A DNA stretch of 64,000 bases, taken from the NCBI GenBank assembly GCA_025782575.1, contig JALGYY010000017.1, positions 919,892 to 983,891 on the forward strand, read 5' to 3'. The DNA is from a bacterium (GTDB lineage: Bacteria; Orphanbacterota; Orphanbacteria; Orphanbacterales; Orphanbacteraceae). The notes below the pieces were generated by a model, which searched no databases, was not told where the DNA came from, and saw only the letters and a list, made by a program, of their open reading frames with translations. Of this stretch, positions 1 through 64,000 are shown piece after piece. Both the position numbers and the translations under genes were made by a program. The first letter of the stretch is position 1. The number at the start of each line of letters is the position of its first letter.

Positions 1-2
1 GA

Positions 3-311
3 AGCTATCCCGGAGGTCCTTTCATAAACGGCGTGCCGCTCTATGACATGGCTGGAAATGTCTGGGAGAAGTGCAACGACCGGTGGGAGTGCGACCTGGG
101 AACTTCTCCTCAAACAGATCCCGTAGGACCCGCCGTGGGCATTTATCGAGTCGCCAAAGGCGGTTCATGGCTCCGCCCTCTCTGGGCTCTGAGGTGTGCA
201 GCCCGTTTTGACCGTCCTCCCGGCGGCACCCATCCACCTCACGGGTTTCGAATCGCCAGAACAGACCTCACTCCCGTCGGCGTGCCGGGGATCGGGAACG
301 TTCAGCCCTAG
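3..311 (+). CDS. Formylglycine-generating-enzyme-like protein (SUMF1/PvdO family), C-terminal fragment
   Basis: The gene is cut by the left edge of the window; only about 102 C-terminal residues are present and the reading frame is open from base 3. The fragment shows the family hallmarks DMAGNVWE, then YRVAKGGSW, then a terminal GFRIAR. Genuine formylglycine-generating enzymes carry a catalytic Cys pair a few residues after GGSW. Here that stretch reads LRPLWALRCAAR, so the pair is missing, and I would not call it a sulfatase-maturing enzyme. It is more likely one of the many FGE-fold proteins of other or unknown function. Its substrate cannot be judged from this fragment. Confidence 0.85.
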   Translation, partial: SYPGGPFINGVPLYDMAGNVWEKCNDRWECDLGTSPQTDPVGPAVGIYRVAKGGSWLRPLWALRCAARFDRPPGGTHPPHGFRIARTDLTPVGVPGIGNVQP

Positions 312-431
312 TTTCCGAGCCCCAATCGAATCTACCTCGGCCTGCCGCACCGCGCGGCGGGCCTTCTTCTCTTTTCCATGAAGAAATCACCCCCTTGTTC
401 GTTCTACTCTGTGGAAAAGCGAGGTTGACCG

Positions 432-986
432 ATGACCGCAAGATTCCAGGACAATCGGATCGACGAAGACCTGATGGCCGGGGCAGCCGGGGGAAGTCGG
501 GAGGACTTCTCGGAGCTCGTACACCGGTGGCATGGCAAGGTTCTCGGTTGGATCGGTTCCCGGCTCGGCGATCGAGAGACCGCCCGTGACTTGACTCAGG
601 ATTGCTTCTTGAAGCTCTTCAGGAGCGCTCCCTCCTACCAGGTTCAATCACGCTTCTCCACTTACCTGTTTACGATCGCGAGACGGCTCGTGATCGATGA
701 GACAAGGCGGCGGACGATGAAGTTCGTGCCGCTGGTCGGCGAGAAACCGGCACCGGGACCGCGGCCCGACGCCGTGTTTGATGAGAAGGATCGAAGAAAC
801 CGCCTGCGTAGTGCCATTGACGGCCTGCCCGACCAGGAGCGACAGGTACTTCAGCTCAGCGAATTCGGCGGCTTACGTTACCGGGAGATCGCCGAGCTGG
901 TCGGTTGTCCCGAAGGGACAGTGGCGTCTAGGAAGAACCGGGCCATGCGGATGCTCCGCGAGGCGCTGAAGGGATTGGAACGATGA
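432..986 (+). CDS. ECF-type RNA polymerase sigma factor
   Basis: A 184-residue sigma-70-family factor of extracytoplasmic-function size. Region 2 covers about residues 20-95, with the core-binding and -10-recognition segments around RDLTQDCFLKLF and TYLFTIARRLVIDE. Region 4 covers about residues 130-180, with the helix-turn-helix YREIAELVGCPEGTVASR. The ATG is preceded by GAGG. The stop overlaps the next start by four bases (ATGA), so it is translationally coupled to the membrane-anchored protein that follows. That protein is probably its anti-sigma factor. The regulon is unknown; the third gene of the operon is one likely target. Confidence 0.93.
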   Translation: MTARFQDNRIDEDLMAGAAGGSREDFSELVHRWHGKVLGWIGSRLGDRETARDLTQDCFLKLFRSAPSYQVQSRFSTYLFTIARRLVIDETRRRTMKFVPLVGEKPAPGPRPDAVFDEKDRRNRLRSAIDGLPDQERQVLQLSEFGGLRYREIAELVGCPEGTVASRKNRAMRMLREALKGLER

Positions 987-1408
987 GCAAAAACATTGAG
1001 GACATCCGGGCGAAGATCATGGCCTGCATGGATGGGGAACTGGGTGGAGAGGAGCGCGAAGCTGTGCTCCGATCGATTCGGGAAGAGGAGCTCTGGCGGA
1101 CTGAGGCCCAGGAGATCGAGACGCTGAAGAGTGAGCTGGCTGACCTTCGAGTCGGACCGGATGCCGCTGCCGAGCGGAACGTAATTGAAGCGGCCGGCCG
1201 AGGTCCCCGCGTCCGCCGGCATCGTGCGTGGAAACGACCGATGGCGCTCGCAGCCGCCACACTCCTCGGCGCGATCCTGATCGGCCGCATGATCTCGACC
1301 GGCCCCACGCTCCAGTCCCATACCGTACTGACCTACGCCGAATATGTGGCGGAGATCAAGAACGAAGAGCCCGGTCTCGTCTCACTAACGATTGAAAGGC
1401 CCTACTGA
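983..1408 (+). CDS. Probable membrane-anchored anti-sigma factor
   Basis: A 141-residue protein overlapping the sigma gene by ATGA. The N-terminal part (IMACMDGEL followed by a long charged helix) resembles the start of anti-sigma domains of the zf-HC2/RsiW type, but it lacks the His-x3-Cys-x2-Cys zinc motif. One membrane segment lies at about residues 76-95 (MALAAATLLGAILIG). A short extracytoplasmic tail follows. Function is inferred mainly from its position directly after an ECF sigma gene and from this layout. Sequence similarity alone would be weak support. Confidence 0.7.
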   Translation: MSKNIEDIRAKIMACMDGELGGEEREAVLRSIREEELWRTEAQEIETLKSELADLRVGPDAAAERNVIEAAGRGPRVRRHRAWKRPMALAAATLLGAILIGRMISTGPTLQSHTVLTYAEYVAEIKNEEPGLVSLTIERPY

Positions 1409-1422
1409 TTAGGAGATTCATC

Positions 1423-2223
1423 ATGAATACGAATCGAGAAGAATGGAAAACCAACCGCAACCGAACCGTCACCGTTCTGCCCGCCATCCTGATCCTGGCT
1501 GCCTGTCTGGCCGGCGGCTCTTTCGCCGAAACCACACATCAGGTGGTGCTCGAAAACGGCAGGGAGATCGAGGCGTTGATCATTCCATCTTCGGACTGTG
1601 CCCTTCTCATGGTGAGCGGCGATGAATTCGTGGATGTTCCGATCGGCAGCATACGGAGTATTGACGGAGAAGATCGTCTCTCCCCCGCTCTTTTCGCAGG
1701 AGCCCCCCTTCTCCGCAATGAAACTTTTGAGGAACTGTTGCCGAACGGCGATCTGCTGCTCCACTCCTCATTCCTGAAACGAAATTCGGGGAGCGATGTC
1801 ATCCGGAGCATTGACTGGGGCATTGCGCCTCACGAAGAGAAACTTCTGGATGACTGGCACGTATTCGACGACCTCGGAAACGATCTGCCGCTGCAGATTG
1901 AAGAGAGGGGTGGGAAAAAGCGCGTCCATGTCGACTTCGTCAAGCCCATCCTGCCCGGTGATACGGTGCGATACACTTCCCGCATCCGATTCGTCGATCA
2001 CCTGCACAAAAGTGACGGCACATTTACCTACCGGCATGTGGGCGACTTCCCTGAGGATCGTCTGGTCACGCGCATGATCAGGTTGCCTGCCGGGGCGAAT
2101 GTCGGCCATATCTCCCCCGAGCCGGTCCACCAGCTCGAGATCGACGGCACCACTGTGATCGTCTGGCGGCGATACTACAAGAAGGGGGAGCAGTTTCCCT
2201 TTGAGGTTTCCTACAAACTCTAA
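1423..2223 (+). CDS. Secreted protein of unknown function
   Basis: A 266-residue protein that I do not recognise. It has a positively charged N-terminus and a signal peptide (VLPAILILAACLAGGSFA) ending near residue 36. The mature part is rich in beta-strand-like segments (TTHQVVLENGREIEALI at its start) and shows no catalytic motif that I can name. A good ribosome site (AGGAG) sits eight bases before the ATG. It lies 14 bp after the anti-sigma gene, so it is the third member of the sigma/anti-sigma operon. It may be a cell-envelope protein whose amount the sigma factor controls. Confidence 0.75.
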   Translation: MNTNREEWKTNRNRTVTVLPAILILAACLAGGSFAETTHQVVLENGREIEALIIPSSDCALLMVSGDEFVDVPIGSIRSIDGEDRLSPALFAGAPLLRNETFEELLPNGDLLLHSSFLKRNSGSDVIRSIDWGIAPHEEKLLDDWHVFDDLGNDLPLQIEERGGKKRVHVDFVKPILPGDTVRYTSRIRFVDHLHKSDGTFTYRHVGDFPEDRLVTRMIRLPAGANVGHISPEPVHQLEIDGTTVIVWRRYYKKGEQFPFEVSYKL

Positions 2224-2231
2224 CGGGCAAT

Positions 2232-2253
2232 GGCGGGGGGATCGCCCCCCGCC
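2232..2253 (+). terminator. Strong GC hairpin, likely terminator of the sigma operon
   Basis: A perfect 9-bp stem (GGCGGGGGG / CCCCCCGCC) with a 4-base loop (ATCG) begins eight bases after the stop codon of the secreted-protein gene. No run of T follows it, so it would be an atypical intrinsic terminator or an mRNA 3'-end stabiliser. Confidence 0.6.
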
Positions 2254-2256
2254 CTA

Positions 2257-2285
2257 TTGACTTACCTACCTCCCCCTCCTACTCT
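2257..2285 (+). promoter_or_regulatory. Promoter of the flippase gene, probably giving leaderless mRNA
   Basis: TTGACT (2257-2262) and TACTCT (2280-2285) are separated by 17 bp. The ATG of the flippase follows eight bases after the -10 box and has no Shine-Dalgarno sequence, only pyrimidines. Transcription would therefore start at or very near the A of the ATG. Confidence 0.5.
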
Positions 2286-2293
2286 CTCCTCCC

Positions 2294-3721
2294 ATGAGCG
2301 AAGGAACGCGGCTCACGCGAAACGTATTTTTCAGCGCCGCTACCTATTCCTCCAGTTTCGTTATCTTCTTTCTATTCGTGCTGGCCGCCCGCTTGCTCGG
2401 AAGCGAGTCGTACGGCCGTTTCGCCTACGCTTTCACGCTGGTTCAGCTCTTCACCCAGCTCACCGGTTATTCCATGCAGAACAGGGCTGTAATCGAAATC
2501 GCCCGCGACCGGTCCCGTCTCGCCCCCGTATTCGGCAATTTGTTGTCGATTCAATTTCTGTTTTCCGTCGGCACATACGCCCTGATCGTGCTCACGGCAT
2601 TCCTGATCGAACCGAGGCAGGAAGTCCGTCTTCTCATTCTTGTACTCGGCGTAGCGATGATCGCCCGCAGCTTCAAGGTATCACTTCGTTTTCTGCTGAA
2701 AGGTCTGGAGCGGTTCGACCTCGAAACGTTCATGGTGGCCGGGGGTCAGGCGTTGCTCCTCGTGGTTGGTACGTCCGCCCTGCTTATGAAGAGGGACGTG
2801 CTCATCTTCGCGACCGCCCTCGCCGGCATTCGCATTCTCGATCTGATCGCATCCTATCTCTGGGTCGGCCGTCACGTGGATGGCGCCCGGCCCCGATTCG
2901 ACTTCGACCGGTGGGGATCACTCACCAGAACCGGCCTCCACTATGCCGCTGTGATATTGCTTGCTGATCTTCACTTCCGCGCCGGAACCGTGCTTCTCGG
3001 TCACATGAGAAGCGATGCAGAGGTAGGGTGGTTCAACGCCGCTTTTCGTTTGATCGAAGCGTTCGACGTCTTCTCGCTCGTACTCGGCTTTACTCTCCTC
3101 CCCACACTCTCCGCTGCATTCATCCGTTCGAAGGACCGATTCATCGAACTCTATCGTCGAGGAATCAAGTACCTACTCATGGCCGGCGGTTTCTTTTTCG
3201 TTTACTTGAGTTTTGCAGGACCGGCAGTGGTCGATGTCGTCTTCGGCTCAGGCTACGAAGAAGCGGGGCCCGTTCTCCGATTGCTGGCAATCGGCCTTTT
3301 CCCGATGATCGCGATCCGGCTCTCGAGCAATGCTCTCTTTGCCGTTGACCGGCCGCGCGCGGCACTCGCATGCCACTTCGTCGCCCTCATCGCCCACCTG
3401 GCCCTTGCCGCTCTGCTCATTCCGGCCTGGGGGATCGCCGGGATCGCCATGACTCTCGTGATCACACAGGCTTTTCTGTTTATTTCAATGAACACGATAC
3501 TTCATGTAAAAGGCTTTGGAATGGATTGGATCGGGAGCTATTGGCGGCTCGGTCTTGCGCTCATCCCCGTCGTGGCGGGTGCCTGGTTTACGAGAGAGTG
3601 GACCCCGTTTTTCTCGTTTCCGGTTTGCGCGGTCCTCTATCTGGCCGCCATCTTTGTCGTCGGCGTCCTGGACGGGCGAGAGAAACAGGTGATCGCCGAG
3701 CTACGAAATAAGCTGGGTTAA
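2294..3721 (+). CDS. Polysaccharide-type flippase (Wzx/MurJ/MATE superfamily)
   Basis: A 475-residue integral membrane protein with about 12-14 hydrophobic segments in the layout of Wzx-type O-antigen flippases of the MOP superfamily. The N-terminus (NVFFSAATYSSSFVIFF), the SESYGRFAYAFTLVQLF motif after TM1, and the central GWFNAAFRLIEAF segment are typical of this group. It probably moves an undecaprenyl-linked oligosaccharide or a similar lipid-linked glycan across the inner membrane. No glycosyltransferase is adjacent, so the substrate is unknown. It is followed head-to-head by an M28 peptidase gene ten bases away on the other strand. Confidence 0.88.
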   Translation: MSEGTRLTRNVFFSAATYSSSFVIFFLFVLAARLLGSESYGRFAYAFTLVQLFTQLTGYSMQNRAVIEIARDRSRLAPVFGNLLSIQFLFSVGTYALIVLTAFLIEPRQEVRLLILVLGVAMIARSFKVSLRFLLKGLERFDLETFMVAGGQALLLVVGTSALLMKRDVLIFATALAGIRILDLIASYLWVGRHVDGARPRFDFDRWGSLTRTGLHYAAVILLADLHFRAGTVLLGHMRSDAEVGWFNAAFRLIEAFDVFSLVLGFTLLPTLSAAFIRSKDRFIELYRRGIKYLLMAGGFFFVYLSFAGPAVVDVVFGSGYEEAGPVLRLLAIGLFPMIAIRLSSNALFAVDRPRAALACHFVALIAHLALAALLIPAWGIAGIAMTLVITQAFLFISMNTILHVKGFGMDWIGSYWRLGLALIPVVAGAWFTREWTPFFSFPVCAVLYLAAIFVVGVLDGREKQVIAELRNKLG

Positions 3722-3731
3722 CCCGGACTCC

Positions 3732-5951
3732 TCAGATTCGAAAGAGATTCGAACCGAGCAGCTTTTGAATCAGGGCCGGCGTCATCCCGTCCTGATCTTC
3801 CAGCTCCTCGATGAACCGAACAACATCTTTCTCGCCGTCGTCGTTGATCCAGGGCATGAGATCGATGTGAACTCGCCAGCTTCCCAGTTCCCGGACGATC
3901 GAAGCTATCTCTGCGGGATCAACGCGCTCATCCAGGCTCATGATGAAGAGTGATGTTTTCACCGGATAGAGTTCGGGGTCTTTGATCGTTTCTCCCCTCG
4001 TCGGAAAGAATCGGACGTAAATCTTCCCTCCTTCCGGTAGAAGGGGAATCCAGGCCGTGTCGGCCGGTACGAGCAGCGCCACTTCCTCTCCGGTGATCTT
4101 TCCGAAGAACTCCAGCTCCTCGGCGAGGCGGGCCGAATCTCCTTTGCTCGGCTCGAAGCGGGGCCACCGGGCGAGTGCGACGCCGAATCGATTGAGGAGC
4201 GGAATCCGGTCCTCTGCGAAGTCCTCCAGATTTTTGGCCTCGATACCGACCAGGATCGCTCTTTTGCCCTTCCCGGCAAGGCCGGGCACCTCTTTCAGGG
4301 AATTGACAAGGCCGGGCGCCGTAGGATCGTCAGCACCGTCCGAATCAATTTCTGCGATGTCGAGTGCGAATCGGTCTTTCCCGAATCGTTTCGCTTCACA
4401 CCACAGGACGCTCCCCGCTTGGTAGCGTTTAGCGTCCTTGTCGACAGTCTTGTCGAAGTCGATCTGAAGAGCGCCGTTCAGTCTCGTCCGTCCCAGCCGG
4501 TTCTCTACGAGAAGAGGCTCATCCCAGTTCGCCAGAAACCCGACAAACGATTCCGCCCGGGAACCGACCGAGCCGAGGGCATCCGCGCTGATCCAGTTCC
4601 CGTCATCTTCGAACAGATGGTAGAAACGATGGGTCCCCTTGCTCCAGAAACTCACGACAGGAACGCCCTTCTCCCTAAACGGCGCGTGATCACTCGACGA
4701 TCCTCCCCACGCCCGGCCGATGTCCAGACTGTCCCTCGAGTCATCGGAGAGGCTCTCGAGGTACGCCTCCCAGAGTCCGGGGAAATTCTCCCCCCCACCG
4801 ATACCGGCCCCTTCATCCCCATGACCGACCATGTCAAGGTTGAACATGGCGGCCACATCCGCCAGTTCCATCGTAGGATTTTCTGCGAAATATTCGGAGC
4901 CGAGCAGCCCCTGCTCTTCGGCGGCAAACATCATGAAGAGAATGCTTCTCTTCGGGCGATTCGAAGATGAGGCGAAACTTCGGGCCAGCTCCAGAACCAC
5001 TCCGGTACCGGAGCCATTGTCGTTCGCGCCATTATAAATGCGACCGTTACCATCTACCCCCACGTGATCCATATGGCCACCGACGACGATTACTTCGCTG
5101 GAAAGAACGGGGTCTGATCCAGGGATCAGGCCGAGCACGTTTCGAGCGGAGCCCTCCGGAATGAGCGACACTTCGGCATGGAAACGCAAATGCCTGCCGG
5201 TCGTCAGAGGAACCGGTCCATCTTTCAGCTCCTTTCGATACCGGGCGAGATCGTAACCTGTATCCCGCAGAATATGATGGGCTACACGCTCCCCGATGTA
5301 CGCCATCGGGATCTCATCGTCATAAACGCCGGTGTGGATCGCCGCCCCGGCAAGAACCGCCGATTTCCGGAGCCAGAGGATGCCGGCCGCCCCGCGGTTG
5401 AGTGCTATTTTGAGGGTCGAGTCCCGGCTCGAGTACTCGCTCCAGTCATAACCGTCGTCCGGCGAACCCCGAACAATCATCACGATCTTTCCCGTCACGT
5501 CGAGATCGCCGTAATCATCCCTTCCCCACTCTTCGCTCACCAGGCCGTGTCCTACGAGAACAACCTCGGCCGTAATGTCGGCGCTGCCCGAATTGGTAAT
5601 CAAAGTAAAATCATCGGCAAGTACGAACTTCACCGGCGCGAACGGGCCGTCCACCAATTCGAGTTCGGCCCTCTTCTCTTCAGTCACGAGAAATGGAAAT
5701 TTCTGAAAGTAGGTGCCGTCGACTCCGGCGGGTTGAAGCCCGCATGATTCAAACTGGGAGGCGACGTATTCTTCGATCATCACACCACCGGTAAGGCCTG
5801 ACTTCCGTCCCTCGAACTCATCCCCGGCGATATGGTTCACATGTTCGTAGGCCCTATTCTTGTCGAAAGCGCCGGCAGGAGTGACGGCCACCGGAGTCAG
5901 ACCGATCAGAAACAAAAAGCCGAATGCCGCTGTCTGGGAGGTGATCGCCAT
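3732..5951 (-). CDS. Secreted M28-family zinc peptidase with PA domain
   Basis: A 739-residue exported aminopeptidase-like protein. The start chosen at 5951 has AAGGAG nine bases upstream and gives a clean signal peptide (FGFLFLIGLTPVAVTPAGA); the longer open frame upstream has neither. A PA-type insertion occupies roughly residues 100-240. The M28 metal site follows: GGHMDH (His293), NGANDNGSG, AAEEQG with the catalytic Glu, NLDMVG and SSDHAPF. The last 200 residues form an additional domain that I do not recognise. It probably degrades peptides in the periplasm or outside the cell. It is monocistronic and convergent with the flippase gene. Confidence 0.9.
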   Translation of the reverse strand: MAITSQTAAFGFLFLIGLTPVAVTPAGAFDKNRAYEHVNHIAGDEFEGRKSGLTGGVMIEEYVASQFESCGLQPAGVDGTYFQKFPFLVTEEKRAELELVDGPFAPVKFVLADDFTLITNSGSADITAEVVLVGHGLVSEEWGRDDYGDLDVTGKIVMIVRGSPDDGYDWSEYSSRDSTLKIALNRGAAGILWLRKSAVLAGAAIHTGVYDDEIPMAYIGERVAHHILRDTGYDLARYRKELKDGPVPLTTGRHLRFHAEVSLIPEGSARNVLGLIPGSDPVLSSEVIVVGGHMDHVGVDGNGRIYNGANDNGSGTGVVLELARSFASSSNRPKRSILFMMFAAEEQGLLGSEYFAENPTMELADVAAMFNLDMVGHGDEGAGIGGGENFPGLWEAYLESLSDDSRDSLDIGRAWGGSSSDHAPFREKGVPVVSFWSKGTHRFYHLFEDDGNWISADALGSVGSRAESFVGFLANWDEPLLVENRLGRTRLNGALQIDFDKTVDKDAKRYQAGSVLWCEAKRFGKDRFALDIAEIDSDGADDPTAPGLVNSLKEVPGLAGKGKRAILVGIEAKNLEDFAEDRIPLLNRFGVALARWPRFEPSKGDSARLAEELEFFGKITGEEVALLVPADTAWIPLLPEGGKIYVRFFPTRGETIKDPELYPVKTSLFIMSLDERVDPAEIASIVRELGSWRVHIDLMPWINDDGEKDVVRFIEELEDQDGMTPALIQKLLGSNLFRI

Positions 5952-6077
5952 GGGGAATGCTCCTTTCCTTTCACTGGTTCCACTAACGATATACGCTCCC
6001 CCCGCATTCCTGTAAAGCCTTTTCCCGTGTGGAGTTGCAGGCATGGAATTCATCAGGAACGGGGGCTCCCCCTCGGC

Positions 6078-6083
6078 TATACT
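6078..6083 (+). promoter_or_regulatory. Candidate -10 box for a leaderless MATE transcript
   Basis: TATACT lies six bases before the ATG of the MATE gene, and there is no Shine-Dalgarno sequence in between. No convincing -35 box is visible. The same arrangement recurs before 10712, 10882, 2294 and 38962. Confidence 0.4.
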
Positions 6084-6089
6084 GGCAGA

Positions 6090-7439
6090 ATGGAATCCAG
6101 ACGATTCATTCTCGAGGGGTCGATTGCGGGAGCATTGTTCCGCCTTGGCTGGCCGGTCATGCTCTCCTTCCTTGTCTACAGCGGCTTCACTCTGGTAGAC
6201 GCCATCTTCATCGGACGGCTTGGCCCATCGGCGCTCGCGGCGAGCGGACCGGCCCAGTTCGCATCGTGGCTTCTGATCGCGGTCGGCGAGGTGATCGGTG
6301 TCGGGACAGCGGCTGTGATCGCCCGTCGAGTCGGCGCCGGGGAGAGCGGCGAAGCGGGACGGATGGTCGCTCAGGGGGGAATCCTGGTTCTTCTGGCAGG
6401 CGCCGGAGCCTTGATCACAGCCGGCCCCGCAGCACACTACCTGTTTCTCCTGATCGGCACCGACCCCGAGGTGAGCCGGCTCGGTTACGCCTATCTCTCT
6501 ATTCTGTTTCGTGGTGCGATTTTCAGTTTCTCGTCACTGTTCATGGAATCTGCGCTTCGGGCCGCAGGGGATACGCGGACACCCATGTTCATCACCGGTG
6601 GTGGTTTTCTGCTGAACGCTCTTCTTGATCCGCTCCTGATTTTCGGAGCGGGTCCCGTCCCGGCTCTCGGGATCGAAGGGGCTGCGATTGCCACAGTCAT
6701 TTCCCAGGCGACGATGGTCTGCTTCTTCCTGGCCCATTTCCGAAGCGACCGAACGGCCGTGCCGATCGACTTCCGAGCCGCCCGGGTACCAGACCTCGCT
6801 GTCTGGGGCAAGATCATCCGGATCGGCGCACCCGTATCGATGATTACGGCGCTCTTCTCAGCGGTCTATCTCTTCCTCACTTACTTCCTGGCCAAATACG
6901 GCGCCGTACCGATCGCCGTCGTGGGCGTAGGAAACCGGCTCGAGGGGATCACCTATCTCATCGCCCACGGACTCTCGGTCGCCGCCATGACTCTCGTCGG
7001 CCAGAATCTAGGTGCCGGAAAATCGGACCGCGCAGAAAAAGCAGCATGGATGGCATCCGGAATCGCCGCCGGCATGGCCCTCTTGATAGGGCTCGCATTT
7101 TTCCTCTTCCCCCGATGGATCTTCGGCTTTTTCACGGATGATCCGACGGTTCTTGAAGAGGGGGTGCGCTTTCTTCGAATCGTCGCTCTCTGCCAGGGCT
7201 TCATGGGTGTGGAGGTCGTAATGTACGGGGCGTTTTCAGGTGCGGGGGATACGCTTCCCGCTACGATCATCTCAACCTTCCTGAATGCCCTTCGGATTCC
7301 CGCCGCATGGATAGTGGCTGATCTTCTTGGTTATGGTCCTGTCGGGATCTGGTGGATGATTTCGCTCAGCTGCATCGTACGTGGAGTGTTGCTCGGAGCC
7401 TGGTTTCGCAGGAACCGTTGGAAAGAGAAGGTGGTTTAG
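6090..7439 (+). CDS. MATE-family multidrug efflux transporter
   Basis: A 449-residue protein with two repeats of six membrane segments. The MatE signature regions are visible: LGWPVMLSFLVYSGFTLVDA near residue 20, FSGAGDTLPATI-type loop motifs in both halves (RAAGDTRTPMF and SGAGDTLPATI), and GVGNRLEGITYLIAHGLSVA in the second half. It probably exports drugs or cationic metabolites with sodium or proton coupling. The start at 6090 is chosen because the upstream extension is not membrane-like and runs antisense through the peptidase gene. The mRNA may be leaderless. Confidence 0.92.
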   Translation: MESRRFILEGSIAGALFRLGWPVMLSFLVYSGFTLVDAIFIGRLGPSALAASGPAQFASWLLIAVGEVIGVGTAAVIARRVGAGESGEAGRMVAQGGILVLLAGAGALITAGPAAHYLFLLIGTDPEVSRLGYAYLSILFRGAIFSFSSLFMESALRAAGDTRTPMFITGGGFLLNALLDPLLIFGAGPVPALGIEGAAIATVISQATMVCFFLAHFRSDRTAVPIDFRAARVPDLAVWGKIIRIGAPVSMITALFSAVYLFLTYFLAKYGAVPIAVVGVGNRLEGITYLIAHGLSVAAMTLVGQNLGAGKSDRAEKAAWMASGIAAGMALLIGLAFFLFPRWIFGFFTDDPTVLEEGVRFLRIVALCQGFMGVEVVMYGAFSGAGDTLPATIISTFLNALRIPAAWIVADLLGYGPVGIWWMISLSCIVRGVLLGAWFRRNRWKEKVV

Positions 7440-7463
7440 CCCGAGAGTCGTGTGGGACTCCCT

Positions 7464-7565
7464 TAATTCTGGGGACATTAATTCTGGGGACACAATACTT
7501 AATTCCGGCAAGACGGGTCGGGGGAATTAAGTATTGTGTCCCCAGAATTAATGTCCCCAGAATTA
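7464..7565. repeat. Palindromic intergenic repeat, copy 1
   Basis: A perfect inverted repeat with two 43-bp arms (7464-7506 and 7523-7565) around a 16-base loop. Each arm holds TAATTCTGGGGACA twice, followed by CAATACTTAATTCC at the inner side. The core GGGGACACAATAC is shared with copies near 41.7 and 54.7 kb. It lies between the convergent MATE and acyltransferase genes and could act as a bidirectional terminator. Elements of this look are commonly found near REP-associated tyrosine transposases, but no transposase is in this window. Confidence 0.9.
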
Positions 7566-7576
7566 GGGGGGTCGGC

Positions 7577-8140
7577 CTAGCCCGCTTCGACGATCCGGCC
7601 TGCCCGCAGGCGGTACTCCTTGCCGCACTTACAGGGAACGCTCGGCTCCATCTTCTCGCCGCACTCACAGGACCAGCCGTACTGACGAGCTGGGTTACCG
7701 ATTACGATCGCATGGTCCGGCACATCTCGTGTGATGACTGCGCCGGCGCCGATCATCGCGTTCCTGCCGATCTTGACGCCACATATGATTGTCGCGTTCG
7801 CACCGACGGACGCCCCCTCGCGAATCAGAGTCGGTAGAAATTCATCGGGCGTTTTCTTGGTTCGGCAGCGGGGAAGCAGATCGTTCGTCAGAACCGCGTT
7901 CGGGCCGAGAAAGACGTAGTCCTCCAGCACCACTTTGTCCCATACGGATATGCCGTTCTTGAGCGTGCAATGGTTTCCGATTATGGCGCCCGTCTCCACG
8001 AAACAACCTTCTCCTATATTGCAGTCCTCGCCGACGGTCGCCCCTTCCATGACATGCGCGAACGCCCAGATCCGCGTACCCCGGCCTACTTCGGTCGCAT
8101 CGCACATTCCCTTTTCATGCACGAAAAAGCGCTCTTCCAT
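7577..8140 (-). CDS. Hexapeptide-repeat acyltransferase (WbbJ/WlbB-like sugar N-acetyltransferase)
   Basis: A left-handed beta-helix acyltransferase of 187 residues with repeated [LIV]-G-x4 hexapeptides: RGTRIWAFAHVMEGATVGED, NIGEGCFVETGAIIGNH, and later GASVGANATIICGVKIGRN. Proteins like this acetylate UDP-2,3-diamino or 3-amino sugars for surface polysaccharides, using acetyl-CoA. The C-terminus carries a small four-Cys zinc-ribbon-like tail (CECGEKMEPSVPCKCG), seen in some WlbB relatives. Two starts are possible, ATG at 8149 or 8140. The second fits the family N-terminus (FFVHEKGMCDATEVG) better. No other polysaccharide gene is adjacent. Confidence 0.88.
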   Translation of the reverse strand: MEERFFVHEKGMCDATEVGRGTRIWAFAHVMEGATVGEDCNIGEGCFVETGAIIGNHCTLKNGISVWDKVVLEDYVFLGPNAVLTNDLLPRCRTKKTPDEFLPTLIREGASVGANATIICGVKIGRNAMIGAGAVITRDVPDHAIVIGNPARQYGWSCECGEKMEPSVPCKCGKEYRLRAGRIVEAG

Positions 8141-8381
8141 CGCTCTCATCCGCCCCCTGTTATTAGTTGGTTCGATTGAATGGACCGCATGGGACCATAG
8201 TGTAGACCTGCCTGTCCCCAAAAGAAAAGGGGCAATCACCCGGGGCGGGGAGCCTCGGAGAAATCACGCCTTAAAGCCCCTCACCGTTTACTCCGGAGCG
8301 GCTTCCTGCTTCTCTTTCTCGCCACCGCGATGCCCCCTCCTATCAGGAGCCTTTTCATTCGAACTTCCTGAGTTGAATCAC

Positions 8382-10712
8382 TTAAAGCGGGAAGAACATC
8401 GGAATCAGGTAAACGAGTACCGCGAGCAGAACAATCGTAAGTGGCGTCCCGACTTTGAGATAGTCAGATACCTTGTACCCTCCCGCTCCCATGACGAGCA
8501 GATTGGCCTTGTGGCTGAAAGGGGTCATGAACGCGGCCGATGCAGCCAGGCTGATGCCCATCATGACCGGCATCGGGCTGATTCCCATCTGCTCCGCCGC
8601 CTGGAGCGCGACCGGAGTGAGTAGTACCACCGCGGGAGCGCCGTCGAGCGCCTGACTCAGCATGCTCGAAAGTAACACCAGTCCGGCCAGCACGGCATAT
8701 GGCCCGTAGGGACCCGCAATGGTTGTCACGCTCAGAGAGAGCAGGTGAGCCCCCCCCGTCCTTTCCATGGCGATCCCCACGGGGAGAATAGCGGCCACCA
8801 GGAAAATCGCCCGCCACTCGACCGCTCGATATGCTTCTTCCATTGTGATCGCACCAAAGAGCACCACGAAAGTAGCCGCGGTGAACGCCGCTACATGGAT
8901 CGGCTGCCAGCCGGTAACGACCATGGCGATCATGAGCAGCAAGCCGCCGACTGCGAACCACGCCTTGTTTTTTCGTCGTGGTTCCTGGGCTTGCGGAGAG
9001 AGTGTGATGAAATCGGGATCAGCGCCGAAGAGACGGATTTTGTTCCACGGCCCCTGAACGAGGAGGGCGTCACCGAATCGAAGTCGTCGTTTCGGAAGCC
9101 CTGTGTGAATCGGCTTCCCCTCCCGCCAGAGCGCGAGAACCTGCAGGCCGTACTTGTCAGCGAAACGGAGTCCGGCAATTGTCTTTCCGGCCGCATGGGA
9201 GCGGGGGGCCACAGTCGCCTCCACCATGCCCATATTGTCGGTCATGATGACCGATTCGCTGACGTCCTGTTCGAGCGTGACATTTCCGAGAGCGAGGATA
9301 CTTCGTATTTTGCTGGGCTCGCCTGCTACAAGAAGCTCGTCACCGGCGAGAATCGACTCCTCGGGATCGGTCGCCAGATGGGTTTCACCCCCCCGCATGA
9401 TGCCGGCAATCGTAAGTCCCACAAGCTCTGACATGCGGCTCTCCCCCACGGTCGCCCCGGCCAGGGGAGATCCTTCCGGCACGCGCAGAAGAAAAAGATG
9501 ATCCTCCAGATCCCGAAAGGTCGAGCGCCCTCTCTGGGAGACTTCGAAATCCCTTTCGAGAGCGATCGTGTCGAGCTGAGCCTGTGTTCCGATCGCGATG
9601 ATCTCATCCCCCGCCTGAAGCGGCCGCTCGGCAAGGTTCGTATCGATCAATTCACCATTACTTCGGATTCCCACGACGATCGCGCCGAACCGAACCCGGA
9701 ACCCGATCTGCCGGAGTGTCTTGTGAACCATTCCCGAGTCGGGGACGAGTTTAGCGGCGATCCCGCTCACTCGGGAACTCGCTCGCTCGAGAGTGGCCCG
9801 CGCCCCCTCCTCGATCTCCACTCCCCGCACGCGAAAAAGCTCGTTCAGCTCGCTGTAACGCCCCTTGACCAGCAGAACATCGCCGCCGAGCAGCACCGAA
9901 TTACCTGACGGGGCAAGCTGCTTTTTCTCATCTCTCACAATGCCGACGACCTGGACTCCAAGCGAACTGCCGAGCATGGTCTGGCCGAGCGTCTTGCCGT
10001 CCAGATCGGAGCCGAACGGAATGCGAATCGAGAAGAGATTCTGCTCAATCTGATACATGCGGGAGAGTTCCCGGTCGGGCGAAACCGACTTGCCGATGTC
10101 CGTATCAGGAAGGAACTTCCGACCCACCGTAATCATGAACAGGATCCCGCCTAAGAGAAGCACCGAACCGAGAGGGGTGAAGTCGAACAGACCGAACGAG
10201 GGGAGTCCCCGCTCGCGAAGCATTTCAGCAGCCAGAATATTCGGCGGCGTGCCGATGAGCGTGGTGGTTCCGCCGAGAATCGCACCGAAAGACAGGGGGA
10301 TAAACAGACGGGAAGGAGATACGCCTGTCTTTTTGGAGATGCTCGAAACGGCGGGAAGAAGGACCGCTGTAGCGGCGATGTTGTTCATGAATGCCGACAG
10401 AACTCCCGCCACCAGCATGATTGCGATGATGAGCGGCACTTCTTTGTTGCCGATGAACGTATGAACCCGGCCACCAATTATGTCCGCCACCCCCGTGTGC
10501 AGGAGTGCGCCGCTCACGAAGAATATCGAGAGCATGGTGATAACTGCGGCGCTCGAAAAACCGGTGAAGGCTTCACCGGGCGTGACAAATCCGGCGAGAG
10601 TAAAGATGACAAGACCGATAAACGCCGTCAAATCGACCGGCAGCTTTTCGGTGAAGAAGAGATAGGCCATCCCGAGCAGGATGGCAAAGAGGATACCGAT
10701 CTCGACCGTCAT
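8382..10712 (-). CDS. SLC13/DASS-type anion permease with central TrkA-C (RCK_C) domains
   Basis: A 776-residue transporter. The N-terminal membrane half (about residues 1-200) includes FVSGALLHTGVADIIG and LSFGAILGGTTTLIGTPPN, a signature of the CitMHS/SLC13 ion-transporter superfamily. Residues 200-570 are soluble and contain repeated TrkA-C-like modules, for example GDVLLVKGRYSELNELF and GDEIIAIGTQAQLD. The C-terminal membrane half holds SMLSQALDGAPAVVLLTPVA. Relatives carry sulfate, dicarboxylates or other anions and use the RCK_C modules for ligand control. The substrate cannot be assigned here, although the window is rich in sulfate-activation genes. It diverges from the second sigma gene. 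Confidence 0.88.
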   Translation of the reverse strand: MTVEIGILFAILLGMAYLFFTEKLPVDLTAFIGLVIFTLAGFVTPGEAFTGFSSAAVITMLSIFFVSGALLHTGVADIIGGRVHTFIGNKEVPLIIAIMLVAGVLSAFMNNIAATAVLLPAVSSISKKTGVSPSRLFIPLSFGAILGGTTTLIGTPPNILAAEMLRERGLPSFGLFDFTPLGSVLLLGGILFMITVGRKFLPDTDIGKSVSPDRELSRMYQIEQNLFSIRIPFGSDLDGKTLGQTMLGSSLGVQVVGIVRDEKKQLAPSGNSVLLGGDVLLVKGRYSELNELFRVRGVEIEEGARATLERASSRVSGIAAKLVPDSGMVHKTLRQIGFRVRFGAIVVGIRSNGELIDTNLAERPLQAGDEIIAIGTQAQLDTIALERDFEVSQRGRSTFRDLEDHLFLLRVPEGSPLAGATVGESRMSELVGLTIAGIMRGGETHLATDPEESILAGDELLVAGEPSKIRSILALGNVTLEQDVSESVIMTDNMGMVEATVAPRSHAAGKTIAGLRFADKYGLQVLALWREGKPIHTGLPKRRLRFGDALLVQGPWNKIRLFGADPDFITLSPQAQEPRRKNKAWFAVGGLLLMIAMVVTGWQPIHVAAFTAATFVVLFGAITMEEAYRAVEWRAIFLVAAILPVGIAMERTGGAHLLSLSVTTIAGPYGPYAVLAGLVLLSSMLSQALDGAPAVVLLTPVALQAAEQMGISPMPVMMGISLAASAAFMTPFSHKANLLVMGAGGYKVSDYLKVGTPLTIVLLAVLVYLIPMFFPL

Positions 10713-10718
10713 GCGGCC

Positions 10719-10724
10719 ATTGTA
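10719..10724 (-). promoter_or_regulatory. Candidate -10 box for a leaderless SLC13 transcript
   Basis: TACAAT on the minus strand lies six bases before the ATG at 10712, with no ribosome site between. The -35 region is not clear. Confidence 0.35.
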
Positions 10725-10863
10725 TCAGCGAGGGGGATGAGGAGCGAACAAAAGGTGGGAAGGGGGTGGCAAGATGAAGGGGGGACGCTCCGGTCGCCCG
10801 TTAATTTCAGCGAAGCGGCCCCAGGTCCCCCCCCGAATCTCTGTTGCAGACCGCAACCCATCC

Positions 10864-10872
10864 TGATACGAT
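10864..10872 (+). promoter_or_regulatory. Candidate extended -10 promoter of the second sigma operon
   Basis: TGATACGAT matches the extended -10 form (TGn followed by TACGAT). It ends nine bases before the GTG start at 10882. If used, the transcript would begin at or just before the start codon. Confidence 0.35.
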
Positions 10873-10881
10873 TCGTTCGAA

Positions 10882-11505
10882 GTGCATAAGCGACTTCCCC
10901 CCCATGAGTTAGATGAAAGGGAGAGCTTGAATTTTTCCAGTCCTGAATTTCTCGACCAGGTAAGAAAGAAGGATCCAGAAGCACTAACCGCCATCGTGAA
11001 GGCGTATGGAAAGCAGATCTTTCGGGCTTCCCTCGGCGCCGGCCTCCGGGAACAGGAAGCCGAAGAGGTGGTGCAGGAAACCTTCACGGCTTTTGTGCAG
11101 AATGTCTCCCGTTTCGAAGGGAGATCGCACATCCGCACATGGCTGTTCGGGATTCTATACAACAAGATCGCCGAGTCCCGGCGGAAGAAGAAGCGGGATC
11201 TCGCGAATGACTCGATCGATGATGTCTTTGAATCCCGATTCGATATGAACGGATCGTGGACACGGCCGCCGAGAGACGTGGAAGCGCTCTTCTCGGATTC
11301 GGAACTCCGCGATCAGATTGGTTCGTGCATGGAGGGACTCTCCGATAATCAAAAGAACGCCTTCATGCTTCGCGAAGTCGAGGGTTTCCCGAGTCCGGAA
11401 GTCTGCGAGATTTTAGGAGTAACGGCGACCAATCTCGGCGTCTTGATCTATCGGGCCCGGAACAACCTGAGAGAATGCCTGGAAGCGATGGGAGTAGGAA
11501 AGTAG
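10882..11505 (+). CDS. ECF-type RNA polymerase sigma factor
   Basis: A 207-residue sigma factor. Region 2 spans about residues 30-105, with EAEEVVQETFTAFVQNVSRF and HIRTWLFGILYNKIAE. Region 4 spans about residues 145-200, with LSDNQKNAFMLREVEGFPS and the helix-turn-helix SPEVCEILGVTATNLGVLIY. The GTG at 10882 would be leaderless. A TTG at 10927 preceded by AGGGAG is an equally plausible start and would remove 15 residues. It is followed two bases later by a zinc-finger protein that is probably its anti-sigma factor, and then by the DUF3179 gene, suggesting one operon. Confidence 0.93.
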   Translation: MHKRLPPHELDERESLNFSSPEFLDQVRKKDPEALTAIVKAYGKQIFRASLGAGLREQEAEEVVQETFTAFVQNVSRFEGRSHIRTWLFGILYNKIAESRRKKKRDLANDSIDDVFESRFDMNGSWTRPPRDVEALFSDSELRDQIGSCMEGLSDNQKNAFMLREVEGFPSPEVCEILGVTATNLGVLIYRARNNLRECLEAMGVGK

Positions 11506-11507
11506 CG

Positions 11508-11786
11508 ATGATGAACTGCCGCGAAGTGAGCCGCATGATCGCCGACGGATCGGCAGAGGGAGCGGGCTTTCTCGCCCGCATGCAGATCCGTTTCCATCAC
11601 CTGATGTGCGGTCATTGCAGAAGTTTCGCATCGCAGCTCCGTGCGGTCGGAACAGCTGCCCGGGCTCATATGGACAAACAGGAATCTTCGTCGACCGGGC
11701 AGGGCGGAATCGAAGATCGTGTAATCAAGAAAATCCTGGAGCAGGACGACTCCCCAGAGACAACTACAAAAGGCGGCAATTCATGA
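11508..11786 (+). CDS. zf-HC2-type zinc-finger protein, probable anti-sigma factor
   Basis: A 92-residue cytoplasmic protein. MNCREVSRMIADG followed by HHLMCGHCRSF gives the His-x3-Cys-x2-Cys zinc site of anti-sigma ZAS domains. There is no membrane segment, so it would sense a soluble signal, perhaps redox through the zinc thiolates. The start at 11508 is preceded by GGAGTAGGAA, which lies at the end of the sigma gene. Its TGA overlaps the ATG of the next gene (ATGA), coupling it to the DUF3179 protein. Confidence 0.8.
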   Translation: MMNCREVSRMIADGSAEGAGFLARMQIRFHHLMCGHCRSFASQLRAVGTAARAHMDKQESSSTGQGGIEDRVIKKILEQDDSPETTTKGGNS

Positions 11787-12829
11787 CAAAGAGACTGATC
11801 CTGATTTTACTCCTCTTCCCCGCTTTCACCGCGTGGGCCGATGAGCCTGAAGACGTCGAGTTGATCGACGGCGACCGGATCTATACCGTACTCGAATTCG
11901 ACGGAATTCCCGCGATCGATGATCCGGTTTTCGTGAGCGCGGCAGAAGCGGACTCGTTCCTGAATCCCGATGAGATGATGATCGGGGTTTCAATCGGCGA
12001 CGAGGCGCGGGCGTATTCCACCTGGCATCTCGACGGCCATGAAATCGTGAATGATGTGGTGGGAGGCACGCCGATCGCCGCTACATGGTGACCTCTCTGC
12101 TATACCGCCATCGTGTATGAGCGGACGGTAGCAGGCGAAGCGACCACATTCGGTGTGAGCGGCAAACTCTGGCGCAATTCTCTCATTATGTATGATCGAG
12201 CCACAAAGAGCCTCTGGAGTCACGTCCTGGGCGAGTGCCTGGACGGCGTGCGCCAGGGGGAAACTTTGACTGTTGTTCCCAGCTCCCAAACGACCTGGGC
12301 CGAGTGGAAGGCCGCATACCCCCACACGCTGGTATTACAGAAAGACGCCACAGAAATACAGGACGGCTCTCATTACGATCGCTACTTCACCGACCCGGAT
12401 CGCATGGGGATTCACGGATACGAGAATGATGACGTCCGTCTCGAAGGGAAAGATATCGTGATCGGCGTCCGGCAAGGGACGAGCAGGGCCGCCTATCCCC
12501 TGAAGAACCTGGAGACCCAGCCCCTCGTCCATGATACGATCGGTGATGTTCCGATTCTGGTGGTGTATTCGAGTGAGAGCCATTCGGCTTACCTGTTCGA
12601 CCGCCGCGCAGGAGATCGCGAGCTTCATTGGACGCCCGTTCCCGACACGAAAGGTCTTCGTCTGAAAGATGACGAAACCGGATCGATCTGGGACGGAACG
12701 CGAGGTGAGGCGATATCAGGCCCCCTCGCCGGAACACGCCTCGATCCTGTGACGTTTACGAAAGTCTTCTGGTTTGCGTGGAGCCAGTTCTTCCCGCAAA
12801 CATCGATCTGGAGCCCGGACCGAAATTGA
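11783..12829 (+). CDS. DUF3179 selenoprotein with in-frame UGA read as selenocysteine
   Basis: The frame opens with a signal peptide (RLILILLLFPAFTAWA) and runs 348 residues, with a single TGA at 12089-12091 (codon 103). Before it stands HEIVNDVVGGTPIAATW and after it PLCYTAIVYERTV. The DUF3179 family normally has Cys at that position (pattern Y/W-C-P-L-C), so the motif becomes U-P-L-C, a selenenylsulfide-type redox pair. The family signature FGVSGKLWRNSLIMYDR follows in the same frame. A hairpin suited to be a bacterial SECIS starts a few bases after the UGA. SelB/SelA/SelD/tRNA-Sec genes are not in this window. DUF3179 has no firmly known role; an exported thiol-redox activity is plausible. 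Pseudogene status is the alternative. Confidence 0.85.
12096..12135 (+). promoter_or_regulatory. Candidate bacterial SECIS hairpin
   Basis: Directly after the UGA, 12097-12102 (CTGCTA) pairs with 12129-12134 (TAGCAG). After a small internal loop, 12105-12111 (CCGCCAT) pairs with 12117-12124 (ATGAGCGG), leaving one bulged A at 12120 and a five-base apical loop CGTGT. Bacterial SECIS elements lie within about 40 bases after the UGA, with a short upper stem and a G among the first two apical-loop bases; here the second loop base is G. The pairing is seen in the sequence; binding by SelB is inferred. Confidence 0.6.
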
Positions 12830-14718
12830 GCAGCGCCCCCAAACCTTTCGTTGCGCCTGAAAAATCGATCGCGGAAGCGACACTGATCGCCGTCGGTCTC
12901 GGCCTCGCGATCGGCCTGGTCATGACCGCCGCGAATACCTATCTCGGGCTATACGCCGGAATGACCGTAAGCGCTTCGATTCCCGCCGCAGTCATCTCCA
13001 TGGGGATTCTGCGGGGCATATTGAAGCGGGGCACGATCCTCGAAAACAACATCGTGCAGACCATCGCTTCCGCAGGAGAGTCGGTCGCGGCCGGAATCAT
13101 CTTTACCGTGCCGGCGCTCGTGCTGACGGAAGCGTGGCATAAATTCCATTACTGGCCAGTCACTCTGATCGGCATGCTCGGCGGCCTGCTCGGCGTGCTC
13201 TTCATGATCCCACTTCGTCGAGCGCTCATCGTGGAAGAAGAGGAGCTGATCTACCCGGAGGGGCTCGCCTGTGCGGAAGTACTCGAAGCGGGAGAACGGG
13301 GGGGCACCGGCCTGAAGACCGTTTTCGGCGCGATGGGTCTCGGTATGCTCTTCAAGACGATGATCGGAGGTGTGGCGATCATCAAGGGGACAGTCGAGTG
13401 GGCCACTCGGGCGGGCAACACGATTCTTTATATGGGAAGCGACCTCTCCCCCGCTCTGCTGGGCGTCGGATTTATCGTCGGCCCCAATGTGGCGACTCTC
13501 GTCTTTCTCGGCGGCGCCATCGGCTGGCTGATCGCGATTCCCATCTATGTCGCATCGAGCGGATTGATCGGCGTCACCGACTATGTCGCCCATGCCGGTT
13601 CGATCTGGGATGCCCAGATCCGTTATATGGGTGTGGGGGCGATGGTGGTGGGTGGCCTCTGGTCAATCTGGTCGGTTCGCCATGGTATTCGGAAAGGGAT
13701 CCAGGGGGGGATCGGCGGTTACAAGGGCGAAACCGATGAGACGGGCCGGGCCATTCGAACAGAGAGAGACATGCCCATGAAGCAGCTCGGGCTCATGCTG
13801 GCGCTCATTCTGCCGGCCGTTTTCGGCCTCTACATTTACCTGGCCAATGGCGTAATAATCGGCCTGCTCGCCGGCCTCATCATGACAGTGACCGGTTTCT
13901 TCTTCGTTGCGGTATCAAGTTATATCGTCGGACTCGTCGGCAGCTCGAACAACCCCGTTTCGGGGATGACGATCTGCACAGTGCTGTTCGCTTCGGGCCT
14001 CTTGCTCCTGTGCGGGCTTACGGGAACGACCGGAATCATAGCTGTGCTCGGTATTGCCGGCGTAGTCTGCTGCGCCGCCTGTACGGCGGGTGACGTATCC
14101 CAGGATCTGAAGACCGGCTGCATGCTGGGTGCCACGCCTGTCAAGCAGCAGTGGACTCAAGTTATCGGCGTGATAGTGCCCGCATTTATCGTCGCGCCGA
14201 TTCTCATGGTGCTTCATCATTCGTACGGAATCGGCGATCAGCTCAGGGCGCCCCAGGCGACCCTATTCGCCAGCCTGACAAGCACCATGTTTAAGGGGGG
14301 AACGCTTCCCTGGGCCATGATCATTGCCGGTGCCGCGATCGGGATCGCCATTATTATCATCGATCTGATTCTGAAAAGCCGAGGCGCTTCTTTTCGCGCA
14401 CATGTCATGCCTGTGGCGGTCGGTATCTATCTGCCCCTTTCTTTATCTGTTCCCATTCTCGTGGGCGGGCTGGCCAGCTATTTCGTCGCGCGAGCTGTTC
14501 GTGGCGGCGGGGAAAAGGCCATAAGTAACGCACAAAGCAAGGGCGTACTCTTCTCTTCCGGGCTCGTTGCCGGGGAGGCGATCACCGGAGTGATTCTGGC
14601 GACGCTGATCTTCTTCAACGTCAATCTGCCGATCCAGGTGTTCGACAGCTCCGCTCTTTCCCTGATTCTGTTCGCTGCGATCGTCGCTATTCTCATCCGG
14701 GCTTCGAGAAGAAATTAG
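12826..14718 (+). CDS. OPT-family oligopeptide transporter
   Basis: A polytopic membrane protein of about 630 residues with at least 14 hydrophobic segments. Family features include AANTYLGLYAGMTVSASIPA near the N-terminus, the NIVQTIASAGESVAAG motif, LVGSSNNPVSGMTI in the middle, and DLKTGCMLGATPVKQQW in the C-terminal half. OPT proteins import oligopeptides or metal-chelate complexes with protons. The TTG at 12826 overlaps the TGA of the selenoprotein gene (TTGA) and gives the usual short family N-terminus (KPFVAPEKS). An in-frame GTG at 12778 is the alternative start. Confidence 0.93.
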   Translation: MSSAPKPFVAPEKSIAEATLIAVGLGLAIGLVMTAANTYLGLYAGMTVSASIPAAVISMGILRGILKRGTILENNIVQTIASAGESVAAGIIFTVPALVLTEAWHKFHYWPVTLIGMLGGLLGVLFMIPLRRALIVEEEELIYPEGLACAEVLEAGERGGTGLKTVFGAMGLGMLFKTMIGGVAIIKGTVEWATRAGNTILYMGSDLSPALLGVGFIVGPNVATLVFLGGAIGWLIAIPIYVASSGLIGVTDYVAHAGSIWDAQIRYMGVGAMVVGGLWSIWSVRHGIRKGIQGGIGGYKGETDETGRAIRTERDMPMKQLGLMLALILPAVFGLYIYLANGVIIGLLAGLIMTVTGFFFVAVSSYIVGLVGSSNNPVSGMTICTVLFASGLLLLCGLTGTTGIIAVLGIAGVVCCAACTAGDVSQDLKTGCMLGATPVKQQWTQVIGVIVPAFIVAPILMVLHHSYGIGDQLRAPQATLFASLTSTMFKGGTLPWAMIIAGAAIGIAIIIIDLILKSRGASFRAHVMPVAVGIYLPLSLSVPILVGGLASYFVARAVRGGGEKAISNAQSKGVLFSSGLVAGEAITGVILATLIFFNVNLPIQVFDSSALSLILFAAIVAILIRASRRN

Positions 14719-14719
14719 C

Positions 14720-14736
14720 GCGATCCGCGGGATCGC
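14720..14736 (+). terminator. Intrinsic terminator after the OPT gene
   Basis: A perfect 7-bp stem (GCGATCC / GGATCGC) with loop GCG begins two bases after the stop codon and is followed by the T-rich CTGTCTTTATT. Confidence 0.7.
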
Positions 14737-14759
14737 CTGTCTTTATTCCAGAGGGATGT

Positions 14760-15842
14760 ATGCAGATGTCCGACCACCGCTCCTGTTTCGTATCCATGTT
14801 TCTATTGCTGGCGGCGAGTCCCGGATTCGCCCAGGGCCCGCCGGTAGCGCCTGTCCGCCATGCTGAGGCGATCATTCATGATGTAACGAAAATGATCCAG
14901 CTCCCGGGGACCCTCGAGTCGCCGCGGACGAGTCTCGTGGCAAGTGAGGTTGCCGGAATCGTCATTGAGATGGCGGCTCGCGAGGGTACGGCGGTTACGA
15001 AGGGGGACATGCTGGTCCGGCTCAGCAGTTCCAATCTGGATCTGGAGCTTCGCGGTCTCGACGGGGAACTGAGAGAAGCTGCGGCGCGACTCGAAAGAGC
15101 ACGCAGCGCCTATGACCGTGCCAAGAACCTTCACAGCGAAAGCCTTCTGTCTGAGGACGAATATGATGAGGCACATGCCGAGCTGACAGCGTGGCAAGGA
15201 AGGGCTGACAAGCTCGAGGCACAGCTGGAACGGGTCAGGCTCGATCTGCGGCGGTGTCGTATTGTGGCTCCCTATGGGGGCGTTGTGGTATCCGAGTCGT
15301 GCGACCTCGGGGAGTGGATCAGTGTGGGCGAGCCGGTGATCGAACTGGTCGCTACAGACGAGCTTGATGTTCGTGTTGAAGTACCGGAACAGCACTTCAA
15401 TGGAATCAAGCGGGGATCGAACGCCCGCGTGACGATCGAGGCGATCCCGGGTTACGAAGTGCAGGGAACGGTCGACGCGCTCATCCCCCGAGCCGATCCC
15501 CGGGCGCGTACATTCCCGATCAAGATTCGCGTCCCGAACCCGGAGGGGCTCCTGAACGCCGGCATGCTAGGGAAGGCGTTTCTTCCTGTCGGCCGGACGA
15601 AAAAGATGCTCATCGTTCCTAAAGATGCGGTCGTCTCGCTCGGATTCGGCGTCTCCGTATTCATCATCTCCCCCGACAGCACAGTGGCGCAGGTCAGTAT
15701 AACGACGGGCGAAGGATACGGAGACTGGATCGTGGTGCAGGGTGATGTCCAGCCGGGCCAGCAGGTGGTAGTCCGCGGAAATGAACGGCTCCGCCCCGGC
15801 CAGAAAGTCTCGGGCGAGAGCCTGGATTACGATCTCCCGTGA
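14760..15842 (+). CDS. RND efflux periplasmic adaptor (HlyD/MFP family)
   Basis: A 360-residue membrane fusion protein. A signal peptide (SMFLLLAASPGFAQ) is followed by the lipoyl-like half LVASEVAGIVIEMAAREGTA and a short coiled-coil hairpin at about residues 95-150. The second lipoyl half (RIVAPYGGVVVSESCDLGEW) and the beta-barrel (IELVATDELDVRVEVPEQ) come next. It links the inner-membrane RND pump to an outer-membrane channel, which is not encoded in this window. Its stop overlaps the GTG of the pump gene by four bases (GTGA), so the two are coupled. Confidence 0.93.
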   Translation: MQMSDHRSCFVSMFLLLAASPGFAQGPPVAPVRHAEAIIHDVTKMIQLPGTLESPRTSLVASEVAGIVIEMAAREGTAVTKGDMLVRLSSSNLDLELRGLDGELREAAARLERARSAYDRAKNLHSESLLSEDEYDEAHAELTAWQGRADKLEAQLERVRLDLRRCRIVAPYGGVVVSESCDLGEWISVGEPVIELVATDELDVRVEVPEQHFNGIKRGSNARVTIEAIPGYEVQGTVDALIPRADPRARTFPIKIRVPNPEGLLNAGMLGKAFLPVGRTKKMLIVPKDAVVSLGFGVSVFIISPDSTVAQVSITTGEGYGDWIVVQGDVQPGQQVVVRGNERLRPGQKVSGESLDYDLP

Positions 15843-18800
15843 AAATCGTACAGAGTGCAATCCGATATCCTGTGACGACAACGGTGGGAGTCCTGTTCCT
15901 GGTTCTCTTCGGCATGCTCGCCATTTTCCGCATTCCCGTCCAGATGAGCCCCGATGTCGATGAGCCGATCATCTCCGTTTCCACGACCTGGCCGGGCGCC
16001 TCTCCTCGCGAAATCGAAAGGGAGATCGTCGAAGAGCAGGAAGAACAGCTGAAATCGCTCGAAGGGCTACGGAAGATGGAGAGCTCCTGCTCGGACAGCC
16101 GGGGGAGCATCACTCTCACGTTTTATGTCGGAACCGATATCGACGCCGCGATTCTGAAGGTCTCGAACCGTCTCGAACAGGTTCCCTCCTACCCGTCCGA
16201 GGCGGATAAGCCGGTCATTACAACCGGCAATATTTTCGCCAACGCCATCGGCTGGTTCATTCTTCGACCGACCGAGGAGAATGGATTCGAGGGTGACATC
16301 TCCACGCTCTTCGATTACGCGGATAACGTGATCAAGCCGGCGTTCGAAAGGGTGTCCGGTGTGTCGGGGGCCAATATCTACGGCGGCCGTACGCGTGAAA
16401 TGCAAGTGATCGTCGACCCAGCCAGGCTTGCCACCCGCCAGGTTACGCTGGGCGAGCTCGCCACCGCCCTCGACCGGGAGAACAAGAACTACAGTGGCGG
16501 CGATTTCGACGAAGGGAAGCGGCGTTATATCGTTCGCACTGTAGGCGAATACGAAACGGCTGAGGATATCGAATCGATCGTCATCGCCGTCCGGAACGGT
16601 CTTTCCATTTACCTGCGTGACGTGGGTCGGGCCGAGCTCGGTTACCGAAAGGCCGGCGCCCGTGTCTTCCAGAACGGCCGGCCGGTACTCGCCATCAACG
16701 CCGTCCGCGAACCAGGTTCGAATGTGCTCGACGTCATGACGCGACTCCAGGAAGTTATGGGGCACCTCGACGAGACCGAGCTTACGGGCCGGGGGCTCCA
16801 CCTGATCCAGGTTTATGACGAAACCGAGTACATCGTAAGCGCCATTTCACTCGTCCGGCAGAGCCTGATCATCGGCGGCGCACTCGCGATTCTGATCCTA
16901 TTGCTTTATCTCCGTAGCTTTACGAGCACATTCGTGATTGCCGCGGCGATTCCGGTCAGCGTGGTGGGGGTGTTCCTTATGATGTACTGGTTCGGCCGCA
17001 CGATCAACGTGGTGAGCCTCGCCGGTATGGCCTTCGCAATCGGCATGGTGGTCGATAACTCGATTGTGGTGCTCGAGAACATCTATCGCCATCGACAAAT
17101 GGGAAAATCGAGGCGCGATGCGGCCCATGACGGAGCCTCCGAAGTATGGGGGGCGGTGCTCGCAAGCACACTCACGACAATCGCCGTCTTTGTTCCGGTC
17201 CTGTTCATCCGCGAAGAAGTGGGACAGTTGTTCGGCGACATCGCCATCGCGATCAGCTGCGCTGTCGCGTTCAGTCTGGTGGTCGCCGTTACCGTGATCC
17301 CGAGCCTCTCGGCCAAGATATTGGGAACTGAGAATGCCGCAGTGAAAGCAAGAAGCGGGTTCAAGGATCTTTGGGGAGGGGCCGCGATCGCCGGCCGGAT
17401 CAATCGATGGATTGCCGATACGGTGTACAGGATAACAGGAAGTAACCGGTTGCGAATCACACTCGTCGCCGGGCTCGTCGTTCTTTCGATCGGGGGGAGC
17501 CTGCTGCTCGCGCCCGACACCGAATATCTGCCGGCGGGAAATAGAAATTTCCTGTTCGGCTTCCTGCTTCCTCCCCCCGGCTACAATCTGAACGAAGTTT
17601 CGGATATGGAGTCCGTGTTCAGCGAACAGTTGAGTTACCTGTGGGAAGCGCCCGCTGATACCCCCGAAACAGATGCCCTCCCCGGCGGAGGGATCGAAAG
17701 CTACTTCTTCGTGGCACTGAACTCCAACGCTTTCATGGGTGCCCGATCCCGAAGCGAAGAGCGATCGAGGGAACTGCTCCCCGAATTTCGAAAAGTGAAC
17801 GCCAAACTTCCCGGAACGATCTTTGTGATGAATCAGGCGGGGATTTTTTCGGGGGTCGGCGGCCGTTCAATCGATCTCGAAATTCGCGGGCCCGATCTCG
17901 AGCATCTGCTTGGACTGGGGGGCGAGATTTTCGGCAAGGTGATGCAGAATCTACCGGGCGCGCAGGCACGGCCGATCCCCGGACTTGATCTCGGGAATCC
18001 CGAGGTGCAGGTGCGCACTCACCGGCGCCGCGCGGCGGAACTGGGAATTTCGAATCGCGAACTCGGCTATGCGGTAAGCGTTCTGGTGGACGGGGCGAAG
18101 GCGAGCGAGTTCCAGTATCAGGGAGATGAGATCGATCTCCGGCTCACTACTGAAAACAGCGGGGCTCACAGGACTCATCTTCTGGAAGAGCTTCCGATTG
18201 CGACGAGAAGCGGCGAGTTGGTCACACTGGGTTCGGTAGCGGACATCACGCTGGAAACCGGCCCGACGACAATCAACAGGAGCGAGCGCCAGCGAACGAT
18301 TACGATCCGGGTGAGCCCGTCGGATGAAATGCCGCTCGAGCGTGCGATGAAGACGATCGAAAGCGAAATTCTGGCACCCATGAGAGAGTCGGGGCGTCTC
18401 GGCGGGCTCTATCGTGTCGAATTGTCGGGAACAGCGGACAAACTCGCCCAGACCTGGTCGGCCCTTAAATGGAATCTATTGCTGGCGCTCGTAATTACGT
18501 TCCTGCTTCTTTCCGCACTGTTCGAGAACTTCATCTATCCATTCGTCATCATGTTCAGCGTCCCCCTGGCCGCGTTCGGCGGGTTTCTGGGGCTCGCGAT
18601 ACTCACACTGTTCACGCCGCGCCAGTCTCTTGATGTACTCACGATGCTCGGCTTTATCATTTTGATCGGTACTGTGGTGAACAACGCCATCCTGATCGTC
18701 CATCAGACGCTCCATCACATCAGAACCGACGGGATGTCGAACCGCGAAGCGATCCGGGAGGCTGTTCGTAATCGTGTACGCCCGATCTTCATGAGCGTCA

Positions 18801-19036
18801 GCACTTCGGTCTTCGGCATGCTGCCGCTGGTAATCTTCCCCGGCGCAGGCTCGGAGCTCTATCGGGGCCTCGGAAGTGTAGTGGTCGGCGGCCTCATCGT
18901 ATCCACCCTCTTTACGCTCTTTCTCGTCCCTGCGCTTCTCAGCATGATGCTTGATGTTCGGGCAGCAGCCGAGATCCGAATTCGTAGCATCTTCCAAGGG
19001 ACACCCGGTCCCGAGGATGGGGCGACGGCCCCCTGA
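15839..19036 (+). CDS. RND-superfamily efflux pump, inner-membrane permease (HAE-1/AcrB-type)
   Basis: A 1065-residue pump with the duplicated RND layout: one membrane segment, a large periplasmic loop, six segments, then a repeat. TM4 holds GMAFAIGMVVDNSIVVLEN, in which the usual second Asp of the proton relay is Asn. TM10 holds GFIILIGTVVNNAILIVHQ. The N-terminus (IRYPVTTTVGVLFLVLFG) and PVQMSPDVDEPIISVSTTWP are typical. It exports drugs, detergents or heavy-metal/lipid substrates, and the exact substrate is not deducible. Translation is coupled to the adaptor. Confidence 0.95.
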   Translation: MKIVQSAIRYPVTTTVGVLFLVLFGMLAIFRIPVQMSPDVDEPIISVSTTWPGASPREIEREIVEEQEEQLKSLEGLRKMESSCSDSRGSITLTFYVGTDIDAAILKVSNRLEQVPSYPSEADKPVITTGNIFANAIGWFILRPTEENGFEGDISTLFDYADNVIKPAFERVSGVSGANIYGGRTREMQVIVDPARLATRQVTLGELATALDRENKNYSGGDFDEGKRRYIVRTVGEYETAEDIESIVIAVRNGLSIYLRDVGRAELGYRKAGARVFQNGRPVLAINAVREPGSNVLDVMTRLQEVMGHLDETELTGRGLHLIQVYDETEYIVSAISLVRQSLIIGGALAILILLLYLRSFTSTFVIAAAIPVSVVGVFLMMYWFGRTINVVSLAGMAFAIGMVVDNSIVVLENIYRHRQMGKSRRDAAHDGASEVWGAVLASTLTTIAVFVPVLFIREEVGQLFGDIAIAISCAVAFSLVVAVTVIPSLSAKILGTENAAVKARSGFKDLWGGAAIAGRINRWIADTVYRITGSNRLRITLVAGLVVLSIGGSLLLAPDTEYLPAGNRNFLFGFLLPPPGYNLNEVSDMESVFSEQLSYLWEAPADTPETDALPGGGIESYFFVALNSNAFMGARSRSEERSRELLPEFRKVNAKLPGTIFVMNQAGIFSGVGGRSIDLEIRGPDLEHLLGLGGEIFGKVMQNLPGAQARPIPGLDLGNPEVQVRTHRRRAAELGISNRELGYAVSVLVDGAKASEFQYQGDEIDLRLTTENSGAHRTHLLEELPIATRSGELVTLGSVADITLETGPTTINRSERQRTITIRVSPSDEMPLERAMKTIESEILAPMRESGRLGGLYRVELSGTADKLAQTWSALKWNLLLALVITFLLLSALFENFIYPFVIMFSVPLAAFGGFLGLAILTLFTPRQSLDVLTMLGFIILIGTVVNNAILIVHQTLHHIRTDGMSNREAIREAVRNRVRPIFMSVSTSVFGMLPLVIFPGAGSELYRGLGSVVVGGLIVSTLFTLFLVPALLSMMLDVRAAAEIRIRSIFQGTPGPEDGATAP

Positions 19037-19086
19037 TTTCATCGAAACACCTCTCTCCTGCTTGTCCCATCCCGCCGAATCGCTTA

Positions 19087-19098
19087 TTGTTCGAACAA
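19087..19098. promoter_or_regulatory. 12-bp palindrome TTGTTCGAACAA upstream of the TPR-metallopeptidase gene
   Basis: A perfect palindrome 40 bp before the start codon at 19138, in a 100-bp gap between the RND and metallopeptidase genes. It could be a dimeric repressor site. No regulator can be named. Confidence 0.25.
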
Positions 19099-19137
19099 AT
19101 CAGCAGCCTGTACATATGGTAGGGAGGAACGACCGGG

Positions 19138-21927
19138 ATGAGAGGGAGAGCTGTTTTTTCACTATTGGTGGCGCTCATGGCGGGGGTAGCCGGGATCGCC
19201 GGCGCCGGTGACGACAAGCCGACCGACAACAAGCGAATCGTCGACAGAATCATTGAAAAGCGAAACGGGGTGGAAGCGGCGATTCCTGATCTCGACCGAC
19301 GGCCATTGGAAAAGGCGGAAAGCCTGATCCGGCTGGGTATGCTTGATGAGGCCCGCGCGATTCTGAATCAACTGGAATTCGACCTGGACGAGAACCGGAT
19401 CGAGGCGGCTCTTCTGCTCGCTGATCTTCAGCTCCGGCTCTACGATTTTAACGGTGCTGCGGAGTCTGTCCGAATCGCCGAAGAGATCGATCCTGAAGAT
19501 GACGGCGTTTTCGCCCATCAGATGGCGATCATGAACGCCCGTGAAGATCTCGCCACAATCGACAAGCTGACCAAAGAGCGACTCCGGGATCGGCCCGGCT
19601 CAGTTGCGGGACGGCTTGCACGCGGTTCTCTTCTTTATCAACTCCTCCGGCATGACGAATCCGAGGTCGAATACGAAGAGGCGCTCGCCCTCGCGAAGAA
19701 ACCGGACCAGGGCGTGCGTGCCCTGACCGGCCTGCTCCTGATCGCATACAAGCGTGGGGATTATGACGGCGCGCTCGCCATAGGGGAGCGGGCGATCGAG
19801 GCGGGATTTCCGACGCCCGGCCTGATCAACTCGATCGCGCAGACCATGATCCGGACCGGCGACGTCGGCGAAGCGATCGAGCTCTGTCATGAGAGCTTAC
19901 GATGGGATCCTTTGAATGAATTCGCCCACTACATGCTCGGCAACGGTTACGCGGAACAAAACTATACCGAACTGGAAGCGGACTACCCGGGCGCCTTCCC
20001 CGACTCTTTGACTGAGCCTTACCTGATCGAAGCCAAGAGACTTCTGGCAGAAGGGAAAAGGGGGCCGGCCCGGGCGACGCTGATCAATCTGAAGCGAGAT
20101 GAGCCCGGCCTCGCCGATCCCGATCTACTTCTCGGCACAATGTTCTGGGAAGAGGGTGAGCCCGATTCGGCAATCGCTCATTTCAATGCCTCCCTCGAAG
20201 TCTGTCCCGGGTACGGCCGGGCTCATAATGCGTTTGCGAAGGCGATGGAATGGAAGAAGCTCCGCGCCAATGTCCATCGACAGGTCTACGAGAAGACCTT
20301 CGCGGAGACGGCTATGCCGGAGATTCCCCGGATCGAAGAATTCGTACTCAACTTCGACGGTCTCTCCGACCGTCACAAGAAGCGAGTCGCCCTCTCGATC
20401 GATCCCTGGAAACGCTTCCTGCCCGTGCTGATCGAGGCGGGAGCGACTTATTATATCAAGCCGCTGTTCGAGCGACTCTCGGAAACGCCCCATCAGGAAC
20501 TGCTCGCCGACATGCGGATCGACTACGATTCGAGACTCTGGGACGATGTGCGGGGATGCGGCGGCTTTCATACGGTAACCGGTGTGGAGGATGTGGAGCG
20601 CACGGTATTCATGAAGTACAACACAGTCCTTCATGAGATGACCCACCAGGTGCATTACGTTCTGACCCCCGATGAGCAACGGATTATTCAGGATCACTAT
20701 CGAAACGCGAAAGAGCAGGAGGGGAACGGCCAAAAAACGTTTGTCTCCCGTTATCAGGGGTCGAGCGTCTGGGAGTATTTTGCGGAGGGGATCAACTCCT
20801 ACTTCAGCCCGAAGCGAGACGAGTACGACACAAGGGAAATCGTCCGGGAGCGTCTCATCGAGTTCGATTCCGGACTGCTCGGTATGCTCGATCAGTTCCT
20901 CGTTGATGGATCGATAGAAAAATACTATGCACCTGCCTACGTGGTAGCGGCCTATGACGAAGTTGAAAACGGCGATGCCGATAAGGCGGTGACATTGCTC
21001 GAGAAGGCGCTCGGCCGCTCGCCGGACGACGAGTCCGCGCTCAGCTCGCTCGCCCGAACGTATTCGATTCTCGATCGCGACGATGACGCGGTTCGGTCGG
21101 GGGAGCGGGCAACCGAAGTTCACGAGAGTGCTTCGCAAACCTGGGTGCATTATTCTCAGGCTGTCTTCCATAAGACCGGGTCAAGGGCGGACGCCATCCG
21201 GCTTCTTCTTAAGGCGCGCCAGTCGGTCGACAAGAACCAGCGATGGGAGATCGAACTGGCGCTCGGAAGCGCGTATGCGGCGCGGGGTGAGCTCCGGAAC
21301 GCGCGCGATGCGTACGAATGGGTACTCAGCTATCAGAATGACAACCCCGAGGCACTCTGGGGGCTGGCGTACACTCTCGGATTCAACGGGGCCCGGGAGC
21401 GGGCGGACGAGCTCTTTCAGAAAGTGGTCCGGAGGCGAAGCGGCATCGTGGAACTGCGGACTGACTACGCCCGTTTTCTCATTCGGGAAGGCCGTTATGA
21501 TGAGGCGGAGAAGCAGCTCGGCGAGGCGCGGGGTCTCGATCCTGTAAGCACGGATGTCGAAACGGCGGCCGGGTTGCTTGCGCTCTACCAGGGTGATCCT
21601 GAAGGTGCGAAAAGGTCGCTCGAGTCGGCCAGGCTATACGCTGATTACAACGATCTTGCCACCGCGCTTCTTGCCAATTCCCTCGTTCGTCTGGGTGATC
21701 TGGAAGGGGCCGAAACCCTTCTCGATCCGATCCGTGAGTCGATGGAGAGGGGAGATCCGCCCACCTGGGTTTACGTGAAAAAGAAGGCCGACTTCATTCC
21801 CGCCCACGAGTACCCGGCCGAACTCCGCTGGATCCTCTACCAGACCGCTTCGAAGCTCGCGGAAGCGCAAGGGGATGAAATCAAAGCTAAGGAGTACGCG
21901 TTCCTGATGGAGCAGAGCTTCAGGTAG
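19138..21927 (+). CDS. Secreted TPR protein with embedded HExxH metallopeptidase domain
   Basis: A 929-residue exported protein. After a signal peptide (FSLLVALMAGVAGIAGAG), TPR repeats cover about residues 45-390. A gluzincin/peptidase-MA-like domain follows at about 400-610, with zinc ligands His499 and His503 (HEMTH), catalytic Glu500, and probable third ligand Glu550 in EYFAEGINSYF. A second set of TPRs fills residues 615-929 (for example AYDEVENGDADKAVTLLEKA and AARGELRNARDAYEWVLSY). The layout suggests a protease held between two peptide-binding solenoids. The substrate is unknown. Its own transcription unit is likely, because 100 bp separate it from the pump gene. Confidence 0.85.
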   Translation: MRGRAVFSLLVALMAGVAGIAGAGDDKPTDNKRIVDRIIEKRNGVEAAIPDLDRRPLEKAESLIRLGMLDEARAILNQLEFDLDENRIEAALLLADLQLRLYDFNGAAESVRIAEEIDPEDDGVFAHQMAIMNAREDLATIDKLTKERLRDRPGSVAGRLARGSLLYQLLRHDESEVEYEEALALAKKPDQGVRALTGLLLIAYKRGDYDGALAIGERAIEAGFPTPGLINSIAQTMIRTGDVGEAIELCHESLRWDPLNEFAHYMLGNGYAEQNYTELEADYPGAFPDSLTEPYLIEAKRLLAEGKRGPARATLINLKRDEPGLADPDLLLGTMFWEEGEPDSAIAHFNASLEVCPGYGRAHNAFAKAMEWKKLRANVHRQVYEKTFAETAMPEIPRIEEFVLNFDGLSDRHKKRVALSIDPWKRFLPVLIEAGATYYIKPLFERLSETPHQELLADMRIDYDSRLWDDVRGCGGFHTVTGVEDVERTVFMKYNTVLHEMTHQVHYVLTPDEQRIIQDHYRNAKEQEGNGQKTFVSRYQGSSVWEYFAEGINSYFSPKRDEYDTREIVRERLIEFDSGLLGMLDQFLVDGSIEKYYAPAYVVAAYDEVENGDADKAVTLLEKALGRSPDDESALSSLARTYSILDRDDDAVRSGERATEVHESASQTWVHYSQAVFHKTGSRADAIRLLLKARQSVDKNQRWEIELALGSAYAARGELRNARDAYEWVLSYQNDNPEALWGLAYTLGFNGARERADELFQKVVRRRSGIVELRTDYARFLIREGRYDEAEKQLGEARGLDPVSTDVETAAGLLALYQGDPEGAKRSLESARLYADYNDLATALLANSLVRLGDLEGAETLLDPIRESMERGDPPTWVYVKKKADFIPAHEYPAELRWILYQTASKLAEAQGDEIKAKEYAFLMEQSFR

Positions 21928-21978
21928 GGGTCGAGGATCGGAATCGATTTGCCGGTCAGTTTCCGGCCGCCATCCCCG

Positions 21979-22734
21979 TCATCGCTTCATTGATTCCGCT
22001 TCACCGGTCATGGGAACGAAGCGGACGGGGATGATCGCCCGTCTTTTGAGTACGCCGTTCTCTTTTCGTACTTGTATGAGTTCCTGTGAGTAACCACCTA
22101 CCGGAATGACGAGCCTCCCCCCTTCGGCGAGCTGCTGGAGGAGCGGAGCGGGAATCTGTTCGGGTGCAGCCGTCACGATGATCGCATCGAACGGGTCTTC
22201 GCCCGGCCATCCTTGATAGCCGTCGCCGGCCCGTACGGTCACATTCTCGTAACCCAGAATTTCGAGAATCTTCGCAGCTGAATCCGCCAGCTCCTCGACG
22301 ATTTCAATCGAGAAGACCTGACCGACGATTTCGGAAAGAACGGCAGCCTGATAGCCGGAGCCGGTACCGACTTCCAGAACCTTGTCATCGGGCTCGAGTT
22401 CGAGCAGTTCTGTCATGATCGCCACGATGTAGGGCTGTGAAATAGTCTGGCCCTCGGCGATCGGAAGAGGGTGGTCATCGTATGCTTCTGATTCGAGCGC
22501 GGCCGGAACGAATCGGTGTCTTTGGACCGAACGCATGGCGTCCAGCACACGCGGGTCCTTGATCCCCCGCGAGACGATTTGATTCTCTACCATGTCCATT
22601 CGATCACTCCACCTGGGATCGGCATTCGCCGGCGGCCGCCGTTTCGAGTCTTCACCGTTGCCGACATCGGCCCAGAACATGAGAACCAGCGTAGCCGCGA
22701 CAATCAGGACCGCAAAACCTTCTTTCCAATCCAT
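21979..22734 (-). CDS. pcm: Exported protein-L-isoaspartate O-methyltransferase
   Basis: A 251-residue SAM-dependent methyltransferase that repairs isoaspartyl residues. The family motifs are present: RFVPAALESEAYDDHPLPI, EGQTISQPYIVAIMTELL, the SAM loop VLEVGTGSGYQAAVLSE and DAIIVTAAPEQIP. An N-terminal hydrophobic segment (FAVLIVAATLVLMFWADVG) acts as a signal or anchor, so this copy probably works outside the cytoplasm. How SAM would be supplied there is unclear. The start at 22734 has GGGGAG five bases upstream. It diverges from the SbcD-like gene. Confidence 0.92.
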   Translation of the reverse strand: MDWKEGFAVLIVAATLVLMFWADVGNGEDSKRRPPANADPRWSDRMDMVENQIVSRGIKDPRVLDAMRSVQRHRFVPAALESEAYDDHPLPIAEGQTISQPYIVAIMTELLELEPDDKVLEVGTGSGYQAAVLSEIVGQVFSIEIVEELADSAAKILEILGYENVTVRAGDGYQGWPGEDPFDAIIVTAAPEQIPAPLLQQLAEGGRLVIPVGGYSQELIQVRKENGVLKRRAIIPVRFVPMTGEAESMKR

Positions 22735-22898
22735 TTTCGCTCCCCGTGTGATGCCCTGAATAGAATATAGCCTCCCCCGGCCGATCGACCAGAAGAACAA
22801 GCCCTGACACCCTTGAAGGTTGAGCCGACCCCGCGCATACTCAGGTGAGTCGGCGCAGGTGCTACCCCACATCGGCACTGCAGGAAGGGGCCCGCTTC

Positions 22899-24242
22899 AT
22901 GAAACAGCGCTTTCTCTTCATCGGTGACATTCACCTCGGTCGCCGCCCCTTGCGACTCCCCGACGATCTGACCGAGTACGGTGTGGATCCCGCCCAGCTC
23001 ACCCCAGCGACCGCCTGGCGACTCGCCGTCCGATGGGCGGTCTCCAATAATATTGACGCAGTCGTTCTCGCAGGCGACGTCATCGAGGGAATGGACGACC
23101 GCTTCGAAGCGCTGGCACTGCTCGAGAGGGGCATCCGGACCCTTGTGGATACAGGGATTCCCGTGTTCGGCATAGCTGGGAACCACGATGTAGAGGCGCT
23201 TCCCCTGGTGGCTGCAAGGATCGACGGTTTTCGGCTGGTGGGTGAAGGAGGACGATGGGAAACGGCCGATCTGGGAGGCGAAAGTGGTGCCCGGCTTCTA
23301 GGATGGTCGCACCACGAAAAGCGGCATGAGACTGATCCCACGGAAAGCCTTGTCAACTTCGTTCCAGACAAAACCAGGGCGACTATCGCCGTTCTTCACG
23401 CCGATCTTGATGATTCACGAAGCAATTATGCTCCTGTCTCTCGGGCAGGGCTGGAATCGATCCCGACAGACGCCTGGTTTCTGGGGCACATCCACACGCC
23501 ATCAGATCTTTCGGGATCGCGGCCGATCGGTTATCTCGGCTCGCTCGTCGGATTGGACCCGGGAGAGCCGGGGCGACGCGGCCCCTGGCTGGTAACTGTC
23601 GGTGGCCCCGGGGAAGTGGAGGCCGAGCAGATTCCCCTCGCTCCGATTCGCTGGGAACGCTTGGATGTCTCAGTAGAAGAGATGAGCACGGACGAAGGCC
23701 AGCCGATCGACGACCGATTCCATCAATTGCTCTACAGTGCTCTCGAAACGATTCGAGATAGGATAGACGGCGGCACGGAATTGCTCGCGGTCGGATGCAG
23801 GCTCCGGCTCACGGGCAAGAACGAAGACCATCTCTTGATCGGACAGCTGGTACGGGAGGGAATCGACTTTCCCCGGCTGACCGCCGACCGCACCCACTAC
23901 TTCGTGGAAAAGATTATAGATGAATCGACCGCCCCGTTTGACCTGGAGAAAATCGCGGCCGGCTCGGATCCACCCGCCATTCTCGCCGGTAAAATATTGG
24001 CACTCCAGGGGAGAGGGGTGGAGGGGGAGAATATTCTGCGAGATGCTACGAATGCCCTCGCCCCGGTTTCCGGTGCGGCCCGCTGGCAAGGGGTGGACAC
24101 CCAAGCGGATGACCCCGCTACTGTTCGAGAAATTCTCGTCCGGGCGGGATTGGAGGTGCTCGAAAAACTGATGGCCCAGCAGGCTCCCCCGGCCTCGGCT
24201 GATTCATCGGCGACATTGACTCGCAGTGAGGGCGAATCATGA
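22899..24242 (+). CDS. SbcD/YhaO-like DNA-repair metallophosphoesterase
   Basis: A 447-residue calcineurin-like phosphoesterase with all metal motifs: GDIHLG (Asp10, His12), VVLAGDVIEG, GIAGNHDVE and FLGHIHTP. This is the Mre11/SbcD arrangement. The C-terminal 200 residues would carry the capping domain and the contact to the partner ATPase. AGGAAGG lies upstream of the ATG at 22899. The stop overlaps the start of the next gene by ATGA, so nuclease and ATPase are made together. It probably processes DNA ends or hairpins in double-strand-break repair. Confidence 0.9.
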   Translation: MKQRFLFIGDIHLGRRPLRLPDDLTEYGVDPAQLTPATAWRLAVRWAVSNNIDAVVLAGDVIEGMDDRFEALALLERGIRTLVDTGIPVFGIAGNHDVEALPLVAARIDGFRLVGEGGRWETADLGGESGARLLGWSHHEKRHETDPTESLVNFVPDKTRATIAVLHADLDDSRSNYAPVSRAGLESIPTDAWFLGHIHTPSDLSGSRPIGYLGSLVGLDPGEPGRRGPWLVTVGGPGEVEAEQIPLAPIRWERLDVSVEEMSTDEGQPIDDRFHQLLYSALETIRDRIDGGTELLAVGCRLRLTGKNEDHLLIGQLVREGIDFPRLTADRTHYFVEKIIDESTAPFDLEKIAAGSDPPAILAGKILALQGRGVEGENILRDATNALAPVSGAARWQGVDTQADDPATVREILVRAGLEVLEKLMAQQAPPASADSSATLTRSEGES

Positions 24243-27200
24243 AACTCACCCGACTCCTGGTGCGCCGCCTGCCCGGCATCGACCAGGGCTTCCGCCTGGA
24301 GAACATCGCCGAAGGGATCAATCTGATCGTCGGCCCCAACGGTTCGGGCAAGACTTCCATCTGCCGGCTCATTCGAAACATGCTCTGGCCGTCAAAGCGC
24401 CGGGAGCAGGTAGACGCGATCGCTCACTGGATCGATGGGGAGGAACAACTGACGTCGGAGTTCATCGGTCAGGTTCGGTGGCAACGAGAAGGGGAGGACA
24501 CCCCCTCACCCGAACTTCCGGATCGACATCTCGCCGGGTGCTTCACAATTGGGCTCACTGATCTTCTCGATGAAAAACGGGAAACTGAAAAAAGGCTCGC
24601 CTCAGAAGTGAGACAGCTTCTGGCCGGCGGTTACGATGTGGAAGCTGTCGGCGAGGAATACAGCAAGTCGAATCGCTTCGGTCAGACCGCTTTTAAAGAA
24701 GTGGTGGAATCGAAAAGAGTCCTTCGTGAGATCGAAAACGACCGGCGGTCACTCGCGGAAAACGAAGACCGTCTGCAGAGTCTCGAGGAACAACGCGCCC
24801 GGGCAGAGGCGGCGGGCCGGGAAAAGGAAAAACTCCAGCACGCCGCTGAGTTCGCCGGCTTTCGCGAAGATCTCGATTCGATCGAAGCGGAGATGGCGAC
24901 CTACCCGGAGGGGATGGACCAGCTGGGCGGCGAAGAGGGGGAGCGACTCGCCGAGCTCATGCGTGAGCGTGAAGAGACTGAGCAGAGCCTTGGCAAGCGG
25001 GAGAAAGAGAAGAGCGACGCCGCTGAGGCGCTTGCTGCTCTTGATCTCCCGGGAGGGGCGGTCGATGAGGAACGGCTGGAGTCAATGGGCGAGAGGGCAC
25101 GCGCTCTCACGCGTACGGAGGAGAAGCTCGCCGACGCCGTCTTGAATGAGAGTAGTGCGGCGACGGAACTCGAGAACCGCGAAGCCGAACTGGGTGTCCC
25201 ACCTGATCGGACGATCGAATCGATCGATGACGGCGACCTCGAGTCACTCGAAAACTGGGTTTTCCGTTCGGGGCTCCTCCGCGAGCAAATGCAATCGAAT
25301 GAAGCGGCGCAGAACGCTTTCGAAGATGATAACGACCCCGGTTTCGCTCCGCTCGACGCTCTCCGTGAATCAATCGCCCGTCATCAGGATTGGCTTGCCG
25401 CTCCGGCGCCTGTTATGTCCCGGGGATTGGCGATCGGCGCCTATCTGGTGCTTGCGTTGCTGATTGGTGGAGGGATCGCGGGCGCCATTCTGATTGACCC
25501 CTGGATCGGCGCGATTTCGGCCGGGGCGCTCGTCCCGATTGTAATGCTGTTCACTTTGCGGCGAAAGAGCATGGCCTACCGGACACTCATCCAGGAGCAG
25601 ATCGAGCGTGCGGGAGCTGAAGTGCCCGATGGCTGGGAAACCGAGCTCGTACAGGCCAATCTGGATCAGCTGATCGACGGCCGCAATGAATCGGAAAGCC
25701 ATCGTGGCCGGATGGAGGATCGCCGGCGTTATCAGGCAAGGCGGGATCAGCTCGAGGAAGATCAACAAGAGATGGAACGAGAGCGTCTGGAGCTCGCGGC
25801 AGTTACGGGGATTGACGCATCGGTGACAGGGCTCAAGCTTGGTGATCTGGCCGGACGGATTCGAAGCTGGCGGTCAGCAAAAGGGGCGCACGAACGGGCG
25901 GAGTCGGACCGCCTGGCGCTCACCGGATCACGAGATAGCGAGATGGCTACGCTACTTGAAGCTCTCGAAGGGCTCATCCAGGATTCACCTGGCGATGGCA
26001 TCGGGCTGTCCGAGGCGATTGAGCGCCTGCGGACGGCGAGCAGACAGCACCGTGAGCAGAGCCGTCTTCACGACCAGGCGGAACGGGAAATGAAGAGGCT
26101 CGTGGGACTGATCGAGCGACGAACCGGTGAAATCGATGCACTGCTGAGCCGAACGGGCACCCAGGACGGGAATCTGGATGAACGGGCCCGGCTGTTGGAT
26201 CGCAAACTCGATGCTCTTGTTACATACAGGAAACTGGCTGATCGAAAATTGGCTACCGAAGCACAGATGGCTGGTGTGAGATCTAAGCTCGGTGAGAGAT
26301 CCGACCTTCTCTCGATCGACAGGGATGATGCGGAACAGCAGATCGCAGAGGCCTCCCGTACCATGGAATCGGCCGACGAACTGAGTAGAGAGATCGGTGA
26401 GATCCGAGGTCGAATCGATGACGCCCGAAAGAGCAGCAAACGGGAAGAAGCGCTCGCCCGCCTGATGGATGCGGAGTCACGGCTGAGAGACCGGGCGGAA
26501 GAGGCGATGTACGCGGCTGCCGCCCGCTTTCTACTCGAGGACGTCGATCGGGAACACGAAGACCGGACCAGACCCGAAGTTCTTCGCATGGCTACACAGT
26601 ATTTCGCTGAGTTTACGCAGTACAGATATGAGCTCCGCCCGCCGGGAAAGAAATCGGGATCCGATTTCCGCGCCATCGAAAAGGATTCCGGCCGGTGGTT
26701 GTCACTTGAAGAGCTTTCCGATGGCACCCGTGTCCAGCTTCTACTCGCCGCACGACTCGCGTTCGCCACGAAAGCGGAAGGGGGGTCACTCCTCCCGATT
26801 TTTCTGGATGAAGCGCTTTCAACAGCCGACCCCGAGCGATTCGCCGCCGCCGTAAAGAGCTTCGCGGTACTCGCCGGCCAGGGGCGGCAAATATTTTACA
26901 TGACCAGTAATCCGGGGGATGTTCGATTATGGCAGCAGATCATCTTGGAAGAGGGTGCCCCGGAACCGGTTCTGCTCGATCTGGCCGAATTTCGAAAACT
27001 GGGGCGGGGCATGCTCGATGAGGAGAGTGCCGCCGTTCCCCACCGGGAACCGGTCCCCCCGCCGGAAGGACTCGCAGCCGAGGAGTATGCTGCGCGGATC
27101 GGCGTCCCCCCCATTGATCCGTATGGACCGCTCGATTCTCTCCATCTGTTTCATCTGCTGCGTGATGACCTGGAGCTTCTCCACAGACTGCTCGATAAGG

Positions 27201-27688
27201 GCGTCGAAACCGCCGGCCAGTGGGAGCTCCTCTCCCGATCAATCGCGTGGAGTCGCTTCGTCGATGAAGCAGGCCGGGAGCGTCTCGCGGCAAAGCGGGA
27301 GCTCGCGGATGCTACACTTCGTGCCTGGCGAATCGGACGAGGGCGGCCGATCGGCCGAGAGGATCTGATCGTAGCCGGCGTTGTGGAAGGGAAGATCGAC
27401 GCATTCGCCGATCTGATTCGTGAGCTGGACGGGGATGCCGAACGGTTCATCGCGTGCCTGAAATCCAGAAACGACCCCCGCACGACAGGTTATCGCAGCA
27501 AGAAGATTAACGAGCACGAAAGCTATTTCGCAGAGAACGGTTTTGTCGATCACCGTTCCGTTCTGAGTGATGGGGATGTGCGGGTCAAGGCGCTCAACGA
27601 CATCGCGGTCCATCTGGACTCCGACCGCATCTCCGTCGACGAAGCGAACCGAATGGTGGAGGAGATCCTCGCCCCTATCCGCCCCTGA
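24239..27688 (+). CDS. YhaN/SbcC-like SMC-type ATPase with internal membrane hairpin and C-terminal extension
   Basis: A 1149-residue ATPase. The Walker A loop is at residues 32-39 (GPNGSGKT), and the Walker B/D-loop (FLDEALSTAD) has Asp857 and Glu858. Long coiled coils fill about residues 150-390 and 445-800. In the middle, residues 395-442 form two hydrophobic segments (AIGAYLVLALLIGGGIAGAI, then GALVPIVMLFTL), so the coiled-coil apex may be membrane-attached, as in the YhaN branch. After the nucleotide-binding domain there is an extra region of about 250 residues that I do not recognise. It is coupled to the SbcD-like gene, and together they probably form an Mre11-Rad50-like complex. Confidence 0.88.
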   Translation: MKLTRLLVRRLPGIDQGFRLENIAEGINLIVGPNGSGKTSICRLIRNMLWPSKRREQVDAIAHWIDGEEQLTSEFIGQVRWQREGEDTPSPELPDRHLAGCFTIGLTDLLDEKRETEKRLASEVRQLLAGGYDVEAVGEEYSKSNRFGQTAFKEVVESKRVLREIENDRRSLAENEDRLQSLEEQRARAEAAGREKEKLQHAAEFAGFREDLDSIEAEMATYPEGMDQLGGEEGERLAELMREREETEQSLGKREKEKSDAAEALAALDLPGGAVDEERLESMGERARALTRTEEKLADAVLNESSAATELENREAELGVPPDRTIESIDDGDLESLENWVFRSGLLREQMQSNEAAQNAFEDDNDPGFAPLDALRESIARHQDWLAAPAPVMSRGLAIGAYLVLALLIGGGIAGAILIDPWIGAISAGALVPIVMLFTLRRKSMAYRTLIQEQIERAGAEVPDGWETELVQANLDQLIDGRNESESHRGRMEDRRRYQARRDQLEEDQQEMERERLELAAVTGIDASVTGLKLGDLAGRIRSWRSAKGAHERAESDRLALTGSRDSEMATLLEALEGLIQDSPGDGIGLSEAIERLRTASRQHREQSRLHDQAEREMKRLVGLIERRTGEIDALLSRTGTQDGNLDERARLLDRKLDALVTYRKLADRKLATEAQMAGVRSKLGERSDLLSIDRDDAEQQIAEASRTMESADELSREIGEIRGRIDDARKSSKREEALARLMDAESRLRDRAEEAMYAAAARFLLEDVDREHEDRTRPEVLRMATQYFAEFTQYRYELRPPGKKSGSDFRAIEKDSGRWLSLEELSDGTRVQLLLAARLAFATKAEGGSLLPIFLDEALSTADPERFAAAVKSFAVLAGQGRQIFYMTSNPGDVRLWQQIILEEGAPEPVLLDLAEFRKLGRGMLDEESAAVPHREPVPPPEGLAAEEYAARIGVPPIDPYGPLDSLHLFHLLRDDLELLHRLLDKGVETAGQWELLSRSIAWSRFVDEAGRERLAAKRELADATLRAWRIGRGRPIGREDLIVAGVVEGKIDAFADLIRELDGDAERFIACLKSRNDPRTTGYRSKKINEHESYFAENGFVDHRSVLSDGDVRVKALNDIAVHLDSDRISVDEANRMVEEILAPIRP

Positions 27689-27691
27689 CCC

Positions 27692-28105
27692 CTACTCCGT
27701 ACTCTTCGCGGAAACGCGATGAGCCTCGATCGAAATCTCCGGTGCCTGGACGAGATGCTTCTTTACCGAACAGAGTGCGGCCGCACGGACGATCGCTTTT
27801 TCGTATTTCGTTGGGAAACCATCCGGCAGGATGATCTCCTGCTTGATCTGTGTGATCAGCCTGTTTTGCGGATCCCTCTCCCAGGACTGCAGAAGCTTGA
27901 TCCTGTCTGTCGGAATACCCCGGGAGGCGCAGAAGTCGAGTACATAGTAGCCCGCGCATGTGGCAAGAGAAGCGAGAAAAAGATCGAACGGCTCCGGCGC
28001 CGTCCCTCCTCCCCCTTCACTCTCCGATTGATCGGTACGAATGGTCCGTCCGTTGTACTCTGCGTCAACCCGCTTCCCCCCAGGGAATGAAATCTCCATC
28101 GCCAT
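27692..28105 (-). CDS. OsmC-family protein
   Basis: A 137-residue OsmC/YhfA-like protein. It shows the swapped-strand beginning (MEISFPGGKRVDAEYNG), the central helix with two cysteines (SLATCAGYYVLDFCASRG), and the later AALCSVKKHL segment with a third. OsmC/Ohr proteins reduce organic peroxides through cysteine thiols, though the YhfA branch has less certain activity. The start at 28105 follows AAAGG and matches the family N-terminus; the longer frame overlaps the upstream gene. It is the last gene of the minus-strand run and is convergent with the ATPase gene three bases away. Confidence 0.9.
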   Translation of the reverse strand: MAMEISFPGGKRVDAEYNGRTIRTDQSESEGGGGTAPEPFDLFLASLATCAGYYVLDFCASRGIPTDRIKLLQSWERDPQNRLITQIKQEIILPDGFPTKYEKAIVRAAALCSVKKHLVQAPEISIEAHRVSAKSTE

Positions 28106-28121
28106 CTTTGGAACCTTTCGT

Positions 28122-28652
28122 TTATCGATTCTGCATGTTCCTGTCGAATTCATCTGAACCGCCCCGCGGGATGCTGAGAGTCTTCCAGTTGTCACTGGCG
28201 AGGTGCCGGGCGAGCTGTACGATCTGCCCGGTATGATAGGCGGTATGAGCGAGGTTTCTTTCAATCGCGCCGATTACGGTGTGCCGTTCGCCGCGAATGG
28301 TCACGGTCTTCTCCGCATCCTCCGGCTGAAGCTCTGCAAGCGTTTCGAGCGCCGTTTTCCAGGCCCGTTCCCACCGATCGGTGATCGCGGCACGTCCATC
28401 CGTTTCCCGTTCGAACTCAGCGTCTCGATTCCGGCCGGGCTTCTGGCCATCTGTCGTCAGAAAATCGGTCCAGCGAGAAATCATGTTTCCCGCGATATGC
28501 TTCACGAGCACAGCCACGCTGTTCGAATCACCGTCAAACTCAGCGAAATAGAGTCCGTCATCCAGCTGTGAAACAGCTCGATCGGCCAGATCCTTGATGG
28601 ACCGATAGCGATCCCCGACTTCTTCAAAATAGAGAGCGCCGAACTCCGTCAT
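28122..28652 (-). CDS. DUF1572/DinB-like four-helix protein
   Basis: A 176-residue protein of the DinB/YfiT metal-binding superfamily. Candidate metal-binding histidines lie in VLVKHIAGNMISRW and HTAYHTGQIVQLARHL, separated by a long helical region. Relatives include thiol-dependent S-transferases (bacillithiol or mycothiol), but DUF1572 itself has no proven activity. It sits six bases after the AP-superfamily lipoprotein gene and 16 bases before the OsmC gene. Co-transcription with them hints at a thiol or stress role. Confidence 0.85.
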   Translation of the reverse strand: MTEFGALYFEEVGDRYRSIKDLADRAVSQLDDGLYFAEFDGDSNSVAVLVKHIAGNMISRWTDFLTTDGQKPGRNRDAEFERETDGRAAITDRWERAWKTALETLAELQPEDAEKTVTIRGERHTVIGAIERNLAHTAYHTGQIVQLARHLASDNWKTLSIPRGGSDEFDRNMQNR

Positions 28653-28658
28653 GTTTAG

Positions 28659-30221
28659 CTATCCCAGATAAGGAAGAGCCTCGAGGCCTTCCCGTTCTTT
28701 CTCCCGCCGCTCATCGGGAATCTTGCGATCAATCGACCGATTCCCTTCCCGAAGGGGAGCGATTTCCTCGAAACCAGGGGTAAAGAGATCGTCAATCGGC
28801 ACGCCGTCCATATCCCGCGGCACTGTCTCACCCAGAATGCGGAGCAAGGTCGGCGCGAGATCCATAAGGCGGGGTCGCTCGCCGGGGGGCGCCCGCTTTC
28901 CCGATTTCACATGGGGCCCTTTCACGATCAAAATGCCCCGCCGGTTATGGTAACCCGAAAATGTAAAGGACGGTTCCCGAAAGAGATTCGTGCCGTCGAA
29001 AGGGGAACCACGGCCAAAGAAGAAGCCGGGTCTCGGCTCGAAGAGAAGATCAGGCGCCCTGTCGAGATAAGGCCCGCTGTAGATTTCATCCCGCCGGTAG
29101 ACCTCTGCGACCACACGCTCTCCTGTCTCCGAATCGACGAGTCTGGTAAGCTTCCCTTCCAGCTCAGCAATCAGATCGTCATACTCTCGCCCGCCGTCCA
29201 CCACCCCCCGTTTGAATGCGCTCTTCGTGTTGATCGTCATTCGTCCACCGAGATGGGTGAAGTAGAGTACACGGGATCTCGGGAAATCAGTGTCGCAATA
29301 CCCTTCGTTCCAGAGCCACTTGAGCACAGCCATTTCCCGGCTTACACTCTCGAAGCCATGATCGGAGGCCACCAGAACGATCGTGTTCTCGTCCGCCCTT
29401 TCCAGAAATTCGCCGACTATTTCGTCGATTCGAATCCAGAAATCACGAATTGTATTCTGATATTTTTCAGCAAGCGCGGGATCAACCCCATGCCTGCCCT
29501 CTTCGTCTTCCATGAACTTCCAGAAAAAATGCTGCACTTTATCCGTCCCCATGAACACGACCCAGAAAAGCTCCCAGTCGTCCTCTTCGAACAGCTCGAT
29601 TGCGGCACGGAAACGGGCCTCCCGCGTGGCGATCAGATTCCCGAGAAATGCTTCTTCGCTACCTTCGGGCAGGTACTCCCCATAACGGTCGAGGCGCCAG
29701 GGGCCAAGACCTTTTTCCAGTTCGGGAGGCCATGTGTATCCGGTATCACGAAGATGGGGAAATCCGCCGACCATCTTGCCTGCAATCGGATCGGGAGGAG
29801 TTGTAAGGGGGACCGTCATGATGACGGAGGGGCGTTCCGATTCGGTCAGATACTCCCATACAGCCTTGGCCCGGCGGTCGAGAGCTGTCGCGGGAACGGG
29901 CATGAAGCGGTCGCGATCGACGAGCTCGAAGTCATAGATTCCATGCTTGCCCGGATTGACGCCGGTAATCGCACTTGTCCATGCAGGAGCGGATAGCGGG
30001 GGAATCACGGACTCCAGCTCGGCGGAATACCCGTCATTCCTCATGGCGGCAAGATTCGGCAGAAGGCCCTGATCCATCCAGGGTTCGATGAGGTCGAATG
30101 TAGCGCCATCCAGACCGATCACAGCCACGCGGAGGCCTGTCGGGAGAGGCGAATCGGCACACCCGGTTAAGAGAAGCAGAGCGTAACCGAACAGGATCGC
30201 TCTCACTCCGGCAGCTCTCAC
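28659..30221 (-). CDS. AP-superfamily phosphodiesterase lipoprotein (type I phosphodiesterase/NPP-like)
   Basis: A protein of about 520 residues with a lipobox (LLLLTGC), so it is probably anchored in the periplasm. The alkaline-phosphatase-superfamily metal motifs are complete: VIGLDGATFD, nucleophile region PPLSAPAWTSAITG, GTDKVQHFFW, VASDHGFE and FSGYH before the final strand. This group hydrolyses phosphodiesters or transfers phosphoryl groups on nucleotides, lipids or glycans; the substrate is unknown. The GTG at 30221 overlaps the TGA of the upstream lipoprotein gene (GTGA). The C-terminus (EGLEALPYLG) is a divergent form of the LGYI tail found on its neighbours. Confidence 0.9.
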   Translation of the reverse strand: MRAAGVRAILFGYALLLLTGCADSPLPTGLRVAVIGLDGATFDLIEPWMDQGLLPNLAAMRNDGYSAELESVIPPLSAPAWTSAITGVNPGKHGIYDFELVDRDRFMPVPATALDRRAKAVWEYLTESERPSVIMTVPLTTPPDPIAGKMVGGFPHLRDTGYTWPPELEKGLGPWRLDRYGEYLPEGSEEAFLGNLIATREARFRAAIELFEEDDWELFWVVFMGTDKVQHFFWKFMEDEEGRHGVDPALAEKYQNTIRDFWIRIDEIVGEFLERADENTIVLVASDHGFESVSREMAVLKWLWNEGYCDTDFPRSRVLYFTHLGGRMTINTKSAFKRGVVDGGREYDDLIAELEGKLTRLVDSETGERVVAEVYRRDEIYSGPYLDRAPDLLFEPRPGFFFGRGSPFDGTNLFREPSFTFSGYHNRRGILIVKGPHVKSGKRAPPGERPRLMDLAPTLLRILGETVPRDMDGVPIDDLFTPGFEEIAPLREGNRSIDRKIPDERREKEREGLEALPYLG

Positions 30222-30838
30222 TTCGATTCGATCGGTCGGAGAACGAGGCTGAGCTCGCACTTCTCACAGCTCCCGGGGAACATGGAGGTGATGCCCGGAT
30301 GATTCGGGCATTGATACTCCATCCTGGCAAGAACCAGATCTTTTCCGCCGCACTTCACACACTTGGTCGGATAGGGGAACGAGATGTCCGGATGCTCGGG
30401 GCAGGTGTAACCCTGAATCTGTCCCAACACGAAAGGTGCCGAAAATCGAATCGGTTCGCCGTCGTCGGTTTCGAGACCGACAATCTCGAAAGAGAGCTCG
30501 CCGAAACCATCCTGCTTACCCGAGAAATCGAACTGGCCGTAAAGCGCCTCACCATGCTGCCGGAACCCCTGGCGATCGGTCTCCCCTCCGGCCTCCGTGA
30601 CCAGAACCGTCCCCTTCAGACCTTCTACGGGGAGAAGATCCCCCTCACGTGTGTGCGGGTAGATTTCCACACCGACGTTAGAGCAGAGCACCTCCATTTT
30701 GTAATCGCCGGCGGCAACGATCACGCCACCATGGGGACCGGACTCCGGCTCACCACCCCCACCGCATCCGCCGCAACCGGCCCCGAACAGGGCGGCCACA
30801 CCGAGAACAAATGCTATTTTTCGATAGACAAGATTCAT
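30218..30838 (-). CDS. Lipoprotein with two heavy-metal-binding-domain-like zinc/copper modules
   Basis: A 206-residue lipoprotein (signal LGVAALFGAGC, followed by a Cys/Gly-rich stretch). Residues 25-140 form a beta-rich domain. The C-terminal 65 residues carry two copies of a module resembling the heavy-metal-binding domain of CusB/CopA-type proteins: YTCPEHPDISFPYPTKCVKC and YQCPNHPGITSMFPGSCEKC. In each, Cys-x2-His and Cys-x2-Cys form a likely metal site. It may bind copper or zinc, or act as a structural zinc module. The start at 30838 has GGAGGAG seven bases upstream. It overlaps the next gene, which encodes a metal-dependent phosphodiesterase, so metal delivery to that enzyme is conceivable. 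Confidence 0.8.
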   Translation of the reverse strand: MNLVYRKIAFVLGVAALFGAGCGGCGGGGEPESGPHGGVIVAAGDYKMEVLCSNVGVEIYPHTREGDLLPVEGLKGTVLVTEAGGETDRQGFRQHGEALYGQFDFSGKQDGFGELSFEIVGLETDDGEPIRFSAPFVLGQIQGYTCPEHPDISFPYPTKCVKCGGKDLVLARMEYQCPNHPGITSMFPGSCEKCELSLVLRPIESK

Positions 30839-30891
30839 CTGATTACTCCTCCAAACTGCTGCTCCCACCATAACCGAGCATGGGGGCACGA

Positions 30892-32262
30892 TCAATCGAT
30901 GTAGCCGAGTGCTTCCAGCTCCCGTCTTACTTTTTCGTCGGCAGGCGCGGTTCGCCCGGACTTCCCATCCAGAAAACGGACCGCCCGCGTCGCCTGAGAT
31001 TCCAGAACTTTCTCCAGCCTGGTCTGAAGCTCTGACAAGATATCGAACCGGATCTCATGAAGATCATTCAGCTCAAAAGGATCCGCTTCCAGATCGAAGA
31101 GAGACGACTTTCCGTCGGACTCGAAAACCGCTTTCCAGCGATCACCCGTCAAAGCGTAGCGCCCGTACGGATTGTTCCTGCTGCGCCACCGCGCGCTCGA
31201 TTCGCTGAGAACATACCGGGACGGAATCTCTTCACTCAGCACATCGACCCCGCTTGCCTGCAATGCCAATGCACCGGCCGGGATCTTCGCCGACAGGCCA
31301 AAGAGTGTGGGGAAGACGTCGACAAGGGACATGACTGTCGTCATCCGTTCGGGGGAAACACCCGGGACACGAATGATGAGGGGCACGTGAAGCTGCTCGT
31401 TCCAGTTGAGTCCATGGTGCCAGTGGCCATGCTGGCCGAGCCCTTCACCATGGTCACCCGCGATGACTACTACTGTACGCTTCCAGTCGGCCTGCACTCG
31501 AAGTCGATCGAGCAGCCTCCCGACCTCGGAATCAACATAGCGAACTTCATTGTCATAATATGACAGGACGTCCTCAGCGATAAACGTGGCCGGATCCCAT
31601 TCATCTCCTGTGACGATCTTGTCATCGAACGCCCTCGTCCTCACGAAGAAAGAAGCTCCGTCACCAGGCGCAAAAAAATCCTGATAATCGGGAGGAGGTT
31701 CGTACGGAGCGTGGGGATCGAAGTAGTGCACCCAAAGAAAACAGGCTTTCTCCCCTCTCCGGCTCTCATTCAACCATCGAAAGACAGCTTCATTCGTTTC
31801 CCTCGCGTTCCGCTCGGCTCCATCCGGTTCATTGAACGTATCGAAGCCGGCGTCGATCCCTGTGTCTTTCTTGATCGGTGTAGCGCTCACGAACGCGGCG
31901 GTCTGGTAGCCGGCTTCCTGCGCCACCTCGGCATAGCTCTTCAGGACGGGCGAGGGGATGAACCGAGAGCCGTCGATATCGGCATTGGCGTGAATGCCGT
32001 GCTCGACCGGATAGGTACTCGTCAAGAGTGAAACATGGGACGGGAGGGTCGTCGCAATCGGAGCAATACAACGCTCGAACAGGAGTGCATCCTTGGCGAA
32101 CCGGTCGATGTTCGGCGACGTGTCGCGAAAGTAGCCGTAACACCCGAGGTTTTCCGCACGGATCGTGTCGATCGTAATCAGAACGACGTTCCATGGGATC
32201 GACTCCGAGCCGCAGGAGAGAATCGTCAAACAGAGGATAGTGACCGCCGCCGGGAATCTCAT
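30892..32262 (-). CDS. Sulfatase-fold lipoprotein ending in LGYI tail
   Basis: A 456-residue protein with a lipoprotein signal (VTILCLTILSCG). Sulfatase-family features: NVVLITIDTIRAENLGCYGY at the N-terminus, TTLPSHVSLLTSTYPVEHG at the nucleophile site, and GDHGEGLGQHGHWHHG. The Cys/Ser-x-Pro-x-Arg motif needed for formylglycine is absent. The aligned residue is Thr, as in phosphoglycerol-transferase-like members, so activity on phosphate esters is at least as likely as on sulfate esters. Its ATG overlaps the TAA of the M1 peptidase gene by one base (TAATG). The last residues are RRELEALGYID, shared in form with other proteins here. Confidence 0.88.
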   Translation of the reverse strand: MRFPAAVTILCLTILSCGSESIPWNVVLITIDTIRAENLGCYGYFRDTSPNIDRFAKDALLFERCIAPIATTLPSHVSLLTSTYPVEHGIHANADIDGSRFIPSPVLKSYAEVAQEAGYQTAAFVSATPIKKDTGIDAGFDTFNEPDGAERNARETNEAVFRWLNESRRGEKACFLWVHYFDPHAPYEPPPDYQDFFAPGDGASFFVRTRAFDDKIVTGDEWDPATFIAEDVLSYYDNEVRYVDSEVGRLLDRLRVQADWKRTVVVIAGDHGEGLGQHGHWHHGLNWNEQLHVPLIIRVPGVSPERMTTVMSLVDVFPTLFGLSAKIPAGALALQASGVDVLSEEIPSRYVLSESSARWRSRNNPYGRYALTGDRWKAVFESDGKSSLFDLEADPFELNDLHEIRFDILSELQTRLEKVLESQATRAVRFLDGKSGRTAPADEKVRRELEALGYID

Positions 32263-34361
32263 TACCGGAGATCGACCCGCATGGGAGAGAGACCGGATGG
32301 CCATTCCCCTTTCGCCACATTCTGATCGCCATCGAAGGCAAGGTAACCATATTTCCCATAGTGCGGAATCTTCCGTCCGATGGATGGGATCGAGGTGGCG
32401 TCGGCCGGTAAAAAGAGGCTCCAGGAAAGGTCAGGTGTCGCCGGGTGTGGCACTGTGAGAACAAGTGAGTGGTTCGAAGGGTCATGAAGCTCCCCATCGA
32501 GATTCCACGAGCCCTCTTCCAGCGCCGAGCCTGGCGGCAACGCCGCTGCGAATCGATCAGTGAAACGAGTATCGCCAAAAAGCCAGACCGCTTGATCGGA
32601 CGGAATCGTGTCGACCTCGGACTCGTCGGTGATTTCGAACCCGCCTGAGTCACCCCAGCCTTCGATCATGGTGCGGAGCGCGTTTCGCTTCTCCTCTGAT
32701 TCACTCGATGAGATGATGATCAGCGTTTTTTCCGCTCCCAATGTCTGTGACAATGCGGCGGGAATCTCCGCGCGATAGAGTCTCCGAAATAAATCGAACT
32801 CGGGATCCACACCGATCGAAACGGGCCGGCTTCGCCCCTCCCAGTGGAATTCACTCTCCTCCCCGTCGAGAATGACGATCATATCTTCCGATCCGCCGTC
32901 CCACTCGATTCGAACGGGAACCTCTAACTCATAACAGGGCCTCTCCTGAGTGAGCCGCCCTTCGAGCAGGAAATGGCCATCCTCTTCTTTCACTCGACAA
33001 TCCTGAACACCGATCACAGGCGCCCCTTCCCGTTCCACCCATTGCTCGAAGAATGTCTCCAGATTCTGACCACTCACTGTTTCGAATGACTCACGGATTT
33101 CCCGCCACGAGGAGACCTGAAACCGATTCCTTTTATAGAATGCCGCGAGGCTCTTTTTGAAAGGGACCTCGCCGACACCACGTCTCAGCATATGAAAGAC
33201 CATAGTGGCTTTGGAGTAACCGACCGCCTGAGTCGACGCTGAAGTACGGCTCCTGAATTCATTCAAGGGGAAATCTTTCTCGTCTTGCACGTAGTTCAGA
33301 TACTTCCGAAGTTCGCCGCGCCTGTAGGATGCTGCGCTTCCTGCGCTTCGCTCCTCTTTGTACGCGTGATCCGCACCATAGCTCGTCAAGCCCTCACACC
33401 AGTTTCCCGCCTCCCAATCGACGTATACGCCGTTTCCCCACCAGTTGTGCAGGATTTCATGTCGGTAAGATGTATAGGGGATGAACGGCAGACGAATCAC
33501 CGTACTTCCGAGCAGGGTAAACGAGGGCATGCCGTAACCTGTTTGCCAGAAGTTCTCGACAATTGCGAACTTGGGAAACGGATAGGAGCCGATCTCCGCT
33601 TCGTAAAGATCGATGTAACGGGACGTGAGAGGGACGTAGGTTTCCCATAGTTCGCCGGCATCGTCAGCCTCATACAGGAAGCCATAGATCGCGACGTCAT
33701 TCAGATCGGACTCATAGAATCGATAGGGCCCCGCAATGAGATAGACCTCTTCATTGGGGACCGACGACTCCCACCGACTGGTTCGCATCCCCCCGCGATC
33801 GGTGCGCGATTCGAGCGCACCCTGGCTCACAGACTCCCAGTAATCGGGAACGGTGACGAGAAGTTTGAATTCAAAAAGGGAGCCTGGAATGGTCGGGAGC
33901 CAGCAGGTACCACCATCCAGGTAGGCGCCGCGCCCTTCGATCAGGCCCGTGGTCGTCTCGAACGAGCGCGCATAGGCGGCCGATGGTGGATGAAGGGAAT
34001 CCATTACGGTGCCCTCCGCCCGTAGATTGACCAGGGCTCTGGTCTCCATGCTCGCGGGAAGACTCGCCCGATATCGCACGACATGCGCCTCATCACCCTC
34101 TTCGGCGCCGACGACTCGCCAAGTAGCGCGCCGGTCTCCGACGTTCAGCTCTTTGATCTCCAGGTCGCGGTGAAACAGGAACTCAAAGCTGCTCCCCTCG
34201 ATTCCTTCGACAGTGAATTGATCATCTAAGACCAGACGGGATGATCGGGGTGTGATTTCCGCGCTGATGACATGGGATACGATTGTCGGCTCCGCATTGA
34301 CTACGGCGGCAGTCGCAAGAACCAGCATCAACATGATTCCGATAGTCGATCGAGCCATCAT
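32262..34361 (-). CDS. Secreted M1-family (gluzincin) aminopeptidase-like protein
   Basis: A 699-residue exported protein (signal GIMLMLVLATAAVVNA). The M1 zinc site is present: His301, Glu302 and His305 (RHEILHNWWGN), then Glu323 (NWCEGLTSY), one residue closer than the classic spacing. SKATMVFHMLRR and SGQNLETFFEQWV are conserved helices after the site. The last 150 residues form a separate domain that I do not recognise. It probably cleaves peptides in the periplasm. AAGGAAGAG precedes the start. It lies between the tandem AP hydrolases and the sulfatase in one operon-like run. Confidence 0.9.
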   Translation of the reverse strand: MMARSTIGIMLMLVLATAAVVNAEPTIVSHVISAEITPRSSRLVLDDQFTVEGIEGSSFEFLFHRDLEIKELNVGDRRATWRVVGAEEGDEAHVVRYRASLPASMETRALVNLRAEGTVMDSLHPPSAAYARSFETTTGLIEGRGAYLDGGTCWLPTIPGSLFEFKLLVTVPDYWESVSQGALESRTDRGGMRTSRWESSVPNEEVYLIAGPYRFYESDLNDVAIYGFLYEADDAGELWETYVPLTSRYIDLYEAEIGSYPFPKFAIVENFWQTGYGMPSFTLLGSTVIRLPFIPYTSYRHEILHNWWGNGVYVDWEAGNWCEGLTSYGADHAYKEERSAGSAASYRRGELRKYLNYVQDEKDFPLNEFRSRTSASTQAVGYSKATMVFHMLRRGVGEVPFKKSLAAFYKRNRFQVSSWREIRESFETVSGQNLETFFEQWVEREGAPVIGVQDCRVKEEDGHFLLEGRLTQERPCYELEVPVRIEWDGGSEDMIVILDGEESEFHWEGRSRPVSIGVDPEFDLFRRLYRAEIPAALSQTLGAEKTLIIISSSESEEKRNALRTMIEGWGDSGGFEITDESEVDTIPSDQAVWLFGDTRFTDRFAAALPPGSALEEGSWNLDGELHDPSNHSLVLTVPHPATPDLSWSLFLPADATSIPSIGRKIPHYGKYGYLAFDGDQNVAKGEWPSGLSPMRVDLR

Positions 34362-34372
34362 CTCTTCCTTTA

Positions 34373-36649
34373 CTATTGGATGTAGCCGAGAGCCCGAAGC
34401 TCTTTTAGTACTGATTCATCTGCGCCTTCCGACGCGGGATCATCCTCGCCGGCGTCAGGCACCCCCCCCTCATACCGATCAATCCATGTAACAGGATTGG
34501 CAGCACGATACTTTTCGCTGAGGGCGCCCAGCATCACTTTCCCTTCCCACTCCAGAGACTGGGGAAGCCCGAGAAGATAGAAAAGGGTCGGCACGACGTC
34601 GTAGATGGTCGCCCCTCGAAACCTCTTTCCCTTTGCCGCGTTATCACCCGACAGAATCACGATCCCGTTGATCCTGTGATTGCCCGACTTGGGCGATCGT
34701 TTGGCGATCAGCGATACCGGAATCTCGCTTCCTGGAATTGCCATCACCCCGCCGAGAGCATCAAGGTTCAGTTCGGCTAAGAGATCCCCTTTACTCGACG
34801 TCTCGCCGGCATGGGGATCGCGCCGGATATCCAGGAAAACCGGTGTGCCGATACCGGTCCGAAGACCTTTCAGTATGCGCTCCGCCTCGTCGAGGGCACG
34901 CGGGAAATCGGCAGGTGACACGATTCCCTCCTCTTCCCGCCCGATCAGGTTCACGAACAACTTCAGGACATGGGGGCGCTCCGAATCACGCCCTCCATGA
35001 AAGCGGGACTTCGAAAGTATGATCTTGCCGTCCGCCTCCGCCGCCCAACCGAGTGAAAGCAGGAGCGGCTTCGGTTGCACTGAAATCTGGCGGTCGTACC
35101 GGTAACCGCTTCCATGGTCGCTCACCACCATTACCGTCGTCATCGGTTCCATGCGGTCGAGGATTTCCCCGATACACTCATCTACGAACCGCGTGTACGA
35201 GTCGATGACTCGAGAGAGTTCGCTCATTTCGTCGCTCCCGATTTCGTAGAGCCAATCGGTCAGCTTGGGGTTATGCTCGGATCCGTAGAACTTGCGAAAC
35301 TTGTGCTGGGTGGCGTCGGTTCCTCGAAAGTAGATCGCCATGACATCGGGTTGGCCTTCGTCGATACGCCGCAATGCGAAATCCTTCGTCACGAGATCGC
35401 GCAGGAATGTCTGATCGAGTACCTCGACCGCACTCTTCCTTAGATCCGACGCTCCCCGGTCATCTTCTCCCGGTTGATCACGCAACGGATCGTATGAAGT
35501 GAAACGATCCCGCATGTCCCCGATCCGCGGCCGGTAGTTATCGAGCAGGGAATCCAGAAACGGTTCGTAGCTATCAGGGAAGACGCGCTCGGGAATCGTG
35601 TGGTAGGTCGCCCGGTCTGTCAGCATCACTCCGCTCACCGAGTCGGGTGGCCATGACGGATACCATGACAGAACATCGACCGGGAGATCGAGATCAGTCA
35701 GTACATCCCAATAGGTTGCTTTCTGGCGAATCCGGTTGGTCGTCGTCACCCATCGGCCCCGGGCCTCGGAATACGAGAGGAAATCGAATACGCGGTGATC
35801 CTCGGGACGTCGGGAGGTCGCCACGCTCGTCCAGACCTGGGGCGACTTGATCGGGGGAAGGGTCGATCGCAATATGCCGGTGGAGCCGTTTTCAATCAGA
35901 CGTGCGAGCGCCGGCAGTTCCCCCTTTTCGAAGAGGGGATCGAGGAGATCCCAACCTACGCCGTCCAGGCAGAGAATGATCACTTTTGAAGCATCCTGCC
36001 CGGGCATGATCATGTCCGCCCGATTGCGGCCCCGTTCGGCGATGGCACCTGCAATCGAGACGCACAGGATGACGAACAGAATGGCGGTGAGCGCGGGGGC
36101 GATCCATGGTATTAGGAGGGCCTCTTTCCGCGGGACGGGACGGGAAATGATGAAAGATATGAGGCCGGCCGCCAGAAACGAGAGGAGCACCAGCACGAGA
36201 AACCCCACGCGGGCGGCGGAACCGGGCAGACGAAAATGGAGGAGCGCCAGAAGAGTGTAGCCGTAGAAAATGCCGCCCAGTACGACTGTGGAAAGCAGAA
36301 AAGTAATGGACCGGCCGTCGGGGCGGCGACCGGCGGCACGGGAAATCAGACCGTGCGCGAGGCCGGCAAGTGCCCCGGCCAGAGCTCCTCCAAGAGCATA
36401 GACTAGAAAGAGATGGAACGGGCTATCCAGGGCGCGCGCAACGGCACCGGAAAGAATCCGCCGGCTCACTTCGATGATCAGTTCATTGCCGACCAGAGTG
36501 TAATTGGGGAACGGGTACTCCAGATAGCAGACGAGAAAACCGACCAACGCGCCGTAGATGAGACCGACCGCCGTTCCTGCTCGCCAATGTTTTCCCAACA
36601 CTCGCCAGATCCTTCCCGCGTTCTCGGGAAACAGACTCCCGGGCAGCAA
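34373..36649 (-). CDS. Membrane-anchored AP-superfamily hydrolase, tandem copy B
   Basis: A 758-residue protein: about five membrane segments in residues 25-205, then an AP-superfamily domain. Catalytic motifs: ILCLDGVGWD, PPIKSPQVWTSVATSRRPED (nucleophile Ser), FRGTDATQHKF, VVSDHGSGY and SGNHRINGIVILSG. By the positive-inside rule the catalytic domain should be outside the cytoplasm. The start is a TTG directly after the stop of the paralogous gene, so expression is coupled; no ATG is available near it. It shares domain order and most motifs with its neighbour. The tail is LKELRALGYIQ. Phosphodiester or phosphoglycerol substrates on envelope glycolipids are possible. Confidence 0.88.
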   Translation of the reverse strand: MLPGSLFPENAGRIWRVLGKHWRAGTAVGLIYGALVGFLVCYLEYPFPNYTLVGNELIIEVSRRILSGAVARALDSPFHLFLVYALGGALAGALAGLAHGLISRAAGRRPDGRSITFLLSTVVLGGIFYGYTLLALLHFRLPGSAARVGFLVLVLLSFLAAGLISFIISRPVPRKEALLIPWIAPALTAILFVILCVSIAGAIAERGRNRADMIMPGQDASKVIILCLDGVGWDLLDPLFEKGELPALARLIENGSTGILRSTLPPIKSPQVWTSVATSRRPEDHRVFDFLSYSEARGRWVTTTNRIRQKATYWDVLTDLDLPVDVLSWYPSWPPDSVSGVMLTDRATYHTIPERVFPDSYEPFLDSLLDNYRPRIGDMRDRFTSYDPLRDQPGEDDRGASDLRKSAVEVLDQTFLRDLVTKDFALRRIDEGQPDVMAIYFRGTDATQHKFRKFYGSEHNPKLTDWLYEIGSDEMSELSRVIDSYTRFVDECIGEILDRMEPMTTVMVVSDHGSGYRYDRQISVQPKPLLLSLGWAAEADGKIILSKSRFHGGRDSERPHVLKLFVNLIGREEEGIVSPADFPRALDEAERILKGLRTGIGTPVFLDIRRDPHAGETSSKGDLLAELNLDALGGVMAIPGSEIPVSLIAKRSPKSGNHRINGIVILSGDNAAKGKRFRGATIYDVVPTLFYLLGLPQSLEWEGKVMLGALSEKYRAANPVTWIDRYEGGVPDAGEDDPASEGADESVLKELRALGYIQ

Positions 36650-38896
36650 TTAGTCAATATAACCCAGGGCGCGAAGCTCTTCCATCACGCTTTCCTCCCC
36701 CCCCGATCCCTCTGCCGCGTGTCCGGAACCGCCGCCGGTTCCGTCGTAGGATCTTACATATCGAACCGGTCGACCGTGCCGCCATTCGCCGTCCAATGCG
36801 TCGAGAATCGGCTTCCCTTCCCAGGCCAGCGAAAGTGGGAGCCCCATCAGATGGAAGAGGGTGGGCACTACATCGTAGACCGTCGCTCCCCGGACTCGTC
36901 CCCCCTGATTAGACGGCGTCCCGGCGAGGACGAATACTCCCCCCATCCTGTGATTTCCGGAGCGAGAAAACCGGGCGACCTCTTCTGTAATCGCCACAAG
37001 AGAGTCGCCAATCGCGATCTCTCCTCCCACGGCGCCCGCGTTGATCCTGCAAACGAGATCGCCGTTACTGTACCGGGTGCCCGCACGCTTCCCCATTTCC
37101 ACAGATGAAAAAACGGCATCACCACCTGTGGTGCGGAGCCCGCCGAGCCGGTCGAGCATTTGGGCGATTAGTTTTTCATACTCGGTCCGCGAAACGGTCC
37201 CCGATGTGTGCCTGCCGACCAGGTTGACATGAATTCGAAGGGAATTCGTCTTCGCTTTGTCCCAGTGGGCAACGACTTTCGATCCGGCCCTGTCAATCCG
37301 ATTGCCCTCCCCTTTCGCCCAACCGAGAAGACGGAGCAGCCGGCCTTCCTGCAGGTGGCTCTGCCGGTCATACGAGTAGCCGCTCGCATGGTCGGAGACC
37401 AGAAGGACCGCTGTATTCTCTCCGGATAGATCGAGAATCGAACCGATCTCCCTGTCGACGTAGCGCAGGTAAGCGTTCACGATATCGCCAAAAAACCCCA
37501 TCTCCTGATCTGTCATTTCGAATAGACGGCTCGCCAGCCAGGGATCGTTTCTAGCTGCGTGATACTTGCGGAATTCGTGTTGCACCGTGTCGGTACCCCG
37601 GAAATAGACGGTGAGGAGATCGGGTTGACGCTTTCTCATGATCCGTCTCGCCAGGGCGGACGTGACGAGATCCCGCAGATAGGACTGGTCGAGTATGTAC
37701 ATATCGAATCGACGGAGCGCGGCCGGGCCGTTCGAACCAAGGTCATCTTCGTCTTCATCCGGCACGTAGCTCGTCAGATCCAGGCGAAGCGCCGGCAGGC
37801 GCGACCGGAAGTCCGTGAGCAACGTGTCGAGTACCGGTTCCAGCTGCTCCGGAAACACTCGTCCTGTCACGTTGGGATAAGTGGCTCGATCGGACAGCAT
37901 GATTCCGGGAATGGAGTCGACCGGCCATGATGGATACCACGATAATAGGTCGACGGTGAGACCGAGACTCCCGATGATCTCCCAGAAAGTCGGTTGGAGA
38001 CGGTGCTTGTTCGTTACCGGAATAAACCTGCCCGGCTGGCTCGATTCAGTGATGAATCCCTGGATACCATGATCTTCGGGGCGACGAGAAGTGGCGACGC
38101 TCGTCCAGACGACGGGTGATTCAATCGGCGGCAGGAGTGAACGGAGCACGCCGCAACTTCCATTGGCAATCAGTCTGTCCAGGTTAGGGAGATCGCCGGT
38201 ACCGAGAAGCGGTTTGATTGTCGGCCAGTCTATGCCATCCACTGCGAACAGAATGATTTTGTGCGACGGTTCGCCGAAGGTCGGGTAGTCGATCAGTGAT
38301 GCACGCCGCGCGCGGTTCTCCGTAACTATCGTAAGGGCAAATAGAACGAGGAGACCGGAGAACACCAGAACAGGGATCCGGCGAGATCGGACGGGTTCGC
38401 GCAGGGGGAGGAGTCTGCCGGCGAGCCAGCCGACACCGGTTGCGAGAAGCAGCGCCGCCAGAAAGAAGGCCACCCAGAGCGGTTGCCACATGCGGGGGGG
38501 GACTTGAAGCGTCCGCACCATGACCGCCGGATAGAAAAAGAGCAGAAACGTGGCGAGTGTCGTGAGCGGGATCCGGAAACGCGTTCGTCTGCCGGGGCTG
38601 ATCCGGAACGCCGCCGCCGCGATCTGAACGAGGAGACCGAGCGCTCCCCCGGCGAGTGCGCCCGAAAGAGCGTAAAGCAGAAAGAGAGGATAGGGGCGGT
38701 CGGCAAGTGAAGCGACTTCGCCCGGGACAATCGTCCGGAGCGCCTCGATCAGGAGGGCGTTCCCGGCGACCGTATAAGTCGAAAAGGGTATTTCCAGCAG
38801 GGCGAAGAAAAGCCCGGCAAGGGCGCCCGTAAGCAACCCCGCGGCGAGACCGGCCTGCAGGTATCGATCCTTGCTCATGCCGAGTGATGGTAACAT
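36650..38896 (-). CDS. Membrane-anchored AP-superfamily hydrolase, tandem copy A
   Basis: A 748-residue paralogue of the following gene with the same plan: about five membrane segments, then a catalytic domain with ILFAVDGIDW, PPIESPVVWTSVATSRRPED, FRGTDTVQHEF, LVSDHASGY and SGNHRMGGVFVLAG. The region LLSWYPSWPVDS is almost the same in both copies. Tail residues are MEELRALGYID. It is the first gene of a minus-strand run reaching to 27692 and diverges from the M28/propeller gene across 65 bp. No clear ribosome site precedes the ATG at 38896; a second ATG at 38878 is the alternative start. Confidence 0.88.
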   Translation of the reverse strand: MLPSLGMSKDRYLQAGLAAGLLTGALAGLFFALLEIPFSTYTVAGNALLIEALRTIVPGEVASLADRPYPLFLLYALSGALAGGALGLLVQIAAAAFRISPGRRTRFRIPLTTLATFLLFFYPAVMVRTLQVPPRMWQPLWVAFFLAALLLATGVGWLAGRLLPLREPVRSRRIPVLVFSGLLVLFALTIVTENRARRASLIDYPTFGEPSHKIILFAVDGIDWPTIKPLLGTGDLPNLDRLIANGSCGVLRSLLPPIESPVVWTSVATSRRPEDHGIQGFITESSQPGRFIPVTNKHRLQPTFWEIIGSLGLTVDLLSWYPSWPVDSIPGIMLSDRATYPNVTGRVFPEQLEPVLDTLLTDFRSRLPALRLDLTSYVPDEDEDDLGSNGPAALRRFDMYILDQSYLRDLVTSALARRIMRKRQPDLLTVYFRGTDTVQHEFRKYHAARNDPWLASRLFEMTDQEMGFFGDIVNAYLRYVDREIGSILDLSGENTAVLLVSDHASGYSYDRQSHLQEGRLLRLLGWAKGEGNRIDRAGSKVVAHWDKAKTNSLRIHVNLVGRHTSGTVSRTEYEKLIAQMLDRLGGLRTTGGDAVFSSVEMGKRAGTRYSNGDLVCRINAGAVGGEIAIGDSLVAITEEVARFSRSGNHRMGGVFVLAGTPSNQGGRVRGATVYDVVPTLFHLMGLPLSLAWEGKPILDALDGEWRHGRPVRYVRSYDGTGGGSGHAAEGSGGEESVMEELRALGYID

Positions 38897-38944
38897 AGCG
38901 TTGCTGCGACGGCACGAGCAGGTGCCACCCTCTCGCCCTCAATT

Positions 38945-38953
38945 TGGTATACT
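38945..38953 (+). promoter_or_regulatory. Extended -10 promoter of the M28/propeller gene
   Basis: TGG-TATACT is an extended -10 element ending eight bases before the ATG at 38962. No ribosome site is present, so the transcript may be leaderless. Confidence 0.4.
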
Positions 38954-38961
38954 CGCTCGTA

Positions 38962-41652
38962 ATGAATGATCGATCGGACGTAACCATATTCCAGGCTGTT
39001 GTAATTGCGCTGCTCTTCCTGGTTTCTACAGCCGGGGCGGGTGCTCCCCCTCACGACTCGCTTGATGATCCGAATCCCGCCGAACAACCATTTCACGGGC
39101 ATGGGACTGTTACGCCCCTCCGCATTCTTTCTCCCGATTATGCCAAGCAGGCTGAACCGAACCCGCTCCTGGCCGGCGCGATCGAGCAGATCGATCGTGA
39201 CTCCCTCTATCGAACCGTGGCCGATCTCGAAGCGTTCGGCACGCGCTACGAATTCGCCGCCGAACAGGAGAGTGCGGCGGTCTATCTGGCGGACCGGTTC
39301 TCCGCCCTGGGGTATGAAGCCCGGTTCCACCACTACAACCTGACCACATGGGACGTGCGCGCCGTTTCGTTCGCTGATTCTTTCGTCGGCTGGATGGCCA
39401 TGACCCGGACCGGACCGAACGATTCGACTGTCATGCTCTCATCGATCGATGGAGGGCGGTCATGGGATCCTGTATTCGAAGCGGAACTCGCCGTCTATGG
39501 ACTCGCGGCAATCAGCCCCGCTCTTGCCTGGGCGGGCGGAACGGCCGGACGGCTTTACAGATGGGATGGGGACTCCTGGTCACTTGACAGAACTCTGGGA
39601 GACTCCCGTCTGATCGCGATCGACTTCATGGATCAAGATAATGGCATGGTCGCGGGAAGGAACGGCCTCGTCTGGAAGACGGAAGACGGCGGCGTGACCT
39701 GGCAGGAAATCTCGATCCCGGGCGCGATTCTCTATGACATCGAATACCTCGATTCAGTGACTGTGTGGACGTGTGGCACATCGGGACGGATCTGGCGCTA
39801 TGACGGCGCCGACTGGACAGTTGTATCGACGCCATCCAACAAAACTGTGCGAAGCCTCGACTTTGCCGGACCCGGTTTCGGGTTCGCGGCCACCAGCGGA
39901 ACTGACGGCCTTCTCTGGGACGGCTCGACCTGGAGTTCTCTCCCGATAGATTACAAGGAGGGCCAGGTGGTCGCCGTGCAGGGGGATTCCACCGTCTGGC
40001 TCGTCGTCCATCCTCTTCTCACCGTGGTTCTCCGATCCGAGAACCGGGGAACCACATGGGAGGAAGTGGAGTTTCCATTCGGGCTCAACTGGCGTTCGTT
40101 TAACGCCGTTCACCTGGAAAATGACGGGGGTGTTTTTCTGGCCGGTTTCGACGGCATGATCGTCGGCCGGTCGGATAATAATGCCGGCTGGAAGATCCCC
40201 GACCTTCCTCTCCGCGTGGCTCATCCTTCGCGCAATGTATACGCGGAGAAGCGGGGTCTGGAGCAGCCCGACCAGTACGTCATTCTGTCGGGCCACTATG
40301 ACTCGATTATTCAGAACGGTCTCGCCGATCCTCTCGAATATGCTCCGGGCGCGGATGATGACGCCAGCGGTATCGCCGCCATCCTCGAAGCGGCTCGGGT
40401 GCTCGCTGACGTTCCCACTTCCCGGTCCATTCGATTCCTTTGCTTTTCGGGCGAAGAGCTCGGGCTTCTCGGGAGCATCGCCTATGTAACGGAATTGAAA
40501 GAAGCGGGAGCGGAGATCTTCGCCGATCTGCAGATCGACATGATCGCATTTTCCGACGACGGACCGCTCCGGGTAATCGCGAACGATCCGTCCGAGTGGA
40601 TTCTTGATCGTGCGATCCCTCTCGGTGAGGCCTACTCTGAGAGCCTCGACATCTCGTATCAGATTTCTCCTGAAGAGACTTTCAGCGATCACGCCCCTTT
40701 CTGGGCGAACGGCTACAGCGCGGTGCAGATCAGCGAGACCATACTCCCTCTCACCAATGCGCTTCATACCCCGGGCGACACGATCGGCCATCTCGACTTC
40801 GACTTCGCGTACCGGTCGACGAGACTGGCGACCGCTCTTGCGGCCGATCTTGCAGGAGTGATGCAACCTTTGGATAGTCCGGCCGACATCATTGCCCAGG
40901 GGGTGTGCGGCGGTGTCTCGATAACATGGTCCCTCGTACAAGGGGCGGCGGAATACGCCATTCTGCGTGACGGAATCGTGATCGATACTTCGTTCGGACT
41001 CCCCCCAGTCTACTTCGATCAGGGAGCGATTGAGAATGTCCAGCATGAGTATGAAGTCGAAACAAGAGCGGCAGGACAGACAGCCGGCCGGTCCATTTCG
41101 GTTCCCGCCATGCGGCCTTACAATCGTCCCGGGGCGCCCGAGGGCTTTTCGGTTAACCAGAGTGGGCAGCTCTCTGTCGTTCTCAGTTGGGAACCGCTCC
41201 TGACCGCCGATGAACTTCGTGTCTTCAAAGACGGGGAACAGATCGCCTCGTTGCCGGGAAATGCGGTTGAATGGACCGATCCTGATGGATGTTGTGGCCA
41301 GGTTACCTATGAAGTTGTTGCGTTCAACTCGTGCGGTGCGAGCAGGGAAAAAGCGGCCGATTCTCTAGTAACTGCACCCGCCGGGTTCGTCCCTTACCCT
41401 AACCCGGCGGCAGCTACTATGGCATTCCCCTTCCGACGCACATCAGGTGGGGAGACGGCTCTCACTATCTACGACGCTGCAGGACGCGAGGTGCGCCGGA
41501 TTCTCGCTCCGGCCGGTCAGTCAGGAACAACGGCCGAACTGATCTGGGACCTCAAGGGCTCGGACGATCGAGTTGTTTCGCCCGGCATCTATTTCGCTCG
41601 CATTAAAAACGGCTCTGCGGTGACCACCAGAAAAATCGTGGTTGTGCGCTAA
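38962..41652 (+). CDS. Secreted M28 peptidase split by a beta-propeller insertion, with FlgD-Ig-like C-terminal tail
   Basis: An 896-residue exported protein. After the signal peptide (AVVIALLFLVSTAGAGA), the first M28 segment (SLYRTVADLEAFGTRYEF) is present at about residues 75-130. An insertion of about 270 residues follows, made of Ycf48/BNR-like propeller repeats (SSIDGGRSWDPV, WKTEDGGVTWQEIS, SENRGTTWEEVEF). The M28 metal site then resumes: GHYDS (His445), GADDDASG, SGEELGL, LQIDMIAF and SDHAPF. Next comes a fibronectin-III-like domain. The tail (FVPYPNPAAATMAF, then LTIYDAAGREVRRI) resembles FlgD-Ig/type-IX secretion sorting domains. It is probably secreted and possibly surface-bound. 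Confidence 0.88.
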   Translation: MNDRSDVTIFQAVVIALLFLVSTAGAGAPPHDSLDDPNPAEQPFHGHGTVTPLRILSPDYAKQAEPNPLLAGAIEQIDRDSLYRTVADLEAFGTRYEFAAEQESAAVYLADRFSALGYEARFHHYNLTTWDVRAVSFADSFVGWMAMTRTGPNDSTVMLSSIDGGRSWDPVFEAELAVYGLAAISPALAWAGGTAGRLYRWDGDSWSLDRTLGDSRLIAIDFMDQDNGMVAGRNGLVWKTEDGGVTWQEISIPGAILYDIEYLDSVTVWTCGTSGRIWRYDGADWTVVSTPSNKTVRSLDFAGPGFGFAATSGTDGLLWDGSTWSSLPIDYKEGQVVAVQGDSTVWLVVHPLLTVVLRSENRGTTWEEVEFPFGLNWRSFNAVHLENDGGVFLAGFDGMIVGRSDNNAGWKIPDLPLRVAHPSRNVYAEKRGLEQPDQYVILSGHYDSIIQNGLADPLEYAPGADDDASGIAAILEAARVLADVPTSRSIRFLCFSGEELGLLGSIAYVTELKEAGAEIFADLQIDMIAFSDDGPLRVIANDPSEWILDRAIPLGEAYSESLDISYQISPEETFSDHAPFWANGYSAVQISETILPLTNALHTPGDTIGHLDFDFAYRSTRLATALAADLAGVMQPLDSPADIIAQGVCGGVSITWSLVQGAAEYAILRDGIVIDTSFGLPPVYFDQGAIENVQHEYEVETRAAGQTAGRSISVPAMRPYNRPGAPEGFSVNQSGQLSVVLSWEPLLTADELRVFKDGEQIASLPGNAVEWTDPDGCCGQVTYEVVAFNSCGASREKAADSLVTAPAGFVPYPNPAAATMAFPFRRTSGGETALTIYDAAGREVRRILAPAGQSGTTAELIWDLKGSDDRVVSPGIYFARIKNGSAVTTRKIVVVR

Positions 41653-41706
41653 CCCGGATTTCTCATCAGCTTTCGCCGCAAGGAGAAATCGATGAACGTG
41701 CCCCGC

Positions 41707-41779
41707 TAATTCTGGGGACACAATACGCATCTCTACCAATACCGTGCGTGGGAATTGCGTATTGTGTCCCCGGAATTCA
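41707..41779. repeat. Palindromic intergenic repeat, copy 2
   Basis: Arms 41707-41729 and about 41756-41779 pair with one mismatch and share GGGGACACAATAC with copies 1 and 3. The outer duplicate seen in copy 1 is missing. It lies in the 180-bp gap between the M28 and cytochrome genes. Its right arm contains TTGTGT (41762-41767), 17 bp before TAGACT (41785-41790), a possible promoter for the cytochrome gene. Confidence 0.85.
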
Positions 41780-41832
41780 TTGGCTAGACTCGTCGTGTTA
41801 ATGGCATCTCAAACCAGGAGGCCACCAGGCAG

Positions 41833-42342
41833 ATGAACAAAGCAGCGATCGCATTGTCCATACTCGCGCTCATCCTGAGCACGATCGCCATCCTCCAGAT
41901 GGTCGGTCTTCGTGAGATCGAGATGGCCACGTCGTCGGCCGAGGATATGTTCCGTCCCGCCCGGAAAGCAGAAGAACGCCTCACCGTTCAAATGGAAAGG
42001 CTCCATCATTTTGCCGACAAACTCTATCTCTCGACTTACTGGGAGAACACCGACCTCGCCACATTCTACGTCAATAAAATCGAAGGGATAATCGAGGATA
42101 TTTCATTCGGACAATACGAGCAGAACGGCCTGGAGATCGGTGCGCTGGCCCGGGACATGTTACGGGGACCGCTTGACGGCATGGCAGCATCAATTCAGAC
42201 CGAAGAACAGGAGGCGATGGAGAGTGCGTGGTACGAGCTCGCTGCAGCCTGCAACGATTGCCACGCAGTAGCGGAACGGGAGTATATTCAGATCGAAGCA
42301 CCCGACAAAGGGATGTACACCAGTCAGCGGTTCATGAAGTAG
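41833..42342 (+). CDS. Membrane-anchored monohaem c-type cytochrome
   Basis: A 169-residue protein with an uncleaved N-terminal anchor (IALSILALILSTIAILQMVG), a helical periplasmic part, and one haem-binding motif CNDCH (Cys140, Cys143, His144) near the C-terminus. The helical layout with a C-terminal CxxCH resembles cytochrome c'-type four-helix proteins. Its electron partners are unknown. An AGGAGG site lies upstream of the ATG. It is convergent with the membrane-protein gene at 42352, nine bases away, and appears to be a single-gene unit. Confidence 0.8.
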   Translation: MNKAAIALSILALILSTIAILQMVGLREIEMATSSAEDMFRPARKAEERLTVQMERLHHFADKLYLSTYWENTDLATFYVNKIEGIIEDISFGQYEQNGLEIGALARDMLRGPLDGMAASIQTEEQEAMESAWYELAAACNDCHAVAEREYIQIEAPDKGMYTSQRFMK

Positions 42343-42351
42343 GATCGCAAG

Positions 42352-43170
42352 CTAGACCTCTACGCCCACCACACCCTTGATCGCAAACCCGAACAGTACG
42401 GAAACCACGAAGAAGACGAGCAGCCAGTGCAGGCTGTAGCCCCATGCTTTTGTGTCGCGATCAGGGTACTGGAATGAGATCGCCTGGAATGCCGAGCCCT
42501 TGGGGATGGGTTTCTCGGCGGGCGCCAACCAGACGGCCAGGATCCCCGCCTGATCTCGTCCTTCGGCAATTTTCGTAATCTTGTCGCCCACGACGATTCG
42601 CTTGGTCACGGTCTCGCCGGCCACGGTGATCTGGAGATCGTACTCCCCCTCGTTTTCGGCGCGCAGTCGCCAGTCCACTTCATGTTCCCTCGGAATCCGA
42701 ACCGGTAGGGCACTGATCGCGATGCCGGCCGGCACTTCGAGAGTCACATCACCCGGGTCAACGCTCTCACTGACCATGACTTTGAGAAGCGTCGATTCGC
42801 CTGGTAGAAGCGGCCGACGCTCATAGCGAACATCCAACTGAACAAGAATCGCCACCACAGGGAGCAGAACTACGATCAGAGGCGGAACGGCAAGCGACAG
42901 ATACTTCATGTTGGCCAGAAACGCCTTTCGCTGCGCAGCCATCTGGAGTCCCATGTCTTCCTGGAAGATTCGAATCTCGTAGATATAGGCGCTGATTTTA
43001 GACTTCGCAGCAGCAATCGCTTTCTGGTTGGACGTGAATTTCCAGACAACGAGCATGACGGCGCCGGTAAGAATCGATACGACAGATAGCCCGACGAACG
43101 GATGCATACCGCCGAAAAGGCCGATCAAGCCGTCGAAGAAAGCGGTCACCGCTTTGACGATAGGCCACAT
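42352..43170 (-). CDS. Membrane protein of Oxa1/EMC3 (DUF106)-like layout with extracytoplasmic domain
   Basis: A 272-residue protein that I do not recognise by name. It has a first membrane segment (FVGLSVVSILTGAVMLVVW), a charged helical hairpin of about 45 residues (NQKAIAAAKSKISAYIYEIR onward), and a second segment (LAVPPLIVVLLPVVAILVQL). A beta-rich domain at about residues 114-240 follows, then a third segment (LLVFFVVSVLFGFAIKGVVG). The TM1, cytosolic coiled coil, TM2 order is that of archaeal DUF106 and EMC3/TMCO1 proteins of the Oxa1/YidC superfamily. This is a resemblance in layout only. AAGGAA precedes the start. It is the last gene of the sulfate-activation/AP operon. Confidence 0.65.
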   Translation of the reverse strand: MWPIVKAVTAFFDGLIGLFGGMHPFVGLSVVSILTGAVMLVVWKFTSNQKAIAAAKSKISAYIYEIRIFQEDMGLQMAAQRKAFLANMKYLSLAVPPLIVVLLPVVAILVQLDVRYERRPLLPGESTLLKVMVSESVDPGDVTLEVPAGIAISALPVRIPREHEVDWRLRAENEGEYDLQITVAGETVTKRIVVGDKITKIAEGRDQAGILAVWLAPAEKPIPKGSAFQAISFQYPDRDTKAWGYSLHWLLVFFVVSVLFGFAIKGVVGVEV

Positions 43171-43204
43171 GGAGATTCAATTCCTTCCAATGGCTGGAGG
43201 GGAG

Positions 43205-43399
43205 CTACGAGATATAGCCGAGACCCTGCAGTTTCTTTTTGATTTCCTCTTCCGACGCCCCTTCTTCCACCGAGCTCAGCTCTTTCTCGAGGGCATGAAC
43301 GACAAACTCATCGACCGAAGAATATCCGGCGATTTCCGCGTACTTCTTTACTCGGACGAACAGGTCCTTTGTCAGTTTGACTTTTGGTCCACCAAACAT
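43205..43399 (-). CDS. Small ribbon-helix-helix-like protein with LGYI tail (RHH2)
   Basis: A 64-residue protein. KVKLTKDLFVRVKKYAEIAG is followed by YSSVDEFVVHALEKEL, the beta-helix-helix pattern of CopG/MetJ/Arc-type DNA-binding proteins. An acidic linker leads to the tail EEEIKKKLQGLGYIS. AAGGAG lies eight bases upstream of the ATG. It sits 22 bp after an AP-superfamily gene and 34 bp before the Oxa1-like gene, on the same strand. It may act with the related RHH protein encoded at the head of the operon. Direct DNA binding is inferred from the fold pattern only. Confidence 0.75.
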   Translation of the reverse strand: MFGGPKVKLTKDLFVRVKKYAEIAGYSSVDEFVVHALEKELSSVEEGASEEEIKKKLQGLGYIS

Positions 43400-43421
43400 G
43401 ATGTCTCCTTCCTGCGGTGAT

Positions 43422-45470
43422 CTAAAAAACGGAAGCGCCGATCATGTCAGGCCCCTTCTCGATTCCGAAGAACTCGAGAATGGTCGCTGTCAGATCGTAC
43501 AGCCTGGGATTCGGATTAGTTATCTCCCGGTTTACGATCAGAATTCCGGGTACGAGATCTTCGGCGATACAGTGATCACCGCTCCACTTGCCGGTATTGT
43601 CCCCGAACCACTCTATCGGGAATTCGCCGAGGGCCGATTCATTCGATCCTCGATAGGTAAGCGCGTACCCGACATTCATGTCAGGAGCGTATTTTGCGAA
43701 GGCACCGGAATAGACATCGTCACTCTTATAGACTTCTTTGATAGCGTACATACCGGTCACCGGATCTTCGATTCCCTTCAACTTCTGCACGAGTTCCTCG
43801 ATCAACTCATCACGCTCCGCGCCAGGCGCCACTGTCCCGAACTTCTCGCGCCCCCTCACGTTGATGTAAAGGCCGTTAATCCCGAGCGCGTAGGCCCGTG
43901 TGTTCTTCCAGTCCACATTCATGAAGAAGTCAGACGTTTCGCGCGCCGCCTGGGAAGGATCCTTGAGCGTCAGATAGCCATTATCGGCAAGCCAGGAATT
44001 CAGATGCATTTCCCGATACCACGGCGCGAATCCATGATCCGACATGACGACGATCGTCGCATCCCCTTCCAGTTCATCGAGGGCCACCCCGACCGCCTCA
44101 TCGAGCCGCTTGAATATGTTGACCACCACGTCGGAGTGCTTGAGCGATTCTTCATCAGCCGCCGGATGGTTCGGATCGAACGCCCGCCACATCATGTGAG
44201 TCTGCTGGTCGAGACTGGAAAAATAGAAGAACAGGAAACCCCACTCTTCCTGTGCGAAATCCCTGATCATCGCTTCGAAGAGCATCATACGCTCATCGAG
44301 CACCATCCCCGCCTGGTGGATGTACTCGGAGTCATCGAAGATGCCCCCTTCGAGAGCCTTGGAATCTTCGGGCATGCCCTGCGTGTAAAAACGGCCCAGT
44401 CGATCAGAGAGTTCGACCGACCAATTGTCGGGGGTCGAAACAGGCTGCGCCGGATTGGCGGGATCGATCTGCACGGGCGTTACGTAGAGGCCGAACTGGG
44501 GGGAGACCGACCGGAGGTAGAGCCGGGCGATCCCGTTGATCGCGAGCCCCATGGGAGCTGCGACCGGCTTCACCTTTGCGCCGAATCCTTCCTCGCCCAG
44601 CATGTAGTACTCCACCGGAACCCAGTCGCTCCATTCACCTTCGGCGAGTAGAACTTCCTCTCCGTCGCCGAGAACGATCTTTGCGGTCTTGTTCTCTTCA
44701 TCTCGGTAGATGCGAATGGGGCACTCCGCCTTCTTCCCCTTCTGACTGAACGGATTCCCCGGCCCGGGGATTCCCCCTTTCGCCACACCACGATCGAAAT
44801 AGATATCGATCACCTCGCCGCCGGAAATGTCGTCGGCATCCTCAGGAGGGTGTGTGGTGAAATAGGTAAACGTTCCGGGCGTCCCCTGCATATCAGGCGT
44901 ACCCATCCCGGACAGCGATCTTGCTTCGCTTTCGGTCGGAGGATAATTCGCGGGGATCTTGAAGATCGTTGTCGGCACCCCGCCTTCGTCCAGATACTCC
45001 CAGAACGCTTTCCCCTCACGAAGATTAATGACTTCGCCGCCGCCGAGAGGGAGCTGCCAGTCCCCCCACAGCTTGATTGATTTATCCGAACCTACCGCCT
45101 CTGACGTGGACAGGTAGGGTAGATAGGTCTCCGGATCGCGATGGATGAAATCGAAAATATTATGGCCACCCGGATTCTGGCCGGTAATAAAGTTCGACCA
45201 CGCGACCGGGCTCTGGGGCGGAATGCTCGTGCCGAGAGTGGTGAACTCCCCGCTTGCGATGAGCCGCCGGAAGTTCGGCATATAGCCGGCGTCCAGATGT
45301 TCCCGAAGTTGCTTGGGATCCATGCCGTCCAGGCCGATCACCACCATCTTCTTTTTCTCGGGAGCCGCCTCGCCCGGACTCGTGAGCATGGCGATCGCCA
45401 GGCCTCCCGTCAGAAGCGTTGCGATACCTGCGGGCTTCCACCAGGACTTCACTATCTTGAGACTAACCAT
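43422..45470 (-). CDS. AP-superfamily phosphodiesterase/phosphotransferase, exported
   Basis: A 682-residue protein with an N-terminal signal or anchor (AGIATLLTGGLAIAMLTSPG). Metal and nucleophile motifs are complete: VVIGLDGMDP, PPQSPVAWSNFITG, SSLDQQTHMMW, VMSDHGFAPW and WSGDHCIAEDLVPGILIVN. An insertion of about 230 residues between the nucleophile and the LDQQTH motif forms the substrate-specific part and is shared in outline with the next gene upstream. The ATG overlaps the stop of the upstream gene by eight bases. The C-terminus (DMIGASVF) is of the other type found in this operon (compare QMIGEPLF at 49695). The substrate is unknown. Confidence 0.88.
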   Translation of the reverse strand: MVSLKIVKSWWKPAGIATLLTGGLAIAMLTSPGEAAPEKKKMVVIGLDGMDPKQLREHLDAGYMPNFRRLIASGEFTTLGTSIPPQSPVAWSNFITGQNPGGHNIFDFIHRDPETYLPYLSTSEAVGSDKSIKLWGDWQLPLGGGEVINLREGKAFWEYLDEGGVPTTIFKIPANYPPTESEARSLSGMGTPDMQGTPGTFTYFTTHPPEDADDISGGEVIDIYFDRGVAKGGIPGPGNPFSQKGKKAECPIRIYRDEENKTAKIVLGDGEEVLLAEGEWSDWVPVEYYMLGEEGFGAKVKPVAAPMGLAINGIARLYLRSVSPQFGLYVTPVQIDPANPAQPVSTPDNWSVELSDRLGRFYTQGMPEDSKALEGGIFDDSEYIHQAGMVLDERMMLFEAMIRDFAQEEWGFLFFYFSSLDQQTHMMWRAFDPNHPAADEESLKHSDVVVNIFKRLDEAVGVALDELEGDATIVVMSDHGFAPWYREMHLNSWLADNGYLTLKDPSQAARETSDFFMNVDWKNTRAYALGINGLYINVRGREKFGTVAPGAERDELIEELVQKLKGIEDPVTGMYAIKEVYKSDDVYSGAFAKYAPDMNVGYALTYRGSNESALGEFPIEWFGDNTGKWSGDHCIAEDLVPGILIVNREITNPNPRLYDLTATILEFFGIEKGPDMIGASVF

Positions 45471-47676
45471 TCGCTATCTTCTCCTGAGGGGTGGGCTCGC
45501 GACGCTCTTCAGTCTGATCCGGCCGGAAGAATGACCGGCCCTGCATATGTCTCGGCGCGGCAATACCGAAGAGATCGAGCACCGACGCGGACATGTCAAT
45601 AATGCACGGATTCTCACGGACGAGCCTCTTGCTCGAGAAGAGAATGCCGGGTACGAGCCGCCAATCCGTGCAATGGTCACCGCTCCACGCCTTCGGATTA
45701 TCGTGGATCACCCGGCCGTCCGCTTTCCCGACCGCGGCGGCCCATGACTGCCTGTAGTTGTGATTGAAGCCGGGCAGCAGATCGGGACCATTCCCGACAT
45801 ATGGCCCGTCGTAGAGCTCGTTCGTAATAAAGACTTCCGTGATCGCCACATCATTGTTCCGCTCGGAATCGCGAAGCCCGGACAGCTTCTCTTTGATCTC
45901 CCGGCGTAATGCCTGAGCTTCTTCACCCGGTTCGACGATCCCCTGCCCTTCACGACCCTTGATATTCAGATAGATTCCGGTGAGACCGAAACTGTAGGCC
46001 TTTGTCTTCGACCAGTCGACGCCGCGAAACCAGTCGGAGCAATCTGTGCCGCCATCCTTCATATACATGTAGCCATTCTCGACGAGCCACGAATTCAGAT
46101 TGAATCCCCGTGCGAACTGAGTGAATCCATGATCGGACATCACCATCAGGACCGTCTTCTTGTCCTTCTCCGTGATTCTCATGATCCGCCCGAGCATCTC
46201 ATCCATGCGCTCATAGAGATTGTCGATCGCTCCCTTGTGGACTTCTGTATCCTGGCCTTGATTGGCGGGATGATCGTCGAGCTTGTATCGATGAAACATG
46301 TGCTGAATCCGGTCGGTTCCGTCGAACACGCAGACCAGCAGTCCTTTCCTGCATTGACTGAGAGCGTTGAAGAACATCTTCTCCCGCTCCTCATGCGTGA
46401 GCCAGGCCTGTTCCAGAAACGCCTGCTCATCGATCACCCGCTCATTCAGCCCCCAGGTATCCTCGCAGAACCCGAGTGTGGCGTAGCTTCCCTGCAGCTT
46501 CGAAAGATAAGTGGAATAATAGGCCGGATGGGAAATCGGCATGGCCGGCTTCTCCGGGTCGATCTGCACCGGCGAAACATAAAGTTTAAAGTGAGGCGTC
46601 ATCTCCATGACATAGAAGCGAACAAGTCCCCAGACTTTGATTCCCAGCCCCGGCTTGAACGCCGTGCGGATCCAGGGGGAATACTCTTTAGGCTTCAGCG
46701 TGAATTTCTCACCATTAAACTCGAAGTGGGCAACCCCTTTGGCTTCATCAATCTTGATCTTGAACGGCTCTCGGAGCTCCTCGTTATCTTTCGACATCGA
46801 ATTTTCGGGCCCGGGAACGTAGGCTTCGACTATGTCATTGACCTTCTTGATACGGTATCGAACACCGCCGGTCGCTTCACCCAGTTCACTTTCATCGTCC
46901 GTATAATAGGTAAACGTCCCCTGGGATCCCTTGAGATCGGGAACGCACATCGCCGAGAGAAGAACCCCTTTGTGTTTTTCCGGCGGGAAAGTAATCGGCA
47001 CTCGCAGTACATGCGAAAAAATGCCGTAATCGCCGAGAATCCTCCAGAACGGCACCGACTTCCGGAGCATGCGGATCACCGGCTTGCCTAGAGGGATCTT
47101 GTATTTGCCGAGATTCAGCGTTCGGGAGACATTCCCGATAAAGACCGATGCGAGATCGGGCAGATAGGTTTTGGGATCGCGATTCAGGAAATCGAACTGG
47201 TTGTGCCTCGAGGGATCGACACCCGTAGCGAATGACGACCAGGCGACCGGGGACATGGCGGGCATCACGGTTTCGAGCTGCTGGAAATCGCCGCTCTCCG
47301 CGAGCTCCTCGAAGTTGGGCATTTTCCCTTCGTCCATGTACTTCCGGCAATAGTTGGGATCGAGTCCGTCGAGTCCGACAATCACCACGCGTTCGGTGTC
47401 CGTTTTGGGCGCTCGTTTCTTGAAGATCAACTTCCAGAGGAAGCGGATCGGCCAGAGCAGGATCGAAGCCATCGCCAGTACGAACGTGACGAAGAAGACT
47501 GCGAATGAAGAGAGAAATGCAAAGCCCGCACCCGGCCCGATGTACGCGTCTACCGGTGCCGGCGTGGCGGCGAAAAGTGCCACCAGCGCTACGAGAAAAA
47601 AGAGGCCCCGCGGAGCCGGAACAGAACCGGGCGCGATCTGTCCGCCCCATCCGCCCGTTCCTTTCAGTCTAGCCAC
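45463..47676 (-). CDS. AP-superfamily phosphodiesterase with AYIGPGAG membrane anchor
   Basis: A 737-residue protein. A cleavable-looking signal ends at PAPVDA, followed by YIGPGAGFAFLSSF and a membrane segment (FVTFVLAMASILLW). Basic residues (FKKRAPK) come next, so the catalytic domain may face the cytoplasm. The AP motifs are intact: VIVGLDGLDP, PAMSPVAWSSFATG, FDGTDRIQHMFHRY, VMSDHGFTQF and WSGDHCTDWRLVPGILF. The GTG at 47676 overlaps the upstream stop and has AAGGGGG nine bases before it, so it is preferred over an ATG 33 bases earlier. It is closely related to the 43422 gene. Confidence 0.88.
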   Translation of the reverse strand: MARLKGTGGWGGQIAPGSVPAPRGLFFLVALVALFAATPAPVDAYIGPGAGFAFLSSFAVFFVTFVLAMASILLWPIRFLWKLIFKKRAPKTDTERVVIVGLDGLDPNYCRKYMDEGKMPNFEELAESGDFQQLETVMPAMSPVAWSSFATGVDPSRHNQFDFLNRDPKTYLPDLASVFIGNVSRTLNLGKYKIPLGKPVIRMLRKSVPFWRILGDYGIFSHVLRVPITFPPEKHKGVLLSAMCVPDLKGSQGTFTYYTDDESELGEATGGVRYRIKKVNDIVEAYVPGPENSMSKDNEELREPFKIKIDEAKGVAHFEFNGEKFTLKPKEYSPWIRTAFKPGLGIKVWGLVRFYVMEMTPHFKLYVSPVQIDPEKPAMPISHPAYYSTYLSKLQGSYATLGFCEDTWGLNERVIDEQAFLEQAWLTHEEREKMFFNALSQCRKGLLVCVFDGTDRIQHMFHRYKLDDHPANQGQDTEVHKGAIDNLYERMDEMLGRIMRITEKDKKTVLMVMSDHGFTQFARGFNLNSWLVENGYMYMKDGGTDCSDWFRGVDWSKTKAYSFGLTGIYLNIKGREGQGIVEPGEEAQALRREIKEKLSGLRDSERNNDVAITEVFITNELYDGPYVGNGPDLLPGFNHNYRQSWAAAVGKADGRVIHDNPKAWSGDHCTDWRLVPGILFSSKRLVRENPCIIDMSASVLDLFGIAAPRHMQGRSFFRPDQTEERREPTPQEKIANG

Positions 47677-49000
47677 CGTTCGAATCCCCCTTGGTGAGCC
47701 TGTTCTCAATCACAGACGCAATCCCAGTAATATCAAAGGCCTCCGGCATTTTGTCCGGGCTCCATAGAAATGCGTCGTCCCAATTGTGCATCCCAGTGAA
47801 ATGGCTCCTACCGAACGGATCGCCCGATCGATGCCACCCCTTTACATCATAGCCGTCATTTGCCACAAGGACCAGATCCGGACCACGGTGTTTCTCGGGG
47901 CCCGAGTAAAGATCAGCCCCCAGATGTCCCGCCTGAAAGACCTTCTCCCCCTGATATTCGACAGCAAGCGCCTTTTCTCTAAGCTCCTCACAAAGGGGTC
48001 GGACCTCGTCGCTACGCACCCCACCCCGCGGGAATCGATCAGCCGTGTGAATGTAGATGCGAGTCGGATCGAGTGCGAGCGCCAGCGCCCCGGGCGCAAT
48101 CTCTTCGAACCCGGTTGCATTGTCCGACCGGTAGGCGAGGTACCCCTCGTTTTCGAGCCAGGCGTTCAGGTAGAACTCCTCTTTGATCTCGGTGAAACCA
48201 TGATCGGAGAGCGCGAAAAACCCGGCGCCGCTTTCATCACCCGTCTTCTCGATATACCGGTCGAAGGCCCGCCCGAGAAACGCGTCGACATCGTGATAAT
48301 AGTCCAGGAAGCGTTGATGATTCCCATGGGATTCGTCGAACGCCCCATCCATCTGAAAGTGCATCAGCCGATCGGTTCCGGTGACGACGATCTCGAAGAG
48401 ATCCCACTCTTTCTCCCAGAAGTAATCGAACGCCCGCTCCCGTCCTTCGAGCGTGGAACGCAACTGCTTGAAGAGAAAATCGGCGTCTTGCCCCCCCTTT
48501 CGGGAGTCCACGTCGATCTCGTAATCCATCTCGATCAATTTGTCATAGAGTGTAATCGGATGAACCGCTCGCTTCATGTCGATCGCGACGAAACCGGAGA
48601 CGAGCATCCCCGGGATCGGCCTCGCCGGATAGGTAGACGGCTGATTGATTACAATCGAGCGCTTCCCCTTTTCGCCGAGCCTGTCCCAGAACGTCGATGC
48701 TTTCAGTTCGGGAAAAGAGGGAAAGCGGATATCGTAGCTTCGGGGTTTGAAGTCGGTGAATCCATAGACACCGTGGACGCCGGGGCCGGCGCCTGTCATG
48801 AAGCTCGTCCAGCTCACAGAAGAGACTTCCGGCAGGGTGACTTTCATTCGATGCAGCGTGCCACGCTCGAAAATTTCCACCGCCCGAGGCATGACCCCCT
48901 CGTCCATGAACCGGCGGAGCAATTTATGCGGAACGCCATCGACGCCGAAGACACATGCCTTCGGCGCCGACTTCCCGCGCTTCAAAAACTTGAAAGCCAA
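47669..49000 (-). CDS. Cytoplasmic AP-superfamily hydrolase
   Basis: A 443-residue protein without signal peptide. Motifs: CVFGVDGVPH, PEVSSVSWTSFMTG (Ser nucleophile), VTGTDRLMHF, ALSDHGFTEI and FTGMHNWDDAFLWSP, so the two-metal site appears complete. It begins at TTG, supported by GGAG seven bases upstream, and follows the APS kinase gene by 19 bp. Its cytoplasmic location places it in the same compartment as the Sat/CysC products. The substrate could be a nucleotide such as APS, PAPS or PAP, or a lipid precursor; neither is shown by the sequence. Confidence 0.87.
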   Translation of the reverse strand: MAFKFLKRGKSAPKACVFGVDGVPHKLLRRFMDEGVMPRAVEIFERGTLHRMKVTLPEVSSVSWTSFMTGAGPGVHGVYGFTDFKPRSYDIRFPSFPELKASTFWDRLGEKGKRSIVINQPSTYPARPIPGMLVSGFVAIDMKRAVHPITLYDKLIEMDYEIDVDSRKGGQDADFLFKQLRSTLEGRERAFDYFWEKEWDLFEIVVTGTDRLMHFQMDGAFDESHGNHQRFLDYYHDVDAFLGRAFDRYIEKTGDESGAGFFALSDHGFTEIKEEFYLNAWLENEGYLAYRSDNATGFEEIAPGALALALDPTRIYIHTADRFPRGGVRSDEVRPLCEELREKALAVEYQGEKVFQAGHLGADLYSGPEKHRGPDLVLVANDGYDVKGWHRSGDPFGRSHFTGMHNWDDAFLWSPDKMPEAFDITGIASVIENRLTKGDSNGG

Positions 49001-49019
49001 ATGAGGCTCCTAGTGGTTC

Positions 49020-49622
49020 CTAAAGATAGCCGAGGTCTTTGAGCCGCTGCTTGATCTTCTCCTCTTCCTCATCAGAGAAATCCTGCGAAGCGTCGGCACC
49101 GGGCACGAGTCCCATCAGTTCGAGAGTCCGAATGATTTTCTGGACACTCTCTTCCTCGCTCTCCTTGTCGGTTTCGACAAGAATCTCAGGATTCAAAGGC
49201 TCCTCGTACGGATCGTCCACGCCGGTAAAGCCCTTGATCTCTCCCGCGAGCGCCTTGGCGTAGAGCCCCTTTACGTCACGGTCGGTAAGAACTTCCAGAG
49301 GACACTTGCAGTAGACCTCTACAAAATTGTCGATCTTGTCGCGGTTCATATCGCGGATCTCACGATACGGGCTGATGGCCGAAGCGATCGACGCAACGCC
49401 GTTTCGGCTGAGGAGCTGGCAGACAAAACCGATCCGCTTGATGTTCTCGTCACGATCTTCTTTCGAGAAGCCGAGCCCCTTCGACAGATTCGTGCGAATC
49501 ACATCGCCGTCGAGAACCTCAACTTTGAGACCCCGCTCACGCATGATGTCTTCCACCTGGCGGGCCAGGGTCGTCTTGCCGGAACCGGAAAGTCCGGTGA
49601 ACCAGAGAGTAAAGCCTTTCAT
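49020..49622 (-). CDS. cysC: Adenylylsulfate (APS) kinase with LGYL tail
   Basis: A 200-residue kinase that phosphorylates APS at the 3' position to form PAPS. The Walker A loop is GLSGSGKTT (residues 10-18). [20 protein letters not shown] and [17 protein letters not shown] are APS-kinase signatures, and [20 protein letters not shown] forms the lid region. Residues beyond about 175 exceed the usual length: an acidic stretch is followed by [12 protein letters not shown], the same tail as on the two RHH proteins of the operon. GGAGG and AAGGA precede the ATG. No PAPS reductase or recognisable sulfotransferase is in the window. Confidence 0.95.
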
Positions 49623-49694
49623 TTCCTTCGTATCCTCCTGCGAGCCGCCTCCCGGGCGCTCTCGTCGTTGCTACGCTCGTTTCGCCGTGCCGCC

Positions 49695-51074
49695 TTAGAA
49701 GAGAGGCTCGCCGATCATCTGCTTCGGCTGATCGATATCGAAGTACTTCATGATTGTCGGAGCGATGTCATAAATCGAATAGGGGTCTTTGGCATTCGGA
49801 ACGATTTTCGCCGGATGATCCCAGATGAATATGCCTTCCCAGTCGTGGTTCGTATCGTCGTGCTCCCCTTCGGTATCTTCGAGATGGAGTTCGCCTGAGC
49901 CGACCCGGCCTGCGGCGCGCCAACCAAGATTGCCGAAAAAGACGAGGAGGTCCGGCGCCACACCGGTCACTTCGGTGAACGTCTCCTCGGGATAGAGCAC
50001 CTTCGTACCGATCGAATTTCCCGAAGGGCCGGCCACAGCTTCGAGCTTCTCTTTCAGCTCCCGCCGGAACCCGTCGGCCTCCCCTTCCGGGATCGTCCCC
50101 TTCGTCTCCCGGCCTTCGATATTCAGAAAGACGCGGCCATAGTTCCCGCCGGTAGCCCACGCTTTCGTCTTCTTCCAGTCGATCATGTCGTGCGTGAGCG
50201 GCCCCGGCTCCTCCGGCTTCTTCTTCAGCTTGAGGAGCTTCTCCTGAATGAGCCACTCGTTCACGCATACCGACCCTTCGAGCCGCCGTGCGCCGTAGGC
50301 GGACGTGATCATGACCGATGTATCCTGCGGGAGGGAATCGAGCAGATTGCCGAGTTCCTCATCAAGAAACACATAGTAGTCATGGAGCGCCTCGGCGTGC
50401 CGGCTGTCAGGCACGAACTTGGGATGTTCCGGATCCATGAAGCGCCAGAACGCCCGCTGCATCCGGTCGGTGCCTACTTCCCCCAGCATCATGAAGTCGA
50501 ACTCCTTCTGCTGGGCGTAGTATCGAAACGCCTCGAAACGGCGGCGCGTCATGTCCTTGATCTGCTCGATCAGCCAGTCTCTGGCGTCGGTGCGATAATC
50601 TTTCGTGTCGATGACGTAGTCGCCGCGCGCCACATTGTCCACTTCACCCGCCGCTTCACGCGGGTGGGTCCATTGCACCGACTTGTTGGGCGTCAATATG
50701 CCGGAGACAAGAACACCCTTCATCGGCTTAGGAGGCCAGGTCTGCGGAACACCCATCACGAGCGAGTTCAGACGGAGCCGGGAGAGGTGGTTCCATATCG
50801 TTTTGCCGCGCACGTCCGTCGAATCGAGGGCCGTCATGGAATCGTATTCTCTGCTCCCATGCCCATCGAACTCATAGAGGCCGAGCTGCCCCGGATCCTG
50901 GCCGGTCACCATCGACGTCCACGCGGGAATCGTCACAGGCGGAGTGGTCGATTGGAGCCTGCGATGAAGCCCATCGTCCATCACCGACTTGATGTTCGGC
51001 AAATCGTCTATCCATCGCTGGAAAACGAGTTCGGGGGGTGCGCCATCGAGTCCGATTAAAGCGAGACGACTCAT
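49695..51074 (-). CDS. AP-superfamily paralogue with degenerate metal site (probable pseudoenzyme)
   Basis: A 459-residue cytoplasmic protein that aligns along its length with the AP-superfamily proteins of this operon. ALIGLDGAPP and PPVTIPAWTSMVTG (Thr in place of Ser) are kept. The other metal-ligand positions are altered: GTDRMQRAFW has Arg where paralogues have His, and TSAYGARRLEG replaces SDHGF, losing the Asp and His. It is therefore probably not a two-metal hydrolase and may bind a ligand or hold partners together. It lies between sat and cysC. AAGGAGAAGGG precedes the ATG. The C-terminus is QMIGEPLF. Confidence 0.85.
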   Translation of the reverse strand: MSRLALIGLDGAPPELVFQRWIDDLPNIKSVMDDGLHRRLQSTTPPVTIPAWTSMVTGQDPGQLGLYEFDGHGSREYDSMTALDSTDVRGKTIWNHLSRLRLNSLVMGVPQTWPPKPMKGVLVSGILTPNKSVQWTHPREAAGEVDNVARGDYVIDTKDYRTDARDWLIEQIKDMTRRRFEAFRYYAQQKEFDFMMLGEVGTDRMQRAFWRFMDPEHPKFVPDSRHAEALHDYYVFLDEELGNLLDSLPQDTSVMITSAYGARRLEGSVCVNEWLIQEKLLKLKKKPEEPGPLTHDMIDWKKTKAWATGGNYGRVFLNIEGRETKGTIPEGEADGFRRELKEKLEAVAGPSGNSIGTKVLYPEETFTEVTGVAPDLLVFFGNLGWRAAGRVGSGELHLEDTEGEHDDTNHDWEGIFIWDHPAKIVPNAKDPYSIYDIAPTIMKYFDIDQPKQMIGEPLF

Positions 51075-51088
51075 TTGACCCTTCTCCT

Positions 51089-52240
51089 TTATTGATCCTT
51101 GTAGAACGACATGAGGAGCTCCGCCACCTCAGGACGAGTGAACTCGGGCGGAGGCATCTTGCCCTCGGCCAGCATGGCCCGTACTTTCGTCCCGCTCAGG
51201 AACACATGATCTTCCGATCCGTGTGAGCAGGTCTTCGACGATGCCATATTGCCGCATTTCTTACAGAAGAACGAGTGATCAAAAAACATCGGCGTAATAT
51301 CGATTTCGTAGCGATCGAATTCGGCGAAGATATAGTGCGCGTCGTACGTGCCGTAGTAGCTCCCTACGCCGGCGTGGTCACGGCCCACGATGAAGTGGGA
51401 GCATCCGTAGTTCTTGCGGACCAATGCATGAAATACCGCTTCCCTCGGGCCGGCATACCGCATCGCGGCCGGAAAGATGGAAAGGGCGGTCCTGGTGGAC
51501 GGATAGTAATTCTCGAACAGGATCTTGTAGCACTCCATCCGGATCTCAGCCGGGATGTCCCCCTTCTGAGTCTCACCGACCAGCGGGTGAACGAGCAGCC
51601 CGTCCACGATCTCGAGGGCGCACTTCTGCAGGTACTCATGAGCCCTGTGGATCGGATTGCGGGTCTGGAAGGCGACAATCGTCTCCCACCCTTTGGCCTT
51701 GAACAGAACGCGCGTCTCTTTGGGATCGAGCCGGAAATTCTCAAATCGATTGTGCTGGGGCCGCTTGAGAAGCGAGATCGTGCCGCCAAGGTACGTGCCT
51801 ATGATCGTGTCGAGATAGCGAACGCCCGGATGAGCATCATCGTTCGTCAGGAGTACTTTGGAGGCCTCCTGCTGCTTGTCGACTCCGTATTTCTCCTCGA
51901 GGTCCATCACGGCGAGAATTTCACCATCCGATTCGACGAGGGCGATCTGATTCCCCTCGACGAACTCATCGCCGTCACCCTCTTTCACCGCAAGCACCAC
52001 CGGAATCGTCCAGGGGAGCCCTTTGGCAAGACGTTTGAGGTCGAGCACGGAAAGATAGTCTTCCCGGCCCATGAAGCCTTCCAGGGGGCTCATGGCCCCG
52101 ATGGCGATCATCTCGAGATCGGCGGTCTCCCGATCGTTCAGCGTGAGCTTCGGGAGAGAAGGAGCGAGGGATTCCAGCTGTTCGCGCTCCTTGCCCTCCG
52201 CGATGCGGTTGATCAGTTTTCCGCCGTGTGCCTTGATCAT
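51089..52240 (-). CDS. sat: Sulfate adenylyltransferase (ATP sulfurylase)
   Basis: A 383-residue monofunctional ATP sulfurylase that makes APS from ATP and sulfate. Signature motifs are QTRNPIHRAHEY in the active site and IVGRDHAGVGSYYG. A zinc-type CKKCGNMASSKTC segment and FLSGTKVRAML near the C-terminus also fit the dissimilatory/archaeal-like Sat group. AAGGA precedes the ATG. It is the second gene of the RHH-sat-AP-cysC operon. With CysC it would supply PAPS; without a reductase nearby, use for sulfonation rather than cysteine synthesis is plausible. Confidence 0.95.
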   Translation of the reverse strand: MIKAHGGKLINRIAEGKEREQLESLAPSLPKLTLNDRETADLEMIAIGAMSPLEGFMGREDYLSVLDLKRLAKGLPWTIPVVLAVKEGDGDEFVEGNQIALVESDGEILAVMDLEEKYGVDKQQEASKVLLTNDDAHPGVRYLDTIIGTYLGGTISLLKRPQHNRFENFRLDPKETRVLFKAKGWETIVAFQTRNPIHRAHEYLQKCALEIVDGLLVHPLVGETQKGDIPAEIRMECYKILFENYYPSTRTALSIFPAAMRYAGPREAVFHALVRKNYGCSHFIVGRDHAGVGSYYGTYDAHYIFAEFDRYEIDITPMFFDHSFFCKKCGNMASSKTCSHGSEDHVFLSGTKVRAMLAEGKMPPPEFTRPEVAELLMSFYKDQ

Positions 52241-52272
52241 GATGTCCTTTCCATCGCCCGGATTTGCGGGCT

Positions 52273-52497
52273 TTATTCCAGGTAACCCAGGTTCTTCAGT
52301 TTCTGACGGATGCCGCTCAACTCCTCCTGCGAAAAGGTATCGTTGTTCGTTTCCGCCGCCGCCGTCGCCCCCACCAGATCGCGGAGGACGTAGACTATGA
52401 AATCGGTAGGCGAGCTAAACCCTGATTCTTCAATGATTTCTGCGATCCTCCGGTAAAGGGGGCGCGGAATCTTGATGGTGACCCGGTTCTCTTTCAT
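52273..52497 (-). CDS. Small ribbon-helix-helix protein with LGYL tail (RHH1), probable operon regulator
   Basis: A 74-residue protein. RVTIKIPRPLYRRIAEIIEE, then GFSSPTDFIVYVLRDLV, is a textbook RHH pattern (strand with alternating polar residues, helix A, turn with Ser-Ser, helix B). A linker of about 20 residues leads to GIRQKLKNLGYLE, the tail shared with CysC and RHH2. It is the first gene of the operon. Four octamers with 11-bp spacing stand in its leader, so it probably represses its own operon as Arc/CopG-type proteins do. Its effector is unknown; a link to sulfate or nucleotide status is a guess from context. Confidence 0.78.
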   Translation of the reverse strand: MKENRVTIKIPRPLYRRIAEIIEESGFSSPTDFIVYVLRDLVGATAAAETNNDTFSQEELSGIRQKLKNLGYLE

Positions 52498-52506
52498 CCG
52501 ACCTTG

Positions 52507-52547
52507 GCTCCAGTAAGACTCTAATCAGACTCTAATCGCACTCCAAT
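52507..52547 (-). promoter_or_regulatory. Four-copy 11-bp-spaced operator candidate in the RHH1 leader
   Basis: On the plus strand the octamers GCTCCAGT (52507), ACTCTAAT (52518), ACTCTAAT (52529) and ACTCCAAT (52540) begin exactly 11 bp apart. They lie between the promoter and the start codon at 52497. One helical turn between half-sites is the spacing used by RHH repressors such as Arc. All repeats therefore face one side of the helix, suggesting cooperative binding of RHH1 and/or RHH2 dimers. Confidence 0.7.
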
Positions 52548-52567
52548 ATGACTACCACAAGGCTCAG

Positions 52568-52596
52568 ATCATAGCCATATGCCGCGCCCCTGTCAA
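52568..52596 (-). promoter_or_regulatory. Near-consensus sigma-70 promoter of the sat/cysC/AP operon
   Basis: On the minus strand, TTGACA (52591-52596) and TATGAT (52568-52573) are separated by exactly 17 bp. Transcription would start near 52561, giving a leader of about 64 bases that contains the four octamers. Confidence 0.8.
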
Positions 52597-52611
52597 TTCA
52601 GAATTTGGAAT

Positions 52612-54465
52612 TCAGCGAATGGGGGGAAGGAGAATCGTAACGGGGGAGTCCTCATCATGCTGGTAGATCGTCCGCCAGGATTCCAATTCGGCCTGGATGG
52701 CGCTGCTCTTGTAGAAGACCATCTGGGTAAAGTCGTCGAGCACGACCGCCCCCGGGGGGTTGTTCCGAAAATAGTCGTAGGTAAAATCGGCCCACTCGCC
52801 ATCCACTTCCTCTCGAAAAGACCCGAGCGGATGGTTCAGCCTCAGAAAGGGCATTCTCCCGGCCGCGTAGGACCAGATCATCCCGCCTGACATGACTTCC
52901 TCGTCCGGTTCCGTCTGCGCCTTGATGATCTCCACCACCTCCCGTACCAGATCCGGATGCCACGGTGCCTGGTAGCTGACTCCCCCTTTAGTCATGGTGG
53001 TATTGGCTGAGAAGATTAAGCCGAACAGAGTTACGCCCACCAGCATCCGGCCGGCGATCGCTTCCCTGGCAGCGTAGAGGGAAAGCACCGTTGCCATGAT
53101 AAACAGGGCGAGTCCCACGAGTAAGGTCTGGGCAGGACTGATCCCGCTAAGGGGCGCCCCGGCGCGTCGGAGTGCGAACAACAGAAGAAGCAGCCCGGTA
53201 CCGAGGACGAGCGAGATGGTCCCGTGCCGGCGCATGGCGAAGGGCGCAGCCAACAGGACCAGCATGATGAAGGCCGCCCCACCCGCCAGTGTCAGGCTCT
53301 CAATCCAGACAGGCATCCGGTCGGAAATGGTAAGAACACCCCCTGCCAGCAGAATGGCGGCGACCCCTGCGTGGAGCCAGCCGAAACTGCATTGCCTGCC
53401 TGCGGCCGCGAGACCGGCACCGCCAATAATTGCGAGGAGTGGTTCGAATTCGCGGGCATATCCGGGAAAGAATCCGCGAGCGTACATCCAGTAACCATAG
53501 AATGCCGCGAGCGTCATAATACTGATCAGCAGCATTCGCAAGACGCGTTTCGAAGTCTCGCCTGTCTTGATTCCCAGACGGGTAATCGCGGTAACGGCCG
53601 CTACCAGGATGAGGGGCATGATCATCTTGAAAGTAACCGCAAGATAGAGACCGCTGCTCGGCCTCCCCAGTGTCTCGATCACTTCGGTACCGGCAGCTGA
53701 AACATCCTGGGTGGTTTGGGAGAGCGCCGCTCCCAGAAAGCCTTCAACCGCCTCGAGACCAAGGGCGATCGGATTCAGCCTGTTGTGCCACATCGCTTCG
53801 AAGCTCAGCCAGCGGCCGAAGTATGCGAACACGAGAACCACGATGGCGAGAAACCCGCAGACGAGCGGCCCGCCGAGCCTGAGAACGCCCCCTCTTTTGC
53901 GCTCGAAGACAATAAGATAGATCATGAGGGCCAGAGCGACGGCAAGAGCGGATTCACGCACATAGAATCCGCAGGCGAGAAGTACTCCGGCAGCGAGATA
54001 GGTCCTGCTCGTAGCCGACGTTGCCGCCAGAACGGCAGCGAGGGTCAGGCACATGACGATCGGCTGGGTCTGGACCGCTGTCGAATAGTGGACGGTGAGG
54101 GACGAGAATAGAAACAGCCCGGCTGCCACCGGGCCGGCGGGGGGACCACCGATCATGCGGGCGGCCCGGGAGACCAGAATCGCTGTGGTCAGCGTGAACA
54201 GCATCGATACGATTCGGCCGGATGTGAGCGTCTGTCCCAGAACCGCCTGGAACAGAGCGTGTATGTAACAATAGAGAGGTTGTCTCGAACCGTAGTCGAC
54301 GAACGGCACTTCCCCGAAGAGGATCCTTTTGGCGCTCATGAGATGAGCCCCTTCATCGGGAGAGATCCACCGATGGGGGATCAACCAGACATAAAGCGCT
54401 ATGGCGATGGAAAATATTGCCCCGTAGGCCGCCCAATAGGAATAGTTTTGTTTCTGTTCGCCCAT
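52612..54465 (-). CDS. GT39/ArnT-like membrane glycosyltransferase
   Basis: A 617-residue polytopic protein with about 12 membrane segments. The first loop has WISPDEGAHLMSAKRIL followed by PFVDYGSRQPLY, the Asp-Glu catalytic-loop pattern of dolichyl-phosphate-mannose/ArnT-type (GT39/GT83) transferases. These use polyprenyl-phosphate sugars as donors and glycosylate proteins or lipid A in the periplasm. The C-terminal 110 residues form a soluble domain. The start at 54465 follows GGGGCGAA and begins MGEQKQ just before TM1. It ends 15 bp upstream of the sat-operon promoter, so it is a separate unit. Confidence 0.85.
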   Translation of the reverse strand: MGEQKQNYSYWAAYGAIFSIAIALYVWLIPHRWISPDEGAHLMSAKRILFGEVPFVDYGSRQPLYCYIHALFQAVLGQTLTSGRIVSMLFTLTTAILVSRAARMIGGPPAGPVAAGLFLFSSLTVHYSTAVQTQPIVMCLTLAAVLAATSATSRTYLAAGVLLACGFYVRESALAVALALMIYLIVFERKRGGVLRLGGPLVCGFLAIVVLVFAYFGRWLSFEAMWHNRLNPIALGLEAVEGFLGAALSQTTQDVSAAGTEVIETLGRPSSGLYLAVTFKMIMPLILVAAVTAITRLGIKTGETSKRVLRMLLISIMTLAAFYGYWMYARGFFPGYAREFEPLLAIIGGAGLAAAGRQCSFGWLHAGVAAILLAGGVLTISDRMPVWIESLTLAGGAAFIMLVLLAAPFAMRRHGTISLVLGTGLLLLLFALRRAGAPLSGISPAQTLLVGLALFIMATVLSLYAAREAIAGRMLVGVTLFGLIFSANTTMTKGGVSYQAPWHPDLVREVVEIIKAQTEPDEEVMSGGMIWSYAAGRMPFLRLNHPLGSFREEVDGEWADFTYDYFRNNPPGAVVLDDFTQMVFYKSSAIQAELESWRTIYQHDEDSPVTILLPPIR

Positions 54466-54620
54466 TTCGCCCCTACTGATCCACAAATGACGGCCCGATT
54501 GCAACTGGAATAGCTGTTTTCCGCTGATCGGACGGTAGAGGCCTGGAGGTGAGCGACCCCTCCCAAACCGCTCATGGCCCGTAGCTACCGTTGGGCCATT
54601 GACACTCCCCTGCCGAGCCC

Positions 54621-54850
54621 CCGTCCGAAGCCGGGCGATCCTCCTCGCGGGAGAATTAGGGAGACGAGGCCGGGCGGGACCTGTTTAATTTAATTATGGG
54701 GACACAATACGTAACTCCCCCGCTCCATTCTGGCGGAATTACGTATTGTGTCCCCATAATTAAGTTAAACGGGCCGAGCGAGCCAGCGAGGGGCGACGAC
54801 AAGAGTCCCGCAGCGGCTCCTCGGGAGGAGGATCGCCCGGCTACGGACGG
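54621..54850. repeat. Outer inverted repeat enclosing palindrome copy 3
   Basis: Arms 54621-54646 (starting CCGTCCG, containing GGGCGATCCTCCTC) and 54825-54850 pair over 26 bp with one mismatch. They enclose about 180 bp whose centre is the palindromic repeat. The nested structure suggests a small non-autonomous mobile element or a large stem-loop in RNA. Confidence 0.75.
54683..54770. repeat. Palindromic intergenic repeat, copy 3
   Basis: Arms 54683-54718 and 54735-54770 (36 bp each) pair with two mismatches. They share GGGGACACAATAC with the copies at 7464 and 41707, while the outer parts differ (TTTAATTTAATTAT). Confidence 0.88.
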
Positions 54851-54896
54851 GAGAATTCCCAGCCTGGGTAGGAGCGGCGAGGGAGGTCAGCTGACG

Positions 54897-56006
54897 ATGA
54901 GATCCGAACCATTGAGATCGAGCAGGCGCAATCGTTTCATCTTCGCCCCCCTCGGGCTTCTCGCACTCCTCGCCGTTTCGGGTTGCGGGGACGACCAACC
55001 GACAGACCCGGGCGACGCCAGCGCTCCGATCGACACATTTCCGCCCCGCGACACGATCACGATCGAGATCGACGGCCTCCCCCCCATGGCAATCCCCTCG
55101 AACAATCCGATTACCGTACAAGGCGTCCGGCTTGGCAGGCGTCTCTTCTACGATCCTATTTTATCGGGCGACAGCACACTCTCCTGCGGTGGTTGCCATG
55201 CCCCCCGGTTCGCGTTCAGCGACAGCTCGAACCGCTTCAGCGAGGGGATCGCCGGTTTATTGGCAGAGCGAAACACGCCGCCGATAATCAATGCGGGCTG
55301 GAGCGCCCAGCTCTTCTGGGATGGAAGGGCTCTTTCACTCGAGGACCAGGCGCGGGAGCCGGTTGCCGATCCGATCGAGATGAACCTGCCGTGGAATGAG
55401 GCGATCTCCCGGCTTCGCACCCACCGGGACTATCCCGCACTCTTCGGGCAGGCGTACGGCACTACGGAAATCACGGAGACAAAAGTGGTCCGAGCGATCG
55501 CCCAGTTCGAACGGACTCTCATTTCTCTCGATTCAAAGTATGATCGTTTTCTTCGAGATGAAGAGCCGTTCACGGATTCAGAACGGCAGGGACTCGCACT
55601 CTTCTTCAGTGAAAAAGGGGGATGCTTTCATTGTCACGGCGTGAACGATCTGCTGACCGATGATCTCTTTCATGACATCGCCCTCGACTCGATGCCACCG
55701 GACGCCGGAAGATCGGCCGTCACGTCTCTGGAAAGCGACCGAGGCAAATTCAAGACGCCCACGCTGCGAAATATAGAACTCACCCGACCGTACATGCATG
55801 ATGGCCGGTTTGATTCGCTCGAAGAGGTTCTCGACCATTACCGGTCGGGTGGGTTCCCTTCACCAAACGCGGACGCGCTCTTCCCCGTGGGCCGTGGGTT
55901 CGATCTCACCGATCAGGAAACGGCTGATCTGATCGCGTTTCTTAAGACGCTCACCGACCTCGGATTCGTGCAGAATCCCGACTACGGTCCGCCGGTAAAA
56001 GAGTAA
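54897..56006 (+). CDS. Di-haem cytochrome c peroxidase / MauG-family lipoprotein
   Basis: A 369-residue lipoprotein (signal LLALLAVSGC). Two haem motifs, CGGCH and CFHCH, are spaced as in bacterial di-haem peroxidases. Other family segments are GRRLFYDPILSGD before haem 1, TPPIINAGWSAQLFWDGRA, AIAQFERTLISLDSKYDRF between the haems, and FKTPTLRNIELTRPYMHDGR. It probably reduces hydrogen peroxide, or oxidises a partner, in the periplasm. The ATG at 54897 follows GGGAGG; the longer frame upstream reads through palindrome copy 3 and is rejected. It is convergent with the octahaem cytochrome. Confidence 0.92.
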   Translation: MRSEPLRSSRRNRFIFAPLGLLALLAVSGCGDDQPTDPGDASAPIDTFPPRDTITIEIDGLPPMAIPSNNPITVQGVRLGRRLFYDPILSGDSTLSCGGCHAPRFAFSDSSNRFSEGIAGLLAERNTPPIINAGWSAQLFWDGRALSLEDQAREPVADPIEMNLPWNEAISRLRTHRDYPALFGQAYGTTEITETKVVRAIAQFERTLISLDSKYDRFLRDEEPFTDSERQGLALFFSEKGGCFHCHGVNDLLTDDLFHDIALDSMPPDAGRSAVTSLESDRGKFKTPTLRNIELTRPYMHDGRFDSLEEVLDHYRSGGFPSPNADALFPVGRGFDLTDQETADLIAFLKTLTDLGFVQNPDYGPPVKE

Positions 56007-56035
56007 CGGCCGCCCGGACAAAAACCGGACGGCCG
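56007..56035. terminator. Bidirectional hairpin terminator between convergent genes
   Basis: Arms CGGCCGCCCGG (56007-56017) and CCGGACGGCCG (56025-56035) pair with one mismatch around loop ACAAAAA. The hairpin starts directly after the peroxidase stop codon and lies 26 bp beyond the stop of the convergent cytochrome gene. Confidence 0.75.
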
Positions 56036-56061
56036 CTCTCGAAATTCAATCAGTGCTCCGA

Positions 56062-57324
56062 TCAATTCTCCGCACGGAGCTCCTTATTCATCTGCTTGAT
56101 ATCCGTCAGATCGAGCTGCATCTCATTCCATCCGTACCATAGTGAGTAGTCCGGATTCTGGTGGAACGCGCCCTGGAAGAGACGCATCCTGTGCTTCAGA
56201 TGCATCACGAATAGCCGCTGCTCGATCGGCGTCGGCGCATCGTGGAACGTCAACAGGTCGGGAAACGCGTAAGCATAGTTATCCGGCTTCTCCAGAATGC
56301 TGTCCTGATAGAGGCCGGCCACAATCCTGATCGCCTCCGCGAATAACTTGTCTCCCTCCCGAATGATCCGATCGCCTTTCTCCAGATCGGCCTTAGCATA
56401 ATTCTCCGAATGGCACTCGGTGCAGGTAGCAAGCATCTTCGCCCGCTCCCTGTCGAAGTCCCCGGCAGTGAGACGGAGCACGTCGGCACCTGCCATCACG
56501 TCGAGCCGTGCCGTCGGTTTCCCATCGGGATCGAGTACGCCGAGGGCCTTCAGAATAGTCACTCGATTCGCCCACCATTCCTCATCCTCTCCCGGATAGG
56601 GAGCCAGCCCGTCAGTCCGAATACCAAGGAATCCCCAGGCTGTCCGCACCTCATGATTTCCTTCCTGCATGTGACAGGTCTGGCATGTAGGCGCGGCCGT
56701 CCCCTCGGGGAGGACACCGCTCTACACGAGAAGCGCCCGAACGCCGTGTTTCGAAGTGGAGTACATCTCCCATTGTGGGTGGTCAAATCCCATGTGGCAG
56801 GTCTGGCAAGCCTGCGGCTGACGAGCTTCTTCAGCCGAGAAAAGATGGCGCGTATGACACGCATCGCATGAAGCAATACCGAAACCGGTTTCGCCCGCGT
56901 CTTTCAGCGCCTGAATCTCACCTTCACTCTTGACGCCGATTTTGTGACACCCGCCACACCCTTTCATTCCCGATATGAGTTCCATCGGCTTGTAGTGGGT
57001 CGTGGGCATCGCATGAAGTACCGCCCACGCAATCGCGTGCTTTCCCTTTCGGAACTGGCCGACCTGGTCTTCATGGCACTCAGCGCAAACTTCAAGGGTC
57101 GGGATCCCCACATTGGCGACGTCCTCTGCAGTCTTATGATCGTCGCCATGGCATTCATTGCAGCCGATCTCATTTTCGGCATGAGCGCTCAGTTCCCAGT
57201 CACCCACAATTCCGGGAGTGAGATCGCGATGACATTCGATACAGGAGTCATCTGCATTGGAAAAAGATGGATAAAAGAGGAACAGTAAGAGGGTGAGCAC
57301 GGCAACAGGGGAACCATACTTCAT
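56062..57324 (-). pseudogene. Octahaem c-type cytochrome (HAO-like), interrupted by one in-frame amber codon
   Basis: One continuous frame of 421 codons with a single internal TAG at 56722-56724 (codon 201). The start at 57324 has GAGGAG upstream and a signal peptide (AVLTLLLFLFYPSFSNA). Six haem motifs precede the TAG (CIECH, CNECH, CAECH, CGGCH, CDACH, CQTCH) and two follow (CQTCH, CTECH). Eight haems is the number of the hydroxylamine-oxidoreductase family, and the C-terminus FKGAFH-like QGAFHQNPDYSLWYGW supports that relation. The TAG stands in KHGVRALLV-stop-SGVLPEG, not at a haem Cys. It may be a recent nonsense mutation, a sequencing error, or suppressed. All other residues look intact, so decay is minimal. 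Confidence 0.78.
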
Positions 57325-57504
57325 GATAGCGCTCCTCGTCTTGTGCCGGTCGGATCGGACAGGCCGGCTCGGAAACACTTGAACCCACACGAAGGTCGTG
57401 CGGACCAATTCAACCGATTTTCAGGCCGGGGATGGCTTATCGACGGGCCGAAGACCCTTCAGCATCGTAGCGAAGAGGACCATAGGCCGTCCAGATCAAA
57501 CAGG

Positions 57505-57519
57505 CGCCCCCACGGGGCG
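57505..57519 (-). terminator. Hairpin after the FmdB gene
   Basis: CGCCCC / GGGGCG with loop CAC, 15 bp beyond the stop codon at 57534 on the minus strand. A weak T-containing stretch (TGTTTGATCT) follows. Confidence 0.5.
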
Positions 57520-57533
57520 ACGAGTCAATTCGC

Positions 57534-57740
57534 TCAGGTGAATCCGCCGCCGGAAGAACATCCTCCGCCGGGCAGACCGCCGGATGTTCTGCCGGCAGGG
57601 GATGCGAATAGAGAAAGGATCCGCTTCCCGACACCCTTCTCGCACGAGGGGCAGGCCTGCTGTTCATCTCGCTCCGCAATTGATGTCATTACGTCGAACT
57701 GTTCATCACACTTGGAGCACTTGTATTCGAAAATGGGCAT
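57534..57740 (-). CDS. FmdB-family zinc-ribbon protein
   Basis: A 68-residue protein beginning MPIFEYKCSKCDEQFDV, the standard FmdB/CxxC-CxxC opening. Zinc ligands are Cys8, Cys11, Cys30 and Cys33 (CPSC). The rest is a low-complexity Gly/Ser-rich tail. FmdB proteins are thought to be regulators in C1/amide metabolism or small zinc-ribbon adaptors; the role here is unknown. AAGGAGAG lies six bases before the ATG. A perfect TATAAT (57770-57775, minus strand) stands 30 bp upstream. Confidence 0.9.
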   Translation of the reverse strand: MPIFEYKCSKCDEQFDVMTSIAERDEQQACPSCEKGVGKRILSLFASPAGRTSGGLPGGGCSSGGGFT

Positions 57741-57769
57741 TAAGCTCTCCTTCGTAGGTTACGAATATC

Positions 57770-57775
57770 ATTATA
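57770..57775 (-). promoter_or_regulatory. Candidate -10 box of the FmdB gene
   Basis: TATAAT on the minus strand, 30 bp upstream of the FmdB start. The plus strand in the same place reads TATACT and TACACT, which could serve the divergent SGNH hydrolase gene. No good -35 box at standard distance is seen. Confidence 0.4.
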
Positions 57776-57860
57776 CTAGATACACTCGTGATTCGATACG
57801 TCAAGGTGGGGGACGGATCGGAGCATTCGACCATTGCGCACTTGCGCGGGAAGGGGCGAG

Positions 57861-58928
57861 ATGAACAATCGGCTTCGAAGCCTTGCCGCGAATCTCTCTC
57901 TCCTCGTGGCAAGTCTCGTTTTTTTTCTGGTGCTCGGGGAAATCGCTCTTCAGGTCGGCCTCCCGATCTTCAAACCCCGCTTTACCAGGATTGATCCTGT
58001 GGTCGGCTGGTTCCACACCCCCTCCGCGAAAAACGATGAAGAAATCGAAGGGCACCAATACTCGCTGAGCTACAACAGTCATGGTTACCGTCCTCACGAG
58101 CACGAATATGCGAAGCCCGCGGGAACCAGGAGGGTGATCGTGCTTGGCGATTCTTTTGTAGACGCATCGGAAGTGGGGGACAACGAAACCTTCACATGGC
58201 TTCTCCAGGAGGAACTCCCCGGTGTCGAAGTGATCAATCTGGGCGTCTATGGGTACTCCACAGGACAGGAGTTGATCACCCTCGAAGATCGGGGCTTCCG
58301 ATATGATCCCGACCTGGTCCTTCTCGTTACGATGACAAACGATTACGATGACAATCTGCTGAACATCGCCTCGTTCGGACCGATTCCCCGTTTTGTATTG
58401 GATGGTGATTCAATCGCTCTCGAAAAAACCGGACATGAAAACGCGATGGCTACTTTCCGGAAGACCAACTTGCCTCTGCCCGGAATCCGGTTCTTTCACC
58501 AGCACAGTCTGCTCTACTATTTCCTGAATCACTATGTCTATCAGCGCCTGGCAGGGGGCAGAATCGAATCGATTATCGAGGAACAACGACATGCGATCGC
58601 CGGAGATGAAAAGCGAGAGCTTTACGCAAGAATCGTATGCCGCATGAGCGACATCTGCGAAGCGAGAGGAACAGCGCTCCGGGTTTTATTCGTCTATCCC
58701 GAGGCTCACCTGGAGGGTGAGATTGACTCCCCGTCACGCCGGGTGATCGAAACCCTCGAGTCCCGAGGGGTCGCTACTTTCGATCTTCATGGGCCATTAC
58801 GGGAGCGGCAGCTTTCGAGCGACCCCTCCCTCTACTACGAGCATGACTTCCACTGGAACCGGACAGGCCACCGTTTTGTGACCGATCTCCTCGCCCGGGA
58901 GATCCCGGCGTGGCTTCCCGAAAACTGA
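57861..58928 (+). CDS. Membrane-anchored SGNH/GDSL-family hydrolase
   Basis: A 355-residue protein with an N-terminal anchor (LSLLVASLVFFLVLGEIAL). The catalytic Ser98 lies in VIVLGDSF, the oxyanion Gly block in NLGVYGYSTGQE, the Asn block in VTMTNDYDD, and the catalytic Asp/His in HDFHWNRTGH. SGNH hydrolases of this kind often de-acylate or acylate polysaccharides. AAGGGG precedes the ATG at 57861. It is divergent from the FmdB gene and upstream of the polysaccharide-lyase-like gene on the same strand, separated by 234 bp. Confidence 0.88.
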   Translation: MNNRLRSLAANLSLLVASLVFFLVLGEIALQVGLPIFKPRFTRIDPVVGWFHTPSAKNDEEIEGHQYSLSYNSHGYRPHEHEYAKPAGTRRVIVLGDSFVDASEVGDNETFTWLLQEELPGVEVINLGVYGYSTGQELITLEDRGFRYDPDLVLLVTMTNDYDDNLLNIASFGPIPRFVLDGDSIALEKTGHENAMATFRKTNLPLPGIRFFHQHSLLYYFLNHYVYQRLAGGRIESIIEEQRHAIAGDEKRELYARIVCRMSDICEARGTALRVLFVYPEAHLEGEIDSPSRRVIETLESRGVATFDLHGPLRERQLSSDPSLYYEHDFHWNRTGHRFVTDLLAREIPAWLPEN

Positions 58929-59065
58929 TTCGAACGAACCCCGCAGGTCCGGTGTTCAACCTCCTGGAAGAAGCCCGCGCCGCAACCATTCGCTCCTGTG
59001 GTAGGGTGTGTAAGAGGTGTTTGGTTAAGAACTCCTCTATCTTGTTGAATTGAAATGCGATAGAT

Positions 59066-59095
59066 ATGGGGCTCCCCCCTCAATCTCGAGCCCAT
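59066..59095 (+). other. Leader hairpin before the heparinase-like gene
   Basis: ATGGGGCTC (59066-59074) pairs with GAGCCCAT (59088-59095), eight pairs with one bulged G around a 13-base loop, about 70 bp upstream of the start at 59163. It may be a transcription-pausing or mRNA-stabilising leader. No known riboswitch class is recognised. Confidence 0.35.
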
Positions 59096-59162
59096 GAGGC
59101 CGATAAGTGGCTTAGATGGATCTAGAGATATTCAACTTCTGATTCAAGCGGGAGAAGCGAGA

Positions 59163-61949
59163 ATGAAACAACTTCGCCATGGCCTCCTCCTGCCTTTCCT
59201 CTGCTGGGTGGTGATGGGGATGGGGGCTTCAATTTCCGAGGCGCAATACAGCTATCCTCCGAATCATCCAAGACTGCTGATCACAGAAGCGACTCTGCCG
59301 GCTGTAGCGGAGCGCTGCAAAGTGGGCGGTTCCCACAGGCAGTATTACGACAAGCTGAAAGAGTTCGCCGACTACGTCGTATCGAATAACAGAACGTCAT
59401 CACCCTATCTTCCGAATGCCGCCCTGATCTACAAGATTCACAAGTATTGGAATGACACCAACTATCAGGGAGGCGGCTTCGAGGAGAACGCCTACTGGAC
59501 GCACGTCAGAGACGCGCTGCTCGGAGTCGGCGCATGGGGTTCAGACGCGAGCGGCGCCGAACAGGCGATGTCCGCCGACTGGATCTGGGAAAAACTGAGC
59601 TCCTCGGATATCTCCGGGATGGCGTCGCGATACGGAACGCCGAGCACGTCGATCTTCGACGGCCAGACCTGGCGGGGAGGGACAGCTTTCTGGGTGGTCA
59701 AGTCGATGTACCGGTCGGCGCTCTTCGCCGGTTCCTCCGTGGACGGCGGCTCCTATTCAAACGAGTACCAGGCGATCTGCAACTATATTCAGACGGTTTA
59801 TGCGCCGGCATTCAGTCTCTCGGGGGGAGTCGGTGTAAACGGCGCCGCCTATGCCACGCAAAACGTGGACAACAGAGTTTACGCGTTTGAAGGATTCACG
59901 AGCTCCACCGGTACCAACATCTGGACCACCGCCCACGACTGGGCATTTCAATACGGAAAGTGGATCCAATGGGCCAACCCGCCTCACCGGGGCATCTTGG
60001 AAGCGAACCAGGATTACAACACACCGATCTGGGGCGACAACTACATGAATGTGGCACTCATGGCGTGGCGGGGGCAGGACCCCTACAACCAGCGCCACAC
60101 CAACAAGCAATGGTCACGTATTCAGAGTCGGAATATCAACGACTACAAGAATGTGAACCTGTTCCTGTTCACACTCTTTTACGATTTCAATCTACAGGAA
60201 GTCAATCTGGTCGCCGAGCCCCAGGTGATGCGACTCAGCCCGGGCGGCATGGATCACACCTACATGTCGACTAACATCGATGACAAAAACGGGACGTGGG
60301 CTTACTTCGAATCGGGCCGTTACTTCTACGGCCACCAGCACCAGGACGCCGGCTCGTTCAGCATCGGCCGGAAAGGGGACCTCGTAATCGACAGCGGTTT
60401 CTACGGACAGTATCGCTCCACCAGGGGCGGCAGCCATGCGAGCAACTACTACCATCGGTCCACCGCTCACAACTGCGTCTCCGTTTATGACCCTGGCGAG
60501 AAGTTTTACTGGGGCGCTTCGTCCACGAGCAATGGGACGGTTTCGAATGACGGCGGCCAGTTCATGCCTCAAAGTGCTCCCAGTTTCGCTACCGCGAATT
60601 CAGATTCCGCCTATCATCCGGCCAAAGTCGTTTTTCATGAATCGAACAACGAGTACACCTATATCCAGGGCGACCTGCATAACGCTTACAGCTACGAAGT
60701 GTTCGCCGACAACCGGAACCTCAGTTTCCATCCCGACAAACTGAGCGCGATTACTCGGGAGTTCGTCTTTCTCCGGCCGAACTACTTCATCGTGTTCGAT
60801 CGTGTGACATCAACCAACGCGAATTTCACCAAAACATGGAACATCCATATGACCGGGGATCCGACGATCTTCGGGAGCGGCGGGGTGCAGCGGGCGGGCG
60901 ACTCACAAGCGGGCATCCGGGACTACGCAGGGGCGAGCCTCGCCAGGTGGACCGACGAGAACTCCAACTATAACCGCGGCTCGATCTTTCTGAAGACGCT
61001 CATGCCGAAGAACCGGGTCATGCGGAAAATCGGCGGTCGTAACCGGGAAGCCAGCGGCTACGCCTATTGGATCGGCGGTTTCGACGGCAACGGCAACTAC
61101 GATCCTACATTCGGCAAGAATTACTACTGGGGAGAATGGACACCGGGCAACGAGTACAACGAAAGCTTTTTGCAGGACCGGGCCACGCCCGGCTGGGGGC
61201 GGATCGAAGTGGAAGCGACGACGCCCCAACTCCACCAGAACTTCTTGAACGTGCTCTACCCTGTCGATGAAACGAACAATACTTTTCCTGAAACCAATCT
61301 GATCGAAACACCGCAGATGGCGGGCGCCGAAATCGTGAACGATCGTGTCATCCTGTTCGGCCGGACGGCGACTACCGGAATCGATTCGGTGACCTATCAG
61401 CTTGCCGGGCACGACACGTCGGCGCTTCATATGATCTGCAATCTCGATCCGGGGGCGACGTATCACATCTATCGAGATGGCGCGACCGTATCGATCCGCA
61501 AAGAGGGGCTACCTCCGGGATCGGGGAGCGAACTTGTGACACCCGCGCCGAGCGCCTCCTCGTCCGGTATCATCGCATTCTATGACGACGGCACCGCGGT
61601 CGGGCCGCCGCCTGAAAACGTCGTCATCTCCAACGTCGCCGCTTCGCCGTCCGGTTTTCAATCCTTTGCCGTGACCATCACATGGACGACGAACATACCG
61701 TCTGATTCGAAAGTCGAGTTCGGCTCCACAAGTTCTTACGGAACATCGACCGGTGTCGATCCGTCGCTCGTCACCACCCACTCGGTGACGTTGCTCGAAC
61801 CGGAAGTGTTGAATGACCAGACCTATCACTTCCGTGTGATCTCCGACGCGCCGGGAACGGATGCGACATCTTCCCAGGACTTCTCGTTCAAATTCGACGT
61901 GCCTGGTGTCGGGGACCCTACCAAAATCCCTGATCTTCGAGAGCAGTAA
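59163..61949 (+). CDS. Secreted heparinase II/III-like polysaccharide lyase with fibronectin-III domain
   Basis: A 928-residue exported protein. After the signal peptide (LPFLCWVVMGMGASISEAQ) a helical toroid domain starts with YPPNHPRLLITEATLP. The heparinase-II/III C-terminal domain is marked by YFYGHQHQDAGSFSIGRKGD, VIDSGFYGQYRSTRG and YYHRSTAHNC, with likely catalytic His/Tyr residues. A fibronectin-III-like domain occupies about residues 815-905 (ITWTTNIPSDSKVEFGSTSS). It probably degrades an acidic polysaccharide by beta-elimination; the substrate is not predictable. GGGAGAAG precedes the ATG. It is probably a single-gene unit. Confidence 0.88.
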   Translation: MKQLRHGLLLPFLCWVVMGMGASISEAQYSYPPNHPRLLITEATLPAVAERCKVGGSHRQYYDKLKEFADYVVSNNRTSSPYLPNAALIYKIHKYWNDTNYQGGGFEENAYWTHVRDALLGVGAWGSDASGAEQAMSADWIWEKLSSSDISGMASRYGTPSTSIFDGQTWRGGTAFWVVKSMYRSALFAGSSVDGGSYSNEYQAICNYIQTVYAPAFSLSGGVGVNGAAYATQNVDNRVYAFEGFTSSTGTNIWTTAHDWAFQYGKWIQWANPPHRGILEANQDYNTPIWGDNYMNVALMAWRGQDPYNQRHTNKQWSRIQSRNINDYKNVNLFLFTLFYDFNLQEVNLVAEPQVMRLSPGGMDHTYMSTNIDDKNGTWAYFESGRYFYGHQHQDAGSFSIGRKGDLVIDSGFYGQYRSTRGGSHASNYYHRSTAHNCVSVYDPGEKFYWGASSTSNGTVSNDGGQFMPQSAPSFATANSDSAYHPAKVVFHESNNEYTYIQGDLHNAYSYEVFADNRNLSFHPDKLSAITREFVFLRPNYFIVFDRVTSTNANFTKTWNIHMTGDPTIFGSGGVQRAGDSQAGIRDYAGASLARWTDENSNYNRGSIFLKTLMPKNRVMRKIGGRNREASGYAYWIGGFDGNGNYDPTFGKNYYWGEWTPGNEYNESFLQDRATPGWGRIEVEATTPQLHQNFLNVLYPVDETNNTFPETNLIETPQMAGAEIVNDRVILFGRTATTGIDSVTYQLAGHDTSALHMICNLDPGATYHIYRDGATVSIRKEGLPPGSGSELVTPAPSASSSGIIAFYDDGTAVGPPPENVVISNVAASPSGFQSFAVTITWTTNIPSDSKVEFGSTSSYGTSTGVDPSLVTTHSVTLLEPEVLNDQTYHFRVISDAPGTDATSSQDFSFKFDVPGVGDPTKIPDLREQ

Positions 61950-61996
61950 ACCGTTTTCTCCCGGACCGGGTTAGACCGCTCTCCGGAAAATCAGGC

Positions 61997-62770
61997 CTAC
62001 AGCCGCCAGAGAATCACGATCAAGAGGGCGAACAGAACGGACCCGGTCAGCTCACGCCAGCCGAGCGCCCTGGCTGTGGCCGGCGGTTTCTCCCATCGAA
62101 GAGCGATGGCGCCACGGCCAAGCGAGAAAAGGAGGGCTAGGGTCGTAAGCGGGGGGATCCAGCCGGCGAAACCGACTGTGCCCGAAACGAGCAGACCGAC
62201 CCCACCGAAAGTGAGAGCTGTCCGCCCGGCTAACACTGCTTCTTCCCTGTGACCCCTCATCTTTCGAATCACGGTACGTACAAACAAGACTCGAAACCCG
62301 AAATAAGAAACGAGCAGAATCCAGAAGCCGGCGAGTTCCTCCCAGCCGGATTGCGTGCCGAGCCGAAGAGCGGCAGGTCCCGCTATGGTCAACCCGAGCG
62401 TGCCGTAGAGTTCGGCTCCCATACTTCTCATTTTGCGTGAGGGGAAAAACACCATGTAGCCGGCGCCGATTAGAGCGCCCAATATCACCAGTCCCGTCAT
62501 GTACGGGGCGTCAGCCAGAAAAAGCGGAACGGCGCACGCCACTCCGACCATGCCGAACAGAACGGCCCACCCTGCGTTTCCCCGCCGAACTTCGATTGAC
62601 TGATTGCCGAATGCGCGCGTCACGGGGAGCCTGAGCATAAACGTAAAGAGGGCAGCTCCGGCGAGAGAGAGATGGAGAAGTGACGGCCTCCCTGACAAAG
62701 CCGCGCCGATCGCGATCGGGAGCAACAGCACAGGCCAGGCGCCATGCTCTTTTGGAAGAGGCGGCTTCAT
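61997..62770 (-). CDS. YwiC-like membrane protein
   Basis: A 257-residue polytopic protein with about eight membrane segments. The N-terminus KEHGAWPVLLLPIAIG is the signature of the YwiC-like family (motif P-R/K-E-H-G-A-W). Charged residues after TM3 (FFPSRKMRSMGAELYG) give a UbiA-like appearance. Function is unknown; a link to respiration has been suggested for ywiC in Bacillus from its gene neighbourhood. Its ATG overlaps the stop of the upstream TPR gene (ATGA), so the two are coupled. Confidence 0.88.
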   Translation of the reverse strand: MKPPLPKEHGAWPVLLLPIAIGAALSGRPSLLHLSLAGAALFTFMLRLPVTRAFGNQSIEVRRGNAGWAVLFGMVGVACAVPLFLADAPYMTGLVILGALIGAGYMVFFPSRKMRSMGAELYGTLGLTIAGPAALRLGTQSGWEELAGFWILLVSYFGFRVLFVRTVIRKMRGHREEAVLAGRTALTFGGVGLLVSGTVGFAGWIPPLTTLALLFSLGRGAIALRWEKPPATARALGWRELTGSVLFALLIVILWRL

Positions 62771-64000
62771 CGGCGCGCCGCGATCTGTTCCAGCATACGG
62801 CCCGCGCTTTCTATATTGGGTTTCAACTCGATTGCGCGCTTCAGGAACTGCCCGGCGACGTCATCCTCCCCGAGATTGAAATGAGCGTGCCCCAGCCAGA
62901 GATTCACATAGGCGTTATCGGGCAATTGGCGATACGTGATTCCCAATGTTTCAATCGCCCGCCTCCAATCTCCTCTGACGAGATAGATACGACCGAGATA
63001 GCTCGCTGCAGACGAGTTGTTCGGATAGTGATCGAGAAAGCGGACAAAATGTTCCTCCCCCAGATCGCCCCGCTTGAGCTGAAATTCGCACGCACCCAGA
63101 TAGTATCGAATGGGCAACGCTTCGGGGTTCAGTTCGGCGGCCTTCTGCAGATGGGGTAGAGCTTCTTTGTAGTTTCCTTCCAACCAGAGAAGGATCCCCC
63201 TGTTTGCGTTAGCAACAGCAGAATGCGGAGCGAGGCGCGTTCCTTCCTGAATGAGAAAACGGGCCGACCGGTCGGCGCCCCGCTCCATCATCATCCAGGC
63301 AAGCCCGGTGATCCAGGCGTTCTTTCCCCTCACATGATTCGGGTCGTTCAATACCATCCGCGCTGTACGATCGCCCCCACGCTCGAGCGAGTGATTCCCC
63401 AGAATCCAGGGATAGAGTAAGAACGATCCACCCAGAACCGCAAGAAGGGCGTACCGCGGGAGATCGCGCGAAGGGGCCGATCGAATGACACGGGCAGCCG
63501 CCCAGAAAGCAACGGGCGTGACCGGAAGTGAGATCAGATCCCAGTCCCGAGGGCCGAGCCAGGGCCGGATCGTCATGCCGTAAGCGACCGTAAGAATGGC
63601 GACTGATCTCAAGAAACGAAACAGTACCGCCCGGCTATCGGTGTCCGACATCTCCCCCTCGGCCGACTGAGCTTCGGAGGCATTGCGGTGCCACAGGAAC
63701 AGCACCCCGATCAGGATCGGCACCGGCAAGAGAACGACTGAGAGATTCAATAGATCGAGAAGATGGGCAAGCGAGAATATTCCGAGATGGGTGTCTCCCG
63801 CTTTCGCGATCCACGGAAGAAAGAATCCCTTAATACGGAGCTGGCCGGTGGTCGGCATCACCAGGATGAAGATGATCGGGGCGGCTTCCGGCCAGTACTT
63901 GAGCACGCCCGGCAGCCGCCACCCCTTTCGCTCCATCAAGAGATAGAGAAATGGCGGAAGCAGTATCATGCCGAGCCAATGGGCGCTGATCGCCGCGATC
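62767..64000 (-). CDS. Membrane protein with C-terminal TPR repeats, N-terminus beyond the window
   Basis: The frame is open to the right edge, so the true start lies outside; at least 411 residues are present. The visible N-terminal half has several membrane segments (MILLPPFLYLLM, LLNLSVVLLPVPILIGVLFL, YALLAVLGGSFLLYPWIL) like O-antigen-polymerase or PMT-like glycosyltransferase cores. The C-terminal 180 residues hold about four TPRs (GNYKEALPHLQKAAELNPEA, RGDWRRAIETLGITY, FNLGEDDVAGQFLKRAIELK). Such proteins often take part in envelope glycan assembly. A precise name is not justified from the fragment. Confidence 0.8.
   Translation of the reverse strand, partial: IAAISAHWLGMILLPPFLYLLMERKGWRLPGVLKYWPEAAPIIFILVMPTTGQLRIKGFFLPWIAKAGDTHLGIFSLAHLLDLLNLSVVLLPVPILIGVLFLWHRNASEAQSAEGEMSDTDSRAVLFRFLRSVAILTVAYGMTIRPWLGPRDWDLISLPVTPVAFWAAARVIRSAPSRDLPRYALLAVLGGSFLLYPWILGNHSLERGGDRTARMVLNDPNHVRGKNAWITGLAWMMMERGADRSARFLIQEGTRLAPHSAVANANRGILLWLEGNYKEALPHLQKAAELNPEALPIRYYLGACEFQLKRGDLGEEHFVRFLDHYPNNSSAASYLGRIYLVRGDWRRAIETLGITYRQLPDNAYVNLWLGHAHFNLGEDDVAGQFLKRAIELKPNIESAGRMLEQIAARR

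Follow-up and report, generated by a model that had tools for sequence, protein, structure and literature searches.

The DUF3179 gene at positions 11783-12829 of the window, the whole 64,000-nucleotide stretch of DNA analysed here, is predicted with strong support to encode selenocysteine (Sec) at an in-frame TGA in codon 103. We interpret the TGA as Sec because the host has the sel machinery, a SECIS hairpin follows the codon and the TGA is conserved across phyla. The combination of a UGA at a conserved active-site cysteine, a SECIS element, a complete Sec pathway in the host and cross-phylum conservation of both UGA and hairpin is, in our judgement, practically certain. A secreted or periplasmic DUF3179 selenoprotein, working as proposed below, is the best explanation of the whole, and we consider it highly probable. 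DUF3179 (pfam11376) is already known as a selenoprotein family and the window gene is a new member: two reviews list it among predicted selenoprotein families with a UxxC/T motif (PMC9312934, PMC13188914), which bears out the statement in the original prediction that Sec-containing members had been recognised. Both reviews credit the family to the 2007 study of the Olavius algarvensis delta-1 symbiont by Zhang and Gladyshev. The family described there has the same Pfam assignment and UxxC/T motif, and its Sec was reportedly predicted by Cys/Sec pairing; the window member differs in coming from Candidatus Eisenbacteria. The additions made here are the breadth of the family, a covarying SECIS element, the duplication, a predicted fold and a dispensable second Cys.

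In-frame TGA, SECIS hairpin and selenocysteine machinery

The gene and its features are located as follows.
11783..12829, plus strand: DUF3179 gene, predicted selenoprotein of 348 residues plus stop, with Sec at codon 103
within 11783..12829, plus strand: predicted N-terminal signal peptide (MTKRLILILLLFPAFTAWA-DEP), read from the sequence, with the hydrophobic run confirmed
11897..12325, plus strand: first repeat, about residues 39-181, carrying H86, E87, N90, U103, C106, R114, D138 and W145
12089..12091, plus strand: in-frame TGA, codon 103, the U103 of W-U-P-L-C, placed by homologue alignment
12089..12124, plus strand: SECIS element, consisting of the TGA, a 13-nt spacer, the stem and an apical loop
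12425..12805, plus strand: second repeat (about residues 215-341), a homologue of the first with a predicted fold that resembles Rieske/NirD proteins

The frame starts with ATG at 11783, ends with TGA at 12827-12829 and contains a single in-frame TGA, at 12089-12091, confirming what had been predicted. The read-through frame matched PF11376 over residues 40-340 (290.1 bits against a cut-off of 27, E 2.6e-86), so that family conservation flanks the TGA on both sides, and codon 103 aligned exactly to the first Cys of the CPLC motif conserved in DUF3179 homologues. A single in-frame TGA in a long frame is nothing special on its own. Among the 2,016 TGAs compared in the window, five were preceded by at least 100 open codons and followed by at least 200, and the other four of these either lie antisense to ordinary genes or come immediately before them. 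An open-frame scan of the window for other selenoprotein genes gave 181 candidates at a loose setting and was non-discriminating. It is the two-sided homology, together with the TGA in 54 of 80 relatives and the conserved hairpin, that sets TGA103 beyond chance. Such genes get split or truncated at the TGA by standard gene calling.

The stem of the window hairpin (CCGCCAU/AUG-A-GCGG) has seven pairs and one bulged A, and its 5-nt loop, CGUGU, has a G at loop position 2 and lies 20 nt from the TGA. Published limits for bSECIS elements are a loop of 3-9 nt, a stem of 4-16 bp, a G in the first two loop positions, a UGA-to-loop distance of 16-37 nt and a minimum free energy of at most -7.5 kcal/mol (PMC13188914). 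The window hairpin lies within them in loop, stem, G and spacing, and so does its energy of -17.2 kcal/mol, computed over 45 nt; the 24-nt hairpin on its own gave -7.2 kcal/mol, and an Rfam search returned no SECIS match. Across 58 Sec genes, the window gene included, the hairpin stands 13 nt after the UGA with up to seven pairs and a 5-nt loop that is mostly CGUGU, and at least six of the seven pairs form at this fixed distance in 57 of them when one bulge is allowed. The bulged-A variant CCGCCAU-CGUGU-AUG-A-GCGG is common to the window gene and the two relatives closest to it, and elsewhere the two sides of the stem change in concert (CGGGCAU/AUGCCCG, CGGCUAU/AUAGCCG, CUGGAAU/AUUCCAG). In an alignment of 38 sequences, 92.5% of the stem cells were paired, as against 27-46% in slid registers; double-sided changes numbered 36 versus 9.1 in shuffles, and the covariation of 0.412 (shuffled, 0.126) was reached in none of 500 shuffles. 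The mean number of stem pairs was 6.9 of 7 in Sec genes, 3.9 in Cys homologues, most of which lack the hairpin, and 4.9 after random synonymous recoding. No part of the gene is more frozen than codons 106-114 in three Eisenbacteria orthologues, where all comparable codons are identical against a gene-wide rate of 27%. This covariation of the mRNA hairpin independently confirms a family that had earlier been predicted by Cys/Sec pairing.

A search of the host genome (4.88 Mb, 95% complete) for selA, selB, selC and selD, proposed with the original prediction, found all four: selA at 524.6 bits, selB at 378.6 bits, selD at 379.1 bits and tRNA-Sec at 72.7 bits, the last also called by ARAGORN as tRNA-SeC with the anticodon TCA (UCA). 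Together with the SECIS element and the cross-phylum TGA, this upholds the assignment of the DUF3179 gene as a selenoprotein gene. The host selD (G000:C46:271946-272869, L021) has an in-frame TGA of its own at the AG-U-AAK active site, and SelD is therefore probably a selenoprotein itself.

Distribution and ancestry of Sec and Cys forms

Codon 103 is TGA in 54 and Cys (TGT or TGC) in 26 of the 80 relatives from named genomes. Sec forms are spread over about ten phyla: Eisenbacteria, Methylomirabilota, Chloroflexota (including SAR202), Acidobacteriota, Poribacteria, Tectomicrobia, Nitrospinota, Planctomycetota, Rokuibacteriota and Zixiibacteriota; the archaeal relatives found were all Cys. Two genomes of the same family as the window genome (G001 and G005) have TGA at the identical codon. 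The family is widespread, and its members from uncultured phyla (Poribacteria, SAR202 Chloroflexota, Methylomirabilota and Eisenbacteria among them) often contain Sec. SelB was above the cut-off in 25 of the 30 genomes with Sec forms and in 10 of the 20 with Cys forms (Fisher p 0.025), an association that is weak because the genomes are incomplete.

That TGA103 is a true stop, in a pseudogene or through a sequencing error for TGC or TGT, would be in keeping with the single assembly for the host genome and with the finding that long frames with an in-frame TGA are not rare (the five two-sided cases in 64 kb). However, the identical TGA is present in three related genomes and in the 54 relatives from many phyla, a hairpin with compensatory changes is tied to it, synonymous codons are frozen just at that hairpin, and the host has the complete sel set. 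The conservation across phyla effectively refutes a true stop, which we regard as exceedingly improbable.

A tree of 72 DUF3179 proteins was built with the Sec site excluded; it has no fixed root, and many of its inner branches are weakly supported. One branch has Sec in 46 of 49 members, and the three Cys members (L039, L043 and L057) are nested inside it, in genomes that still have SelB. Two Sec members (L026 and L099) were placed in the Cys part of the tree. The Sec state is clustered on the tree, with 6 changes against 20.4 after shuffling. On a parsimonious reading, the large clade would descend from a Sec ancestor and would have reverted to Cys three times, and Sec would have been gained twice more; the direction of change is inferred.

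The host genome has three DUF3179 genes: the window gene (UPLC), one on C11 with HPLC and no TGA, and one on C20 with UPLV. The last (G000:C20:178936-179394, L003) is of the Sec type with a SECIS-like hairpin and a lipoprotein-like N-terminus, and its sequence stops directly after the first repeat; it is perhaps a natural one-domain form. A Luteitalea DUF3179 gene (L091, 5223 onwards) has, downstream of the Sec TGA, one more TGA and also a TAG, and appears to be a decayed copy or an assembly error.

Duplication, predicted fold and chemistry at residue 103

The halves of the DUF3179 protein are homologous, and sequence comparison identifies it as a tandem duplication: residues 40-180 aligned with residues 215-345 at E 1.2e-33 in hhalign, and the second half of the window protein found the first half of L037, a relative labelled Candidatus Eisenbacteria, at E 1.9e-8 in tblastn. 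HEIVND and U/CPLC occur only in the first repeat, and the second is devoid of the His-Glu and Sec/Cys motifs. Among 70 sequences, H86, E87 and N90 are invariant, residue 103 is nearly always U or C, and C106 is less conserved; Arg114, Asp138 and Trp145 of the first domain are invariant or nearly so. The plain N-terminal signal predicts that the protein is exported, that is, secreted or periplasmic, in agreement with the original prediction.

The AlphaFold2 model (pLDDT 93.5, pTM 0.89) consists of two domains built mainly of beta strands, and the predicted structure is nearly all-beta. The best rows of VIA-align were Rieske/NirD-type chains (best Z 9.4 over about 92-95 residues of the second repeat), and the Foldseek match of the model to a Rieske-like fold was weaker (E 5e-3). 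We have moderate confidence that the modelled domains are Rieske-like in fold. The resemblance to Rieske/NirD proteins concerns the predicted beta fold of the second repeat (model residues 232-330, Z about 9); DUF3179 differs from them in its duplication, in lacking the C-x-H...C-x2-H ligands and in showing no significant profile similarity. Comparison of profiles with Rieske sequences gave probabilities of 0.4% and 7% (29 rows, of which L140 looks wrong), and the C-x-H and C-x2-H cluster ligands are absent from both repeats. Because strand 88-93 is in register with 96-103 (86 + 103 = 93 + 96), H86 should face residue 103 across a tight beta-hairpin in the model. We considered whether CPLC could be the C-P-x-H ligand loop of a Rieske protein, U103 supplying its Cys, and rejected this, because U103 falls in a strand-turn ahead of the ligand loops both in the repeat alignment and in a structural alignment with almost no gaps (model 232-330 to chain 2-96); the hairpin that holds the Sec matches no ligand loop. 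The literature that we found naming DUF3179 contained nothing on its fold, and that found on the family did not describe a duplication, a Rieske-like fold, Sec limited to the first copy or a Sec-ancestral clade. For a domain of unknown function, the analysis supplies a predicted fold, evidence of duplication and a few active-site residues that can be tested.

In the working that we propose, SelB with Sec-tRNA would decode UGA103 as Sec and give the full-length protein, and the read-through ribosomes could reach the overlapping start of the OPT transporter gene. The protein would be a pair of homologous Rieske-like beta domains with no Rieske cluster bound, His86 would help to keep Sec103 as the selenolate, and oxidised Sec103 would be resolved by C106 or by an external thiol. 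We take such a His86-assisted selenol/thiol redox centre in the cell envelope to be the most likely working, with a confidence slightly better than even. Outside the family of the window organism, no partner enzyme recurs beside the DUF3179 gene, and the redox role is without contextual support.

The chemistry claimed originally was a U103-C106 selenenylsulfide. As a catalytic or structural pair it has in its favour the C106 of the window protein and of 51 of the 58 Sec forms, and a UxxC spacing like that of thioredoxin-like selenoproteins. However, the remaining seven Sec forms have Ala (five), Thr (one) or Val (one) at position 106 and keep both the TGA and the hairpin, and the structure matches included no thioredoxin-like chain. 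With C106 lost in these seven, the selenenylsulfide cannot be the general mechanism of the family; we lean somewhat against such a pair, though the link may exist in the window protein itself. DUF3179 shares the UxxC motif and the envelope location with UxxC thiol oxidoreductase selenoproteins (thioredoxin-like and DsbA/DsbG-like), but differs from them in its predicted all-beta fold and dispensable second Cys. Alternatively, Sec103 and His86 might mainly bind a metal or metalloid ion, in a protein for metal binding or sensing and not a thiol oxidoreductase. An invariant H86 next to a soft Se/S ligand, the transporter genes nearby (OPT, and RND/HlyD downstream), CPLC as a possible metal pair and the retention of H86-E87-N90 in members devoid of the thiol are consistent with this. 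Against it, no gene related to metals keeps its place beside DUF3179 from phylum to phylum, C106 is variable, and neither repeat has Cys or His at the Rieske ligand positions; we consider metal binding unlikely as the main function.

The thiol-less members also bear on the question, raised with the original prediction, whether codon 103 is Cys or UGA throughout: it is in all 80 relatives from named genomes, and some DUF3179 members have Ser, His or Asn at 103 and retain H86-E87-N90. This retention suggests a role with no need for a thiol, and part of the family may function in that way.

Sec forms devoid of the second cysteine (UPLA/UPLT) were seen in Acidobacteriota, Planctomycetota and G030 (L088, L092, L096, L097, L078 and L026).

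Operon and neighbouring genes

The genes flanking the DUF3179 gene are the following.
10882..11505, plus strand: ECF-type sigma factor, which opens the cluster and is conserved in three related genomes
11475..11786, plus strand: small putative zinc anti-sigma factor (HHLMCGHC), whose stop overlaps the DUF3179 start (ATGA)
12826..14718, plus strand: OPT family transporter (TIGR00733), probably starting at a TTG, following DUF3179 in all three related operons

The gene order in three related genomes is an SLC13-like transporter on the opposite strand, the ECF sigma factor, DUF3179 and the OPT transporter; across phyla no partner gene is conserved, and the recurring neighbours are clade-specific. 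The small anti-sigma frame contains the zinc motif H-x3-C-x2-C, and its anti-sigma match is below threshold. It had been taken to suggest redox-controlled expression of the operon. That idea is unsupported: of the three related operons, those of the window and L037 have the gene and that of G005 (L030) lacks it, and an H-x3-C-x2-C motif is not in itself evidence of redox sensing.

The DUF3179 stop and the OPT start overlap as TTGA in the window (12826-12829) and in L030, and as ATGA in L028 and L037. The occurrence of this overlap in relatives suggests translational coupling, through which Sec insertion or supply may affect or limit translation of the transporter. That the protein is a cluster-less duplicated Rieske-like protein in which a selenol opposite the invariant His has assumed a redox role, with Sec ancestral and the Sec codon gating the transporter, all of this jointly, strikes us as quite improbable. 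If it were true, the Cys forms inside the many-phyla Sec clade would be secondary, and selenium supply would control transporter synthesis in Eisenbacteria through the gating of the overlapping gene by the Sec codon.

Elsewhere in the window, an inverted repeat lies between two genes at 7456-7573 (51 nt, 96% complementary, 16-nt spacer, unit AATTCTGGGGACA), which we take to resemble elements mobilised by REP-type Y1 transposases. The minus strand at 47669-52240 carries, as read from the letters, two alkaline-phosphatase-superfamily-like genes together with APS-kinase-like and sulfate-adenylyltransferase-like genes.

Follow-up and report, generated by a model that had tools for sequence, protein, structure and literature searches.

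A conserved C-terminal LGY tail on AP-superfamily enzymes and on proteins of a sulfate-activation/hydrolase cluster, a probable docking tag

Genes of the cluster and their products

The window, which is the whole 64,000-nucleotide stretch of DNA analysed, carries a cluster of genes for sulfate activation, AP-superfamily hydrolases, two ribbon-helix-helix (RHH) proteins and a membrane protein, together with further AP-superfamily enzymes (Table 1). All of the C-terminal tails listed for this locus by the first-pass annotation were located at their genes, including the divergent EALPYLG, for which an orthologue was found to end in ALPYLR.

Table 1. Cluster genes and neighbouring AP-superfamily genes in the window
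Gene or product	Coordinates	Strand	Description	C-terminal tail	Match or basis
AP-superfamily lipoprotein	28659..30260	-		divergent, EALPYLG (28662-28682)	PF01663 4e-43
Sulfatase lipoprotein	30892..32304	-		cis, ELEALGYID (30895-30921)	PF00884 2.4e-43
AP-superfamily enzyme	34373..36649	-		cis, ELRALGYIQ (34376-34402)	PF01663 3.1e-26
AP-superfamily enzyme	36650..38896	-		cis, ELRALGYID (36653-36679)	PF01663 1e-22
Mem272	42352..43170	-	Oxa1/YidC/EMC3-superfamily membrane protein, Ig-like insert predicted to be extracytoplasmic; immediately downstream of RHH-B		
RHH-B	43205..43399	-	64-aa ribbon-helix-helix protein	SEEEIKKKLQGLGYIS; last 9 aa KLQGLGYIS (43208-43234)	
HydA	43422..45470	-	exported AP-superfamily hydrolase	none at C-terminus here	PF01663 6.6e-31
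HydB	45463..47709	-	membrane-anchored AP-superfamily hydrolase	none	PF01663 3e-30; N-termini of homologues
HydC	47669..49000	-	AP-superfamily hydrolase	none	PF01663 1e-34
CysC	49020..49622	-	APS kinase, full domain with P-loop, C-terminal extension	RLKDLGYL (49023-49046)	PF01583 1.1e-61; TIGR00455 3.8e-70
HydD	49695..51074	-	cytosolic-looking AP-superfamily hydrolase	none	PF01663 1.8e-34
Sat	51089..52240	-	ATP sulfurylase	none	PF01747 2.5e-98
RHH-A	52273..52497	-	74-aa ribbon-helix-helix (CopG-like) protein	FSQEELSGIRQKLKNLGYLE; last 9 aa KLKNLGYLE (52276-52302)	

By pattern and topology, both RHH-A and RHH-B fit the ribbon-helix-helix (CopG/Arc) class, with the assignment of RHH-B being statistically weak. 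RHH-A gave a weak match to PF01402 (E 0.0057, which misses the curated cut-off) and a match to the NikR profile (E 0.0044), and no Pfam match was obtained for RHH-B. The AF2 model of RHH-B (pLDDT 89.6) contained helices at 11-24 and 29-45 and a separate tail helix at 50-59, and RHH folds headed the list in a Foldseek search with it (NikR, ParD and AtaR among the top; best probabilities 0.85-0.98, E about 0.5).

Homologues of HydA carry Sec, lipoprotein or Tat signals at the N-terminus, and HydB is laid out as an AYIGPGAGFA motif followed by a transmembrane segment and the catalytic domain. RHH-B was flanked by HydA in 78 and by HydB in 70 of 80 loci, and Mem272, a co-conserved protein, shares one operon with these three genes. 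Residues 10-121 of Mem272 resemble the Oxa1/YidC/EMC3 protein MJ0480 by profile (PDB 5c8j, E 2.4e-9); Mem272 differs from that family in its Ig-like insert, which gave a filamin-like profile match (E 0.007), and in its location in the HydA/HydB/RHH-B operon.

The core of the cluster is, on gene content and order, an extension of an archaeal sulfate-assimilation cluster that runs copG, ATP sulfurylase, DHH pApase, type I phosphodiesterase and APS kinase in Pyrococcus yayanosii (PYCH_17520-17560; PMC8268124) and corresponds to TON_1704-1707 in T. onnurineus (PMC4463584). The Thermococcus cluster, which is homologous in order, has a pyrophosphatase gene, TON_1705 (PMC4463584). The same gene types occur in similar order in the window (RHH-A, Sat, HydD and CysC; PMC8268124), whereas the DHH pApase is missing from it and HydC, HydB, HydA, RHH-B and the Oxa1-like protein are added.

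Occurrence and conservation of the LGY tail

The pattern L-x-x-L-G-Y-(I/L)-x(0-1) forms the C-terminal end of six of the 42 genes in the window, where 0.0004 would be expected from composition, and internal occurrences of L..LGY[IL]x(0-1) numbered zero in the 20,032 amino acids of the window proteins. Genome-wide, where counts are of DNA patterns with TAG stops excluded, 21 sites were found against two for a reversed control. The tails are thus real and far above the chance level that the first-pass annotation had named as grounds for dismissing them. Its view that conservation is at the protein level also held, since 74 GLGYIS tails were encoded by 45 different DNA sequences, which rules out recent DNA duplication as their source. 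The tails end in GYID, GYIS, GYLE or GYL, and none has an ssrA-like LAA ending.

The tail is restricted to AP-superfamily enzymes and cluster partners. When the 4.88 Mb genome was searched without bias, it was found on AP-superfamily enzymes and RHH-A only, with RHH-B and CysC as additional carriers. The 22 exact tails of this genome comprise 19 on AP-superfamily enzymes and one each on RHH-A, RHH-B and CysC. The AP enzymes in the window and the tailed enzymes scanned elsewhere in the genome all had a PF00884 or PF01663 domain, in one case through the upstream half. Among 40 sites, taken from five other tail-rich genomes with one site of a sixth included, 36 were AP-superfamily tails and none had a convincing non-AP carrier; the genome's other RHH proteins had no tail. 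Because PF00884 sulfatases and PF01663 phosphodiesterases belong to one superfamily, the number of folds among the carriers is three (RHH, P-loop kinase and AP superfamily) and not the at least four counted earlier. The carriers are found on both sides of the membrane.

These sulfatases and type I phosphodiesterases are the source of most tails and carry them after the catalytic module. In 28 of the 29 best sulfatase ORFs, LxxL/IGY closes the sulfatase module, at the C-terminus in 23 and internally before an extension in five; the tail is therefore less odd than had been supposed, since sulfatase modules in this genome normally end this way. HydA-D differ from these enzymes in that they have no C-terminal tail (0/81, 0/72, 0/12 and 0/8, respectively, over 80 loci), and the tail is found instead on their non-AP operon partners RHH-A, RHH-B and CysC. 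HydA in four genomes has the LGY motif in cis, immediately after the lipobox. No solved tailed protein was returned by a PDB search with a 20-aa tail query, and searches of the literature for a C-terminal LGY motif in sulfatases gave no description of the tail. An AF2 model of a tailed sulfatase, built on a shallow alignment, left the tail unplaced (mean pLDDT 64, falling to about 46-58 in the tail).

Conservation in the RHH proteins is deep. Among orthologues recovered with tail-less queries, the tail was kept in 17/17 for RHH-A and in 80/80 for RHH-B, the latter across about 11 phyla, and the count over the 80 loci was 18/18 and 80/80, respectively; the free loss among orthologues that had been named as evidence against the tail was thus not observed. 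In RHH-B the Tyr never varies, and the final Ile/Ser hardly does. At one locus (L392) RHH-A adjoins an AP enzyme bearing its own tail. At another (L386) CysD-CysN are immediately preceded by a tandem RHH-like protein that has a tail, and the surroundings contain no AP hydrolase lacking one.

The tail of CysC, which is present in distant orthologues too, is linked to HydC and HydD: it was found in 23 of 24 CysC proteins encoded adjacent to these genes and in 3 of 33 elsewhere. This linkage rests on few independent events, as the two characters are clustered on the tree: a phylogeny-corrected test pointed in the expected direction, but it drew on about five changes, of which two independent pairs were well supported (sign test p 0.5). 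Complete CysC genes adjoining HydC bear the tail, and some HydC neighbours are other tailed proteins, namely a DUF2061 protein and a 91-aa ORF. In one genome (G020) CysC adjoins a HydC/D-like gene and has no tail. CysD was rejected as an additional carrier, as LGYM is the normal CysD terminus of the clade in which it was seen.

A proposed docking role and its alternatives

Because it is kept without exception in two families and across about 11 phyla, the LGY tail is probably a docking tag. Like C-terminal docking and targeting peptides such as encapsulin cargo tags and ssrA-type degrons, the LGY tail is a brief conserved sequence that closes proteins of unrelated families; it differs from them in sequence, in having carriers on both membrane sides and in having no known reader. 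The earlier suggestion of a docking or degradation signal read by one common partner agrees with these data as to docking, whereas nothing was found that speaks for or against degradation. A single partner is not supported, given that carriers occur on either side of the membrane and that Mem272, now rejected as a universal receptor, is absent from three genomes (G007, G083 and G024) despite tailed RHH-A or CysC.

Our preferred but tentative reading, to which we assign a probability of about 0.38, is that the tail is portable and docks in trans onto the AP hydrolases of the cluster or onto an assembly containing them. In such a tail a variable acidic linker would lead into an amphipathic helix of two to three turns, which a glycine caps and an exposed hydrophobic pair follows (LGY-I/L). 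In evolution it would be native to the AP-superfamily module, where it is positioned after the catalytic domain. In sulfatases it may act in cis, and its action would be in trans in the sulfate-activation/hydrolase cluster, where the tails of RHH-A, RHH-B and CysC would dock on the tail-less AP hydrolases or on the assembly holding them. HydA cannot be the partner of the RHH proteins and CysC, because it is exported and they are cytosolic. Through docking, the RHH proteins and the kinase that makes PAPS could be gathered at membrane-associated hydrolases, whose role there may be to remove pyrophosphate or deal with the sulfated product. That binding is direct, that the receptor is the AP domain and that the arrangement has this metabolic purpose are all proposals.

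It is also conceivable, if rather unlikely, that the tails are convergent helix C-caps (Schellman-type L-x-x-L-G-hydrophobic) with a separate structural role in each family and no common partner. APS kinases ordinarily end in a helix that is already similar (7yq0 ends in KKLMELGYL), with a core helix of the same kind, and a CysD clade has drifted from its own KKREGYF terminus to MQKLRALGYM whether or not HydC is adjacent. Such convergence would leave unexplained why the unbiased genome search met the tail on AP enzymes and their operon partners only, why residues at the end of RHH-B are invariant or nearly so, and why CysC has the tail almost only beside HydC/HydD. A general cellular receptor or protease, reading the tail as a C-terminal degron or sorting signal without participation of AP hydrolases, appears unlikely. 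The position of the tail at the extreme C-terminus behind a flexible linker in most carriers would suit such a reader, as would the finding that most tail-rich genomes possess the RHH-B cluster (125 sites against 15 for the control in 14 genomes, and 166 against 182 in the other 84); however, carriers lie on both membrane sides, the motif can also stand inside a protein or near the N-terminus of HydA, nearly all carriers outside these clusters are AP enzymes, and the LAA ending is lacking. Still less probable is an AP-independent CysC-RHH complex controlling sulfate activation, in which the tails bind one another or RHH proteins. RHH-A adjoins CysC in many loci, and the tandem RHH-like protein before CysD-CysN in L386 is tailed, but most RHH-B loci have neither CysC nor RHH-A, and tails are found most often on sulfatases that have no RHH protein anywhere near.

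Extended beyond the cluster, docking onto AP hydrolases leads to the more doubtful possibility that LxxLGY(I/L) is a general peptide code, recruiting a cytosolic kinase, RHH proteins and a DUF2061 membrane protein to AP hydrolases. The result would be a membrane-associated assembly for sulfate activation that includes an Oxa1-like protein and is conserved in about 11 mostly uncultured bacterial phyla. If such a code is true, physical partners would be predicted for large families of hydrolases of unknown role and for two RHH families with no (RHH-B) or sub-threshold (RHH-A) Pfam match, and one short, removable element would be available to probe whether sulfate activation, hydrolysis and regulation form a complex. 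For annotation, the consequence is that RHH-A and RHH-B may be adaptors and not plain repressors.

Occurrence and carriers of the tail

All seven tails reported in the window by the first-pass annotation were seen at their genes, six matching L-x-x-L-G-Y-(I/L)-x(0-1) exactly and one being a divergent version (LPY). Six exact C-terminal tails compare with 0.0004 expected from the composition of the 42 window genes, and no internal copy was present among the window proteins in 20,032 residues. In the whole 4.88-Mb genome, the tail DNA pattern, which required a TAA or TGA stop, was found at 21 sites versus 2 for a reversed control; because TAG stops were excluded, it missed the ribbon-helix-helix protein RHH-B, the APS kinase CysC and one further enzyme (see table). 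Eighteen of these sites are real ORF ends, and the remaining three are copies of one contig-end repeat. The ends of contigs C12, C16 and C17 (L015, L017 and L018) share an identical stretch of 27 matching bases, as a repeat element located where the assembly breaks would produce. One additional tail in this genome has nothing after LGYM.

The peptide is highly conserved and confined to alkaline phosphatase (AP) superfamily enzymes and proteins encoded in these clusters. Among 22 exact tails known in this genome, 19 belong to AP proteins (sulfatases or type I phosphodiesterases) and three to RHH-B, CysC and a second ribbon-helix-helix protein, RHH-A; three further RHH-like proteins found in the genome all have no tail. 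LxxL/IGY is present in 28 of the 29 ORFs readable among the 30 best sulfatase matches (23 C-terminal; five internal, followed by a longer extension); in this genome, therefore, sulfatase modules usually end with the motif. Of 40 pattern sites from other genomes (five tail-rich ones, plus a single site in a sixth), 36 were in AP-superfamily proteins, the remainder being short or odd ORFs that look like chance. Within a 98-genome set, tail sites outnumbered control sites 125 to 15 in the 14 genomes that have RHH-B; the 84 without it had 166 versus 182, including a few tail-rich genomes (e.g. G041, 8/0; G063, 5/1).

Conservation of the RHH tails and the gene cluster

Orthologues of the non-AP carriers were searched for with domain-only queries, so the tail was not selected for. 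No loss among RHH-A or RHH-B orthologues was observed: in 386 genomes the tail was present in 17/17 strong RHH-A matches and in 30/30 fetched RHH-B sequences (RHH-B being found in 40 genomes), and in an independent GTDB collection in 80/80 RHH-B proteins, from Eisenbacteria, Acidobacteriota, Planctomycetota, Gemmatimonadota, Latescibacterota, Omnitrophota, Thermodesulfobacteriota, Nitrospirae, Dadabacteria, Sumerlaeota and Ignavibacteria. GLGY accounts for four of the 13 invariant RHH-B columns. The 74 GLGYIS tails are encoded by 45 DNA sequences, which indicates that selection acts at the protein level, as previously claimed.

The window cluster has the gene order RHH-A, Sat (ATP sulfurylase), HydD, CysC, HydC, HydB, HydA, RHH-B, Mem272, where HydA-D are AP hydrolases (PF01663) and Mem272 is a membrane protein. 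It resembles an archaeal cluster of copG, Sat, DHH pApase, type I phosphodiesterase and APS kinase (PMC8268124), since copG/RHH, Sat, AP-type phosphodiesterase and APS kinase genes occur in both. Pyrophosphate removal was speculated for the archaeal phosphodiesterase (PMC8268124), and the Thermococcus counterpart TON_1705 was named a pyrophosphatase (PMC4463584).

The 80 RHH-B loci contained HydA in 78, Mem272 in 76 and HydB in 70, with RHH-A, Sat, HydC, HydD and CysC optional. Mem272 belongs by profile to the Oxa1/YidC/EMC3 superfamily (MJ0480, E 2.4e-9), and in the 98 genomes it occurred in the same 14 as RHH-B and in one other. HydA carries signals for export (Sec, lipoprotein or Tat). HydB combines a short exported stretch with a transmembrane helix and a positively charged flank, which would place its catalytic domain in the cytosol. 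The core of HydB, HydA, RHH-B and Mem272 is conserved across about eleven phyla and thereby joins two AP hydrolases to a protein of the Oxa1/YidC superfamily, Mem272, that has an Ig-like insert; no published description of this core was found.

Coordinates of features (window positions unless a locus is named)
Feature	Position	Strand	Remark
AP enzyme	34373-36649		TAG stop
HydB-HydA-RHH-B-Mem272	42352-47709		four-gene core
Mem272	42352-43170	-	directly downstream of RHH-B
CysC	49020-49622		TAG stop
91-aa ORF	L345:2659-2934	+	ends ISKRLQALGYI; directly before HydC homologue
Tandem RHH-like protein	L386:8860-9441	+	tail REKLQRLGYL; directly upstream of CysD-CysN

Tails and neighbouring hydrolases

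AP enzymes elsewhere in the same genomes are usually tailed, whereas at the cluster the C-terminal tail is absent from the hydrolases (HydA 0/81, HydB 0/72, HydC 0/12, HydD 0/8) and present on their partners instead. CysC was tailed in 23/24 cases where it adjoins HydC or HydD, and in 3/33 where it does not (Fisher p 1e-11). This link is suggestive rather than proven, because the tree holds only about five changes and two well-supported independent pairs. The tail of one of the three exceptions (L047) looks like an ordinary kinase end, and two Planctomycetota CysC proteins (L187, SLKAKGFI; L198, RLKEKGYI) have degenerate tail-like ends, possibly intermediates of tail decay or gain.

Where HydC occurs without CysC, other proteins bear the tail: one is a membrane protein of the DUF2061 family, and another is a 91-aa ORF, unrelated to it, with no confident family match. 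At the L071 site of G083, where RHH genes are absent, a tailed CysC lies next to two AP phosphodiesterases and one sulfatase, all three with tails in cis. In four genomes (L159, L177, L186, L191), HydA is a lipoprotein with LASLGY(V/I) right behind the lipobox cysteine and thus ahead of the catalytic domain; the motif therefore need not be C-terminal. Three cases run counter to this scheme: the CysC of G020 is tail-less beside a HydC/D-like gene; the AP enzyme adjoining RHH-A in L392 has its own tail; and the tandem RHH-like protein of L386, assigned by eye with no Pfam match, has only a tailed sulfatase some kilobases away.

Structure, convergence and possible function

A confident AF2 model of RHH-B (58 sequences; pLDDT 89.6) showed the pair of RHH helices followed, after a short break, by a separate helix (50-59) and the LGYIS end. 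RHH structures of the NikR, ParD and AtaR type ranked high in the Foldseek list, with E-values weak for so short a chain. The model of a tailed sulfatase was too poor to position the tail. In sequence, the tail looks like an amphipathic helix capped C-terminally by glycine. Because ordinary APS kinases have a similar last helix, convergence, in which such a helix end arose separately in each family, is a plausible alternative. The window CysC tail resembles the same kinase's own last helix and could derive from its duplication. CysD was dropped as a carrier, its endings being a case of a tail-like normal helix end.

The reading preferred here over convergence, an inference, is that the tail is a docking peptide. 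Its receptor would be the AP module, alone or as part of an assembly; docking would occur in cis in sulfatases but in trans within the cluster, and may serve to couple the making of PAPS to the removal of pyrophosphate at the membrane.
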